Shown piece after piece: positions 1-64,000 of a DNA stretch of 64,000 nt. The notes below the pieces were generated by a model. The model was not told the DNA's origin. It made no database searches and saw nothing but the letters and a program-made list of their open reading frames with translations. This stretch comes from Candolleomyces eurysporus (taxonomy: Eukaryota > Basidiomycota > Agaricomycetes > Agaricales > Psathyrellaceae), in assembly GCA_027579435.1 (NCBI GenBank), contig JANBPK010000920.1:216351-280350 (forward strand), in the 5' to 3' direction. The translations under genes were made by a program, and so were the position numbers. Within the stretch, counting starts at the first letter, position 1. Each line of letters opens with the position of its first letter.

Positions 1-2
1 TG

Positions 3-1624
3 CTCACCCTCATATTCCTTTCCTCTCTACCTGATGGTGGCCGACCCCCTGCAATGGTATCATCCGACAGCCCCATATCCCTCACACACGTCTGCAGACG
101 CTGGCGTTCGCTTGCACACTCGATTCCAGAGCTCTGGACATCCGCGCACCTGCTCTTGGCGTATTTCCGCTCTGGAGCCTTCGAAGACTTTTCTAGAACC
201 GAATTCGAAGACGAAAACGAATCTATCTCGGCTGAAGAACGTATCCAAGCGGAAGAAGATGACGCGAGATTGCCGTTCATCCAGTCCTGGTTCTCCCGCA
301 CGCGCCCAGCAGACTCGCTACACCTCAGCGTCAGCGACGAACACATCTTCTCCAATTTCTCTTCTCCCATCACGAATTTTATCCTAACCCTCCTCGACCG
401 CGTCGAATCCCTGGATTTGATGCTATGCCGGCGCACTCTTCCTAGGTTCACAGAGTTCCGGCCTAGGGCTTACGAGCGCCTCAGAAAGCTACGACTCGCA
501 GGTGACGGGTTCGATCCGGGCGACTGGTGCTTCCTCTTATACGACGCACCAGGCCTCGCGGAATTCGATATCAGGGCTCTCAGAGCCCCGGTGACGAGTC
601 TACCGCTGAACTGGAGTGGGTTGACGAGGTTGGCGGTATCGTATTTCAACGATCCACAGGACGTTCCGAGTATCGGCGTGCTGAAGGCGGTTTTGAGGGA
701 CACCCCGGGTTTGAGGAGTCTAAGGATGGTTGTGAGAGGGGATGTGGTCGAAGGAGGAGAGGTTGGGTCATTGCAGGAGGAAGAAGGAGAGGAGGAGGAG
801 GAGGAGGAGAGGATAGTTCTTTCAGAGCTTCATACCCTCGAACTCGAATTCACGTATTGCATAAATTCCCTGTTCGACACTCTTTCCTTACCTTCCCTTA
901 CCCACATCCAACTCGTGGAAGATCGGTCGCAGCGGTACCCTCCCGTCCCGCCTACGCCCTCAAAGGCCCTGTTACACCTACTCTCAAGTCAACGCGAACC
1001 AGGACTGCCACTGCAGAAGATACGGAAGATCGAGATCGAGGCAGTCTATTACCGACCATCCACTCTCATCAAGTGTTTGGAAATGGTTCCAGGGCTGAGG
1101 CACCTCACACTCCTGGCACCTCTGTCAAACTGCGACCGCCGCGTATTCGGCTTCTCCCATAATCACCAAAACGATGGGGAAGCTCGTCATCATGGGACGC
1201 TTGGGTTCGGCGACGAGGTTCTGGAAGCGCTCACCACTTCCGTCGCTGGTGAGGAAAATATCACGGCTCCAGCTGGCATACTGTGTCCCGACCTCCAATA
1301 CCTAGAGGTTCTCGACTCTCGGTACGACTGGCTCCTCCATAGGAACAGGTCTCCGGAGGCGATGGTGAGGTTCCTCTGCTCGAGGGTATCCTCTCTAGGT
1401 GGTCTATCGAAGCTGGAGAGGATCGTGCTGCCGGGGGGCGTGGGCTCCGACCAAGGAGGAAGTNGGGGTACGCGGGGTTTTGTGCTCTGCGGAAGAGTCT
1501 GGATATCAGGGTGGTGGGGTCAACTGGAGATGAGGATGACGAAGGGGGCGTAAGTGAAGGAGGTGAGGTTCAGGGAGGATGGTTCAGGGAGGGATTGTGG
1601 TCAGATGCATGGTACCAGGCTTGA
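3..1624 (+). CDS. F-box protein with C-terminal LRR-like region, 5' partial
   Basis: The frame is open from base 3 and the true start lies left of the window. The first residues read LTLIFLSSLPDGGRPPAM, then SLTHVCRRWRSLAHSIPELW, the agaric F-box core that normally docks Skp1 in SCF ubiquitin ligases. The rest is a leucine-rich, irregular repeat region with a Glu run near bases 775-813, as in F-box/LRR-like proteins that select substrates. No intron is needed within the visible part. At base 1464 an N next to a G run breaks the frame: read straight through, the ORF ends at 1553, but the alternative frame after the N gives the ending GGWFREGLWSDAWYQA and stop at 1622-1624, which recurs in the other F-box copies. 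I therefore place the end at 1624. It converges on the NACHT gene N1, whose stop is 238 bp away. The function as an SCF adaptor is inferred from the F-box alone. Confidence 0.8.
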
Positions 1625-1861
1625 TCACTCATGGCTCTCCCGAGTGGCGGACGCCGTCGTTTCTCACCAGCACCAGTAGACGGTAAGGGGGAGAGGTGGG
1701 TTCTTGAGGGCGTCTCTGCTGTACCTACGTGTCTCGACTCATACTAGTTCTCTGGACCCCGCTCATCGCTTAAAACGCCGTATATAATATAGGTGTACAT
1801 AGACAAATTCTCTATCGACTATACCCACTTCTCCAGACGAAGAAACACTGAAACTGGATCA
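1625..1861. other. Convergent 3'-3' spacer between F-box and NACHT genes
   Basis: This non-coding stretch holds the two 3' UTRs. It carries blocks that recur at the same place in other pairs: a segment around TCTCACCAGC, a segment ending CTCGACTCATACTAG, and a segment with CGCCGTATATAATATAGG followed by GACAAATTCTC. Related copies lie near 13190-13360, 22200-22310, 35330-35500, 38880-38940, 41590-41680, 44330-44460, 50280-50430 and 57210-57620. Confidence 0.6.
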
Positions 1862-3902
1862 TCATGGACGAATCTGGGACTTTTGAATCTTAGTCCTATT
1901 CTTGTAGAATGCCCTGTCGGCCGAATTGCAAAACCGGTCGGAATCTGAACTGATACGATACCACCACCTTGGCCCAGATAACCCCAGATGACGCTGAAAA
2001 GGACGGCTCCAAATTTTACATACTGGACTGCAGCGATACCATGGGCACTAAAGATGAAAGATGAAAGAAGATCGAGTATCAGTCTAGGGCTCGTAAAAGC
2101 TTGAGGACTGCACGCACCGAGATGTGAACCCCTCGGAAGACCTGCCAGAGGGGCTCAGCGTCCTCGTTTGCGATGGCCGAAGACACCCACCAATCAGCGC
2201 TGGCTGATGTAGCAAAGGCCCCAGAGAGTGGGTGGTCTCTTGAACCCAAATCTATGCGTGGTGGCCATTGGATCAAAAATCCGAGGAAACTGTCTGGGTA
2301 TGAAAACTGGGCATCACAGCCCCCTTCAATATCGCCGTATCAGATCTTTACTGTGAAAAAGAGACAGGCGAAATCACCGGAAAAAAACTCACTTGCACAC
2401 GCCCGATTGAATCGATCCCAGAGAAAGTCAAGCAGCTCGTCGAATCCACAATACAGCCTCCCGCAACGGTCACGGTCATCGAGATAATCGACCAGCGATT
2501 TGTGGTAAACGCCATATTCAGTCGTCCCCTGGTCACTGAGAGGTGGGATCCGAATTAACGAGTGAAGGCTTCCGAGCAAGTATTCCGCCTCGCTAGGCCT
2601 CGTTCCGAACAACAGATTGATATTGTGAGCAGATTCGACTACTCCGCCATACAGATATATGCCACCAATCCACCTCACTGAAAGAGCCGTGTCTGGACTT
2701 GATTCCAGGATATGGGAATAAAGCGAATCGAGCTGCTCGAACGGGTTTGATGTTGTCGTCGATTTCATTTCCAGAATCGATTGAAGCTGGTCGTCTGGAT
2801 GTGCTTTTGGAGATTCAGCAATATACCGGATGACGGTTGCGGCGTAGATGAATTGTCTCGACGCGTTCCTCACCAACGTTTGAATGACTTCTACGGACGG
2901 CCAGGAAGGAGGAAGGTTGTACCGACGACGGATTTGGCTGAACTGGGCTTCCAAAAAGAGGGTAATGTCAGCGTCGACCTCGTAATCTTCATGCAGATCG
3001 AGCTTGTGGCTGAAAGGGGTGGAATTGTTTTGGGGGTCGAAGAATTCGCGAAATACCCGCTCTGGACGACTAGCGATGAGAATACGGAAGGGAAAGGATG
3101 GATGCAATGCCGCTGTTTGAAGAACCTCGAGAATTTCCAGCTGGTCTTGTTCGCTTGTTCGTGGTGGCCGGGATTTCGATCCAATGTCATGATACTGCTC
3201 GGCCTCGCATTCGTCAAGCCCGTCGATAATGATAGCTCCCCGAAGGTCAGAGCCGTTGGGACGACCCGCAATCTCCTGGAGAGGTCCCAAAACGAGGACT
3301 TCCATCTGTACGTGCAGGTTCTTGTCGAAAATGTCTGAATTTGCGTCGATCGCTTTCGATATCTCTTCTCGTAGATGGGGATAATTTCGCGCCAGCTGGT
3401 GTGCGAGAGTAACCACAAAGGCAGTCTTCCGGCGCCTGCCAATCGATGCTGACCATGATGCGAAGAAGAAGGTCGCTCCCAGCACTCCACCCGCTTTGCA
3501 GCGCTCAGAGAGTGATCCCATGACTGCCGTCTTCCCGGTCCCTGCAGGCCCCGTCACCCACTTTATCTTCTTTGGGTGCTCAGACTCTACTTCTTGATCC
3601 ACGATCCAGCCGTACAAGTCTTCTTGCACAGCGACTCGAGTATCTAGGTGACACTTTGGCGCATCACAGCGCTCGGCGGAGTCGTGAATGGCTCCGGCGA
3701 CGATTCGAGATTCGAGCTCTACAGATTATGCATAATTATGGCCAAAGTTGGTCAGTGTCAATGTAGCCGCGTTCATAATAGCCTCAGCGTACATACCCTT
3801 TAGGGGGCCAACTCTCGAGGAGGAAGAGGATACGTTTGTGACATTGATTTTGAGTTTATCGACCTGGAAGTCACGAGCGCCTTCAAGGATATTGTTTGCC
3901 AT
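1862..3902 (-). CDS. NACHT NTPase (NLR-like) N1, intact, four exons
   Basis: Model: complement(join(1862..2047,2118..2323,2393..3718,3797..3902)), 607 residues. Exon 1 (35 codons) is the leader with ARDFQVDKLKINV. Exon 2 starts with the pre-NACHT signature IHDSAERCDAPKCHLDTR, then Walker A GPAGTGKT (about residues 92-99), Walker B AIIIDGLDECE (about 198-208), the sensor segment FRILIASRPERVFREFF, and the winged-helix end YGVYHKSLVDYL. Exon 3 carries RGCDAQFSYPDSF and SADWW. Exon 4 opens with C-x4-C-x3-C (CPWYRCSPVC, residue 547 on) and ends in a basic tail (KIQKSQIRP). Introns of 78, 69 and 70 bp have GT..AG ends and keep phase 1, 1 and 0. The inner ATG at 3902 was chosen because it aligns with the start of other copies; the upstream in-frame Met is not conserved. 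The family binds ATP/GTP and oligomerises on activation. The ligand is unknown and no sensor repeats are visible. Confidence 0.9.
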
Positions 3903-3964
3903 GAGGGGTCCAGTGAGGGGAGGGAGATAATATTGTGGTTGCGTGTAATCTCGCAATGGGCTCA

Positions 3965-4036
3965 CAGCAAACCGCGTGTTGTCCTGCAGGTGACTGAGGC
4001 TGGCATGTTTGGTGATATGTTTGTCGAGCGTCTAGC
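3965..4036 (-). promoter_or_regulatory. Conserved upstream block of N1
   Basis: About 60-135 bp upstream of the N1 start codon. On the plus strand it holds GTTTGTCGAGCGTCTAGC, the core found in front of nearly every NACHT copy in the window (consensus GTTTGTTGAGCGTCTAACG), and a CGCGTGTTGTCC segment akin to the CCGCCTCGTGTTGG of the others. Its position suggests a core promoter or 5' UTR element; no TATA box was picked out. Confidence 0.5.
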
Positions 4037-4189
4037 TTTCCGCACTGCCACCCGCCTGCCTGCACACGATGTTACCAAACACCGTTCATCGTGGCAATTT
4101 TCTTGGTCCCAACTAGTCCGATAGATGAGCAAAAATCTATCCACTGACCTTGCGTGATTGTGCCCAGACAGTAAGTGCTAGACACTTGA

Positions 4190-4570
4190 ATGCTCAATTT
4201 TTGCGCTTTTCGGTTGACCATTGCCGCCGGCCCTAGCATAGTCCGCACCCCGCCAACTACCGAAAANGGGGGGACTGGCCTTGACTCCAAGATGCGCCTG
4301 TACAATGCGTCCATGTGTTCGAGTGGATTCGAAGTTGTATTTGCTGTCACGTTCAAAATCGCCTTGAGCAAGAATTTTGGAGGTTCTCGGTGACCCGTGT
4401 CGAGAAAGCCAATGATGGTTGCGGCATAAATGAAGTGCCTGCACTAAGGTTTGAATGGTTCCTGAAGATGGCCAAGAGGCAGGAAGGTTGTGTCGAGAAG
4501 GCGATGTTGACATTGTAATTTACGTACAAATCGAGTTTCTCCGGGCGAAGGGGTTGGGACTGTTTTAACG
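4190..4570 (-). pseudogene. NACHT fragment N2, truncated at both ends
   Basis: Only a middle piece of exon 2 survives. Across frames one can read the counterparts of LDLHEDYNADADI, the ATVIRFLD segment and the SNPLEHMDALYRRILES segment, with several shifts. An N at 4267 sits in the run that encodes the PDPP residues. To the right it joins directly to an F-box 3' remnant at about 4565, so a recombination or deletion breakpoint lies there. No exon 3 or 4 counterpart was found below 4190. Confidence 0.7.
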
Positions 4571-4700
4571 GTTCTGTGGAAGAGTCTAGATATCAGGTTC
4601 ACCTTTGGACGACGACATGCAGGAAGTAAAGGAAGGAGGAGAGGCTCAGAGAGGATAGTTAAGGGAGGGATGTTGGTCAGAGGGTTGGTATTGGCTTGAT
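4565..4700 (+). pseudogene. F-box gene 3' remnant
   Basis: This matches the last part of the F-box gene at 3-1624: GTGGAAGAGTCTAGATATCAGG corresponds to the segment encoding RKSLDIR, and GAGGGATGTTGGTCAGAGGG corresponds to the one encoding REGLWSDAW. In-frame stops and an N at 4701 show it is dead. It is followed by the usual convergent spacer and then the 3' end of N3, so even this remnant keeps the tail-to-tail order. Confidence 0.65.
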
Positions 4701-4859
4701 NCCCCCATTTGCTCTCCCAAGCGAGCGACTCCTCTCTCACCAACGTCATTCATTCGAAGGCTCTGTAGACCAGTGGTATATCAGAGATGCCTCTCTTGTA
4801 CTTACTTCTCTCGAGTCGTAGTCAAATTTCGGCTTGCCTTTAAAATTGAAGATTTATCA

Positions 4860-5985
4860 TTACGGATGATTCTGGGACAACCCTATTGCCCTGCGAACCA
4901 AATTCCAGAGCCGCTGCAAGTCTGTGCTACGACGTGGCCACAACAATCTAGGTGCGATCCAGGCAGCTGATCCCAAACGCTGCAGGATGGAACGACTCCA
5001 AATCCTACACGATGGCTTGCAATAATACTAGGGGCACTAAAACTGAGAGATAAAAGGAAATTGAATCAGTCTCAACCTGAGGTTTGGATTAGATCGACGA
5101 TTGCACGCCCTGAGACATGAACACCCTGGAAGAGCCTCCGGAAGGATCCAGCCGCCTTGTGTGAGATGGCCAAGGACACCCACTAGTCAGCGCTAGCTGG
5201 TAGAAGAAAAACCTTAGAGTAACCGCTGGCCAAAGGCATATTTGTGGTAAATGGAAAGCTGGCTNAAAAATCCGAGGAAGCTTTTCAGGTAAAAATGCTG
5301 GGTATCACAACCCCTTCGATATCATAGCATCAAAAGAGAAACAAAGACTAGAACCGCACTGGGAGATGGGATCCGGATTAGCGAATGAAGGTTTCCGAGC
5401 AAGTGCTCAGCTTCGCTACCGTCCATTTGCAAAAGCAGATGTATGCTGGAAGCATATGATGAATGTAGGATATCATTCAACCTTTGGATACTGCGGATCC
5501 ACATACCGAAAGAGGCGGAAATGGGCTCGACTCCAGGATGTGGGAGTACGAAATATCGTGTGTTTCAATGGATTTGAATTTAGTGTCGCTCGCATCTTCA
5601 AGATAGCCTCGAGCAAAGCCTTCAAAGGTTCTTGATGACCCATGTCAAGAAATCGGATGACAGTTCCTGCATGAATGAATTCACCCGACGCATTCTCCAC
5701 CAACGTTTCAATGGCTCTCGGCAATGGCTAAGAGGGAAGGAGGTGATAACGACGACGAATTCGGTTGAACTGGGATTCGAGGGTGATGTCAGCATCAGCG
5801 TCATATTCTTCGCGCAGATCGACCTTGTCGGCGAGAGGGATAGCATTATTCTCTGAGTCAAAGAACTAGAGAAATACGCGCTCGGGACAGCTGGCAATGA
5901 GGACACGGAAGGGAAAAGATGGAACTGACGATGCTGCTTAAAGAACTTGAAGAATTTCTAGCTGGTCTTGGTCTTTGTTTGTGGT
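4860..5985 (-). pseudogene. NACHT pseudogene N3
   Basis: The order of parts is that of an N1-type gene but the 5' half (leader, Walker A, Walker B) is missing. From right to left one can read a QDQLEI counterpart, the IASCPERVF sensor segment followed by a stop, an ADIT..LESQFN segment lacking the two residues LF, then SGEFIHAGTVIRFLDMGH and EAEHLLGNLHSLIRIP. An exon 3 trace lies at about 5090-5290, with an N at 5265. Exon 4 at 4860-5036 has an in-frame TAG in place of the Trp of CPWYC, but the tail is still readable (KPSCRIWSRSILQRLGSA). The CpG-type changes (Arg to Cys or stop) match those in N4. Confidence 0.8.
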
Positions 5986-6114
5986 CTAACAGGGAGACGG
6001 CTCTTTTCTCATTATTGTGCTTGGTACCAGTATTATGCTTACACATTCACTAACTAGACAAGGTGGATTCTATAGCCTACCATAGGACTTGGGGTTCCTC
6101 TGATCCGTGGGATT
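5986..6114. other. Short spacer without recognised content
   Basis: AT-rich spacer between the truncated 5' side of N3 and the stop of N4. No F-box trace was seen here, unlike in front of most other NACHT 3' ends. Confidence 0.4.
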
Positions 6115-7564
6115 TTACAACAGCGTCTTTGTAACCAGCCTTGTAAATGCCTCACTTTCTTTTATAGATTGACCCCGCCAGAGTGGCCACCACACTCCAG
6201 GAGCAATCCAAGTAGCTGATCCTAAACGACGCAGAATGGAATGGCTCCATATTTTGCATGCTGGCTTGCAACGATACCAAGGGCACTAGAGGTCAGAGAT
6301 AGAGGAAGAATTTCAGATCAGGGTTTGAAAAAGCATGGCAACTTAACACGCACTGAACGATGAAGATCCCGGAATATATGCCAGAGAGAGTGATGCGCGT
6401 GGAGTGCGATGGCTGACAACACCCACCAGTCAGCACTAGCTGGTGTAGGAAGAATGATGGAGTGCGCACTCCCCTCTGACAAATTCATACCCCATGATGA
6501 TGTAAGTAGGACCAGGAACCTCAGGAAGTTGTCTGAGTATGGAAAATGGGCAGTGCTCCCCCCTTCAGATTCATGGCGTCAGAGAAGTAACAATGAAGAA
6601 GAAAGCAAAATCAAACTCACTTTCACACATCCAAATGAATTGGTCCCAGATAAGTACCTTAACTTCCCTGTTTTCAATGTACAGGCCTTTGCTATGGTGA
6701 GCGTCCTCTAGGAAGTCAAGCAGTGATTTATGGTAAAAGCCATATTTAGTCGACTCCTGATTGCTGGGAGGTGGAATCTGAATCAACAAGTGAAGGTTTT
6801 CCAGCAAGTGCTCTGCCTTGTTGCTCTGTGGGTCTCTCTGCATGAGCATATTCATGTTGGAAGCAGAGGTTCCTTTGAAAAGACTGAGCAGGTCTATGGC
6901 ATAAATCCACCATACCGAAGANGGGGGGATCTGGACTTGACTCCAAGATATGCCTGTACAATGCGTCCAAATGTTCAAGTGGGTGCAAAGTTGTATTTGC
7001 TCCCATGTTCAAAATCGCCTCGAGCAAGACTTTTGGAGGTTCTCAGTGACCTGTGTCCAGGAAACGAATGATGGTTGCGGCATAAATGAATTGCCCTGAT
7101 GCATTCTCCACCAAAGTTTGAATGGCTCCTGGAGGTGGCCATGAGGAAAGAAGGTTGTGTTGACGACAAAGTTGATTAAACTGGACCTCTAAGAAGAGGG
7201 TAATGTCGGAATCAGCATTGTAATATTTGTGCAAATTGAGTTTCTGGGCAAAGGGATTGGGTCTGTTTTCAGGGCCAAAGAATTCGCAAAACACGCATTT
7301 GGGACAACTGGCAATGAGTATACAGAAGGGAAAGCATGGATCCGACAATGTGGCATGAAGAACTTGGAGGACTTCCAGCTGGTCTTGGTCGTTTGCCTGT
7401 GGTGGAAGCAACTTGGATTTTGATCCCGTGGCTGTAGTATCATGGTATTGCTCAGCTTTACATTCGGCCAAACCATCAATGATGACAGTGCCCCACAAAC
7501 CAGGTACATCGGGATGGCGTGAAATCTCCTGTAGAGGACCCAGAACGAGGACTTCCATTTGCGT

Positions 7565-8913
7565 TGATGTGCAGGTAGCGAACTAGGGTGCTCTAACAAC
7601 CAAACTATAGAACTAAAACACACACACACAACCACAACAACACAACACACCAAATACCTTTGTGAAGATAAAGGCGGGCAAGGGGTATAGGTAAAAGCTC
7701 TAAGTCAAGTCGACAGAGGCTTCTAGAACTCTTCTTGTACAATTGCAAGTTCAAGGGGGAGCTAAGGCTCAACCAGCAACGATAGAAATGCTTCACGAAG
7801 TGACTTTGCTAACACACGGTAAGGTTTGAGATACGATGGATAACTTCACGAACAGAGGACACGGCCTCAAGCAACTTTAACGCAAGAACAATTCGATAAA
7901 TGCAAGTGACACGACTCTGATTGACTTCGCGAACTTAAACACTCTTTTCTCGATAACAGACGGCTCTTGTAGATTCCTGGGAACACGGTCCTGACGCGAA
8001 ATACAAACACTAGCTACCCGCTAATGCTATAATAGATAAAACAGAGACGTAGATATAGGCAATTATTGTTTGGCTAACAGGCAAAGAAACAAATAGATGA
8101 CAGAGACAGAGAGAGATAAGAAATACAATCACATGAGGGTATCGAAGGCCAAGAGTTGAGTCTCGAACCATAGAACGCAGCCCAGGCACTTCGCAAACCT
8201 GTTCTGGACGCAGCTGTTATTGAGTCCGCATGGATATTCACCAAGGATTGCTTCTGGAGAGTGCGCCCTTCCGTTTGCGCACCTAATCCGACGAATTGAT
8301 CCGGATTTTAGGTGCTTGGCTCCACCAAGCCACACTGCTTCACTACTCTGCTGACTCTTTCTATCTCTTGGCTATGGACAGGCTGACTGAGCTTCAGGCA
8401 GATGACCACATAAGCTTTAGTCTTACTTTCCGGTTTTCTGTACAGGTTCACAAACTTCGGATGATCCTCCAAAGCTCATCAACTAACGCGGATACCTTCC
8501 AAAGATGGTAAGGTCCACACTTATTGACTTGACAGATCAACGATCATGTTCTCGAAGCCATCGGCTACTTCACAAAGACTTCCACTTAGCAATGTCAGGG
8601 CAAATTCCCTTGTAGTACGCATAACTCCCCCTGATATCGTCCCTTGCCAGGTCAGGCATATCAGGTAGCTTTGATTCTAGTTGTAGCCGTTTCAGATATG
8701 TTCACAAGGCCTTCACGAACTTAAAGTACCATTGTAGAACTGTCTTACTTGTCTTTCTCGTCTCTGCTAGGTAGTCTGCTTAGTTGGCAACCAGGGAAAG
8801 TTCCAACTCTATAGTTCCCAACTTCACAAAGATCTCCTTTACACATAAGCAGTTCATGAACATTAAGAACAAGTTCGTGAATTTTATAGGGTGTTTGCGC
8901 ACTCAGCGCATCA
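7565..8913. mobile_element. LTR-like element (probable solo LTR), 1349 bp
   Basis: It starts TGATGTGCAGG and ends GCGCATCA, so it has TG..CA ends and short terminal inverted similarity (TGATGYGC). It interrupts NACHT exon 2 inside the sequence CTGCGTGTGCAGATTC and is flanked by GCGT on both sides (7561-7564 and 8914-8917), a candidate 4-bp target duplication. A second, divergent copy starts at 63635 with TGATGCGCAGGT. No ORF with reverse transcriptase, integrase or Gag features is inside and no internal direct repeat was seen, so a solo LTR or short non-autonomous element fits best. Strand is undetermined. Confidence 0.7.
7617..7658. repeat. CA-rich low-complexity tract
   Basis: Imperfect CA/CAA repeats inside the LTR-like element. 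The counterpart at about 63698-63722 in the second copy is also CA-rich, so the tract belongs to the element rather than being a separate microsatellite. Confidence 0.7.
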
Positions 8914-9470
8914 GCGTGTGCAGATTCTTGTTGAAAATGTCCGAATTTGCTTTGATCGCTTGGGATATCTCTTCTTGCAGATCGGGATGATACTGTGCAA
9001 GCTGATGTGTGATGGTAGTCACGAGGGCAGTTTTCTGGTGCCTGCCAATGGAAGCCAACCAGGATGCAAAGAAGAAGGTTGCCATGAGCACTCCACCCAC
9101 TTTGCACCGTTCTGATAGTGATCCCAAGACTGCTGTCTTCCCTGTTCCCGTGGGCCCTGTCACTGATTTCATCTTCCTTGGATTCTCAGAGTCTCCATCT
9201 CCATCTACGATCCAGCCGTACAAGTCGTCTTGAACAGCAACTTGGGTGTCTGGATGGCACTTTGGCACATCACAGTGCTCTGCAGAGTTGTGGATAGCTC
9301 TGGTGGCAATTTGGGATTCGAGCTCTAAGAATTATGTCAACATGCTGTGTTCAGAATAGCTTGGGGCACATACCCCTGAGGGGCTCAATTCCGGAAGAGG
9401 AAGAGGATATGTTTGTGATCCTGAACTGATCAACTTGAAAGTTGTGGGCACCTTGGAAACTGTTTTCCAT

Positions 9471-10419
9471 GATGATGCAGTGGGGGATGGGAGAGGTAAG
9501 TGACTGGATGTGCAGGTACTATTGCGAAGAGTCCACAGCAAGCCTCATGTTATCCTGTGGGTGACTCAGGCGGGGATGTTTGGTTTATGTTTGTCGAGCA
9601 TCTGACTTTCCCTTTTGAGAAGCCAAGATCACCTACCTATGCGCAATTTACCTTTCTTCGCACCTTTCCAGAGGTCAAAGGTAATGGTCTATGTGAGAGA
9701 ACCTAAACATTGGCTACAGGGACTATGAGGAACATGTCTTTCAGGAGAAGTGGCATGCATTCGGTGAACATCCCCCTGTCCTATCAACCACTCACCTTTT
9801 ACCAGCACTCCTGGGCCACAGCTCCCAGCTCAACCACCAGATCTTTTCTCGACCAGCCCCAATGATCCCAGGAGGGCACTCTGAGGTCGTCATTGACAAT
9901 CGATGTCGTGCAAGGAGTCTGGTAGGATTGGGAAGGTAATTATGTGCTGATCCATTAGAAGCCATCATGAACAAGACTGAAATGCACCACTTTCCTCAGC
10001 TGGCATGGAGGACAGCAAGAAGGAAGTGCTCAGAACCGCATTTCAATGTGTACTCAGCAGTGACGAGCTGACAAATGCTGATCTGCTCCCAGTGGCAATG
10101 CCCCCAAGAACACCTGATGGGTGGTGGGTGAGGAGAGAAAGGATCCAGGAGTAGGATACCGCTCGCTCCAGAGCTGTTCTGACATCATTCTGAGGATGCT
10201 CAAAACAAGGATCCGACATGCTGGCGTAGCAATGCTATGAATGAAAAATGTTGAGATTGTCAAGTTAAATCTTGAATCCAAGAATGGTGAGGCAGGGGAA
10301 GCTGATTTGAACAGGTGCAGCTTGGACTGGCTGGGATTGGGAGCCCAGTGTTCAGGGGTAGACAGCTAATATGTTGGAACACTTGTGAGAGCCAAGGTAC
10401 CATGTGAGGTTAGATTGAG
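9471..10419. other. Degenerate region upstream of N4
   Basis: The first part carries the NACHT promoter-like core (GTTTGTCGAGCATCTGAC near 9588-9606) in front of N4. The rest has no long frame on either strand. It may include the decayed downstream part of the minus-strand F-box remnant at 10420-10683, but I see no firm motif. Confidence 0.4.
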
Positions 10420-10683
10420 TCAGAGCTTCCAAACTGAAGACATCTTCCGCACTATTCTCCCAGCCAGCACCTCTGCATTGTGACAGCATTTCGTTAGAAA
10501 AATTGACACAATCAATGCTTTTGCTAGAGCGCTATAAAAAAANGCATACCACTGCCCAAGCTCTGGAAAACCGATAATAAGGTTGTGCCACCATCGACAA
10601 ACCTGTGATACATTGAAAATATCATGGAAAGAGGGCCTGCTCTTGTGTGGAAGAAAAATAAATATATAGTGGAGTTGTTTCAA
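10420..10683 (-). pseudogene. F-box remnant of a second type
   Basis: The minus strand reads HDIFNVSQVCRWWHNLI followed by IGFPELGQW, which fits the second helix pair of an agaric F-box (VCRRWR..A...PELW) but differs clearly from the F-box genes elsewhere in the window and lies on the other strand. An N at 10543 falls just after the Trp. No intact LRR region follows. I read it as a fragment of an unrelated F-box gene; confidence is limited by its length. Confidence 0.45.
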
Positions 10684-11435
10684 GATGGAATGGGAGGGTA
10701 TAGCTCCCTTCTAGAGCAGTGGCCCAGGCAGAATGTCGGAATGATAGAGGCTTTCACAAGTTGCAGGATGCCATATAATAGATGATTGATGATTATTTGC
10801 ACATGTTATTCAGGAAAGGGTCTCGAACCCAACACGTTGAGCCTGCCTGCTCCCAATATCCGCTTTCACTCGACTGCGCCTGCTAGCCCTGCAACAATTT
10901 AGCTTCTACTAGTATACACCAGAGACCAACGAACAAGTCCTCAGTGTAGAACAATGATACATAGCAATCCTCAGTCCTCACCACTAAGCATTCCATGATC
11001 CTGTGAATCTTGGAAGCATGATAAGACTGGGCAGGAGACACGCAGTTTTATTTCTTCACTTTCTATGGGACCTGTCATTAGACGTATGTCCCACCTCTTC
11101 ATCTGCTGTTTGCTTAGCCCATCATCATTAATGCCAAGCTTTGGCCGATCTCTCCAGCCGGCACTGTCAAGAATGTAGAGGATTGGAAAAGGCAATAGCA
11201 GGTTCTCGTCCTACAGTGATGAAGGCCTGGAAAGGTCAACTTCTGTTCTGAAATTGTTCTCAACCAGATTTGCTGTCCAGCCCCAAAAGCATTGACCATT
11301 AGTCCCAAACTGCTGTTTGAGTCCCAAGGTATCTTACCACCTTGAATATTGGCAACGTTGGTATCACAGCTCGCATACCTGAAGATATTTCCCCCATATA
11401 TCCATGCACTCCCTCCTAGCCTCCTAGATACCCTC
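10684..11435. other. Intergenic region without recognised gene
   Basis: Several short ORFs exist on both strands but none carries a motif or has a homologous copy in the window. A minus-strand pair of segments resembling tRNA boxes A and B lies at about 10818-10884 (box B-like GGGTTCGAGACCC), without a matching acceptor stem. Confidence 0.35.
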
Positions 11436-13150
11436 CGATCAACCTCCTGTCCCTAACCCACGTCTGTAGGCACTGGTGTTTGCTCTTGCACTCGCTCTCG
11501 CAGCTGTGGACATCCGTACACTTGCTCCTGGGGTATCTCCGTCCAGAGGCCTTCAATAATTTTATAAAAGGAAAAATCGATGGGGAATGAGAGGAGGGAG
11601 AAAAAGGGGAAATTACTGAAGAAGATGTTAATGTTCATACGTCAGCTGAAGAAGGTATGCTTGCATGGAAGATACAGTGGGTTTGCCGTTCATCCAACCT
11701 TGCTTTTTCCGAGCCACTCCCTGGTACTACTCACTGCACCTAAAGATCATCAAAAACTCATCTTCTACAAACCTTCCTCACCTATCCTAGATTTCAACTC
11801 AACCCTCCTCAACTGCGTCAAATCCCCAGACTTAACACCATGCCAAAGTACTCTGCCAGGTCTGCAGACCTCCAACATATGGCGTACGAGCGCCTCCAAA
11901 AGCACAGGGGACGGGTTCAATTTGGAAGAGTGGTCCTTCCCTTTGTATGACGCGCCCCTTCTGCAGAGCTTGATATTAAAGCTCCCTATGATGAGCTTGT
12001 GGCCGACTCGGAGCCGGTTCACGAGGCTGGTGGTACCATACTTCAATGGCTCTGCGGATGTTCCAACTATCATTGTGTTGGAGGTGTTGTAGGACGCTCC
12101 AGGGTTGGGGGTTCGAGGATGATGGTCAGGGGGGNAAGTTGCAGAAGTTGCAGGAGGGATGGTCGGGTTCAAGGTGGGGGAAAACCAAGCTGGTACATTT
12201 TTGCCCCCAGACCTCCATACACCCAAACTCGGATGCACATTCTCTCCCAAAACCCTATTTGATTCCCTCCCATTCTCAACTTCAACTTGTCAAAGATCAG
12301 TGTCCATGGTACCCTCCAGTATTTCTTACACCCTCGAGTGCTCTATTACACTCTTTCTTAGGTCAAGGTCAACTTTGACTTTATGTTCAAGGTCAAAAAG
12401 AAAGTGGATGCCTCAATACGATGAGGAAATTCAGTGTACTACAATACCCAACATCCACCCTAATCAGATGTTTGGAGAAGGTTCTAGGTCTCAGGCACCT
12501 CATCTGCCTTGTACCTCCATCCAACTGCGACCACCATGTATTAGACTTCCCAAGTCCAGATGACGAGGTCTTAGAGGTGCTTGCCCCTACCACTTGCCCA
12601 TCTGCTTCAAAGTCCGCCTCCACCTCCACAGAGTTCACTCCCAAACTCACTCCCAACTCTTTCCTCAACAATACTGCTGTTTATTACGATGAAGATATTG
12701 TAGCCTTAGTGGGTGTAATGGCTCTCGACCTTGCCTACCTAGAGGTCCAAGACTTCCTGTACTACTGGCTCCGCCTTACAGACAGGAACCCTGGTTGGAT
12801 GGTTAGGCTCCTTTGTTCGAGGGTACTATCTGTCTCCCGTCTTGATTTGAACGTGGTTTTGAGCTCGGGGTTGAAGTGAGCTGAAGAGAGTTGTTTTACC
12901 TGTGTAGTGGGTACCGAGAAATCACCACCGTCATCTAAGAACGGGGAAGAAGAGGGTTGCACGCAGACCTTCATTTTCTGCGGGAGAGTATGGATACAAA
13001 AGTAGTGCGCTCTCCTGGATGTGAGGGCGATGAAGGTGAAGATGGGGCCGACGAGAGACGAGACTAAGAGGAAGGAGAGCAAGGCATACAGAGGGTGCTT
13101 GAGGGAAGTTTATTGGTCGGAGGGGTGGTGCCAGATTCTTTTAATCATGG
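11436..13150 (+). pseudogene. F-box pseudogene, frameshifted
   Basis: It follows the F-box gene at 3-1624 from end to end. The F-box core reads SLTHVCRHWCLLLHSLSQLW near 11448-11507. The LRR-like middle and the segment STLIRCLEKVLGLRHL with RNPGWMVRLLCSRVLS (12421-12880) are still readable. The ending REVYWSEGWCQ is near 13105-13140. Several frameshifts, an in-frame TAG near 12905 and an N at 12135 break it. It converges on N5/N6. Confidence 0.75.
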
Positions 13151-13403
13151 AAAGTTTCCGTTTGTTGAACCAGACTATTACTAGTCACTCGTTTCTCACC
13201 AGCATTCGACGCTACTGGAGAGTGGCAAAATATCAAAGACATCTCTCCTGTATTTATGTAGTTCAAAACATACTCGAATTGTGGGATTGCTTTGACCTCT
13301 CGATTTCTACTCGGTGTCTAGGCATCATATATCGGTATATAGAAATGGTCTGCCGATCGTGACTACCAACCATGGACCGAACGGGTTGAACGGCGGTGAA
13401 AAA

Positions 13404-13715
13404 TGCATCATTATGGACTATCCTGGGACTCGAGAGCCGACTCCTTGGTGTCCTTGATAGTGTCGACCAACGAGAAGAACCGTTCCTTCTGAGAATTGCT
13501 ACGACCCTGCCGCCACCGGCCAGATGATTTCAAACGACCCAAAATAGAACGGCTCGAGTATGCATGCCGGCCTGCGACGATACCAGAGGAACTAAGAAAT
13601 GACTGAGGATTGGACGTACTGAAGCATGAACCTCCCGAAAGATTGCCCAGAGAGACTCATCCTTCTCGAGTGTGATGGCCAACGACACCCACCAATCAGC
13701 GCTAGCCCACCAACT
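13404..13715 (-). pseudogene. NACHT 3'-end fragment N5 (exon 3 and 4 remnant)
   Basis: Immediately downstream of N6 lies a second, decayed copy of a NACHT 3' end. It holds SADWWVSLAITLEKDE near 13630-13715 and an exon 4 remnant whose first Cys codons are altered (LWYRRRPAC). It shares the repeat sequence of N6 exon 3 with a sharp join at about 13710-13730, which points to unequal crossing-over or a local tandem duplication. Confidence 0.7.
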
Positions 13716-13730
13716 TGACCCACTCTGAGT

Positions 13731-15767
13731 TTAGGATTGCCCCCGCTCGACGTTCTTTATTGCCTTCAGAATCAGCCGTTCAAATCGTGCATCTTGTGAT
13801 AACAAGGCACCCCTCCCGAATCGTAATGGCCACAAAATGCCAGGTGCGACCGACGTTGCTGATCCTAAACGACGCAGAATGGCATGGCTCCAGATTCTAC
13901 ACGCCGGCTTGCAACGATACCACGGGCACTTAGGTGAGGAATGAAATTCAATATAAGGTTTGACAAAGGTTGAGGACTGCACATACTGAATGGTGGACCT
14001 TCCTGAAGACATCCCTGAGGGATCTATCCGCCTTGTGTGTGATGGCCAATAATGCCCACCAATCAGCACTAGCATGGGTAGGGACCTCAGAGTATGCGGC
14101 GCCCGGCAGCATGATTGCGTCGTATGGAAGCCAGGCTAAGAATGGGAGAAAGCTTTCCGGATATGAAACTTGGGCCACATCGCATCCCCCTTCGCCACCG
14201 TTGTGTCAGGTTCGCGCTGTGAAAGAGACAAAGGCCAAAGCAAAAATGAACTCACACGCACACGCCCGAATGAATCTATCCCAGAAAAACGCCATAATGT
14301 CCCTCCATTCAACGTACAATTTCCCACAGCGGCCGGGATCGATGAGGAAGTCGAATAGTGATTTGTGGTAAATTTCGTATCTAGTTGTGACCTGGTCGCT
14401 GGGAGGAGGGATCTGAATCAATGAGTGAAGGTTCCCGAGCAAGTGCTCAACCTCATTACTCTCCGGGTCCGTTTGCAGAAGCAGAGTGACGTTGGAAGCT
14501 ACGGACAGCTCGCGAACGGAAATGATTGCGTAAGTAGAGCACCAGCTGATAGTCTGAATCCATCGTATCGAAAGAGGTGGATCTGGACTGGACTCCAAGA
14601 TGTGCGAGTACAATGCATCAAGTTGTTGAAGTGGATTTGAAGTGGTTATATTAGTCCCTTCCATTTTCAGAATAGTCTCTAGTAAGACCTTCGGAGATTC
14701 TCGATGACCCTTGTCGAGAAACCGGATGACGGTTGCGGCGTAGATGAATTGGCCCGATGCCTTCTCAACCAAGGTCTGGATCGTTCCTGGTGGTGGCCAT
14801 GGGGAAGGAAAGCGATAACGACGACAAAGGATATTAAACTGGGCTTCCAAAAAGAGGGCGATATCGGTGTTGGCGTTGTAGTCTTCGTTCAAATCGAGCT
14901 TGTGGGCAAAGGCGGTAGGATTGTTTTCGGTGTCAAAGAATTCACGAAATGTGCGCTCGGGACGGCTGGCGATGAGGATACGAAAGGGAAAATATGGATC
15001 CGATGCTGCTGCTTGAAGAACTTGGAGGATCTCCAACTGATCTTGGGCGTTTTCTCTTGCGAATTTGCCCTCGAGGCCAGTGCTTGTGATATCGTGGTAT
15101 TGCTCAGCCTCGCATTCATCCAGACCGTCAATGATAATGGCGCCCCGCAACCCAGGTCTGTTGGGATGGCGTGAGATCTCCTGAAGAGGGCCCAGGATGA
15201 GGACTTCCATCTGCGTGTGCAGATTCTTGTCGAAAATGTCTGAATTTGCGGCGATCGCTTTGGATATCTCTTCTCGCAGATCGGGATGATATCGCGCGAG
15301 CTGGTGTGCGATGGTAGTTATGAATGCGGTCTTGCGGCGCCTGCCAACTGATGCTGACCAGGACGCAAAGAAGAACGTCGCTGCGAGCACACCATCCGTT
15401 TTGCAGCGTCCAGACAGCGATCCCATGACAGCCGTCTTCCCAGTACCCGCGGGCCCAGTGACCCACTTGATCTTCTTTGGCTGATCAGATTCCCTATCTC
15501 CATCGACAATCCAGCCATACAAATCGTCCTGGACAGCAACGCGAGTTTCGGGATGGCATTTAGGAGCATCGCAGCGCTCTGCGGAATCGTGGATGGCACC
15601 TGCTGCGATTCGGGCCTCGAGCTCTGTCCATCACGACGGGCGTCAGCTGAACACGGGAAGACAGCACTAGGAGCAGACTGACTTTCCAAAGGGTTTATTG
15701 TGGGGTTTTCGTTGACAACGAATTTATCGATGCGGAAATCCTGAGCGCGGTCGAAGATTCTTGTCAT
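13731..15767 (-). CDS. NACHT NTPase (NLR-like) N6, intact
   Basis: Model: complement(join(13731..13928,13987..14189,14256..15623,15683..15767)), 617 residues. The leader is MTRIFDRAQDFRIDKFVV. Walker A GPAGTGKT lies near residue 85 and Walker B AIIIDGLDECE near 191. The signature reads IHDSAERCDAPKCHPETR. The variable window after PLSIRWI reads TISWCSTYAIISVREL. Exon 3 starts with WGCDVAQVSYPESF and contains SADWW. Exon 4 is CPWYRCKPACRIWSHAILRR (residue 553 on), then the tail SVAPGILWPLR and FERLILKAIKNV. The tail belongs to the class with an APGxLWP segment. Donors are GTCAGT, GTGAGT and GTATGT. The upstream in-frame Met at 15824 is rejected because it has no counterpart in other copies. 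Confidence 0.9.
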
Positions 15768-15840
15768 GAGGCGGTCGAAGTGGATGGAGGAAGGAGGCAG
15801 ACTGATTGGCTTTCCCGCTCCCACAGCATCGTGCTGGCCG

Positions 15841-15892
15841 AGAGGTAATCTGTTTGTGTGTTGTTTGTTGTGCGTCTAATGCTCATCTGACC
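15841..15892 (-). promoter_or_regulatory. Conserved upstream block of N6
   Basis: It holds ATCTGTTTGTGTG, then TTGTTTGTTGTGCGTCTAATG and CATCTGAC in plus-strand order, the same sequence of parts as at N13 and N16. It starts 74 bp upstream of the ATG. Confidence 0.55.
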
Positions 15893-16796
15893 GCCGGAAT
15901 TTGACACTGCCTTCCCGCAATTCCATGGTGCACGAACGAAATGGTTGGGTCAGGAATGGATAAACTCGGTTCTCATGTTCACCCTCGAGGGGTTCGTGGA
16001 AGGGTGCATTGAGTGACAAGGCGACATGCTTGGAGGCGGCCGCCCAATCAGGAATCTGGCGAGTGATATGAGCAGAGTGAACCCTCCATGCTGGGAGCCA
16101 AGGGACGTATCCGATATGTGTTTTCCCAAATCAACGAATCAGCCCGTCGTAAGGCTGACGGCCTGTGCAGACTGTGGGAGAGCTGCATATTTTGTTGAGT
16201 ACATGAATACCTATGCTTACATCGTCATCGGAATACTCCGAAGCAATGATGCCTGTAGGAGTTGAAATTTGAAAGCTGATGAATCTGGGGGTGCGCCAAT
16301 ACTGGGGACAAATTTCACCTTGTCGCTTGGCAAACCTTAACAGCTCTGATTTCTCGACTCTCCATTCAATGAAACCTCGCGATCGGGATTAGATCCAGCT
16401 TGTTATCGCAAGTCTGAGTAAGGGGAGAAAAGTGAGTATTTCAGCCGACAAATTGAGTGCGTAGCGTTACCAACAGAAGAAACCTAGAAGCTAACCAGCC
16501 TTCATCGCCCAGCATTTAGACTTCGATAGCTCGCGTCCGACTGCCAAGCCTGGCACAGGGCATTCATGCAAGTCCAGAACGAAGGCCAATGCACCAATGT
16601 AAACCCATCATGGAGTTTGCTTCTAACCCTCAATCACGCAATATTTGAGCTGCATTTGACTCTGGATTTCAACGCAGCGCCTAAACTGTGGTACACATGG
16701 ACAACTCCTACCAACTATAAATCACCAAGCAGGACGAATTGAGAATAAAATTCGAGAATTTATTGTATGGATGATTCAGGAACTTAGAGAGCCTCT
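15893..16796. other. Intergenic region with X-block remnant
   Basis: No intact gene. A minus-strand segment at about 16490-16620 reads IGALAFVLDLHECPVPGL, alike to VGALDLVLGIRQHPVPGL near 20000-20080 and to GSGLAFVLGTHRHPIPGL at 47515-47620. I treat it as a remnant of the X component of the duplicated unit. There is no F-box trace between this and N7. Confidence 0.45.
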
Positions 16797-18811
16797 TCAT
16801 ACTCTCTTCATCGCCTTCTCGAACAACCGTTCAAATGGCGCATTGTCTTCTATATAATGACCCTGTCGTAATGGCCACAACATACCAGGTGCAATCCAAG
16901 TGGCCGATCCCAGCTGACGCAGAATGGAACGGCTCCAGGTTCTACAAGCAGAACTGCAACGATAGCGGGGGCACTGAAAATGAGCAAGATAGATTAACTC
17001 AAGGTCCGAGGTTGGGAAGATTGAGTACTGTACGCACTGCGTTGTGAACTCCCCGGAAGACGTCCCAGAGCGATCGGCACTCCTTGTGTGCAATGGCCAA
17101 AGATACCCACCAATCAGCACTAGTTGATGTACAATGGGACCCGGAGTGCGTCCTCCCCAAAGATATGTCTACGGCGTATGGAAGGTTGACCAAGAATTCG
17201 AGAAAGCTTTCCGGGTGAGAAAACTGAGTGTCGCAACCCCCTTCAATATCACAACGTCAGATTTATGCTGCGTAAGGAATACAGAAAGTCGAAGCGAAAT
17301 CGGGCTCACTTGTACATGCCCGATTAAATCGATCCCAGAGAAACACCAGAATCTTCTCGTGTTGATACAGTTGCCCGCAACGACCACGGTTATCGAGAAA
17401 ATCGAATAATGACTTGTGGTAAAAGCTGTATTGAGTCGTCGCTTGTTTACTAGGAGATGGGACTTGAACAAGGGAGTGAAGATTCCCGAGTAAGTGCTCA
17501 GCCTCGCTACTCTCTGAGTCTGTTTGAAGAAGCAGGTTAATGTTGGAAGCAGCGCGCAGGGTGTCGGAAATGAGCGGGGCGTTGCGAATTGCGCTAATAG
17601 CACGAATCCACCGCACCGAAAGAGGTGGGTCTGGACTGGACTCCAAGATGTGTGTGTATAGCGCGTCGAGTTGCTCAAATGGGTTTGAAGTTGTTTCTCG
17701 GGTTGCCTTCATAGTCAAAATAGCGTCAAGCAAGGCCTTCGGAGGCTCTCGGTGTCCCATTTCAAGAAATCGGACGACGGTTGCTGCATAAACGAATTGG
17801 CCCGACGCATTCTTCACCAGGGTTTGAATCGCTCCATGTGGTGGCCATGAAGACGGGAGGTTGTAACGACGACGAATGAGATTGAACTGGGCTTGGAGGA
17901 AGAAGTAAATGTCGGCTTCGGCATTGTATTCTTCATGTAAATCGAGTTTGCGGGCAAAGGAGAAGGCAGCGTTTTGTGGATCGAAGAATTCGCGGAATAC
18001 ACGTTCTGGGCGGCTGGCAATGAGGATACGGAAGGGGAAGGCTGGATCTAACAATGCTTGGAGCAGAACTTGCAGGATTTCTAACTGGTCTTGAGCGTTT
18101 GTCCGTGCTGAAGTGGGCTTGACTTTTGATCCAGTGTTTGTCGTGTCGTGAGATCGCTCGACCTCGCATTCATCTACGCCGTCAACTACGATAATCCCCC
18201 GCAATCCGCCATTGGAACTATCTGCAACTGCTCGGAGTGGCTCCAGGATGAGCGTCTCCATCTGAACATGAAGATTCTTCTTGAAAACGATGGAATCAGC
18301 CTCGATAGCTGCGGCGACTGCGTCCTTCAAGTCTTGTCGGTGTTGAGCCAACTGATGAGCAATGGTCGTTACGAAGGCGGTCTTCGTACGACGACCAATA
18401 GACCCTGTCGATGAAAAGAAGAAAGAGGCTACTGGAAAACCGTTTTTTTTGCACCGCTCTGTGAGCGATCCCATAACGGCGGTTTTGCCAGTGCCTGCAG
18501 GCCCAGTAACCCAGTTCATCTTGCACGGGTTTTGCGCGTCTCCATGCTCGATCCAGCCGTATAAATCGTCTTGTAAGGCGACTCTAGTCTCAGGATGGCA
18601 TTTTGGAGCATCGCAGCGTTCAGCAGAGTCGTACAAGGCCTCTGGTGCGATGAGAGCCTCAAGCTCTGAATATCACAATAGCTTAGTCAAACACTCGAGT
18701 AGAGACTCATGAAGAGCACTCACTTTCTAATGGGCTTGCCGAAGGGTGTCCATTGAAAACCTGGAAGTTATCGATGCGGAAATCCTGGGCCCGGTCCAAT
18801 ATTCTTGCCAT
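16797..18811 (-). CDS. NACHT NTPase (NLR-like) N7, intact
   Basis: Model: complement(join(16797..16973,17038..17240,17310..18665,18724..18811)), 607 residues. The leader is MARILDRAQDFRIDNFQVF. Together with N9 it forms a subtype: the segment after Walker A reads MGSLTERCKKNGFPVASFFF and STGSIGRRTKTAF, one residue block shorter than in the SLSERC subtype, and the linker before Walker A is WIEHGDAQNP. Walker B is GIIVVDGVDECE. Exon 3 starts RGCDTQFSHPESF and contains SADWW. Exon 4 (residue 550 on) has CPRYRCSSACRTWSRSILR, the APGMLWPLR segment and a short end FEKAMKRV. The intron 2 donor is GTGAGC. No convergent F-box is recognisable, unlike for most copies. Confidence 0.9.
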
Positions 18812-18880
18812 GAGGCGGGTGAAGTGGAGGAAGGGAGGCCACGAATTTGGCTTTTTCGGTCCCACAGCAACGTTCAAATA

Positions 18881-18936
18881 GTACACCGCCTCGTGTGGGT
18901 CCAGTCTGTTTATGTGTTGTTTACCGAGCGTCTAAC
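18881..18936 (-). promoter_or_regulatory. Conserved upstream block of N7
   Basis: Plus-strand order: ACCGCCTCGTGTGGG, then GTCTGTTTATGTGTTG, then ACCGAGCGTCTAACG. It starts 70 bp upstream of the ATG and matches the blocks at N10, N13 and N17. Confidence 0.55.
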
Positions 18937-20383
18937 GTATCCTTCCCGCAGTCTCATCACTCATGAACTGGCTCGCTCAGAAATGGAGAAACTCATCTTC
19001 TCGTATTGAATTTTGAACAGCATATGAGCACATCGCGGAAATTTGGGTATCGAATGCAAAGACGATCAGTGCAGCTAAGATTGTCGGTTTGCTTCCACCG
19101 TTGCGCCAAGCATAGCCTCCGGACACATCTCTCAACCCGAACGGGGAGTTGCTCAAACTACCCGCGGATCAGAGATCTTGAACTAATGGGCAAGGCCAGT
19201 GTTCAATTTCACTAGATTGATGTACAAACCTTTCTTAGCATTCCCACTGAGAGCTCCTTTGCATGGAGGTCGTTTTCATAGAACGGATTCCTACAGAACC
19301 TGAACGCTCTCACGTCGCCCGTCAGCATGCATCTGCGCCAGAATCGACCAAGCAGGCGCAGCGCCAAGCGGTAGCTGGCTACCCGCAGTTATAGGAAGAG
19401 TCAAAGTAAGAAGGGTTGAAAGAGCCGGCAACTCATTTTTCTTCGCTTGATGCACAAAGAGATGATGGACGAGTCTCATAGCTCGGGCCTCATGGGGGAC
19501 AGGTAGAAACAGCGGGAGACCAATAATACAGCGTTAGAAGGATACTCATATAGCCCGTAGAAATTGAACATGAGGACTTCCACCCATTAGTCTCTCATGT
19601 CGAGTGGACGTGGACGGCAGTGATAAGACGAGGGCATGGAAACAGGGGAGGTATATCTGCCAATGGACTGGCCACGCTGCCGGTAGGATGACTATGGTTT
19701 GTGCAAGGAGCATGTATAGGTCAAAAGATTAAGTTTTCGTTGGGTCTTAATCACATACTTACCAACGAAATATTTCAAGTGCTTGAGCGGGATCAACCAG
19801 CAGGCCAGTCGGACGGGGAAGGCTGAATCGTTGTCAGTACGAAAGAGTCTTACGCCATCGCTTTCCTGCGAAGATGGGTGGGTCAGGCCAGAATAGGACG
19901 AAGTTAAGTACGAAGCTTTACCATTGCAGTCTGATAATTCGCCGCCCTCATTATCTACCTAGCCTACAATGTCTCTGGTGTCTCGTCAGATAAGCCTGGC
20001 ACAGGATGTTGACGAATGCCTAGAACCAAGTCCAAAGCACCGACATCGATGTACCCGACACGTTGTGCTCTACAGTGACTGCTCGCCTGTTTATCGCATA
20101 ACGCGGATTTTGCACTAGACTCAAGAGTGCGTGATAAGCTGCGATATGGGGTAGGGGACGGCTCGAGAAGGGAACAGAACGCTCTCTAAGGCGGGAGAAT
20201 ACAACGGGTCGTGCTTAAAGGTAACAGCACTGCTAAATTCAATTAAGCGTTGAAGCCTAACAGAGTGGACCCTCTAACTCGCTTACTAGTCACCAGCTTG
20301 CACAGTCGTTGAGTTTTCGCCCAGGAATCTAGAAGATGATGTGAATATTTAGACTTGGGTGATCAGAAAGAGTCGCTCACCCT
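18937..20383. other. Intergenic region with X-block remnants
   Basis: The segment near 19296-19350 (GAACGCTCTCACGTCGCCCG) matches 53145-53200. The minus strand near 19300-19450 reads a Leu/Thr-rich stretch LSTLLTLTLPITAGSQLPLG. Near 20000-20080 it reads VGALDLVLGIRQHPVPGL. These are the same pieces, in the same order, as in the X block at 47-48 kb, but no continuous frame joins them. Confidence 0.4.
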
Positions 20384-20572
20384 TCACATCTTGCCATCGC
20401 GTCTTTCTCCAAAACGGGATACATCTCGAAGCAATTGAACACCACGTGGAAGAGGTTGGAAACACAGTCGGCAGTTACGATGAACGGCTATGAGTAAACA
20501 GCAAGCTGCAAGCAGCACACCGTTAGCTACACCGTCCAGTGGACAACATCCAGTTTCCTTTGACCACGCCAC
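20384..20572 (-). pseudogene. X-block exon remnant, hydrophobic
   Basis: The minus strand reads LDGVANGVLLAACCLLIA, a stretch long and hydrophobic enough for a membrane segment, followed by CFQPLPRGVQLL. Counterparts lie at 47846-48129 and 54839-55111 at the same place relative to a downstream plus-strand F-box gene. I do not recognise the family. Confidence 0.35.
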
Positions 20573-21409
20573 GAGCTCCTATCAATGTTCAATGTTCTTT
20601 TTGACCGGCTGCTTCAGTGCCTTCCTCTCCATGTTACTCTTCGAACTGAGCGGGGTCCATTTGACGATGAGAAAATGTATTGAATCAATGCATAGAACAT
20701 ACCGATGATGGGGGAATGGCCCGACTGCGATGGTACTTGAGGGGGAATCTGCAGGGAAACAGAGCATTCGCTGCTATCGACGCAAAAAAGTAGGTTGATT
20801 TAGCACCGGTCACTTGGTGCAGCACGATACGCAAACAGGAGGGGCCACTCGGGTTCGGATGAATTGACGACCGGTGCCGGTCATGAATTGCTTGGCCAGT
20901 TTGCCGGGCACAGCCACTGCCCCAATCTCGCCTCCCTGCCTGCAGCGATGTCGGCGTCCTACAACGGACCTGAAAACTCGCCCTAAGCAACATCAGACCA
21001 AATTGGCCTATATATGGCGGTCTCTAGCGGGATCTGGTGAGAATTCGGTGAGGCTAAGCAGTTGTATTCCCGGCTTTCCAACAAGCAACCCCGATTGGAA
21101 AGGTGTGTCTGCATCCTTTTCGTTCCCTCTTCACCTCTCCCGTTGGGACCCAGTTTCTTTCGATGTCCCCAGTCTGGATCGTCGCGAATGAGCACCTGTT
21201 GGAACAGACAATAGGAAGGTACCTGTCTTGGCGAAGATGTACAATAAGAGTGGTCAGTTTCCATTATGCGTTCCCTTTCTTTTCTAGTCCTAACCATCCC
21301 TATCATCAGCTTCGAACGGACCCACCTCCGATTTGATTGCCTTTTTGCCATAGTACCGGACACTACTACTTGAAATCCACATCCCCGACTATATTTTCGA
21401 TCACAAACA

Positions 21410-22130
21410 TTACTTTCCTCCTCCCCGACGTTGGCCAATCCCATCTTTCAACGCCCCTCTATCTCGCACGCACGTTCCCGGGAGCCGGTGTTGGCTCGCC
21501 TGCTCGATTCAGGAGGTCCGTTCACATACTCCCGCTCTGGAACCTTGGACAATCTTTCTCGAAATAGAAGGTGGAGGAGAGGGAGAGGGAGAAATAGAAG
21601 TCGGCTGGACGTAATCTCGCAGAGGTAGGCCACGAGGTGGCCGTTCATCCGACCATAGTTCTCCAACAGACTCTCAGCATTTCTGAATACCCATCTTCTC
21701 CAACCTCTCTTCCTCAATCACAAATTTCGTCTTCCGTCTTCATTCTCCTCGATCGTGTCAAATCCCTCGCCTTGTTGATCTGCCGAAAGAATCTACCTGG
21801 GTGTTCGAGGCTAATGCCTGCCTTTTGTCTCGTTTGGAACAAGGTTTCGAATTTGAGGTTGAACAGGGTTGTCTCACCCGTGTTGAGGGTACCAAGAAGC
21901 CGTCATCGTCATCTAAGGGGACGGGGAGGAGGAGGGATTGTACGCGGAGCTTGGTTCTCTGCGGGAAAGCGTGGATATAAACGTGGTGTGTTCGCTTGGA
22001 TGTGTGGGCGATGGAAGCGACGATGAGGCTGGTGGGATAGGAAACGAAGAGCAGGGAGAGCAAGGTATACAGGGAGGCTGGTTGAGGGAAGTTATTGGTC
22101 GGCGGGTGGTACCAGGCTTGAGCCCGAACC
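21410..22130 (+). pseudogene. F-box pseudogene with internal deletions
   Basis: The start of the core can be aligned to the F-box gene at 3-1624 through CTCGCACGCACGTTC..CGCTCTGGAACCTTGGAC (about 21460-21550), with deletions. The middle LRR part is mostly gone. The end is well kept: SLRESVDINVVCSLGC followed by GNEEQGEQGIQGGWLREV (to about 22100). An upstream leader with a likely intron (GGTCAGT at about 21250 to CATCAG at about 21308) matches the leaders of other copies. It converges on N8. Confidence 0.65.
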
Positions 22131-22349
22131 ATCGATTATGTATCTTTTCTGTCCTTCGAGCAAGACTCCTACCGGTCACCCGAAGGTTCTTGAGAGGGGT
22201 AGGATATCAAAGACCTCTCCTGTATTTACGTATCTAAACTCATAATAAATTTTTGGTTATTTCTACTTGGCGCCTAAATCGTCGTATATGTACAGACAAA
22301 TCGCCTACCGATAACCCAGACGAAATGAAGGAAGATCAAAATTGTATCG

Positions 22350-24380
22350 TTATGGAGGACTCTGGGAGTTGGAGGTCTTCAGCACAACGCTTGCCTTCTT
22401 GACCAATCTACCAAACCGGGAATTCGACGTTGGTTCCATACCAGTGCCCCGTCGCACTGGCCACAACAGGCCAGGTGCAATCCGGGTAGGTGATCCCAGA
22501 TGACGCAGAATGGAACGGCTCCAAGCCCTACACGCTGGTTTGCAGCAATACCAGGGGCACTAAAGATAAAAGATAGAACGAGATTCTGAGTTTCGGTCCA
22601 AGGTTTGGAAAATAGTGAGGAATGCACCCACTGAAATGTGAACCCCCTGGAAGACATATAAGAGGGATCCCACGTTCTCGTTGACAATGGCCAACGACAC
22701 CCACCAATCTACAACAGCGGGCGCAGGAGACATCGTGGAGTGCCCCATGCCCTTAGACAGATCTATGTAGCCTGGAAGAAGGCGCAAGACTCGAAGAAAG
22801 CTTTCCCGGGATGAAAACTGGGTATTACTGCACACTTTAGGATAATATTGTTAAATTCATCTTGCCGAAGAGAAACCAAGACACCGGACCCACTTGTACA
22901 CGCCCGAATGAATCTGTCCCAGATAAACTCGCTAATATCATCAAGAGACCACTCCCCACAACGGTCAGGATCCCTGAGGAAGTCGAGCAATGATCTGTGG
23001 TAAAAATTGTATCCAGCTGTCGCCCGGTCGCTGGGAGGAATCTGAATCAACGAGTGAAGATTTCCGAGCAAGTGCTCAGCCTCGTTACTCTCCGGGTCCG
23101 TTTGCAGGAGCATATTCACGTTCAACGCAGAGGCGCCCACAATACTCATCCAGCTGATAGCGCGAATCCACCGTATTGAAAGAGGTGGATTTGGACTGGA
23201 CCCCAAGATGTGCATGTACAGGGCGTCCAGCTGTTCGAGTGGGTTTGAAGCTGGCTTCCGAGTGGCTTCCATCTTCAAAATAGCCTCAAGCAAGACCTTC
23301 GGAGGCTCTTGATGACCCATGTCGAGAAACCGGAGGACAGTTGAGGCGTAAATGAATTGGCCTGATGCCTTCTCAACCAAGATCTGGATGGTTCCCTGGG
23401 GCGGCCACGATAGGGGGAGGTGATGACGACGACGAATTTGATTGAACTGGGCTTCGAGGAAGAGAGTAATGTCGGCGTCGGCGTTGTAATCTTCGTGCAG
23501 ATCGAGTTTCTGGGCGAGAAGGGTGGGGTTGTTTTCGGGATCGAAGAATTCGCGAAAAACGCGCTCGGGACGACTCGCAATGAGGAGACGAAAGGGAAAA
23601 GATGGATCCGATGATGCTGCTTGAAGAACTTGGAGAATCTCCAACTGGTCTTGGGCGTTCGTTCGTGCGGGTTTGCCCCGTGGGCCCGTGGTTGTGGTAT
23701 CGTGGTATTGTTCAGCTTCGCATTCGTCCAGACCATCAATGATGATAGCACCCTGCAGCCCTGTCCCATCGGACTGACAGACGGCCTCCCGGACTGGGGA
23801 CAGAATGAGAATTTCCATTTGTACGTGGAGATTCTTCTCAAAAATGCCTGGGTTCTTCTCGATAGCAGTGGAGATGGCCTTCTTCAGTTCCTCTCGGTGC
23901 TGGGCCAGCTGATGTGCAATGGTTGTAACGAAGGCGGTCTTCCGGCGCCGGCCAATGGATGCTGACCAGGATGCAAAGAAGAACGTTGCACCTAAATGAC
24001 CGTTCGCTGCACACCGATCTGCCAACGAACCCATAACAGCCGTCTTCCCGGAACCTGCAGGTCCCGTCACCCATTTTATCTTCTTTGGATGCTCAGATTC
24101 CCCGTCGTCGTCCACAATCCAGCTGTACAAGTCGTCTTGGACAGCAACTCGAGTATCGGGATGGCACTTTGGAGCATCGCAGCGCTCCCTGGAGTCGTGG
24201 ATCGCGCCCGCTGCGATTTCAGCCTGGAGTTCTGTATATCGCAGTAAGGACCAACGGAGACGCTCAGCTACGGCACCACAAGCCAGACTTACTGTTCAGT
24301 GGGTCTGCTGAGGAGTTCACATTCACGAAGTGGTAGTTGTCGATATTGAAATTGTGAGCGTTGTTGAAGTTGCTGGCCAT
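22350..24380 (-). CDS. NACHT NTPase (NLR-like) N8, intact
   Basis: Model: complement(join(22350..22559,22632..22834,22894..24231,24293..24380)), 612 residues. The leader is the most divergent of the intact set, MASNFNNAHNFNIDNYHFV. With N10 and N15 it belongs to a subtype with Walker A GPAGSGKT and MGSLADRCAANG. Walker B is AIIIDGLDECE. Exon 3 starts MCSNTQFSSRESF and has VVDWW in place of SADWW. Exon 4 (residue 544 on) is CPWYCCKPACRAWSRSILRH with the APGLLWPVRR tail and FGRLVKKASVVL. The intron 2 donor is GTGGGT. The pre-NACHT signature has HDSRERCDAPKC. The convergent partner is the F-box pseudogene ending near 22130. Confidence 0.9.
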
Positions 24381-24458
24381 GGGGAGGTCGAAGTTAAGGA
24401 AGGAACGAGGCTGAATTGCCCTCGTTTCATATCACATCCTGAGCAGTTGAATATATTC

Positions 24459-24512
24459 CACCTCGTGTTTGTGATCTGTTTGTCGAGCGTTCACGCACCG
24501 CTCATCTGACAG
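24459..24512 (-). promoter_or_regulatory. Conserved upstream block of N8
   Basis: Plus-strand order: CACCTCGTGTTTGTG, ATCTGTTTGTCGAGCGTTC, GCTCATCTGAC. It starts 79 bp upstream of the ATG; here the CTGTTTG and GTTTGTYGAGCG parts are fused into one. Confidence 0.5.
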
Positions 24513-24759
24513 ATGAAATTCATAAGCTTCTGCAATCATTCATCAGGCACCGCACTCAACTCATTACCAAAGCTTGTCCAAGCATACCTAGACGCACTGT
24601 TATTCTATCTCTTGGGGTAAGGACAGTTTCTCTGTCAAATCCATATAACTGGCTTACGACAATTGCTATAATTGACGTATGGAGGGGTACAGGGCTATCA
24701 TAGACAGACGAAACGCCCAAAGGGATTGACTGTCAGGTCGTCGACCAGCTTGACACACA

Positions 24760-25170
24760 TCCTCCGCTACCTCTGTTTCCTCACTAGAGTCCCCACACAG
24801 GGCAGCCTTTTCCAGATCGCATCGTCCTCAGCCGACAGCTGCCATACCCTCGACACCTTCACCGGCCCTCGACGCGGCTCTTGTATGGATAAGCCGGAAT
24901 GTGGATAACAACATTCGAAGGAGTGCGACGAACGGGTCCGCTAACATTGTTGGTACTATATTCGATGCTTCACCGTGGATAGTAGCAGGTCGCATGTCGC
25001 CATTGCTGAGAGATGGAGGAAGGTGACGAGGATGGCACCGAGGCCCTTCTGGTCGTCGCACTCGGACAACGAAGATTGGGAGGAGGGCGACGAAGTCAAA
25101 TCACCGGCTCGTTGCATACGAGGGCAATTTGCTCCGAGCAACAATTTGTCTTGGGCAAGCTGTTGAGGTT
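24760..25170 (+). pseudogene. Probable F-box remnant facing N9
   Basis: The frame at 24975-25166 reads HVAIAERWRKVTRMAPRPFW, which fits the F-box pattern (VCxRWRxVxxxxPxLW) loosely and then runs into an acidic stretch. A related, shorter sequence is at 31040-31100. Its place, plus strand and just before the 3' end of N9, is that of the F-box partner in other pairs. Confidence 0.35.
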
Positions 25171-25263
25171 CAGACCCTTCGTTGGGTAGGAAGTTTGGAG
25201 AAGGGGGAGGATATGAGTTGCTGTTGCCATTGAGAGTCTGGGAAACGGGCCTTTGGTCAACCG

Positions 25264-27310
25264 TCAAGGATTAAGCTGGGAGGACTTGAAGTCCTTCTTG
25301 ATCTCCTTGATTGCCTTCTTGACCAACCGCTCAAACACCTGGTTTCCTTCGATAAACTTCCGTCGGACTGGCCACAACAAGCCAGGTGCGATCCGGGTAG
25401 ATGATCTCAGATGACGCAGAGTGGAATAGCTCCAAGTCCTACACGCTGGCTTGCAACGATACCAGGAGCACTAATTAAAGATAAAAGATAAAAAGGAAGA
25501 TTGAGTGTTTGTCTAGGGTTTGGAAAGAACTGAGGGCTGTACGTACCGAATGGTGAGATCCTTGGAAGATCACCCAGAGTGACCCAGCCTGCTCGTGTGT
25601 GACGGCCAACGACACCCACCAATCAACGCTGGCTGGCGTAGGAAGGACCTTGGAGGTTGCATCCCACAAGGTCAATCGTGAGACGTTCGGGAGGCTGGCC
25701 AAGCATTCGAGGAAGCTTTCCGGGTATATAAACCGGGCGTTGCAGCAATCTTCAAAGTTACAACGTCAGGTTCATCCGAGAACGAGAAACGAAGAACGAA
25801 GCAGAAACAAACTCACCTGCGCACGCCCGAACAAACGCATCGCAGACAAACACTTCTATTTCACTGCTTTCAACGTACAATTTCCCACAGCGGCCAGGGG
25901 TGTTGAGGAAGTCGAACAGTGATTTGTGGTAGAAGTCATATTTGGTCGTCGCCTGGTCGCTAGGGGGTGGTATCCGAATTAAAGAGTGAAGGTTCCCGAG
26001 CAAGTGCTCCGCCTCGTTACTCTCTGGGTCTGATTGCAAAAGCAGATGGATGTTGGACGCATATGACCCCACGGATTGAAACGCATTCAACTCCATGATA
26101 CTGCGAATCCACCGTACTGAACGGGGCGGATCCGGACTCGAGTTCAAGATGTGCGAGTACAATACATCCAGGTGTTCTAGTGGGTTTGAAGCTGGCATCG
26201 CTTCCATCTTCAAAATAGCCTCTAGCAACGCCTTCGGAGGCACTCGGTGACCCGCATCGAGAAACCGAATGACGGTTGCAGCGTAGATGAATTGCCCTGA
26301 CGCATTCTCTACCAAGGTTTGAACGGCTCCTGGCGGAGGCCACGAGGGAGGAAAGTTGTGTCGGCGGCGAAGTCGATTGAACTGAGCCTCCAAGAAGAGG
26401 GTGATATCAGCGTCGGCGTTGTAATCTTCGTGCAAATCGAGTTTCTGGGCAAAGGCGGTGGGGTTGCTTTCCGAATTAAAAAATTCGCGAAACACGCGTT
26501 CTGGGCGACTGGCGACGAGGATGCGAAAGGGAAAGATTGGGTCCGAGGATGCTTGGTACAGAACTTGCAGGACCTCTAATTGGTCTTGTTCGTTCGTTCG
26601 TGTGGACTTGGCCCGTGCTTCAGTAGTCGCGGTATCGGGAACTTTCTCGACCTCGCATTCGTCTAGGCCGTCAATCACGATTACACCCCGGTAAGCGGCA
26701 TGAGACTCCCCAGCGACTGCCCGGAGTGGCGCCAAGACGAGCGTCTCCATCTGAGCATGAAGGTTCTTCTTAAAGACGATTGTGTCTGCTTCAATGGCCG
26801 CGGCAATGGCGTCCTTCAAGTCCTGTCGGTGTTGCGCTAGCTGATGGGCAATGGTCGCCACAAAGGCGGTCTTCGTTCGGCGCCCAATCGACCCTGTCAA
26901 CGAAAAGAAGAACGAGGCCACTGGGAATCCGCTTTTCTTGCACCGGTCTGTCAGTGAACCCATAACGGCGGTTTTGCCTGTACCTGCGGGCCCGGTGACC
27001 CACTTCATGTTTTTGGGGTTATCGGCGTCTCCGTGCTCGATCCAGCTGTATAGGTCGTCTTGTACGGCAACTCGTGTTTCAGGATGGCATTTCGGGGCAT
27101 CGAAGCGCTCTGCAGAGTCGTTCAGAGCTTCCGGTGCAATATGGGACTCGAGCTCTGCGGAGAGTCAGTCAATCTGGACATATTCGAAGCCCCTTGAACA
27201 GACGTACCCTTCAGTGGGCCCATTCCTGAAGGAGACAAGACATTTGTGATGAATTTTAGCGTTTTAGCCTGGACACCTTGAGAATGGCTGAAGTATTCGA
27301 TGTTAGCCAT
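25264..27310 (-). pseudogene. NACHT NTPase (NLR-like) N9, nearly intact with one frameshift
   Basis: Model: complement(join(25264..25470,25547..25750,25817..27154,27208..27310)), about 616 residues if one base is dropped. The leader is MANIEYFSHSQGVQAKTL, then SPSGMGPLK. It is of the N7 subtype (MGSLTDRCKKSGFPVASFFF). Walker A is GPAGTGKT and Walker B VIVIDGLDECE. The pre-NACHT signature has Phe for the first Cys (ERFDAPKC). Exon 3 contains PESFLECL and SVDWW, but between the acceptor TTTGAAG and this segment there is one base more than in other copies (TGCTGCAAACGCCCGG, 25732-25748), which shifts the frame; exon 2, the downstream part of exon 3 and exon 4 are open. Exon 4 is CSWYRCKPACRTWSYSTLRH with APGLLWPVRRK and a Lys-rich end. 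The shift could be a sequencing error or a first inactivating change. Confidence 0.75.
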
Positions 27311-27361
27311 AGTGAAAGGATGCTGTGACAGCTCTTCTGAAGACGCCTCGAGCAATCGCAC

Positions 27362-27425
27362 TCGGCCTCGCAGTGGCAGCGATACACGTCATTTGTTTGT
27401 GAAGTGTTTGTTTGGGCGTTTAATT
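27362..27425 (-). promoter_or_regulatory. Upstream block of N9, weakly conserved
   Basis: Plus-strand order: GGCCTCGCAG, ATTTGTTTGTGAAG, GTTTGTTTGGGCGTTTAA. It keeps the same order of parts as the other NACHT upstream blocks with more changes. Confidence 0.4.
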
Positions 27426-28429
27426 CATGCATCTTTGCTGGATTTCTAGCGCCCCTAGGACAGGGGAGAATGCTTTTATGGGAGCCGGTTGAAAAGCTGT
27501 CCGTAATAGATCCTCTCCTATCCATCTTCCCCGTAATCGTAAGAAAGCGAGCTTTCAGCGAAATCTCGGCTTTGGGAGGCCACCTTGCTGCTAAGGTGTT
27601 CTTTCTGCCCTGTATAATAAGGAGAAGCGACCAGTTGCTGATTGGTCGGCGTGTATCACGGGCAAGGCATTCAGAGATTGGAATCGCAAAGAGCTAGCTA
27701 CAACGTATATTTAGGGAGCTCCAATGATCCGGAGCTTGATTTGCACACAGACTTGAGCTCGGCGTGACGGGCTTAAGCGTCACATTGTGCAACCCGTCCA
27801 ATGGCATGATGCATAAGGTCAGGAAATGAACATGATGTCATGAAATAATCTGACAGTCACCAGGACGACGTTTCTTGGAGCTGACAGGGTCGACGGGGGC
27901 TAGAAACCTTCACAAGAAGGGTGATAGCGCCCAACTAAACAGTGAATGATAGGTCAGCTATAGCTCCCATATGTCGAACAGGAGTAATCTCACTTTGTCA
28001 CTTCGCAGACCATGACTTCTCCATTCCTTCAATTTTCAACCCACCTTTCCGCCAACTCGAATGGAGCGAACTCGCCGCAAGGTCTGGGCAAAGTGTGTAA
28101 GGTGTGAGCCAGGCTGAGTAGGACAAGCGTAGGCGCAACCGTAAGCTGTAATGCTGCCTTCTTGTAACGCCTGGGCCGGTGCCGAAATTCCGCCGAAATA
28201 GGTTGAATAATTCGGAAGATTTAGCCATGGGAGACGTTGCTGCTGAAGAGGAGAAGGTAGATCATCTTCCATCATCCAGCTTTCGATAAATTGCCTCCAA
28301 CTCAGTCTGATATCGGCACGTAACCTGAACAAATGCCAGATAAGTGTCGCACGTTTTGAAATGATGACCTATATAGTAGGCGTCGGAAAGCATTCAACAA
28401 GGAGCCGAGTCTGCTTCTGGAAATGATTG
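27426..28429. other. Intergenic region without firm gene
   Basis: Several minus-strand ORFs of 60-98 codons exist, the longest at 28036-28332, without motifs or a homologous copy. A segment near 27860-27900 (ACGACGTTTCTTGGAGCTGA) resembles 53518-53540 of an X block. No other recognisable content. Confidence 0.3.
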
Positions 28430-28715
28430 AGTATCGAGAGGAGTAATAATGCGTTGCGATCGTCCGAGTGGGACGGTTCTTTGAGCATTGAAAGAACACC
28501 GGCATCAGAATTAGCCACAACAGAAGGGAGAAAGATGTGTATCGATTCCCCCGCGCGAGGTCATCCTCTCATGATGATTCAGCGAAGTTGCGGAGCGCTG
28601 TCCTACCCAAAACCTGGATGCCCAACAAAAGAGAATGGGAGGAAGAGACTGGGAGGAAGAGAGGGTAGAGGAGAAGGTAGAGAAGGGGGTGTACGCAGCT
28701 TTGACTTCTAATTTC
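28430..28715 (+). pseudogene. F-box 3' remnant facing N10
   Basis: The segment near 28640-28710 (GAGAAGGGGGTGTACGCAGC) matches the F-box 3' part GAGGAAGAGGGGGTGTGCGC at 35109-35128. The open frame at 28427-28711 does not show a clear F-box core. It sits just before the 3' end of N10, as expected for the partner gene. Confidence 0.35.
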
Positions 28716-28781
28716 TACTATATATATACAGAGGTAGATACAACTTTTGTCCAATTTCCGATGAAAGGAATGAGAATAAGA

Positions 28782-30848
28782 TTATGGACGATTCCGGGAC
28801 TTGGGGCCTCTCTCCTTGGCATCCTTTATTGCCTTATTGACCAGATTCTGGAACCGCTGCTCCTGTGAATCACTGGTACGATTCTGCCACGACACGCCAG
28901 ACGACCTCAAAAAGCCCAGAATAGGACGGCTATAAATTCTACAAGCCGGCTTGCAACGATGCCAGGGGCACTAAAGATGAGAGATGAAGGAAGTTTGAGT
29001 TTCAGTGAAAGGGTTGGAAAAGATTGAGGGCTGCACTCACAAAACGGTGAACCTCTTTGAACATCGCCCAGAGGCATCCGGAACGGTTCACCTCTGCAGT
29101 GGCCAGCGACGCCCACCAATCGGCACTAGCTGGTGTAGGAAGGACTTCAGAGTGTGCGCTGCTCGAAGCCATATTCCTCAAAGTTGGAAGGCGGATCAAG
29201 AATTCGAGGAAGCTCTGCGGGGATGAAGACTGGTTTTCACAGCCCCCTTGAATCATAGCGTCAGACTTTGATTTATCTTGTAAAACGAAGATCGAGGCAG
29301 AAAGGAACTCACGTGCACAAGCCCGAACGAATGCGTTCCAGATGAACACACGTACATCACTCCATTCGACGTGCAGGTTCCCGCAACGGTGGGGGTCTCC
29401 AAGGTAATCGAACAGTGATTTGTGGTAAAAGTCATATCGAGTTGCCGCCTGGTTGCTGGGAGGTGGGATCCGAACCAAGGAGTGAAGGTTTCCGAGCAAA
29501 TGCTCAACCTCGCTACTCTCTGGGTCCGTTTGCAGGAGCAGATTTATGTTGAAAGCGACGAGAAGTTGGGCGTTTATATGATTGCCGTCGTGGATTGAGT
29601 GGATGCTGCGAATCCACCGTACAGAAAGGGGTGGATCCGGACTGGACTCCAAGATGTGCGTATACAATGCGTCCAGCTGTTCAAGTGGGTTTGACGTTGG
29701 TTTCTTAGTCACTTGTACCTTCAAAATGGCCTCGAGCAAGGCTTTTGGAGGTTCTCGGTGACCCATGTCAAGAAATCGGATGACGGTCGCGGCGTAAACA
29801 AACTGGCCCGATGCATTCCCCACCAAGGTCTGAATCGCTCCTGGGGGTGGCCATGAGAGGGAAAGCTGGTAACGACGACGAATCTGATTGAACTGGGCTT
29901 CGAGGAAGAGGGTGATGTCGGCATTAGCATTGTAATCTTCGTGCAGATCGAGCTTGTGGGCGAAGGAGGTGGGTTCCTTTTCGGGGTCGAAGAACTCGCG
30001 AAATACGCGCTCAGGACGACTGGCAATGATGATGCGAAAGGGAAAAGATGGATCCGATGCTGCTGCTTGAAGAACTCGGAGGATCTCCAACTGGTCTTGG
30101 GAGCTCGTTCGTGTGAGTTTGGCCCGTGTACCGGTGCTTGTGGTATCGTGGTATTGCTCGGCCTCGCATTCGTCCAGGCCATCAATGATGATGACTCCAC
30201 GCAAGTTTGGTCCACCAGGACGACCTGCGATCTCGCGGAGAGGCACCAAAACGAGAGTATCCATTTGCGAGCGGAGATTTTTGTCGAAAATGTCTAAATT
30301 TGTGTCGATCGCTTTCAAGATCTCTTCTCTTAGATCATGATGATACCGGGCTAATTGGTGTGCGATGGTTGTTACAAGGGCAGTCTTCCGGCGGCGACCA
30401 ACGGACGTTGACCAGGATGCAAAGAAGAAGGTTGCGCCTAAAATTCCATCGGCTGCGCATCGATCGGCCAGCGATCCCATGACGGCCGTCTTCCCGGAGC
30501 CTGCAGGCCCCGTCACCCACTTAATCTTCCTTGGGTGCTTAGATTCCCCGTCTCCGTCTACGATCCAGCTGTACAGGTCGTCTTGAATGGCGACTCGAGT
30601 GTCGGGATGGCATTTTGGGGCATCGCAGCGCTCGGCGGAGTCGTGGATGGCCCCTGCTGCGATTCTTGACACCAGTTCTACAAGGGTTGGTTGGGAATCA
30701 ATCACAAATGCTCAATAGGGCACCATGAAGCGGACTTGCCCTTCAATGACCCTCCTGCCGAAGAAGAAGAAGAGTACACGTTTTGAATCACATTGAAATT
30801 TTGTTCGCCAACCCGGAGGTCGCGGGCGTTGGAGAAGAAGCTCGCCAT
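28782..30848 (-). CDS. NACHT NTPase (NLR-like) N10, intact; intron 2 in frame
   Basis: Model: complement(join(28782..28970,29041..29246,29313..30677,30740..30848)), 622 residues. The leader is MASFFSNARDLRVGEQNF, with a Ser run before GGSLK. Intron 1 has a GC donor (G/GCAAGT at 30739). Subtype: GPAGSGKT with MGSLADRCAADG; Walker B VIIIDGLDECE. The variable window reads SIHSIHDGNHINAQLLVA. Intron 2 (66 bp, 29247-29312) has no stop and is a multiple of three, so a retained form would add 22 residues and stay in frame; this is why one frame runs unbroken from 30705 to 29002. Exon 3 has RGCENQSSSPQSF and SADWW. Exon 4 (residue 561 on) is CPWHRCKPACRIYSRPILGF with its own tail ending KERGPKSRNRP. 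Confidence 0.9.
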
Positions 30849-30926
30849 CAGACGCCAATAGTGGGGTAAAGTGGGAGGAAGAAGAAGCAGGCTTTCCCGC
30901 TTTCACAGCATTCTAACCAGACGGTG

Positions 30927-30992
30927 GTCCGCCTCGTGTTAGCCTGTACGTAATCTGTTTGTGAAGTGTTTATCGAGCGTCTAACTCTGACA
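30927..30992 (-). promoter_or_regulatory. Conserved upstream block of N10
   Basis: Plus-strand order: GTCCGCCTCGTGTTAG, AATCTGTTTGTGAAG, GTTTATCGAGCGTCTAAC, TCTGACAG. It starts 79 bp upstream of the ATG. Confidence 0.55.
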
Positions 30993-31479
30993 GCAGGAAT
31001 CCACGAGTTCTAGAACTCCGCAGAACCCGGGGAGGTAGGAGTAGGTTGCCTGTCATCATAGCTGGGAGATGGGAGGAAAGTCACGAGGAACTCTTTGAGG
31101 TTTGGTGTTGAGGTCGGGGGTAGTTGAGCTGCACAACGGCAGAAACTAGTTCAAATTTATTTGAAGGAAATGGTGCTCCCTCAGGCTGCACCGCCCTTGA
31201 CAGTCGCCGAGAATACTCTACGTCGTATGAATAGTTTTCTGTCTTTCTAGGCTCGGAGGCTAGTAGTCATTTCTAATTGAAAGTTCCGAAGAGCGGTGGG
31301 AGATCCAATAGGTCTCTATTGTAAACGCATCTCGACTCGTAATAAATTGCTGAGGTGCATGCGACCTCTGCATATCTAATAGAGACGTAACGTCAAATCA
31401 TGATATGAGTATAGAGACAAGTTTCCGACCGATTTTCACTACCAACACAGACGGGATGAAAGTCAAAAATTTATCAACC
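30993..31479. other. Spacer with F-box trace
   Basis: Near 31040-31100 (plus) a segment resembles the F-box-like stretch at 24980-25030 (GCTGGGAGATGGGAGGAAAG against GCTGAGAGATGGAGGAAGG). The rest is the usual convergent spacer in decayed form. No open frame of note. Confidence 0.35.
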
Positions 31480-32705
31480 AATTCTAAGATGCTCGACACT
31501 CTCGATAGCCTTATCATCCAACAGATAAAACTGCTGCTTCTGTGAATGGCTACGATCTCGTTATGACACCCCAGGTGGAATCCAGATAGCAGATCGCAGA
31601 CGACGCAGAATGGATTGGCTCCAGATTCAACACGCCGGCTTGCAGCAATACCACGAGCAACAAAAGGTAGGGAGATAAAAGATGATTGGGTCTCAGTCCA
31701 GGGTTTGTATGGCAAGACTGACGACTGCACGCACTGAATCATGGACTTTCTGGAACAGATACCAAAGGTATTCAAATTAATTGTATGCAACGGCCAATGA
31801 CACCACCAATCGGCACGAGCTGGTAGAGGAAGGGCCTCGGAGTGTGCGCTGCTCTGAGACAAATTTATGACAACTAGAAAAGTGACAAAGAAGTTGAGGA
31901 AGCTTTCCGGGTATGAAAACTCGGTGTCGCAACCCTCTTTGATATCATAGCATCAGTTTCATCTTGTGAAAGAGGACAAAAGACTAAAGCAGAAACACAC
32001 TCACTTGGACGTATGCCAATTAATCGGTCCAAGATAAACACTGGAATATCACTTTCCTGGACACACGGACCCCCTCAACGGTCTGGGTCCTGGAGGAAGT
32101 CGGACAGCGATTTGGAGTAAAGGTCATATAGAGTCGCCGTCTTGTTGCTGGGAGATGAAATTTGAATCAATGAGAGCAGGCTTCTGAGCAATTGTTCTGC
32201 CTCTTTACTCTCTGGGTCCGTTTGCAGAAACATATTGACGTTGTTAACAGAGACGCTCGCTCTGTTTATCCGGTCAATAGGACGAATCCACTGGACCGAA
32301 AGGGGTGGATTCGGGCCAGACTCTAAGACGTGCAAGTAGAGAGTATCGAGTTGTTCGAGTGGGTTTGAGTTCACCTTCGCTCTCATGTTCAAAATAGCCT
32401 CTAGCAATGCCTTTGGAGGCTCTCGGTGACCTATGTCGAGAAACCGGATGACGGTTGCGGCATAAATGAAGTGTCCTGATGCCTTATTCACCAAGGTTTC
32501 AACGCCGTCTGGAGGTAGCCATAAAGAAGAAAGGTTGGAGCGACGACGAAGTCGATTGAACTGGGCCTCTAGGAGGAGGGTGGCTTCAGCGTCGGCGTTG
32601 TAATCCTCGTGCAGGCCAAGCTTTTGGGCGAAGGATGTGGGGGTCGTTTTTGGGGTCAAATAATACACGGAATTCACGTTCTAGACGACTGGCGAGAAAA
32701 GGGTG
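31480..32705 (-). pseudogene. NACHT pseudogene N11, 5' truncated
   Basis: It begins within the sensor segment (PFLASRLEREFRVLFDP) at about 32705; leader, Walker A and Walker B are missing. Exon 2 is then readable through LHEDYNADAEATLLLEAQF, SGHFIYAATVIRFLDIGH and PLSVQWIRPIDRI down to SLSDFLQDPDR, where a one-base loss gives a stop at 32073-32075. An exon 3 trace is at about 31745-31950. Exon 4 (about 31480-31660) has an in-frame TGA right after CCKPAC and a lost splice acceptor. The join at 32705 leads into unrelated sequence with an N at 32851. Confidence 0.8.
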
Positions 32706-33489
32706 CTCACAGTTCCCATTTTTAAGACGTGTTGCTGAGAAAGTAGGGAGCGGTGAGTGCGTTGTTGCGAAAGCGAGCAAATTTATGCATGCAGAGATGA
32801 GCAACGACATACCTCCCAATCCCAAGGCCTCCACCTTTCACTCACCCCCCNTCTACTCCTCCGTCAACGCAGTTTTTCTGCCCAGCAAGAGGCCGATGGG
32901 ACAGGAACTCAGTCGGGTTCTATCAAAATCGTGAGCCCTCGAGGCTCAATTATCTCGTCATGTCACAATAAATTGACAGATTAAAAATTATTGATTTACA
33001 AAAAAGCAATCCCCGTCCTTACATTGTTCAGAAGTATCCCTCCCGAATGAGAGGAAGAGCGGGGAACAGAAAAGAGATGGTAGAGACTTACCGCTTGACT
33101 TACTGCTTGATCGCCGACGCCGCCGGCCCTTTATTCCGGGCACTGCCACTCACGTCCACTCGTGTCTCCCTGCAGCCGTGTTGGTGACTCGCAGACTACG
33201 ATGGACCTCCAAGCGGGCCCTCAACGTAGGAAAAGACACCAGCACACATTCAGTGGCCCCTAGTGGTGCCTTGGATGCCTTGTCACTGTAAACGCCTGGC
33301 AGCCGAAGCAGTCTTATCCCCCACTTTCCAACAAACCCATTCTGTAAAGGTATGTCTGCACACCTGTTTATTTCCCTTTTCCTCACTTATGGTCATCCAG
33401 TTTTGTCTCATTGACGTCCTCACGCAGCACCTTCAGGAATGCCGCACGACCGTTGGAAAATCTAGTGGCAGGATGCGGCCTACGCAACG
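32706..33489. other. Breakpoint region and F-box upstream leader
   Basis: 32706-33000 holds no recognisable gene. 33110-33489 matches the sequence in front of the other F-box copies (GCCGGCCCTTTATTCCGGGC near 33123; GTTGGTGACTCGCAG near 33180, compare 48426-48440), so it is the F-box promoter and 5' UTR block. Confidence 0.4.
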
Positions 33490-35275
33490 ATGAGGCGTCG
33501 GAGGTCGGTCTTCTTCTTCCTTTCATACTTGGTCTATCTAAACCGTCCCTTCGCCAGCCCCAAATGCACCTAGCCCCAATTTCCTGCTCAAGTGGTCAAA
33601 ACGAAATCCCCGTTTGCGTTCTCGGCAAATTATTATCTCAGATATCTATCTACCCCCTCCTCACGACCGACCCCCGCAATGGTGGTCCACAACGCCCCAC
33701 TGTCCCAAATCCACGTCTTTAAACGCTGGCATTTCATCACCCGCTCGATCCGCGGCTCTGGGCCACCGTTCATTTCTTCTGGCGTATTGCCGCCCCGATA
33801 CTTTCGACAATTTCTTTGAATACAAATTCAAAGCTGATCTCAAGAACAAGATGGACTGAAAGAGCTGTATATCGGCTGAAGAACCAATCCTAACCCAAGA
33901 AGACACCGCCCGCCTCTCGTTTGTCCAAGGCTCGCTGCACCTCAGCTTATCCGACAAGCATATTTTCTCCAACTCCTCCCCACCCATCACCGAGTTTGTC
34001 TTTACACTCCTTGACGTTGAATCCCTGGATTCGATGCTCTGCAGGCGATTCTGCCTAGGTTCAGAAGGGTTTCGACACAGGGCGTTCGAGCACCTCCGAA
34101 CGCGACGGTTGGAAGGGAACGGGTTCGTTCTGGAGAATAGGTTACTCATGCGCCCCTGCTGCAAGAGTTCGTTGAGAATCCCGGTGGAGAGGTTTTCACT
34201 CAGCTGGAGTGGGATGGCGCTTCGGCGGTGTCGTATCTCAACGACCCGCAGGACCGTTTGAATACAGATATGGTGTAGGGGTCGGTTAGGGGAACCGAGG
34301 TTGAGGAATTCGAGGATGGTTGTGAGTGGGGTGCGGTTGAAGCAAGCAGAATTGACTTATAAAAAGAGGAAGAAGAAGAGAGGATCGACCTACCCTACCT
34401 TCATGGAGTCGAACTCGATAAACGTATTTCCTCAAAGCCCACCTCAACTCTACACCTCTATCCTCCCCCTTTCGAATCCAACTGGTGGAAGATCGGGTAC
34501 CCCAGGTCCCACATACACCTTCCAAGAACCTGTTACACCCATTATAAAGCCAACACGAACCAGGAGTATCGCTCCAGCAGATAAGGAAGACCGAGGCGGG
34601 AGATGTATATTACTACCCACCGTGAACCCTAATCGAATGTTCGGGATGGTACCCGAGTTGAATCACCCAGTCTGCCTCGCGCCTCTGTTGAACTGCGATT
34701 GGCAAGTATTCGAACACTCGAGTGAGCAACGGGGGCTCGATAACAAGCTTCAGGACGCACTTACGCCTACCACCAGTTCCACTTCCCTGATCCACTCGAA
34801 CTCCACCTCCAACTCCACCCCCACTGAGTTCATTTCCAAACCCACTTCCAGCTCTCCCCTCACTAATCCCACTGTTGTTGGCGACAAAATATCGCAGAAC
34901 CAGAAGTGTTGTGTCCCAGCCTCCAGCCCCTAGAAATTCTCGGCCTCAACTCCGGTACGACTGGCTCTGCAGTACGAGCAGGCTCCTCGCGAGGATATGG
35001 CCAGGTTCCCTTGTTCGAGGGTCCTGTCTGCCTCCCATCTCGGACCCGGTTCGAACATGGTTTCGAATTTGGTTAAAGAGCGTCTTACCTAAGGAAGGGA
35101 TTGAGAGGAAGAGGGGGTGTGCGCAGCCTTTTGTTCTCTGGGAGAGTGTGGATATAAAGGTGGTGCGTTTGCTAGGATGCGGGGTCCATAGAGGTAACAA
35201 TGAAGCTAGCGAGGGAAGAGACGAAGAAGGAGAGCAAGGTGTACAGAGATACTGATTGAGGGAGGGATGCGTGTC
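33490..35275 (+). pseudogene. F-box pseudogene facing N12
   Basis: The leader exon starts ATGAGGCGTCGGAG at 33490 and has a donor GTCGGT at 33504, as in the copy at 48567. The F-box part reads DRPPAMVVHNAPLSQIHV near 33670-33720 with shifts; the LRR-like part and the segment PTEFISKPTSSSPL are readable in pieces. Near the end VLWESVDIKVVRLLGC and GEQGVQRY are kept. Many frameshifts and an N at 35300 just after the end. It converges on N12. Confidence 0.7.
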
Positions 35276-35534
35276 ACCAGGGTTGATTGATCACCCCANT
35301 TGTGCCCCCCCGAGCAACTCGCCTACTTCCTCCGAGCCGGCTACTAGTCGTTTCCTGTCAACGCGATTCATTTGACGGTACTGTGCTTATACCTTGCCTC
35401 ATACTAGAATTCGAAGTTCCATTGACCTTTGAATCTCCACTCGACGCCTCAACTGTCATATAGACGTGTACATATAAACAAATTCTCTGACAAATGTAAC
35501 CACCAGCGCAGACGAAAAGAATGAAAATCGAGGT

Positions 35535-37698
35535 TTATCGCCATGGACGTTTCTGGGACTTGGAGTTCCTCTTCGCCTTGGGGCTTGACGAAGAAGAGGA
35601 GGCGGTTGAAGGCTCTACCGGTGCTCCTGACACCCTCTCCTTGATGCCCTTTCTCGTCTTCTCCACCAAATCGTACGGTTCCTGCGGTGCGTCCTCACTT
35701 GCCTTCTGGACCAGATTAAGAAACTGGAACTCCTTGAAATCGCTACGATCCTGCCACGCATCAGATAAGTCCAAACGACGCAGAATAGGATAGCTCCAGA
35801 TTCTACAAGGTGCCTTGCAACGATTCTCGGGGCACTAAAGATGAAAGATAAAAGAAGATTTAATTTGACTCCAAGGTCTGGAAACAGTTGAGGGCAGCAC
35901 ATACCGAAGCATGAACATTTTTGAACAGGTTCCAGAGGGATCGACGCTCATTGCGCGTGATGGCCAACGACACCCACCAATCAGCGCTGGCTGGTGTAGG
36001 AAGGGACTCGGAATGTGCACTCCCCCATATTTGTGCGTCAATCGGAAGGCAGGCCAAGAATTGGAGGAAGCTTTCTGGGAATGAAGGTTGGGTCGCATCG
36101 CATCCCCCTTCGGTAATGTCAGATTCATGCCATAGAAGAGGTACAAGGGACAAGGCAAAACAGGAACTCACTTGCGCATGCCCGGATGAATCTATCCCAG
36201 AGAAATGGCTGGACATTTTTCCATTCAACGTACAACTTCCCGCAACGGCCCTCATCTTCGAGGAAGTCGATTAGTGATTTGTGGTAAAAGTCGTATCTAG
36301 TTGTTGCCTGATCACGGGGAGGAGGGATCCGAATTAATGAGTGAAGGTTCCCGAGCAAATGCTCGGCCTCATTACTCTCGTAGTCTGTTTGCAGAAGCAG
36401 ATTAACGGTGGAAGCTACGGAGAGGGTACGAATGGACTGGATTGAACCAGTAGAGAACCAGTCGATAATCTGGATCCACCGTATTGAAAGAGGTGGATCT
36501 GGACTTGACTCCAAGATGTGCGAGTACAACGCATCAAGTTGTTTGAGTGGATTTGAAGTAGTTGTCCGAGTCGCATTCATCTTTAAAATAGCTTGTAGCA
36601 AAGCCTTCGGAGGTTCTCGATGACCCGAGTCAAGAAACCGGATCACGGTTGCGGCGTAGATGAATTGGCCCGACGCATTCTTTACCAGAGTTTGAATGGC
36701 TCCTGGCGGAGGCCACGACGAAAGAAGGCCGTGACGACGACGAAGTCGATTGAACTGGGCTTCCAGGAAGAGAGTGATGTCAGCATCGGCGTTGTAATCT
36801 TCGTGTAGATCAAGCTTCTGGGCGAAGGGGGTAGGACTATTTTCAGGGTCAAAGAACTCGCGGAATACGCGCTCGGGACGGCTGGCAATGATAATACGGA
36901 AGGGGAAGGATGGATCCAACGATGCTTTGAGAAGAACTTGGAGAATCTCCAGCTGGTCCTGGTCGTTCGTTCGTGGTGAAAGGGATCTAGATTTCGATCC
37001 AGTAGCTGTGGTATCATGGTATTGCTCGGCCTCGCATTCATCCAGACCGTCAACGATGATAGCGCCTCGCAAACCAGGTCTCTCGGGGTGACGTTGGAGT
37101 TCCTGTAGAGGACCTAGGATGAGAACTTCCATCTGCGTGTGCAGATTTTTGTCGAAAATGTCCGAATTCGCTTCGACCGCTTTGGATATCTCGTCTCGCA
37201 GATCGGAATCATATCGCACGAGCTGGTGTGCGATGGTAGTTACAAGGGCAGTCTTGCGGCGCCTGCCGATCGATGCCGACCACGAAGCAAAGAAGAACGT
37301 CGCTGCGAGCACTCCATCCGATTTGCAGCGTCCAGACAGGGATCCCATAACAGCCGTCTTCCCAGTACCCGCGGGCCCAGTGACCCACTTGATCTTCCTC
37401 GGCCGATCAGATTCCCCATCCCCATCCACGATCCAGCTATACAAGTCGTCCTGAACGGCAACGCGAGTGTCGGGATGGCATTTCGGAGCATCGCAGCGCT
37501 CTGCGGAATCGTGGATGGCACTTGCTGCGATCCGGGCTTCGAGTTCTGTATATCACGGCGGGGGCCAGTCGAACACGCGAATATAGTACAGTACAGTCGA
37601 GCAGACTGACCTTTTAAAGGGCTTGCCAAGGAGTGACCATTGAAAACCTGGAAATTATCGATGTGGAAATCCTGAGCGCGGTTGAAGATTCTTGCCAT
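35535..37698 (-). CDS. NACHT NTPase (NLR-like) N12, intact, basic tail
   Basis: Model: complement(join(35535..35834,35905..36107,36172..37545,37611..37698)), 654 residues. Leader MARIFNRAQDFHIDNFQVF. Walker A GPAGTGKT at residues 86-93, Walker B AIIVDGLDECE near 191-201, sensor FRIIIASRPERVFREFF near 244-260, winged-helix end YDFYHKSLIDFL near 446-457. The variable window at about 385-409 reads IIDWFSTGSIQSIRTLSV between two conserved blocks. Exon 3 starts RGCDATQPSFPESF and has SADWW. Exon 4 opens with Cys 556, 561 and 565, then a helical stretch (NLVQKASEDAPQEPYDLVEK), a Ser run and the end KAKRNSKSQKRPWR, which looks like a nuclear localisation signal. Introns are 65, 64 and 70 bp. It is one of the four copies most alike to each other (N12, N13, N14, N16). 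Confidence 0.92.
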
Positions 37699-37760
37699 GA
37701 GGTAGGCGTAGTGGCGGAAGGGAGGAGATCGCGAATTGGCCTGTTCCAATGCTTTATTAG

Positions 37761-37815
37761 GACTCCGCCTCGTGTAAGGCAATCTGTTTGGGCACTGTTT
37801 GTTGAGCGTCGAACG
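37761..37815 (-). promoter_or_regulatory. Conserved upstream block of N12
   Basis: Plus-strand order: ACTCCGCCTCGTGTAAGG, AATCTGTTTGGGC, CTGTTTGTTGAGCGTCGAAC. It starts 63 bp upstream of the ATG. Confidence 0.55.
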
Positions 37816-38059
37816 CCCCCAGCAGCCGGAATTTGACACTGCTGTCCGCAGCCCCTTGTCCGAGAACCTAGTTCGGAAATGAACTTCTCTTCATGTTTTT
37901 CCATGAAAAACGTATGGATGCATCATATTAATCCGGACATTGAATGCAAAGATGACACGCTTGACTGCCAGGCTCGCCCTATTGAGTAGCCCTTGCCGTA
38001 GTAGTGTCAAGCACGGCCTTGAACACCCTTGCCAACCCTGATATGAAGCTTAACTGTTC

Positions 38060-38800
38060 CCCAAATTGCCCTATAGAACAGATATCTCAGGTTACTGCAG
38101 AATTGGAGTGATTCGACGCATTTGGTGGTGCGTATTTAAACAACCTGTAGGACGTTCCGAGGGTAGGTGTGGTGTAGAACGTGGTCGAGGCAACGATTCA
38201 GACCCGAGGCTGCGGAGTTCGAAGACGGCGGTGAGAGGGGTTGTGGTCGAAGCAGGCAGGGTTGCGTTATCACGAGAGGAGGAGGAAGAGAAGGAAGAGA
38301 GGATCGACTTACCCTAGCCCCATACAGCCCAGTCGAACCCAGATCCGGGTACCTGAAAATCCTCTTCGAGTTGATCTTCATCCTCCTCTCTCAAAATTGA
38401 TTTACCCAACGCGAATCAGAATTATCGCTCCAGAAGATATGAAAGAACGAGCAAGATTGTCTTGTCTGCCTCATACTATTGCCAAACCGCGATTGGAGAG
38501 TATTAGAACTCTTGAGTGACTGGAATTTGATGACTTGGTTTAAGATGGGCTTACTCGTACCACCAGTTCCACTTTCGCACCCACTTTAAATTCCGTCCTC
38601 ACGTCCACCGGGTCTACTCTCAAACCCACATCCAACTCTCCCCTCGGCAGCACTGCTGTTAGTGACGACAAGAATGTTGCAGAACCAGAAGCGTTATGCT
38701 GAACACCCAGGGAATAGACTCCGGTACGATTGGCTCCGCTGCACAAACGGGTCCCCGGTGAGAATGGGTACGTTCTCTGGTCGTTTCTCTTCCACATGGT
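38060..38800 (+). pseudogene. F-box fragments facing N13
   Basis: Pieces of the F-box gene remain: near 38150-38230 the segment after the LRR start (GGACGTTCCGAGGGTAGGTG), near 38280-38340 the acidic region and its downstream part, and near 38600-38760 the Ser/Thr-rich segment and the RLAPLHKRVPGENGYV counterpart. The F-box core itself is missing. Close match to 49240-49850, so both stem from one recent copy. Confidence 0.65.
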
Positions 38801-38963
38801 TCATCTGACGGTACTGGAACATCAACCCTGTACTTACATGATCCTCGGTTGGTACCAGAATTTCGAAGTGCCCTTGCTGGATCTCCACTCAGCGCCTAAA
38901 CCGCCATCTATAAGAAGTCCATGCACAGACAAATTATCCACGGGAAGAACAAACATTGAAATA

Positions 38964-41126
38964 CTATCGCCTTAGACGTTTCTGAGAATTGGAGTTCCTC
39001 TCTGCATTGGCGTTTGACAAAGAAGACGCGTTTGAATACTCTGCAACAATAACTGCTGCTCCCGACGCCTTCCTCTTGACGCCCTTACTTGTCTTCTCAA
39101 CTATGCCATGAGCCTGTTCCTGCTGTGCGCTCTCTCTTGCCTTCTCCACCAAACCAAAAAACTGCCTCCGCTGTGACTCGCTACGATCTAGCCAAGCGTC
39201 AGATGATCCCAAATGACCGAGAATTGAACGGCTCCAGATTCTACAAGCCCGCTTGCAACAATTCCAGGGGCACTAAAGATGAAGGATAAAGGAAGATTGA
39301 GTTTGACTCCGAGTTTGGAAACAATCGAGGGATGCACATACCGAAGCGTGAACCCTCTTGAACATGTACCAGAGAGGCCAATCTTCCCTGTACCCAATGG
39401 CCAACGACACCCACCAATCAGCGCTGGCTGGTGTAGGAAGGGTCCCGGGGTGTGTGCTGCCCTCACACAATGTTGTGTCGGATGGAAGGCAGGCCAAGAA
39501 TGCAAGGAACCTTTCTGGGAATGAAACGTGGGGCACATCGCATCCCCCTTCAAGACCATTGTGTCAGATTTGCACTACGAAAGAGACACCAAAACTAAAG
39601 CAAAAATAAACTCACTTGCAGATGCCCGAATGAATCTATCCCAGACAAACGTCTGAATGTCAGCCCATTTAACATACAATTTCCCACAACGGTGACTGTC
39701 TTCGAGGAAGTCAATCAATGATTTATGGTAAAAGTCGTATCTAGCTGGCACCTGATCGCTGGGAGGTATCTTAATCAGCGAGTGGAGGTTGCCGAGCAAG
39801 TGCTCAGCCTCGTTACCATCCGGGTCGGTTTGCAGAAGCAGATTGATGTTGGAAGCTACGGATAGGTTGAGAATGGAATTGTCCTCGTGAGTAGAGTACC
39901 AGGAGATGGTCTGAATCCACCGTATCGAAAGAGGCGGTTCTGGGCTTGACTCCAAGATGTGCGAGTACAACGCATCAAGTTGTTCAAGTGGGTTTGAGGC
40001 GGTTGTCCGAGTTGTTTCCATCTTCAAAATCGCCTCCAGCAAGACCTTTGGAGGTTCTCGACGACCCGAGTCAAGGACCCGGATGACGGTTGCGGCGTAG
40101 ATAAATTGGCCCGATGCATTCCTTACCAGAGTTTGAATGACTCCTAGGGGTGGCCATGAGGAAGGAAGCTGATAACGACGACGAAGTCGATTAAACTGGG
40201 CTTCGAGAAAGAGGGTAATGTCAGCGTCGGCGTTATACTCTTCGTGTAAATCGAGTTTGTGGGCAAAGGTGATAGGAGTGTTTTCGGGATCGAAGAATTC
40301 GCGAAATACGCGCTCGGGACGGCTGGCGATGATGATACGGAAAGGAAAGGACGAGTCTGACGATGCTGCTTGAAGAACTTGGAGGATTTCTATCTGGTCG
40401 TCGGCGTCCTTTCGAGCAAGTTTGCCCCGCGCGTTGGAAATTGTGGTATCGTGGTATTGCTCTGCCTCGCATTCATCCAGACCATCAATGATGATAGCAC
40501 CCCGTAAAACAGGTCTGTCGGGATGACGTGCGATTTCCTGTAGAGGACCTAGGACGAGGACCTCCATCTGCGTGTGGAGATTTTTGTCGAAAACGTCCGA
40601 ATTTGCGTCGACCGCTTTGGATATCTCGTCTCGCAGATCGGGATGGTATCGCGCGAGCTGGTGTGCAATGGTAGCTACAAGGGCAGTCTTGCGGCGCCTG
40701 CCAATCGACGCTGACCACGACGCAAAGAAGAACGTCGCTGCGAGCACTCCACCTGATTTGCAGCGTTCGGACAGGGATCCCATAACAGCTGTCTTCCCAG
40801 TACCCGCCGGCCCAGTAACCCACTTTATCTTCTTCGGCCGGTCAGGTTCCTCGTCCCCATCCACGATCCAGCTGTACAAGTCGTCCTGAACGGCAACGCG
40901 AGTGTCGGGATGGCATTTCGGAGCATCGCAGCGCTCCCTAGAGTCGTGGATGGCGCCCGCTGCGATCTCAGCCTTGAGTCCTTCACATCACAACAGGTTA
41001 ATCGAGTGCTCGAGTAGAGACCCACGAGGAAGACTGACTGTCCAACGGGTTTGCCCAAGGGTTTCCACTGAAAACCTGGAAGTTATCGATGTGGAAATCG
41101 TGGGCGCGGTCAAAATTTCTTGCCAT
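38964..41126 (-). CDS. NACHT NTPase (NLR-like) N13, intact, basic tail
   Basis: Model: complement(join(38964..39272,39342..39547,39616..40980,41039..41126)), 655 residues. Leader MARNFDRAHDFHIDNFQVF. Walker A GPAGTGKT and Walker B AIIIDGLDECE. The variable window reads TISWYSTHEDNSILNLSV. Exon 2 begins RLKAEIAAGAIHDSRERC; its acceptor (GTGAAG) differs from the usual TATACAG and is the least certain boundary. Exon 3 starts RGCDVPHVSFPERF and has SADWW. Exon 4 (residue 554 on) is CPWNCCKRACRIWSRSILGH, followed by DRSESQRRQFFGLVEKARES, a linker, and the end NSNSQKRLRR. The tail is rich in Lys, Arg and Gln and could form a coiled helix plus a nuclear localisation signal. Confidence 0.9.
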
Positions 41127-41200
41127 GCAGAGGGTGAAGTAGAGGAAGGGAGACAATAACGATTTTGGCTGTTGTGATTTCACAGCAACGTTTTGATAGC

Positions 41201-41282
41201 ACTCCGCCTCGTGTGGTCCGAGAAATTATCTGTTTGTGCATTGTTTGTTGAGCGTCTAGCGCCCATCTGACGGCCGGAATTC
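41201..41282 (-). promoter_or_regulatory. Conserved upstream block of N13 (best example)
   Basis: Plus-strand order: ACTCCGCCTCGTGTGG, TTATCTGTTTGTGC, TTGTTTGTTGAGCGTCTAGC, CCATCTGACGG. A CACAGCAACG segment lies just before it (41181-41190), as at N7, N8 and N12-like copies. It starts 75 bp upstream of the ATG. Confidence 0.6.
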
Positions 41283-41718
41283 AACACCGCTGTACGAGAA
41301 CCTTCTCCTCGTGTCGATAAATAATTGGATCCAGGCATTCAATGGGCTGGGATGATCGGCTCGCCCTATTGAACGGCCTTCACCATAATGAAGCATAACC
41401 TTCAAACATGTTTCTTGACCCCAACATAAAAGTTTCAATCTGCCCAAACTACTCTCTAGATTAGATATCTCGGACTGAGAGACGTACATGCTATCGAGTT
41501 AAACAGGCCAGTGACAAAATCAACCCACGCTCTAGATCCTTCTTGTGAATATATACTATACAAGTTGTACATTACATTGTCTTGTACTAGAATTTCGAGG
41601 TCCCTTTGACCCTTGAATCTCCGCTCGATGCCTCAACCGTCATATAGACATGTACATATAGACAGATTCTGATAAATGTATTCATCAATGCAGACGAAGA
41701 GAATGAAAAATCTCGATT

Positions 41719-43872
41719 TTATCGCCATGAAGGTTTCTGGGACTTGGAGGTCTTCTTTGCCTGCGGGTTTGATGAAGAGGAGGCGGTTGAAGACTCTGCG
41801 GGTGCTTCCAACACCCTCTCCTTGATGACCTTTCTTGCCTTCTCAAACAAGCTGTGCTCCTGCTGCATGTCCTCTCTTGCCTTCTGGATCAAATCCAAAA
41901 ACTGGGACTCCTTGAGACCGCTACAAGCTCGCCGCGCATTCAAAAATCCCAAACGACACAGAATGGGACCGCTCCAGATTCTACAAGCCGGCTTGCAATC
42001 ATTCAGGCGGCACTGAAGGTGAAAGACAAAAGAAGGTTGAGTTTGATTCCAGGGTCTGGAAACAATTGAGGGCGGCACATACTGAATAATGAACACATTC
42101 GAAAAGCTTCCAGAGGGATCGATCTTCATTGCGCGTAATGGCCAACGACACCCACCAATCAGCGCTGGCTGGTGCAGGAAGGATCTTAGAATATGCCCCT
42201 CCCCACATCACTGAGTCAATTGGAAGGCGGGCCAAGAATTGGAGGAAGGTATCTGGGAATGAAAGCTGGGTCGCATTGCATCCTCCTTCAGTGCCATTGT
42301 GTCAGAATCGTGCTGTAGAAGAGGCATAAGGACTAAAGCAAAAGATAAACTCACTTGCACATGCCCGAATGAATCTGTCCCAGATAAACACTAGGAAGTC
42401 ATCCCATGCAAAGTGCAGTTTCCCGCAGCGTTCATCGTCTTTGATAAAGTCGATTAGTGATCTGTGGTAAAATTTGTATCTAGTTGTCGCCTGATCACGG
42501 GGAGGAGGGACCTGAATCAATGAGTGAAGGTTCCCGAGCAAATGCTCAGCTTCGTTACTCTCTTGGTCCGTTTGCAGAAGTAGATTGATGGTGGAAGCTA
42601 CACACATGGTACGAATGGACACAAATGTGCCAGCACAGAACCATTCGATAGTCCGGATCCACCGTATTGAAAGAGGTGGATCTGGACTTGACTCCAAGAT
42701 GTGCGAGTACAGCGCATCAAGTTGTTTGAGTGGGTTCGAGGTAGCTTTCCGAGTCGCATTCATCTTTAAAATAGCCTCTAGCAAAGCCTTCGGAGGTTCT
42801 CGCTGACCCTTGTCAAGATACCGGATCACGGTTGCGGCGTAGATGAACTGGCCCGACGCATTCTTCACCAGAGTTTGAATGGTTCCTGGCGGAGGCCACG
42901 AGGAAAGAAGGCCGTGGCGACGACGAAGTCGATTGAACTGGGCTTCCAGGAAGAGAGTTATGTCAGCATCGGCGTTGTATTCTTCGTGTAAATCGAGTTT
43001 CTGGGCGAAGGGGGCAGGACTGGTTTCAGGGTCAAAGAATTCGCGAAATACGCGCTCGGGACGGCTGGCAATGATAATACGGAAGGGGAAGGAAGGATCC
43101 AACGATGCTTTTTGAAGAACTTGGAGGATTTCCAGCTGGTCCTGATCGTTTGTTCGTGCTAGCAGGGATTCAAATTTTGATCCAGTAGCTGTAGTGTCGT
43201 GGTATTGCTCGGCCTCGCATTCATCCACACCGTCAATGATGATGGCGCCCCGCAAACTAGGCCTGTCGCGATGATGTGCGATTTTCTGGAGAGGACCCAG
43301 AACGAGGACTTCCATCTGCGTGTGCAGTCTTTTGTTGAAAATGTCTGAGTTCGCGTCGATTGCTTTAGATATCTCTTCCCGCAGATCAGGATCGTATCGC
43401 GCGAGCTGGTGTGCGAGGGTAGTCACAAGTGCGGTCTTCCGGCGCCTGCCAATCGATGCTGACCACGATGCGAAGAAGAATGTCGCTGCGAGCACTCCAC
43501 CTGCTTCACAGCGTTCGGACAGCGATCCCATGATAGCCGTCTTCCCAGTACCCGCGGGCCCAGTAACCCACTTGATTTTCTTCGGCTGATCAGGTTCCCC
43601 ATCCACGATCCAACTGTACAAGTCGTCCTGTACGGCGACGCGAGTGTCGGGATGGCATTTCGGAGCATCGCAACACTCTGCGGAGTCGTAGATGGCGCCT
43701 GCTGCGGCTTGGGCCTCGAGCTCTGTAGAATACGACAGGGTCAGTCAAATACTGGATTACAGCAAGACCAAGCAGACTGACTTTCTAAGGGATTTGATGA
43801 GGGGTACCCACCAAAAACCTGGAAGTTATCGATACGGAAATCCTGGGCACGGTCGAAGATTTTTGCTGCCAT
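41719..43872 (-). CDS. NACHT NTPase (NLR-like) N14, intact, basic tail
   Basis: Model: complement(join(41719..42012,42083..42285,42355..43722,43782..43872)), 651 residues. Leader MAAKIFDRAQDFRIDNFQVF, with one extra residue near the start. The linker before Walker A is shortened (VDGEPDQPKK). Walker A GPAGTGKTAIMG, Walker B AIIIDGVDECE. The variable window reads TIEWFCAGTFVSIRTMCV. The pre-NACHT signature is IYDSAECCDAPKC. Exon 3 starts RGCNATQLSFPDTF with SADWW. Exon 4 (residue 555 on) is CRLNDCKPACRIWSGPILCR: the Pro after the first Cys and the aromatic are lost but all three Cys remain. The tail has FEKARKVIKERV, a Ser run and KKTSKSQKPSWR. The only F-box trace in front is the convergent spacer at about 41590-41680. 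Confidence 0.92.
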
Positions 43873-43930
43873 GAGGCGGGTGTAGTGGAGGGAAGAGATC
43901 ACGAATTGGCCTGTTCTGACGCTTTATTAG

Positions 43931-43985
43931 TACTCTGCCTCGTGTTGGGAAAGCGATCTGTTAGGGCATTGTTTGTTGAGCTAGA
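43931..43985 (-). promoter_or_regulatory. Conserved upstream block of N14
   Basis: Plus-strand order: ACTCTGCCTCGTGTTGG, ATCTGTTAGGGC, TTGTTTGTTGAGC. The final CGTCTAACG part is altered. It starts 59 bp upstream of the ATG. Confidence 0.5.
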
Positions 43986-44508
43986 ACCCATCCTCAGACA
44001 CTGCTGTTCACAGCTCCTTGTGAAAACCTGGCTCAATATATTTCATCATCATGAAGAACGTGTGAATGCATCATATTAAAGCAGACACTGAATGCGGAGA
44101 TGAAAAGCTCGGCTGATAGGCTCGCCCCACAGCCCTCCGAGTCACTGTGGTGGTGTTAAGCATGGCCTCGGACACATCTCTGAACCCGAATATAAAGTTG
44201 CCCTTCACCCCAAATTGCCCTTCAGAACAGAGATCTCCGATTGATGGGTGCGTATTTGTTGAGTGAGAGAGAGGTCAGTCACACTTGTATTACAAGAGAA
44301 TCGCATACAAGCGAAAAGACTCGGTTCTCGTCAACGTCATTCATTTGATAATCCTGTAGACCGGTGGTATAACAAAAGCTTCTCTTTACGTATCCCGACT
44401 CGACCATGATTTCTTGGGGGGGCGTTTTTATACAGACAGATTCTCTACCGACTTTGACTACCGGCCTGCGCAGATAACGAGATAAGTTAGAATTAAAGGA
44501 TAAGTTCA
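43986..44508. other. Spacer with F-box 3' trace
   Basis: 44330-44460 matches the convergent spacer of other pairs (GTCAACGTCATTCATTTGA; CTGTAGACCGGTGGTAT, compare 4740-4780). No F-box coding part is left, and nothing else is recognisable. Confidence 0.4.
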
Positions 44509-44622
44509 TTATGGATGATTCTGAGACTTGGAGTCCTGGGCTTTGACGAGGCGGCTCAAGATTGCAGCAGTGCTCGCCGCTCCCAAAGTCCTCTTTCTTT
44601 CTGTCTTCACTAAGCCATATAC

Positions 44623-46618
44623 CTATTCCTGCTGTGCGTCCTGTATTACCTTCTTGACCAAACCGTCAAACCTTTCCCCCTGTGAATCGCTAGTACGATC
44701 CCACCACGACATGCTAGACAATCCCAAACGACCCATAATGGAACCGCTCCAAATTCTACACGCCGGTTTGCAACGATACCAGGGGCACTAATAATTAAGG
44801 ATAAAGGAATATCCAAGTTGAGCTTCAGACCAAGGTTTCGAACAGATTGAGGACTGTACGCACCGAGGTGTGAACTCCCCGGAAGATATGCGAGAGGGAT
44901 CCATCCATGCGGTGTGCGATGGCCAACGACACCCACCAATCGGAGCTGACAGGTGTAGGAAGGGCCTCAGAGTGTGCGCTGGCCATATTCAGAGTTGTGT
45001 AGCCTGGAACGTAGGCCAAAAATTCGAGAAAGCGTTCCGTATACGAAAGCTGGGTATCACAGCCCCCTTCAATATCATAACATCAGATTCCGTGAAAGAG
45101 AAACCAGATCAAAGGAAAAAATCAAACTCACTGATACATGCCCGAACAAACCCATCCCAGATGAAGATGGTGATTTTACGCTCTTCAGTATACAGTTTCC
45201 CGCAACGGTCGGGGTCTTCGAGAAAGTCGAACAGCGATTTGTGGTAAAAGCGGTATTGATCCGTCCCCTGGTCGCTGGGAGGCGGTATCCTAATCAGCGA
45301 GTGGAGATTTCCGAGCAAGTGCTCAGCCTCGTTGCTCTCTGGGTCTGTCTGTAGGAGCATATTTATGTTGAAAGCAGAGGCGTCGTACATAATGTTGACA
45401 GCGCGAATCCATCGCACCGAAAGAGGCGGATCTGGACTGGACTCCAAGATATGCATGTACAAGGCGTCCAGCTGTTCGAGTGGGTTTGAAGTTGTTTTCC
45501 GAGCTGCTCCCATCTTCAAAATGGCCTCGAGCAAAGCCTTCGGAGGCTCTTGATGACCCATATCGAGAAACCGGACGACGGTTGCGGCATAGATAAATTG
45601 GCCCGATGCATTCTCCACCAAGGTCTGGATCGTTCCTGACGGTGGCCACGAGGAAGAAAGGTGATAGCGACGACGAAGGAGATTGAACTGGGCGTCCAGG
45701 AAGAGAATAATGTCATCGTCAGCGTTGTAATCTTCGTGCAGATCGAGCTTCTGGGCAAAGGATCCGGGGTCGTTCTCTGAATCAAAGAATTCACGGAATA
45801 CACGTTCTGGACGGCTAGCGATGAGGATGCGAAAGGGAAAGGAGAGATCTGAAGATGCTGCTTGAAGAACTTGAAGGATCTCCAACTGGTCCTGCGCGTT
45901 TGTTCGGGCGGGCTTGGTCCGCGAGACTGTACTCGTGGTATCATGGTATTGCTCGGCCTCACATTCGTCCACCCCGTCGATGATGATAGCACCCTGCAGC
46001 CGTGGTTGATCGGATTGAATCGCCACCTCGCGCAATGGGGCAAGAACGAGTATTTCCATCTGCACGTGTAAATTCTTCTCGAAAACGCTCGGGCTCTTTT
46101 CGATAGCGGTTGAAATCGCGCGCTTCAAGTCCTCTCGATAATCAGCCAGTTGGCGTGCAATGGTTGCGACGAAGGCGGTCTTACGACGCCGGCCAATCGA
46201 TGCTGACCAGGAGGCAAAGAAGAAGGTTGCTCCCAAGAGCCCATTCACTGCGCATCGATCTGCCAGAGATCCCATAATGGCCGTCTTGCCGGAGCCTGCA
46301 GGCCCAGTAACCCACTTAATCTTCCTGGGTTGTTCCGATGCTTCGTCGCCATCGACGATCCAGTGGTACAAGTCGTCTTGGACAGCGACTCGCGTCTCTG
46401 GATGGCATCTCGGGGCGTCACAGCGCTCTGCGGAGTCGTGGATGGCGCCAGCTGCAATTCGAGCCTCGAGCTCTGTATATCACAGCAGGTTTGTCAAATG
46501 CTCGATTAGAGACCCAGGAGGAGAACTAACTTTCCAATGGGCTTGCCAAGGAGTGCCCATCGAAAACCTGAAAGTTATCGATGTGGATATCCTGGGCACG
46601 ATTGAAGAATCTTGCCAT
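44623..46618 (-). CDS. NACHT NTPase (NLR-like) N15, intact core, shortened tail
   Basis: Model: complement(join(44623..44787,44864..45066,45132..46472,46531..46618)), 598 residues. Leader MARFFNRAQDIHIDNFQVF. Subtype GPAGSGKTAIMGSLADRCAVNG; Walker B AIIIDGVDECE. The variable window is short (AVNIMYDASAFNI). Exon 3 starts RGCDTQLSYTERF and has SSDWW. Exon 4 (residue 545 on) is CPWYRCKPACRIWSGSIMGR with DSQGERFDGLVKKVIQDAQQE, then TAG at 44623-44625. In N13 the matching codon is Gln in QQEQAHG, so a C-to-T change may have cut off about 37 residues. The frame after it runs on to a stop at 44509-44511 with KAQDSKSQNHP. The short protein keeps the Cys module but not the basic end. Confidence 0.87.
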
Positions 46619-46690
46619 GTGGCCGGTAGAGTGGGGGAAGAAAGAGACCACAAATTTGGCTCGTTCTATCCTGAAGCAATATCTCAATAG

Positions 46691-46762
46691 TACTCGGCCT
46701 CGTGCTGGTCAAGAAGTGACCTGTTTGTGCGGCGTTTGTTGTGCGTTGAACACTCAGCTGAC
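46691..46762 (-). promoter_or_regulatory. Conserved upstream block of N15
   Basis: Plus-strand order: ACTCGGCCTCGTGCTGG, GACCTGTTTGTGC, CGTTTGTTGTGCGTTGAAC, CAGCTGAC. It starts 73 bp upstream of the ATG. Confidence 0.5.
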
Positions 46763-47130
46763 AACTAGAATTCAGCATCGCCTCCCCGCAATTCAATGGC
46801 TCAATGGCTGGATCGGAAACGAAGAGGCTCTGTGTCTAGATCTTCTTCTACTTTCCATTCACAAGGAATGCATGAATTCATCACATTAATTCAGACATTG
46901 AATGGAAAGATGACGAGCTCGGTTGACATGATCAGGTCGCCCTATTGAACAACCCTCACCGTAGCGCCAAGAATGGCCTTCAAATACATCTCGGCCCCAA
47001 CATGAATTTTCGCTTTATTTAAAGCGCCCCGCAGAGGTCGGAATGAGGGCTACGTGCTATCAAGTGAAAGAGCTCTGTGTTAAAGACGTACTACCAAATG
47101 CAGAAAATGGGTGAGGCGTGCAAGACTCAC
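46763..47130. other. Spacer without recognised content
   Basis: No open frame of note. The segments GCATGAATTCATCACATTAA and ACATTGAATGGAAAGATGAC recur upstream of other NACHT genes (for example 44060-44100 and 59920-59950), so this is part of the repeated upstream region. Confidence 0.4.
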
Positions 47131-48129
47131 CTCTAACGGTCTCTCAACGATGTTGTCTGGAGTTGAAAGGCTCACCGTGAGGCTAGAGATGACAAGGACA
47201 GCGAGAGTGATGAGGAGGGACATGGCTGCAAAGTGGATGAATTAAAGGGTCAGCGGTAGCTGCCATACGTAAAATGAGGATCACTTCACCAAGTCATGCT
47301 GATCGTGATAAGCTCGGTTCCTCGATCCCCAACATTCGATAAGTCCTATTCGCGATCGGAATTGAATCAAAGTTGACGTCGCAAGTCTGGGGAAGGGTAC
47401 AAAAGTAGACCGGTCAGGCTAGAATGGGACGAGTTCAGCGGGAAGCATTATCAATGTAATAGAAGAAACTAACTAACCTTCATCGTCCAGCCTCTAGCCT
47501 TCAATAGCTCCAGCTTGCCTCCAGCAAGCCAGGTATGGGATGCCGATGCGTACCCAGAACAAAGGCCAAACCGCTGCCGTAGGCGTACCCAATGCCGTGC
47601 GCAAGACGCATTGTACTCTACAGTGGGTACTTACCTTTTTATCATGGAAGGCGAGCTATGCACGAGAATGCATAGTGTGCAAAAAAGGGGTCGGACACGC
47701 GCAGGCGAGAGGAAGCAGCAAGTCGCACTTCAACGGTGTAATGTGGTACTGAAGTATTCCCGGCCGAATGGCTTACATGATACTGGTCAACGTACACAGG
47801 GAAAGGCGATGTGAACCATCAGGCTTGAGGTTGACTAGATGAACGTCAAAGGGAGTTACTCACCATGCGTGTCTTCTCTGGGACGATCATGTTTTTCCCC
47901 GAGAGGTAATAATCTAGGCTAAAATCTAAACCACGACGAATCTGGAGAAAGGAAAAGACCCAGGAGGACGGCGAATACGATGCACAGAGACGAGCGAAAG
48001 AAACAGCCGCGAACAGCGGAGATAGTATGAGTGTACTGCGATCCACACGGAAGTGCCAACACCTATCCTCCTTTGATCTCGCAGTGAGGAACATACTGAT
48101 TCGGGGGTGTGATGCGCACAGATGATCAT
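47131..48129 (-). other. X block: unidentified minus-strand gene or remnant, membrane/secretory-like
   Basis: This is the best-kept copy of the third component of the unit. An ATG at 48129 opens a frame with SLRDQRRIGVGTSVWIAVHS. Another frame of this stretch ends in a donor (CGCATG/GTGAGT at about 47865). Further down lie GSGLAFVLGTHRHPIPGL (about 47515-47600) and a last exon-like piece 47131-47223, MSLLITLAVLVISSLTVS, 31 codons ending exactly at GTGAGT, which looks like a signal peptide or membrane segment; an AG two bases before its ATG means it may instead be an internal exon. I could not join these into one reading frame and do not recognise the family. It is head to head with the F-box gene at 48567. 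Confidence 0.35.
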
Positions 48130-48299
48130 GAGGAAGACGGATGAGATGGGGAATCAGATTACTTTTGGTCCTTTGTTATGTGGTCCTTTGGATGGGTAAA
48201 GCAATTGACCGTAACACCATTTGAGGTGGTATCAGCAGGACTGAAAACGAGTCGTTGCAGTAGGCACAAAAGCGGTCGGTTGATTGAGCACTGGAATTG

Positions 48300-48566
48300 A
48301 ACGAGATGTCGTGTGCAAGAGGAAAGCGAAGAAACCAGGTGTCGCCGGTTTGCCGGACACAGCCACAGCTCAGCCAATCTCTCATCCGCTCTCGTTGATG
48401 ACCCCGACTCGTGTCCCTACAGTAATGTTGGCGACTCGCAGGATCTCTGACGCCACCAGCACTTAGAAGACCAGCCTTGCCCACCACTTTCCAAAGGATC
48501 CACACAACACCATCGGGAATGCGCGACTATTGGAAGAGGCGGTCGCAGGATTCTGTCTACGCGACG
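48300..48566 (+). promoter_or_regulatory. F-box upstream block
   Basis: Sequence shared with 20870-21240, 33110-33480 and 55330-55700 at the same distance from the F-box leader exon: GTTTGCCGGACACAGCCAC, GTTGGCGACTCGCAGG and CCACTTTCCAAAGG. It lies between the head-to-head X block and F-box gene, so it may hold a shared bidirectional promoter. Confidence 0.4.
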
Positions 48567-50235
48567 ATGAGCCGTTTGAGAGGTCAGTCTCTTTTTCTTC
48601 TTCGCTTCTTTTGCTCTTCCTAACTATCCCCATCGTCAGCCCCGAACGCAACCACCCCTGATCGCCTGAATTGCAACAACATAAACGTCCCATATCTCCG
48701 ACAAACTCCTCTTCCAAGTATTCATGTCTGCCCTCCCTGATGACAGACCCCTCGCAGTGGTGGTCCACAACACCCTGCTGTCGTCAGATGCTGGCATCTC
48801 CTGCTCAGTTCTGCAGCTCTCTCCCGGCTATTTCCACCCGCGTACTTTCAACAAAACGAAGTCAAAATCGAAGGAGATGGAACAGATGTACCAAGAACTC
48901 GGTATCCTGGCTGAAGAACCAACGTTGACCCAAGAAGGCACCGCCTGCCTCCCGTTGGTCCAAGACTCGCTGCACCTCAACTTATCATTTGAACTCCTCG
49001 TCTCTCCAACTATTACCAAGTTTACCCTTGCACTCCTTGACTGCGTCGAATCATTGGATATTCGATGGCCTGCAGACGGAGTCTGCCGAGGTTCACAAGA
49101 GCTCCGGCCCAAGGCGTACGAGTACCTCCGAAAGCTACGGATGGCAGGGACGGGTTCGTCCTCAGGATTGGACGTTTACGTACGGTTGGGATGCTGAGAG
49201 TCGTGGTGGGGAGGTTACCGCGGAATTGGAGTGATTTGACGCGTTTGACAGTGCCGTATTTCAACAACCCGTAGGACGTTCCGAGGGTAGATGTAGCGTC
49301 GGGGTTGGTCAAGGGAACGCCCCGAGGTTGAGGAGTTCAAAGATGGCGGTGAGAGGAGTTGTGGTCGAAGCAGGCAGGGTTGCGTTATCACGAGAGGGAG
49401 AGGAAGAGAAGGAAGAAAGGATCAATCTACCCTGCCCCTATACAGCCCAGTCAAACCCAAATACAGGTCCCAAAATCCTCTGTGAGTCTATCTTTACCCT
49501 CTTCTCGAATCTGATTCGTGGTCCAGAAGATCATAAAGAATATCGAGCGGAATCGCCTTGTCTGTCTCATACCATTGCCGAACCGCGATCGGAGGGTGCT
49601 GGAACCCTCGAGTGAGTGACTGGAGTTTGACAACTCGGTTTTAGACGGACTGGCACCTACCACCAGTTCCACTTCCCGCGCTCACTTTAAATTTCGCCCC
49701 ACCTCTGCTCTCACGTCCACCGGGTTTATTCCCAAACCCACCTCCAACTCTCCCCTCAGCAGCACTGCTGTTAGTGACGACAAGAATATTGCAGAACCAA
49801 GAAGCGTTATGCTCCAATTTCAAACACCTGGAGAATCTAGACTTCTGGCACGATTGGTTATGTCTGCCACACGAACGGGTCGCCGGTGGGAATGGCTAAG
49901 ACCTCTGTTTGAGGATACTGGCTTCCTCCTGTCTTGGTTCGAATGTAGCTTCGAGTTCGAGGTTGAAGACGGTTGGCTCACCCGCGTTGTGGGTACCCAA
50001 GAAACCGTCATCATGATCTCAAGAAGGGGATGAGGAGGAAGAGGGCTTTGATCCAGCCTTTCATTCTCAGCGGGGAAGTGTTGATATCAAGGTAGTGCGT
50101 TCGCCTGGGAGGCGACGATGAAGCTGATGGGGGGAGAGCTTGAGGGAGAGGAAGGAGAGCAAGGCGCACACAGGCGCTGGTTGATGGAGGGATATTGGTC
50201 AGATGCGAGGTACCAGAGTGGATCACCCCATCGCA
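48567..50235 (+). pseudogene. F-box pseudogene facing N16, best view of the full gene layout
   Basis: The leader exon ATGAGCCGTTTGAGAG is followed by a 57-bp intron (48583-48639, GTCAGT..CGTCAG). Then comes an F-box start that, allowing small losses, reads INVPYL..LLFQVFMSALPDDRP (about 48680-48760), the same block as the first residues visible at base 3. The core VCRRWR region is altered. LRR-like parts are readable to about 49190 (LDCVESLDIRWPADGVC) and in pieces to the end REGYWSDARYQ near 50205. Frameshifts at several points show it is not functional. It indicates that the start of the gene at 3-1624 lies about 150-200 bp left of the window. Confidence 0.7.
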
Positions 50236-50456
50236 CTCCCGAGAAACTCGTTCCTTTCCTTTGGGCCAGGCTACCAGTCTTTTCTCGTCAACTTGATTCA
50301 TCCGACGAACGTCATTCCTGTCGTTACATGATTTTCGATTCGTCCCAGAATTTCAAGGTGCCCTTGATCTCTGGATCCCTACCTAACACCTAAACCGTTA
50401 TATACAAACATGCATATACAGACGAATTTTCGACAAAAGGAATGGACATTGAGATA

Positions 50457-52639
50457 TTATAGCCTTGGACGTTTCTGAAACCCGGAGCTCCCCTTTGTCT
50501 TGGGGTTTGACGAAGAAGAGGTATTTGAAGACTCTGCAGCAGTGGCCGCTGCCCCCGACACCCTCCTCTTGATGCCCTTTCTTATCTTCTCAACCGAGCC
50601 TTGAACCTGTTCCTGCCATGCGCTCCCCTGCCATGTGCTCTCTCTTGCCTCCCAAATTAGATCGAAAAACCGTCTTTGCTGTGACCGGCTACGATTAAGC
50701 CAAGCGTCACTTGATCCCAAACGACGCAGAATGGGAAAGCTCCAAATTCTACAAGCCGGCTTGCAACAATTCTGGGGGCACTAAAGAAGAATAAAAGAAA
50801 ATTGAATTTCAACTCCAAGGTCTGGAAGCAATTAGGACCGCACATACTGAAGCGTGAACATTTTTGAACAGTTCCCAGAGAGAGCCGTACTCAAAGCGCG
50901 TAATAGCCAACAACACCCACCAATCAGCGCTGGCTGGTGTAGGAATGCACTCGGAATGTGCATCGCCCCACACCACTGCGCCAATTGGAAGGCGGGCCAA
51001 GAATTGGAGGAAGCTTTCTGGGAATGAAGGCTGGGTCGTATCGCATCCCCCTTTGGTACCAATGTGTCAGATTTGTGCTGTAGAAGAGGTACAAGGGCTA
51101 AAGCAAAAAGTAGACGCACTTGCGCATGCCCGGATGAACCTATCCCAGAGAAATGCCTGGACATTTCTCCCTTCAACGTACCATTTCCCGCAACGGTTCT
51201 CATCTTCGAGGAAGTCGATCAGTGATTTGTGGTAAAAGTCGTATCTAGCTGCTGCCTGATCAGAGGGAGGAGGGATCCGAATTAATGAGTGAAGGTTCCC
51301 CAGCAAATGCTCAGCCTCGTTACTCTCCGGGTCCGTTTGCAGAAGCAGATTGATGGTGGAAGCTAAGCATAGGGTGGAAATGAACGGGAGTGGGTGAGTA
51401 GAGAGCCAGTCAATAGTCAGAATCCACCGTATTGAAAGAGGTGGATCTGGACTTGACTCCAAGATGTGCGAGTACAACACATCAAGTTGTTCGAGTGGGT
51501 TTGAGGAAGCTTTCCGAGTCGCATCCATCTTTAAAATAGCCGCTAGCAAAGCCTTCGGAGGTTCTCGCTGACCCGAGTCAAGATACCGGATCACGGTTGC
51601 GGCGTAGATGAACTGGCCTGATGCATTCTTCACCAGAGTCTGAATGGTTCCTGGCGGAGGCCACGAGGAAAGAAGGCCATGACGACGACGAAGTCGATTG
51701 AACTGGGCTTCCAGGAAGAGAGTGATGTCAGCATCGGCATTGTAATCTTCGTGTAAATTGAGTTTATGGGCGAAGGGAGCAGGACTGGTTTCAGGGTCAA
51801 AGAATTCGCGAAATACGCGCTCGGGACGGCTGGCAATGATAATACGGAAGGGGAAGGATGGATCCAACGATGCTTTTTGAAGGACTTGAAGAATCTCCCC
51901 CTGGTCCTGGTCGTTCGTTCGTGGTGGAAGGGATCTAGATTTCGATCCAGTAGCTGTGGTATCGTGGTATTGCTCGGCCTCGCATTCATCCAGACCGTCA
52001 ACGATGATAGCGCCCCGCAAACTGGGTCTGCCAGGGTGACGTGCGAGTTCTTGTAGAGGACCTAGGATGAGAACTTCCATCTGCGTGTGCAGATTTTTGT
52101 CGAAAATGTCCGAATTCGCGTCGACCGCTTTGGATATCTCGTCTCGCAGATCGGAATCATATCGCGCGAGCTGGTGTGCGATGGTAGTTACAAGGGCAGT
52201 CTTGCGGCGCCTGCCGATCGATGCCGACCACGAAGCGAAGAAGAAGGTCGCTGCGAGCACTCCACACGCTTTGCAGCGTCCAGACAGTGATCCCATAACA
52301 GCCGTCTTCCCGGTACCCGCCGGCCCAGTAACCCACTTGATCTTCTTCGGCTGGTCAGATTCCTCATCCCCATCCACGATCCAGCTGTACAAGTCGTCCT
52401 GGACGGCGACGCGAGTGTCAGGATGGCATTTTGGAGCATCGCAGCGCTCTGCAGAATCATGGATGGCGGCTGCTGCAATTCGGGCCTCGAGCTCTGTATC
52501 TCACAACAAGTCAGTCGAGCGCTTCAAAAGAGACCCACGAGGAAGACTGACTTTCCAATGGGTTCTCCCAAGGGTGTCCATTGAAAACCTGCAAGTTATC
52601 AATGCGAAAATCGTGAGCGCGGTCAAAGTTTCTCGCCAT
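50457..52639 (-). CDS. NACHT NTPase (NLR-like) N16, intact, longest basic tail
   Basis: Model: complement(join(50457..50780,50848..51050,51120..52493,52552..52639)), 662 residues, the longest of the set. Leader MARNFDRAHDFRIDNLQVF. Walker A GPAGTGKT, Walker B AIIVDGLDECE. The variable window reads TIDWLSTHPLPFISTLCL. Exon 3 starts RGCDTTQPSFPESF, with SADWW. Exon 4 (residue 556 on) is CPQNCCKPACRIWSFPILRR, then NRSRSQQRRFFDLIWEARES, VEKIRKGIKRRVSG, a Ser run and FQKRPRL. A short in-tail duplication (STWQGSAWQEQ, encoded near 50605-50640) is specific to this copy. The intron 2 donor is GTGCGT. Exon 2 is very close to that of N12, including the segment FDKNLHTQMEVLILGPLQEL. Confidence 0.92.
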
Positions 52640-52712
52640 GCGAAGGGTGAATTGGAGGAAGGGAAGAGACCATGAGTTTTGCTGTTAAGATCCAACAACA
52701 ACGTTTTGATAA

Positions 52713-52797
52713 CACTCCATCTCGTGCTGCCTGAGAAGCAATTTGTTTGTGCGCTGTTTTTTGAGCGTCTAAGATTAATTCTAATGCCCATCTGACG
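52713..52797 (-). promoter_or_regulatory. Conserved upstream block of N16
   Basis: Plus-strand order: ACTCCATCTCGTGCTGC, AATTTGTTTGTGC, TGTTTTTTGAGCGTCTAAG, then GCCCATCTGACGG after a 13-base insertion. It starts 74 bp upstream of the ATG. Confidence 0.5.
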
Positions 52798-55330
52798 GCA
52801 AGGATTCGAGGCCGCTGTCCGGGAATCTTCTCTTCATATCGATAAATCAATGCATCGCATGAATTCGGGAATTCAATGGGCCGGGACGATGGGCTTGCCA
52901 CATCGAACAGCTCTCACCTTAATTCAGCATAGCCTTCGAAGACGTTTCTTGACCCTAACATGAAGGTTTCGATCTGCCCAAACTGCTCTCTAAATTAGAG
53001 ATCTTGGACTGAGGGACGTCCTAGTGATAAAACTATACTACGGTAGAAAACGTGTTCTAAGCTTCCTTGGCATCTCCAGCGTTCTTTCCTTCGGTGTCAG
53101 GTTCATAGAGTATATCTCTACAGAGCAAGGACACTCACTTCAGTGTTCGAAGGTCCTCTCACGTCGCTCGGCAGCATGCATCCACATCAATATTGACCAA
53201 CCCGGGCTTATACCAAGCTTTAGGTAACTATTGATATCTATCCGTAGCAGGAGGAAGAAAGGTTCATGTTCAGCAGCTCGCTTTTGTGTTGAAACCCGGT
53301 GTACTCCCTGTTGCGAGGCGTTATGGAGACGTTATGAAGCTTAGAGTAACGCGATAACGACAGCATCTCGAGGGATGAAGAAGACGATATAACAAGTGAT
53401 TGGAGAAGTCATCAGTACTTAGCAGTCATGTGGAGCTCAGGAATGCCTTTACTTGACATCGGGGCAGTAAACTGAAGTAGCATGCAACGCTCCAACGGTC
53501 ATGAAAACCTCTGGACGACGTCTCCTGGAGCCGAAATCGTCGACACGGGGCGCGAGATGACAATGAGAGAGATGATGCCCGGTTATAAAGTGGACTAAGG
53601 GTCAGTTACTGTAGCTGCCATCCGTCAAAGTCTAGGGGCAGTACTCACCTTGTCGCTTTGCCGATCTAGACTAACCGGATTCCTCGATATACTATCTCCG
53701 GCATCGAATAAGAGGTAATTCGCGACGGAAATTGAATCACGGTGGCCATCACAAGTCAAAGTAAGGTTACAAAAGTGGATGAGTTAAGACGGGTGTGGGG
53801 AGTGTACCGACTCTGAGCGGAATATCGATTCACTCACCCTATTTCCTTTCAGCTCGCTTAGCTGATTTCATCGCCCGTTCAGGACCCTTTATTTCCTTAC
53901 GCGGATGGGTTTTTCTCGTGGACCGTTCTCGAATATTGGTAGGATATTGCGGCTGCCAGGCGAGGTCCGATTGGACTCGCACTTTTTTTGTACACCAAGC
54001 GTGTACACACGAACCGGAACACCTTATATACCCTCAAGGCGGATTTTAAAGGGCATCTTACCTTTCCCCTTCCATCGATTCGGACTCGAGCAGTCATTTC
54101 GCATTTGCATCTTTTTCGATATAATTCTCCTCGCCTTTCGTCGTCACCGATCTCGTCTACAATTATAATTACTACCAATACATTCGTTCCACCCCTCACA
54201 CCTCGAGTGATCATGTATTGAACCATCGTTGTCTCGAGCCCTCCTCATACCTCTTTATCCTTCCCTCTCACATCGAACTCTCTCTCACACGGGTTGAGTA
54301 TGCAGTCACAACAGCGAAATTAATCGGGAGATTAGCTAGCCTTCATCGTCCATCTTGCCTTTAATAGCTCTCCTTCGGCCGAGTCAGCACAAGGCACTGA
54401 TACATGTGCAGAACGGCCAAAGCACCGACGTAGGGGCGACTCGTTGGTCAATGCTGTGCAAGGTACAAGACACGTTCAAGTGCTTTACAGTGGCTGCCTC
54501 TTTGCTTTCCACTGGCGGTGGTTTTGCATTACAGTGCGTGGTGAAGTGCGATAAAGAGATCGGACACGGGTCGGGAAGGAAACGGAAGGATCGCACAGGC
54601 GAGAGGAAGTGGTAGATCGTACCTGGAGACTAGAGCGTGATCAATGGAGTATTTGCAGCCTAATGGGTTACATACGTAGAGTTGCTTAGTATTCACCCAG
54701 GAATTCAGAAGGTGGTGCGAGTTTTCAGACTCGGTAGTGACTAGATATAACTGAGAGAGAGTCACTCACGTCCTCACTAAGATTCCATTGCGTTTTTCCT
54801 TTAGAGGTATCAGGCCAGGCTGCATCTCGAAACCACGGTCAAAGTGTGGAAGAGGCTGAAGACGCAGTGAGAAGGCAAATATGATGGGCGGCGACAAGCG
54901 AAAAAGGACCCGTGAACAGCCTGACGAGTGCCCGGGTGCCCAGGTACCACTGGCACACCGCGGGCCACACCGAGCCACCAACACCTAGTCTTCTCTGATC
55001 TCGCGAAAACCTCCTTTCGATATGCGACTTGAGCGCGTTGTCAGTGTCACCGTTGAGAAAAGTATCAATTCGAGACATGGAGCATACAAATTTTGGCGGT
55101 GCAATACGCACAGTTGATCATGAGGGAGACGGATGAGCTGGAGGATCAGGGCCAATTTTGGTTCCTCGTTATGCGGTCCTTATGTTACGGCAATCGAGGA
55201 GGGATTCGCAGGACTGAAAACAAGTCGTTGCTATTGACGCGAAAGGTGATTTAGTATCGGACAACGACACATCGTACACTGTCCGCAAGAGCAATTCCAA
55301 GAATAATCCACGACCTGACTTTCAGCTGCC
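52798..55330 (-). other. Intergenic region with decayed X block
   Basis: Pieces match the X block at 47-48 kb in the same order: 53510-53580 (minus: IISLIVISRPVSTISAPG, beside the MSLLITLAVLVIS piece), 54330-54470 (TTCATCGTCCATCTTGCC; compare 47480-47495), 54529-54780 and 54839-55135 (minus: QRRLGVGGSVWPAV with a hydrophobic stretch LFTGPFSLVAAHHICLLTAS). The ATG at about 55120 opens a frame that stops after 18 codons, so this copy is dead. 53145-53200 matches 19296-19350. The remainder (53900-54230) has overlapping ORFs on both strands without motifs. Confidence 0.35.
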
Positions 55331-55699
55331 GGTTGGTCGCTGATATGCCGGACACAGCCACACGTAATCAAAGCCCAATTTTTATTTCACCTGTCCTCCC
55401 GCTTAACGATGACTCGTTTCCGTGCGAGTTGGCAGCTAACAAGATCTCTGAGCTCCAAGCAGATCCTCTATGTAGGACAAGCGCGCTCAGCGATGCCCCA
55501 GCCCGCACCAGCACATGGTCCATGTGATTGGTGCTCGCTGGGGCGAAGCACTTTTATTCCCCCACTTTTCAACGAGTCCCCGAGCCTTGCAATTCTACCT
55601 TTCCCTCGCTCATAGTCACCCAGCTTCGCCTGAATTCTTCAGCTAGTACTGTCGGGGATGCGCGACGTTGGAGCAGGCGAGGGAAAGGGTACTGTCGAC

Positions 55700-57155
55700 G
55701 CAACGGTGAATGCCCAGAGAGGTTAGCTTGCTACGCCAGCCCCGACGTGGAAAGCTTATCAAGCTGTGGTCGCTACCTCTGAGAATCACGGCGCCATGAC
55801 AGTGTATATCCTTGGCGAATGGCTATCCCTCATAATCTCCTCCGTTAATTCTGACCGTCTCCACAACGCTATCCTCCGACATGCCCCACGTCTGCAAACG
55901 CTGTCGTTGCGTTCGGTTGTGCACTCGATTTCGGAGCTCTGGATGCCCGTTCATATCCGTTCTGGGGCCTTCGATAATCTCTCCGAAAGTAAAGAAAAGT
56001 GAGAGGGGGAAGGAGAGCTTCCTGAAGAGCATGTTCCAGCAGATGTAAATAGAGGAACCCTCCCGTTTCTCCAGTCCTGGTTCTCCATACCAGCCCAGCG
56101 CACTTTGTACGCTTTCCGACCTCTCCTCCCATGCAACCGATTTCGTCTTTATACTCACCCCCTTCAGATACTTGGATTTGATGATCTGCCGAAGGACCCT
56201 TCTGAGGTGCAGGGAACTTCAACTGAGGCTTACGAACGTTCCCGAAAGCTACGACGTCAGAGGACGAGTCCGTTTCAGAAGATTGGGCTTCTTTACATCA
56301 AGGAATTTGATATCCGTGCGTTGTGTATCTAGTGTTGACGCGCTTGGCGGTGTCTTCAACGACCTGCAGAATGGTTCTAGTATCGGTTTGTGGAAGTGAG
56401 TGTCAAGGGATGCTTGGGGGTCAGGAGTTTGATGATGGTCGTGAGAGGGGATGTGATCGAAGCAAGTGGGTGGGTCAAGAGAGACACCTACCCAGTCTAC
56501 ACTTTTTTGACTTGAATCTATGTACTCTCAAGACGCTATAGTTACATTTTCGCTCCCTTTCTCACTTCCAAGTCGTAGAAGATGCAACGGTTGCCTCTAA
56601 GCCCTCGAGCACCCGTTAACAGCTATTATCGAGCGAAAGGAAATCCGGACGCCTCGACAGGATCAAGAGAATCGAGATCGAAGCAGTCTATTACGCACCA
56701 CCAACCCTTGTGTCTGAAGATTGCATCTGGGCTAAGGCACCTCGTCGAGGACGATGGGGGACTTAGGTTTTGGCTGCCCTTGCTCCTGGCCCGGCACCAT
56801 CATCGCTTCCTCCACCAGCAGCGATGACAGTGACAAAAAAGCATCGATATCAATATCGCAAACTCCGCTGAAACTCTCGACACCCGGGTAGACTGGCTCC
56901 TTTAACCAAACAGGTCACCCAAGAAGATGGTTAGGTTCTCTCCGTTTGAGGGTATCCCGTGAAGATGGTTCAGTAAAGCTGAACAGGATTGTGGTACCTA
57001 AAGCGTGGGCACCCAAGAAACCATCCCCGCCATCCGAGGTGGACTCGCCTGGGGACGAAGACAACAAAGAGGGCGCAGGCAAGGGAGGAAGGGTACAGAC
57101 TCCAGTATATTCGAGGGAAGGTTATCGGTCAGAGGAGTGTTACCAAGCTTGAGCT
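55700..57155 (+). pseudogene. F-box pseudogene facing N17
   Basis: A leader trace (GCAACGGTGAATGCCCAGAGAG) is near 55697-55720. The core survives as CCCCACGTCTGCAAACGCTG..GAGCTCTGGATG (about 55882-55945), with shifts. The segment LNRIVVPKAWAPKKPSPP is near 56975-57030 and the ending REGYRSEECYQA with a stop near 57150. Deletions and shifts are spread over the whole gene. A (GAC)n-like tract lies further down at about 57375-57395. Confidence 0.65.
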
Positions 57156-57654
57156 TGAGCTTGAGCCGATATGGATTGTTACCGGCTGTCTTTCGAGTCA
57201 GTCGTTTCCAACCAACGTCATTCACACGACGGTGTACTGGAGCGGTGGGCCATCAAATCGTCTCTCTTGTACTAACGGCTCATGACTCGTACCAGAATTC
57301 TGGTGTACCCTTCGATTCCTGGATTTCTACACGCCACCTAATGACAAAAATGGACAGCTGAAACTGATGGACGTGTCGACGACGACGACGAGAGCGACGA
57401 GAGGAGACTATTCAAGGTATGTGATTGACTGAAGCCTTAATGTAAGTAGATACAGTAGAGAATATATATACTTAAAGTCTGTGGAGTAAAGAATAGGAGT
57501 TTGTGAGACGTATGATGAAATGCTGGAGTGATGAGAGCATCGACAAGTATTAAACCTACTAATGATACTCGACACCTAAACCAGTATATAATAGTACAGA
57601 CGAATTCTCCTACTGTGACCATCAACACGGACAAAAGAGAATAAAAATTTATCA

Positions 57655-59696
57655 TTATAGACGATTCTGGGGCTTGGGGTTCCTCTTGGCGGCCTTGATT
57701 GCCTTATTAATCAATGAGTCAACCCGCTTCCACTGCGCCCCGCTACGGTCCCGCCACAACACTCCAGGTGCAATCCGAGTACCGGATCCTAAATGATGCA
57801 GAATGGAACAGCTCCAGATTCGGCATGAATGCTTACAACGATACCAGGGGCACTAAAGATGAGAGATAAAGTAAGATTGGTTTCATTCGTAGATGTTTGA
57901 AAGAGATTGAGGACTGCACGCACTGATATATGAACACCCTGGAAGATCTCCCGTAGCGATCCAACTGCCTTGTGTGAGATAGCCAGCGACACCCACCAAT
58001 CAGCGCTAGCCGGCGTAGGAAGGGCCTCGGGGTGTGCGCTGACCAAAGCCATGTTTAGGACATATGGAAGGCCGGCCAAGAATCTGGGAAAGCTTTCTGC
58101 GCATGAAAGCTGGGTACAACAGAACCCTTCAACATCATAACATCAGATTCATCTCGTGAAAGAGAACCGAAGACCAGGGCAGAAACAAACTCACTTGCAC
58201 ACACCCGATTGAATCGATCCCATAGAAACCCAGAAATTTCCCCGTCTTGAAGATGCAGTTTCCCGCAACGCTTAGTGTCCTCGAGGAAGTCGAGTAGTGA
58301 TTTGTGGTAGAAGGTATATTCAGCCGTCGTCTGGTCACTGAGAGGTGGGATCCGGACTAGTGAATGAAGGTTTCCGAGCAAGTGTTCTGCCTCGTTGCCC
58401 TCCGGGTCTGTTTGCAAAAGGCAATGTATATTGGAGGCACATGGGCGCTGGACAGCTTTCAAAAGATCGATACTGTGGATCCACAATACCGAAAGGCGTG
58501 GATCTGGACTCGACTCCAAAATATGCATATACAATGCGTCAAGTTGTTCAAGCGGGTTTNGAAGCAGTTTTCCAAGTCGCTTCCATCTTTATAATAGCCT
58601 TGAGTAAAGCCTCCGGAGGCTCTCGATGATGAGTAGCGAGAAACCTGATGACTGTTGCGGCGTAAATGAATTGCCCCGACGCATTCTTCAGCAGAGTTTG
58701 AATCGCTCCGCGTGGTGGCCATGAAGACGGGAGGTTGTAACGGCGGCGAAGTCGATCAAACTGGGCTTCAAGGAATATGGTGATGTCAGCGTCGGCGTTG
58801 TAATCCTCATGCAAATCGAGTTTGTGGGAAAAGGGGGTAGGACTATTGTCGGAAAAGAACTCGCGAAATACGCGCTCGGGACGACTGGCGATGATGACCC
58901 GGAAGGGAAACGATGGATCTGACGATGCTGCTTGAAGAACTTGAAGGATTTCCAGCTGGTCTTGGTCGTTCGTTCGTAGTGGAAAGCACTTCGGTTTCGA
59001 TCCGATAGCCGTAGTATCATGGTATTGCTCGGCCTCGCATTCGTCCAGACCATCAATGATGATTGCGCCGCACAAACCAGGTCTAACGGGGCGACGTGCG
59101 ATCTCCCGTAGCGGACCCAGGATGAGGATTTCCAGCTGTATACACAGACTTTTGTCGAAAATGTCCGAATCTGTCTCCATTGCTTTGTATATCTCTTCTC
59201 GCAGATCAGGATGATATCGCGCCAGCTGGTGTGCGATGGTGGCTATGAAGGCGGTCTTCCGGCGCCTGCCAATCGATGGTGACCAGGATGCAAAGAAGAA
59301 CGTCGCTGCCAGCACTCCACCTGCTTTGCAGCGCTCAGACAGCGATCCCATGACAGCCGTCTTCCCAGTACCGGCGGGCCCAGTCACCCACTTGATCTTC
59401 TTCGGCTTGTCAGATTTTCCGTCCCCNGTTTACTATCCAGCCGTACAAGTCGTCCTGGACGGCGACGCGAGTATAGGGATGGCATTTCGGAGCATCGCAA
59501 CGCTCCCTAGAGTCGTGGATGGCGCCCGCTGCGATTTGGGCCTTGAGCTCTGTTTATCATGCCAAGGGTCATCAAATGCTCAAGTATAGCATTCCATGAC
59601 AGACTGACGGTCTAATGGGTTTGTTGAGGAAAGTAAATTGAAAACCTGGAAGCTGTCGATGCGGAAATCGTGAGCACCGTCGAAGCTTCCTGTCAT
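57655..59696 (-). CDS. NACHT NTPase (NLR-like) N17, intact if two N are ignored
   Basis: Model: complement(join(57655..57852,57924..58126,58195..59549,59609..59696)), 613 residues after dropping N at 58560 and 59427. Dropping the first restores ACT GCT TCA AAC CCG CTT; dropping the second restores GTA AAC GGG GAC GGA. Both then match the family sequence, so the breaks look like base-calling artefacts. Leader MTGSFDGAHDFRIDSFQVF. Walker A GPAGTGKT, Walker B AIIIDGLDECE. The variable window reads SIDLLKAVQRPCASNIHC. Exon 3 starts RFCCTQLSCAESF with SADWW. Exon 4 (residue 549 on) is CPWYRCKHSCRIWSCSILHH with APGVLWRDR, a compact Lys/Arg-rich end (INKAIKAAKRNPKPQNRL). The sensor segment has a two-residue gap after FREFF. 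Confidence 0.85.
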
Positions 59697-59770
59697 GAGG
59701 CGGTTGATGTGGAGGAAGGGAAGAGACTGACAGGTCGGCTTTCTCGCTGCCAACGTGATGTTTTAATTGG

Positions 59771-59827
59771 GTTCCGCCTCGTGTTGGCCGACATGCAATC
59801 TGCTGAGCGTCTAACGGCTCATCTGAT
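59771..59827 (-). promoter_or_regulatory. Conserved upstream block of N17
   Basis: Plus-strand order: GTTCCGCCTCGTGTTGG, CAATCTGCTGAGCGTCTAACGG, CTCATCTGAT. As in N8, the two middle parts are fused by a deletion. It starts 75 bp upstream of the ATG. Confidence 0.5.
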
Positions 59828-60380
59828 TGATCGTGACATTGCCTTCCGCCAATTCCATGGTTCACGAACTGGCTGATTCGGAAATGAGGAGACTCTTTTC
59901 CTCATGGGAAACGCATGATTGCATCGCATTAGGGCATTGAATGGAAAGGTGACGAGCTCAGCTCAAGGGACGCATCCGAAGGCGGTGCTTGGCGTCAAAT
60001 AGGCGAGCCGATCATCTCACCCCAACAAAGGTGCCCACCTCCAGATCAGGGAGTTAGAGACCGGGGACAAACATTCTGTCGAGTGATCATGAAAGAGATC
60101 AGTGTGAAGTCGTACCAATCCGGAGATCGTGTACTAGCCTCCGGTAGTTTTTCCCCGAGGTCAGTACTACACCCAGATCTCTGCAAAACGCGGCACTTAC
60201 CTCTCAGCGTATTTGAAGCCCTCTCATGTGGCTTGTCCAAGCAGGTATTAAGCTAAGATATAAGCATCGGCTATCCGTAGCGGTAGGAAGAGGTGACGTA
60301 GATTCCTCACCAAAAGGATTCCTCACCTCTGCATCCCTGCCACTCACACTAAGCCTTTTTCCATCCCATACTCGTGAACA
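59828..60380. other. Spacer with X-block trace
   Basis: 60040-60330 has segments shared with 53195-53270 (TATTAAGCTAAGATATAAGC with GGCTATCCGTAGC; compare GCTTATACCAAGC with TATCTATCCGTAGC). No coding frame is supported. Confidence 0.35.
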
Positions 60381-60734
60381 ATGCCGCACCAAGAAACCTC
60401 AGCTGGACACAGCATGTTCCAGAGAACATTGTCCTTGGCCAACAGCTTCTACGCCCTCGAGACTCACAGAGATTTTACACAATTCTTCCGCGCTCGAGTG
60501 ATTCAGACTATGGATCTAAAATTTCAAAGAAGGACGATGGACGGGGGCCAATATGAATATTCCACCATGGGTGGAACTGGTGGAGTTGGGGTTGGAGATA
60601 AGGATAGGGAGGAATGTGAAGTTTACGAGGCGGGACCTTTGCATTCGGCACGAGAATCTCCTTGCTTGCTTGCCTTCTTCCGTTGGTATTTTGGTGACCG
60701 AATTCAATCCTTGTTCGCTTTTTCGCAAATTTGA
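60381..60734 (+). CDS. Hypothetical protein, 117 residues
   Basis: An ATG in a fair context (GTGAACAATG), preceded by a pyrimidine-rich stretch, opens a frame starting MPHQETSAGHSMFQRTLSLA and ending FAFSQI. It is polar, with a Gly/Asp stretch (GGTGGVGVGDKDREE) in the middle and no recognisable domain. An overlapping plus-strand frame (60553-60921) and an antisense frame (60508-60945) are of similar length, so the choice is uncertain; it could also be the first exon of a longer gene. No copy of it exists elsewhere in the window. Confidence 0.25.
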   Translation: MPHQETSAGHSMFQRTLSLANSFYALETHRDFTQFFRARVIQTMDLKFQRRTMDGGQYEYSTMGGTGGVGVGDKDREECEVYEAGPLHSARESPCLLAFFRWYFGDRIQSLFAFSQI

Positions 60735-62147
60735 GCAGCCTGTAGAGCATATGATCAAGGGTCATACGCCTATGCTTCGCGTTCATGACACTTCCATAAT
60801 CTGCGCTACGGTGAGGATCTGCTCGAGGTTTGGTCACAGAAGATACGTGCATTGCTGTTGCCCACTCCGTATTGCGGCTCGCTACGGATGCCCGACGCGG
60901 GTTGAGTATAAAGCTACGTAAGGAAGTCGACTCAATTGCCTGCAAATTGAATTACAGTGTCACTTGCCTCCTCAATGCTGCAGCCGTGGACGTCCGGGGA
61001 GAATTTAATAATTTTTCTTCCGTTACTGAACTTGATACAAAAAATAGAGGAGAAACAGCCAAAGAAGGTCAACGTATTCTGACATCTTTCGAGTTCGACT
61101 CCGGCGGCAAAGGATGGAAGGCTGATGATGGTCGGGTCCTCCTCAGTAGCATGATAGATTGGCTTGTTCTATGACCTCAGGGCTGTTTACGAAGTCAGTC
61201 AACAAGCCAGTTCACCCGTAGCGTATCCCAATCTCCCTTTGAACGCATTGGATGATCTCGACTTGACAATAGTCGTTCTTTTGCATCCCTCTGTGCATCT
61301 TAGTTCAAAATCATCATGTCCATTGATTACTTGTGATGTTCTAATACCTCTTGAACTGAACACTGCAGGCTCGGAGTCCATGTGCCATTCTAACAGCATT
61401 CTGGTTCTTGGCCCACGATATTTTTGTCGAGTGGCCATGGCTTACACTCTTGCCCAAAGGCCTTTTGCTCTTAGGCATTTGGATTGTGTTGTAGAGGGGG
61501 AAAAACGCTCCTCATGACTCTAGATCTCTCAATCTTTGACGTATCATTTTTGATGGTCCGTACTCACAGACCTTCGAAAGCAATTGCAACGAGATCCATG
61601 TTTCGAACTCCTCGGCTCGCAGGTGTCTTGTGGTGAGCACTTATAAACATCATTTCCTTTCCATACCTCCCTATTTACTTTCACCCAAGATTTCAATTAG
61701 ATTTATCCGTAGTGCAGACACCGAAATCAGAGGAATACAAAAGAATATCGCAAGTGTTGGTACAAAACAAGTATTTGCGTAGAATGAGCCTGAGGTTACT
61801 GGTTATAAAATGCGTGACTATATAGAGAGCAATGAGCCAATATATGGAATATTCATATTCACATCCATATAAACGGCATATGATTTGTCTCGACTGTAGC
61901 CTCCGCCATGGACTTTGCCTCATATCCCTGTCAATGGGTATAATCAGCAATACACTATAGTGAATTGTAGTGTGGGAGGCAACCGTGATGCATAAACCTG
62001 CGTTCATAATTTACCTACTTTCGTCCTGTGCAGCACGTAACGCCAGGCTACTTGCATAAAGGTTCCTAAAAATAAGGTAAAGAATTCGGTTCTGCAGGGC
62101 ATCAGAGCCTGAACAGGCGAAGACAACCGTAGTCTATTGTTTAGCCT
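60735..62147. other. Region without recognised gene
   Basis: A plus-strand frame at 61164-61517 (117 codons, with LTIVVLLHPSVHLSS) is open but lacks motifs, family members in the window or splice support. The rest, 61518-62147, is AT-rich with no frame worth naming. Confidence 0.3.
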
Positions 62148-62219
62148 TCAATGGGTTGCCTCTAACTCAGCCTGACGCAATATCAATGCAAACCCTGAAT
62201 GAAGGCCAGAGGAACTCAC

Positions 62220-62430
62220 CGCGCAGTTCAAGTTCGAAATGGTGCCCAATGTCACAGAGCATTTGACAGAGAGCCCATTCCGCTGCTGGAAAAGATTCAA
62301 CATTGGGAAGATTAATGATGCATTCTGATAATCCAAGTGGAGCAGCTTCCTGCAGTCCCTTGTGCAACTGTTGGCATCGAAGTCAATCGCCACAGAAGAG
62401 ATGTTAGGAATGAGCCGAACATGTCCATCA
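62220..62430 (-). other. Possible exon of unknown gene
   Basis: The minus strand is open with VRLIPNISSVAIDFDANS and LFQQRNGLSVKCSVTLGTIS, ending at a clean donor (GCG/GTGAGT at 62219). The Leu/Ile spacing is compatible with an LRR-like F-box protein, but there is no F-box core and no second exon was found. It is not a copy of the other F-box genes here. Confidence 0.2.
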
Positions 62431-63262
62431 ATGATATTTCAATGATCCGATAACTCCTCCTTTGGAGGGTACAAAGCCACCACTGGGTCACACCAAACCT
62501 TGAAGACTTGAATTTTATACTAGAATTTTCGGCTGCCTTTAATCTCTGCATCTCTACTCAGCGCCTAAGCTGACAGGTATAATATATACAAGTACTACCT
62601 TGCTTCGCTATGGCTTCAGGTTTTGAGAATGCGACTGAAGTGTACTGTAAGTCTGGAATTTTGGCTTGCAAAGTATTATATGGTCAATCTGTCAGGTTCT
62701 GCTTGATTTTTCATACTTGTGGGCGCGCAGATCCTTGCCTTTGCGAATCATAAAGATCTACCAGCCACGTGTGGCATTGTCCAATTCAATTGCAAACATA
62801 GATGCGGCAATTGGAACGCAACATGTTCATGGAATCTGTTGGTCTTAGTGTGGTGGCATGCTTCAAAGGTCAAGCTTTGGCAGCCCTCAGTCCATGAAGA
62901 ATTCTTTTAATTTGCGTTTGAAATTGATTTTCTGTAAGACGATACCATCTCAAGTCATTCCACTTTCCAAATTGTATACCTGATACGCTATTTCTCCTGT
63001 TTGAGGTGGATCCGCAAGCCAAATCAGAAATGAGATTAGTCCCATGATTGTGAGCGAGAACACTCATTTGATGGTGAACTTCTCAGAGTGCAGAGAATGC
63101 TGCAAGAAAGCATACTTGGAAAAGCCTGGTCAGAGAGAGTTGCCAAGGGGTAAATAGGTATGAACAGATTGAGCATATCCTTATAGATACTAAGGGATAT
63201 ATAGAAAAACTCTGTACTGACTGTAGCCACCAACTCAAATGAGGAACATGAAAACAAGGATT
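62431..63262. other. Region without recognised gene
   Basis: A short segment near 62545-62590 (CTCAGCGCCTAAGCTGAC..ATAATATATAC) resembles the convergent spacer next to NACHT 3' ends, but no F-box coding trace is evident before N18. Remaining ORFs are short and without motifs. Confidence 0.3.
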
Positions 63263-63634
63263 TTATCGCCATGGGTCTTTCTGGGACTTGGGTTTCCTCG
63301 CCTGAGGCTTCAACAAAGAGGGAGTGGTTGAAGACTCCAGCAATGCCCGGTGCTCCCAACACCCTCTCTTTGACACCCTTGCTTGTCTTCTCAACCAACC
63401 CATGGACCATTTTCTGCTGTGCGCCATCTATCGCCTTCTGGACCAAAGTGCAAAACCGTCCCCCCTGTGAATTGCTACAATCACGCCAGGTGTCAGAGGA
63501 TCCTAAACGCCGCAGAATGGAACGGCTCCACATTTTACAAGCCGGCTTGCAAAGATTGGGGGGNCACTTAAGATTATAGATAAACAAAGTTTGGATTTTA
63601 TGATCAGGTTTGGAAACAATTGAGGACTGCACGT
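63263..63634 (-). pseudogene. NACHT fragment N18: exon 4 and intron 3, cut by an LTR-like element
   Basis: Exon 4 (63263-63566) reads LCKPACKMWSRSILRRLGSS, then VQKAIDGAQQKMVHGLVEKT and SKGVKERVLGAPG, so it is of the basic-tail class of N12/N13. One extra base after this shifts the frame; in the other frame the tail ends KPKSQKDPWR with a stop at 63263-63265. The N at 63564 lies in the C run of the Cys-Pro codons and here must be counted for the frame to work. Intron 3 is cut at 63634 by the element that starts at 63635. The remaining exons would lie beyond the element and the window. Confidence 0.8.
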
Positions 63635-64000
63635 TGATGCGCAGGTCGCGTTCTAAGGCTCAAAACACAACAAGACAAANGATCCTAACCCTAACACCAA
63701 CACACACACAAAACAAACACACCAAGTATCTTCAGAAGATAAAGGGCGGGCAAGGGTATAGTGAAAAGCTCTAAGTCAAGCTGGACTTGGGCTTCGGAAC
63801 GTAAACTTTGCAATCGCAAGTTCGAGGGGGGAGCTAAGGCTCAACCAGGTTCGATGTTATTGCTTCAGAAGCTGAACTTTGTAGACAACAGACTTCGACA
63901 ATACACGGATTCGATTTCAGAAGTGAGAACACGGTCTCGACACGATATAACTTTAACAACGCGATGAGGACACGGCCTCCGAACGACTTCTGAACTTAAA
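63635..64000. mobile_element. Second copy of the LTR-like element, partial
   Basis: It starts TGATGCGCAGGTCGCG and follows the element at 7565-8913 (AGATAAAGGGCGGGCAAGGG; AAAAGCTCTAAGTCAAGC; GGGAGCTAAGGCTCAACCAG) with many differences, to the window edge. It sits right after ACGT in intron 3 of N18. The 3' end and target duplication are outside the window. Confidence 0.7.

Follow-up and report, generated by a model that had tools for sequence, protein, structure and literature searches.

The last two exons of a large NACHT receptor family in the mushroom Candolleomyces eurysporus probably encode a translated C-terminal module in which one His and three Cys hold a metal ion, likely zinc, and which would act in the role of a repeat domain. 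Within the window, that is, the 64,000-nucleotide stretch of contig JANBPK010000920.1 analyzed here, all NACHT copies lie on the minus strand and 12 readable Walker A motifs are spread from 3551 to 59381. Each of these 12 copies has an exon 3 that carries DWW and ends in H-x-x, a short GT-AG intron and an exon 4 opening with C-x4-C-x3-C, as the first-pass annotation had described. The near-absolute conservation of the four putative ligands, the lack of a Pfam match to exons 3-4 of a window copy and the placement of the His at a helix end and of the third Cys on a helix in low-confidence structural models support the reading of a small H/Cys module that ends a repeat-less NLR, plausibly taking the place of the repeat sensor.

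Module copies in the window

The copy at 36 kb was modeled in full, from 37698 to about 35535, as four exons separated by introns of 65, 64 and 70 nt, with a predicted product of 654 aa (table 1). Its predicted exon 3/exon 4 joint reads VHAS followed by CPENRCKAPC, and no repeat domain comes after the module. Pfam profiles PF24883 and PF05729 scored above cut-off in all three window copies scanned, placing these genes among the NACHT-type P-loop NTPases. Exon 1 of the 36-kb copy (FHIDNFQVFNG) may encode an amyloid-like signaling motif, by analogy with those treated in PMC9815663.

The module is kept in a 13th window copy (YHKS at 6735), for which a search found no Walker A match. The ligands also survive changes in neighboring residues, the copies with exon 4 at 42012 and 50780 reading just as previously quoted. 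Even in the broken copy at 4971..5296 the positions of the His and the three Cys are still there; in the degenerate exon 4 near 13.6 kb, F and R stand at Cys 1 and Cys 2.

Table 1. Exons of the 36-kb NACHT copy and module copies elsewhere in the window
Feature	Positions	Strand	Details
Exon 1, 36-kb copy	37611..37698	-	gene model; 29 aa plus one base, FHIDNFQVFNG
Exon 2, 36-kb copy: NPHP3_N/NACHT and helical region to YHKSL..RACA	36172..37545	-	gene model; Pfam PF24883/PF05729 on three sister copies
Exon 3, 36-kb copy: (R)GCD..DWW..VHAS	35905..36107	-	gene model
Intron 3, 36-kb copy, between H-x2 and first Cys	35835..35904	-	70 nt, GTATGT..TTTAG
Exon 4, 36-kb copy: CPENRCKAPCRIWSYPILRRLD.. to stop	35535..35834	-	gene model
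Module copy	57784..58109	-	exon 3 part 58109-57924, intron 57923-57853, exon 4 from 57852
Module copy (CPQNCCKPAC)	50712..51030	-	exon 3 part 51030-50848, intron 50847-50781, exon 4 from 50780
Module copy	44719..45049	-	exon 3 part 45049-44864, intron 44863-44788, exon 4 from 44787
Module copy (CRLNDCKPAC)	41944..42265	-	exon 3 part 42265-42083, intron 42082-42013, exon 4 from 42012
Module copy	39204..39527	-	exon 3 part 39527-39342, intron 39341-39273, exon 4 from 39272
Module copy	28902..29229	-	exon 3 part 29229-29041, intron 29040-28971, exon 4 from 28970
Module copy	25402..25732	-	exon 3 part 25732-25547, intron 25546-25471, exon 4 from 25470
Module copy	22491..22817	-	exon 3 part 22817-22632, intron 22631-22560, exon 4 from 22559
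Module copy	16905..17223	-	exon 3 part 17223-17038, intron 17037-16974, exon 4 from 16973
Module copy	13860..14169	-	exon 3 part 14169-13987, intron 13986-13929, exon 4 from 13928
Module copy, no upstream Walker A found	6217..6545	-	exon 3 part 6545-6354, intron 6353-6286, exon 4 from 6285
Module copy	1979..2306	-	exon 3 part 2306-2118, intron 2117-2048, exon 4 from 2047
Broken module copy	4971..5296	-	first W of WW replaced by a stop, GG as donor, further stop in exon 4
Broken module copy	31594..31919	-	exon 3 frameshift, acceptor lost, exon 4 stop
Extra partial exon 3 (DWW at 13697) and degenerate exon 4	13520..13700, ends approximate	-	read by eye

Conservation and selection across the genome

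We collected 83 exon 3/exon 4 pairs, 15 from the window and 68 from 66 stretches drawn from 110 genome matches, the stretches having been picked mostly on similarity to exon 3 and not to exon 4. The His is retained in 82 of the 83 pairs, and the first, second and third Cys in 81, 82 and 83, respectively, those missing a ligand being broken, masked or mis-framed copies. The donor GT is present in 80/83 and the acceptor AG in 78/83. An exon 4 lies downstream of 84 of the 85 exon 3 matches above 10 bits (two of which are halves of one frame-shifted copy), the lone exception being the partial copy near 13520..13700. Among 44 representatives sharing less than 70% identity, the lowest entropy was found at the four ligand columns and at an F at position -7, and when 36 diverse modules are aligned, W, H, C, C and C are the sole invariant residues, the ligands persisting where identity to the first sequence is 20-35%. 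In 69 clean copies, the His and all three Cys are each encoded by both of their synonymous codons, which indicates that conservation acts on the protein.

Not every residue singled out by the first-pass annotation is so constant. The DWW said to stand unchanged about 30 residues upstream persists as WW in 80/83 pairs, with the second W 21 positions before the His in 73 of those 80, but its D is swapped for E, N, V, H, Q, S, R or G in some copies and relatives (G in the homologue model P0023), and L replaces the second W at locus L109. The further Cys reported to open exon 3 occurs in 72/83 pairs and is absent from diverged copies such as L092 and L094; it does not belong to the core, and we rejected it as a fifth ligand. 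Likewise rejected as part of the core was the Cys that follows ILRH in diverged copies (the ILRHC branch), which is missing from most of the window's branch. Nearly all copies read H-x2-C-x4/5-C-x3-C, with x5 in place of x4 in L048, L113, L117-L119, P0059 and P0121, and possibly H-x3-C in L033.

The His and the three Cys were found in all 20 diverged loci examined, which had been found through exon 4 similarity and were therefore selected for the Cys and not for the His; 18 were recovered by script and two, L105 and L115, were read by eye, the H-C spacing of L105 being uncertain. The four ligands are also kept in three of three loci chosen solely by diverged NACHT similarity, and diverged copies have the intron between His and Cys in common. 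Of 42 matches resembling exon 4, 18 fall 378-441 nt downstream of one of the 68 NACHT matches listed or, in one case, inside it; taken singly, the own-genome matches are weak (best E 3.5e-4). The outcome that the first-pass annotation had set against its own reading, Cys positions that vary freely in wider homologues, was not seen.

In the protein search, the matches listed (120 of 2,376) came nearly all from Candolleomyces or metagenome records, with one from Ephemerocybe, and searches limited to the C-termini of Ephemerocybe proteins gave 1/84 and 2/45 candidates. One named protein with the full module was recovered outside Candolleomyces, P0121 of Ephemerocybe angulata. Tails resembling CxWYRCxPACKRWR probably occur in many agaricomycete NACHT proteins.

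The pattern of selection differs along the gene. In 56 close pairs of 13 sequences (values for eight disjoint pairs in parentheses), dN/dS was 0.22 (0.18) for the NACHT domain, 0.05 (0.17) for SADWWVSLAI, 1.68 (0.75) for the helix before the His and 0.23 (0.37) for exon 4. The fast-changing parts among close copies are the segment from WW to the His, the first half of exon 3 and the exon 2 stretch before LLLQ. High exon 3 values are limited to close pairs: in the two most diverged bands, exon 3 (26 codons) gave 0.33 and 0.15 and exon 4 gave 0.30 and 0.18, and this drop of exon 3 to the exon 4 level means that relaxed constraint or saturation is possible.

Metal site, splicing and a possible mechanism

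In the predicted structure of P0023, His 504 is the last residue of helix 494-504 and Cys 516 falls within helix 514-526; P0121 is modeled with His 558 closing helix 544-558 and with Cys 571 in helix 569-581. Both models are of low confidence in this region (block pLDDT 51-77 and 47-54, respectively). Searches of the 167-aa tail encoded by exons 3-4 of one window copy returned no Pfam family at E up to 10, and the 36 modules gave nine single-member matches (E 0.0044-0.15), with no repeat family among these; superstructure-forming C-terminal repeats (LRR, WD, ANK, TPR) were not found in these searches. The best 50 of 413 Foldseek matches in the PDB were mainly AAA+ ATPases and included two plant NLRs, but no E value was as low as 0.001, and VIA-align spans residues 53-282, so that it hardly covers the module and says nothing on its fold.

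The earlier proposal of a small metal-binding or disulfide module in an NLR without repeats holds up as to the H/Cys module, and of its two options metal appears likelier, since the His is conserved as strictly as the Cys and a cytosolic location is expected of NLRs. Three Cys could form one disulfide, but it is improbable that they are only disulfide partners or merely buried residues, as this would leave the invariant His unexplained. Fe-S clusters can be held by one His and three Cys, and ligands more conserved than the surrounding residues would also suit such a cluster or another redox-active metal, through which the module would sense oxidation or metal status. We regard this as quite improbable, given that zinc is known to occupy the HCCC sites of a helical bundle in CBP TAZ2 (PMC12022988).

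Whether the Cys reach the protein depends on splicing. Retention of intron 3 would break the frame in 81/83 pairs, and the site is in register in only 3 of 33 homologue models showing WW..H, namely P0121, P0023 and P0059 (the latter two from two sister species), in which H-x2 is joined to C. Among the other 30, P0073 and P0095 have the Cys part behind an extra insert. The models P0004, P0011 and P0110 splice exon 3 to later sequence, the public model P0004 by means of a later acceptor. On the window's contig, C-x4/5-C-x3-C is wholly absent from all seven H1R20_g84xx models examined. Such models could mean that exon 4 normally stays outside the protein, the acceptor lying further down or the protein ending in intron 3, with the Cys part optional and alternatively spliced. 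There is little probability in this, however, considering the frequency of the acceptor AG at the Cys boundary, the low dN/dS of exon 4, the intron position common to diverged copies and the three models from three species that splice to that boundary. Most gene models examined cut off or scramble the protein end, and surveys resting on such models would therefore miss the module. Finally, although many copies are close paralogues in arrays, it is very improbable that recent tandem duplication of a functionless module alone explains the conservation, in view of ligands retained at such low identity and in another genus, synonymous changes at ligand codons and the two Cys lost in the degenerate extra copy near 13.6 kb.

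In the metal-site reading, a WW-bearing helix would lead into a second helix ending in the His, a loop would supply Cys 1 and Cys 2, and Cys 3 would start a third helix (RIWS..ILR or KLWR..IL). The four residues would hold one metal ion, most likely zinc, stapling two helices and closing a C-terminal helical arm behind the NACHT domain. The fixed ligands would serve as a frame while the remaining positions change fast among close copies, and the module may offer an inhibitory and recognition surface, likely in the usual repeat domain's role; binding of a cue would free the NACHT switch, and the short N-terminus would then signal onward. A bolder version, in which a zinc-stapled helical cap replaces repeat sensors in a whole mushroom NLR branch, with frozen ligands, a diversifying neighboring helix and the His/first-Cys intron as a splice on/off switch, seems to us rather unlikely.

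Comparison with known systems

The TAZ domains of CBP/p300 have an HCCC ligand set in a helical bundle, and the sequence of the mushroom module shows the same order of one His and three Cys. TAZ domains carry the His at a helix end and space their ligands as H-x3-C-xn-C-x4-C, a spacing from which H-x2-C-x4/5-C-x3-C departs. The helix-loop-helix placement known from TAZ is seen in the mushroom module only in low-confidence models, and zf-TAZ is absent from the Pfam matches up to E 1 for all 36 modules, a level at which distant kinship could escape. A stretch of solved human MLKL chains, from a four-helix bundle, reads H-x2-C-x5-C-x3-C; it is not known to hold a metal site, and the similarity is not significant (E 0.59 among 177,635 sequences) and likely a chance match. 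Three sites are described for TAZ2 (PMC12022988), against one putative site in the mushroom module.

Also among the closest known systems are the fungal NACHT NLRs and STAND NTPases, such as HET-E, NWD2 and those surveyed in agaricomycetes by PMC4986451 and PMC9815663, from which the window genes differ in having as C-terminus a short H/Cys module without a Pfam repeat match. By word count, "zinc" is absent from the main text of both surveys, and no description of the module appeared among the papers listed in searches of the open-licence PMC literature. As a candidate N-terminal signaling part, the 29-aa exon 1 of the 36-kb copy looks similar to the short amyloid-like N-termini described in PMC9815663. 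Roughly half of fungal NLR C-termini match no known annotation (PMC4986451); if the module recurs among them, some of these ends could be named, searched for by profile and put to a direct test.

The module in the NACHT array

The module, in which exon 3 carries WW and ends in H-x2 and, after a short intron, exon 4 opens with C-x4/5-C-x3-C, is a real, conserved C-terminal part of mushroom NACHT NLRs. The first-pass annotation had described it in all readable NACHT copies, and we confirmed that each of the 12 Walker A motifs in the window is followed by DWW and H-x2 and, past a short intron, by C-x4-C-x3-C. The module is also present in a thirteenth copy (6735), for which no Walker A motif was found. 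The window also holds two broken module copies and, near 13.7 kb, a further exon 3 fragment whose exon 4 is degenerate. An orphan exon 4 (PPNLCKPACKMWSRSILRRLG), its first Cys codon containing an N, runs from 63566 down on the minus strand, with no exon 3 found upstream.

The array lies on the minus strand, in an assembly of 65.85 Mb whose same-contig proteins are recorded under Candolleomyces eurysporus H1R20. NPHP3_N and NACHT were above Pfam cut-offs in all three window copies scanned. The copy at 36 kb was read as a full gene, with a predicted protein of 654 aa and predicted introns of 65, 64 and 70 nt bordered by GT..AG. Its short first exon, MARIFNRAQDFHIDNFQVFNGHS, has similar counterparts in other copies and resembles the very N-terminal amyloid-like motifs of agaricomycete NLRs in the available text of PMC9815663. 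The second plus-strand ORF gave no Pfam match and is maybe a remnant within the array.

Features read in the window
Feature	Positions	Strand	Basis
36-kb copy, exon 1	37698-37611	-	DNA reading
36-kb copy, exon 2	37545-36172	-	DNA reading
36-kb copy, exon 3, ends VHAS	36107-35905	-	DNA reading
36-kb copy, exon 4, opens CPENRCKAPC	35834 to about 35535	-	DNA reading
F-box-like ORF	54-1553	+	Pfam E 3.8e-4, below cut-off
Second ORF, strings in common with the F-box-like ORF by eye	34301-34933	+	

Conservation across the genome and in another genus

A genome search gave 110 matches, and 66 stretches of these plus the window yielded 83 exon 3/exon 4 pairs, selected mostly via exon 3. His is present in 82 pairs, Cys 1 in 81, Cys 2 in 82 and Cys 3 in 83; WW is kept in 80, donor GT in 80 and acceptor AG in 78. 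The pairs that miss a ligand come from L082, whose second copy has a stop at Cys 1 and no acceptor, from L091, where a base is masked and the frame is shifted, and from a frame-shifted window copy; L033 possibly has H-x3-C spacing. Exon 4 lay downstream of 84/85 exon 3 hits above 10 bits, two of these hits being halves of one frame-shifted copy. Loci L072 and L082 each carry two tandem modules, the second without an AG acceptor. Module copies are near-identical across different contigs in L031/L032 and L074/L075, perhaps the two nuclear haplotypes.

In P0121, a homologue from Ephemerocybe angulata, the module reads ARWW..VHEPCPIFYRCSDACKRW. Its tail gave 45 individually weak matches to the C. 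eurysporus genome at E up to 1 (best 3.5e-4), 42 of which reach the Cys part; 18 of these 42 lie 378-441 nt downstream of (one inside) one of 68 listed NACHT matches. His and the three Cys occur in 20/20 diverged loci read from among these matches (18 by script; L105, with uncertain H-C spacing, and L115 by eye). Because these loci had been found through exon 4, three more were picked solely because their NACHT domain resembles that of P0121, and all three keep H-x2-C-x5-C-x3-C, having lost the W after Cys 3. Across 36 aligned modules only W, H, C, C and C are invariant.

Among 121 homologue gene models, 33 have WW..H and only three of these the full site in register, which is why the module was missed earlier; P0073 and P0095 have the Cys part after an insert, and the full site is absent from all seven H1R20_g84xx models examined on the same contig.

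Genome-wide, PF24883 gave 1,340 first-look candidates, and all 150 scored were above cut-off; contigs C1212 and C1143 hold none of the candidates listed. NACHT genes seem to have expanded very strongly, with counts that may include uncollapsed haplotypes; the available text of a 2014 survey gives a maximum of 274 per genome (PMC4986451).

Selection along the gene

Both codons are in use for His and each Cys (69 clean copies). For dN/dS, 37/83 copies were usable; in 41 the script found no single open frame with both exon 2 motifs, and five had stops or N. Counts pooled over related pairs, which are not site tests, gave two values per region, the first from 56 close pairs among 13 sequences and the second from eight disjoint pairs: 0.22 and 0.18 in NACHT, 1.04 and 0.88 in a stretch before LLLQ, 0.42 and 0.27 from LLLQ to YHKSL, 0.68 and 0.50 from YHKSL to RAC, 0.68 and 0.86 over the first half of exon 3, 0.05 and 0.17 around DWW, 1.68 and 0.75 in the helix leading to His, and 0.23 and 0.37 in exon 4. 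In the two most diverged bands exon 3 falls to 0.33 and 0.15, and exon 4 is alike (0.30, 0.18). The exon 3 ratio is near 1 in close pairs only, which counts against diversifying selection. The exon 2 stretch between NACHT and YHKSL (WIQIIDWFSTGSIQSIRTLSVASTV in the 36-kb copy) is the most variable of the aligned protein, with dN/dS of about 0.9-1.0 vs about 0.2 in NACHT.

Structure and known families

In AlphaFold2 models of P0023, from a sister Candolleomyces species, and P0121, a helix ends on the His and the following helix carries Cys 3, with low block pLDDT at the site (51-77 and 47-54). The module is most likely a zinc-held helical cap, with predicted splicing and a predicted sensing role.

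Searches of Pfam and of open-licence papers in PMC found no family or published description matching it. A window copy tail had no Pfam family match at E up to 10, and 36 modules gave nine single-member matches (E 0.0044 to 0.15). The word zinc is absent from the main text of two fungal NLR papers (PMC4986451; PMC9815663). The module profile also matched a bundle stretch of solved human MLKL chains (e.g. 6ux8_A) over H-x2-C-x5-C-x3-C at E 0.59, probably by chance. The TAZ domain comes closest by ligand set; it spaces the ligands differently, and we do not assign the module to it.
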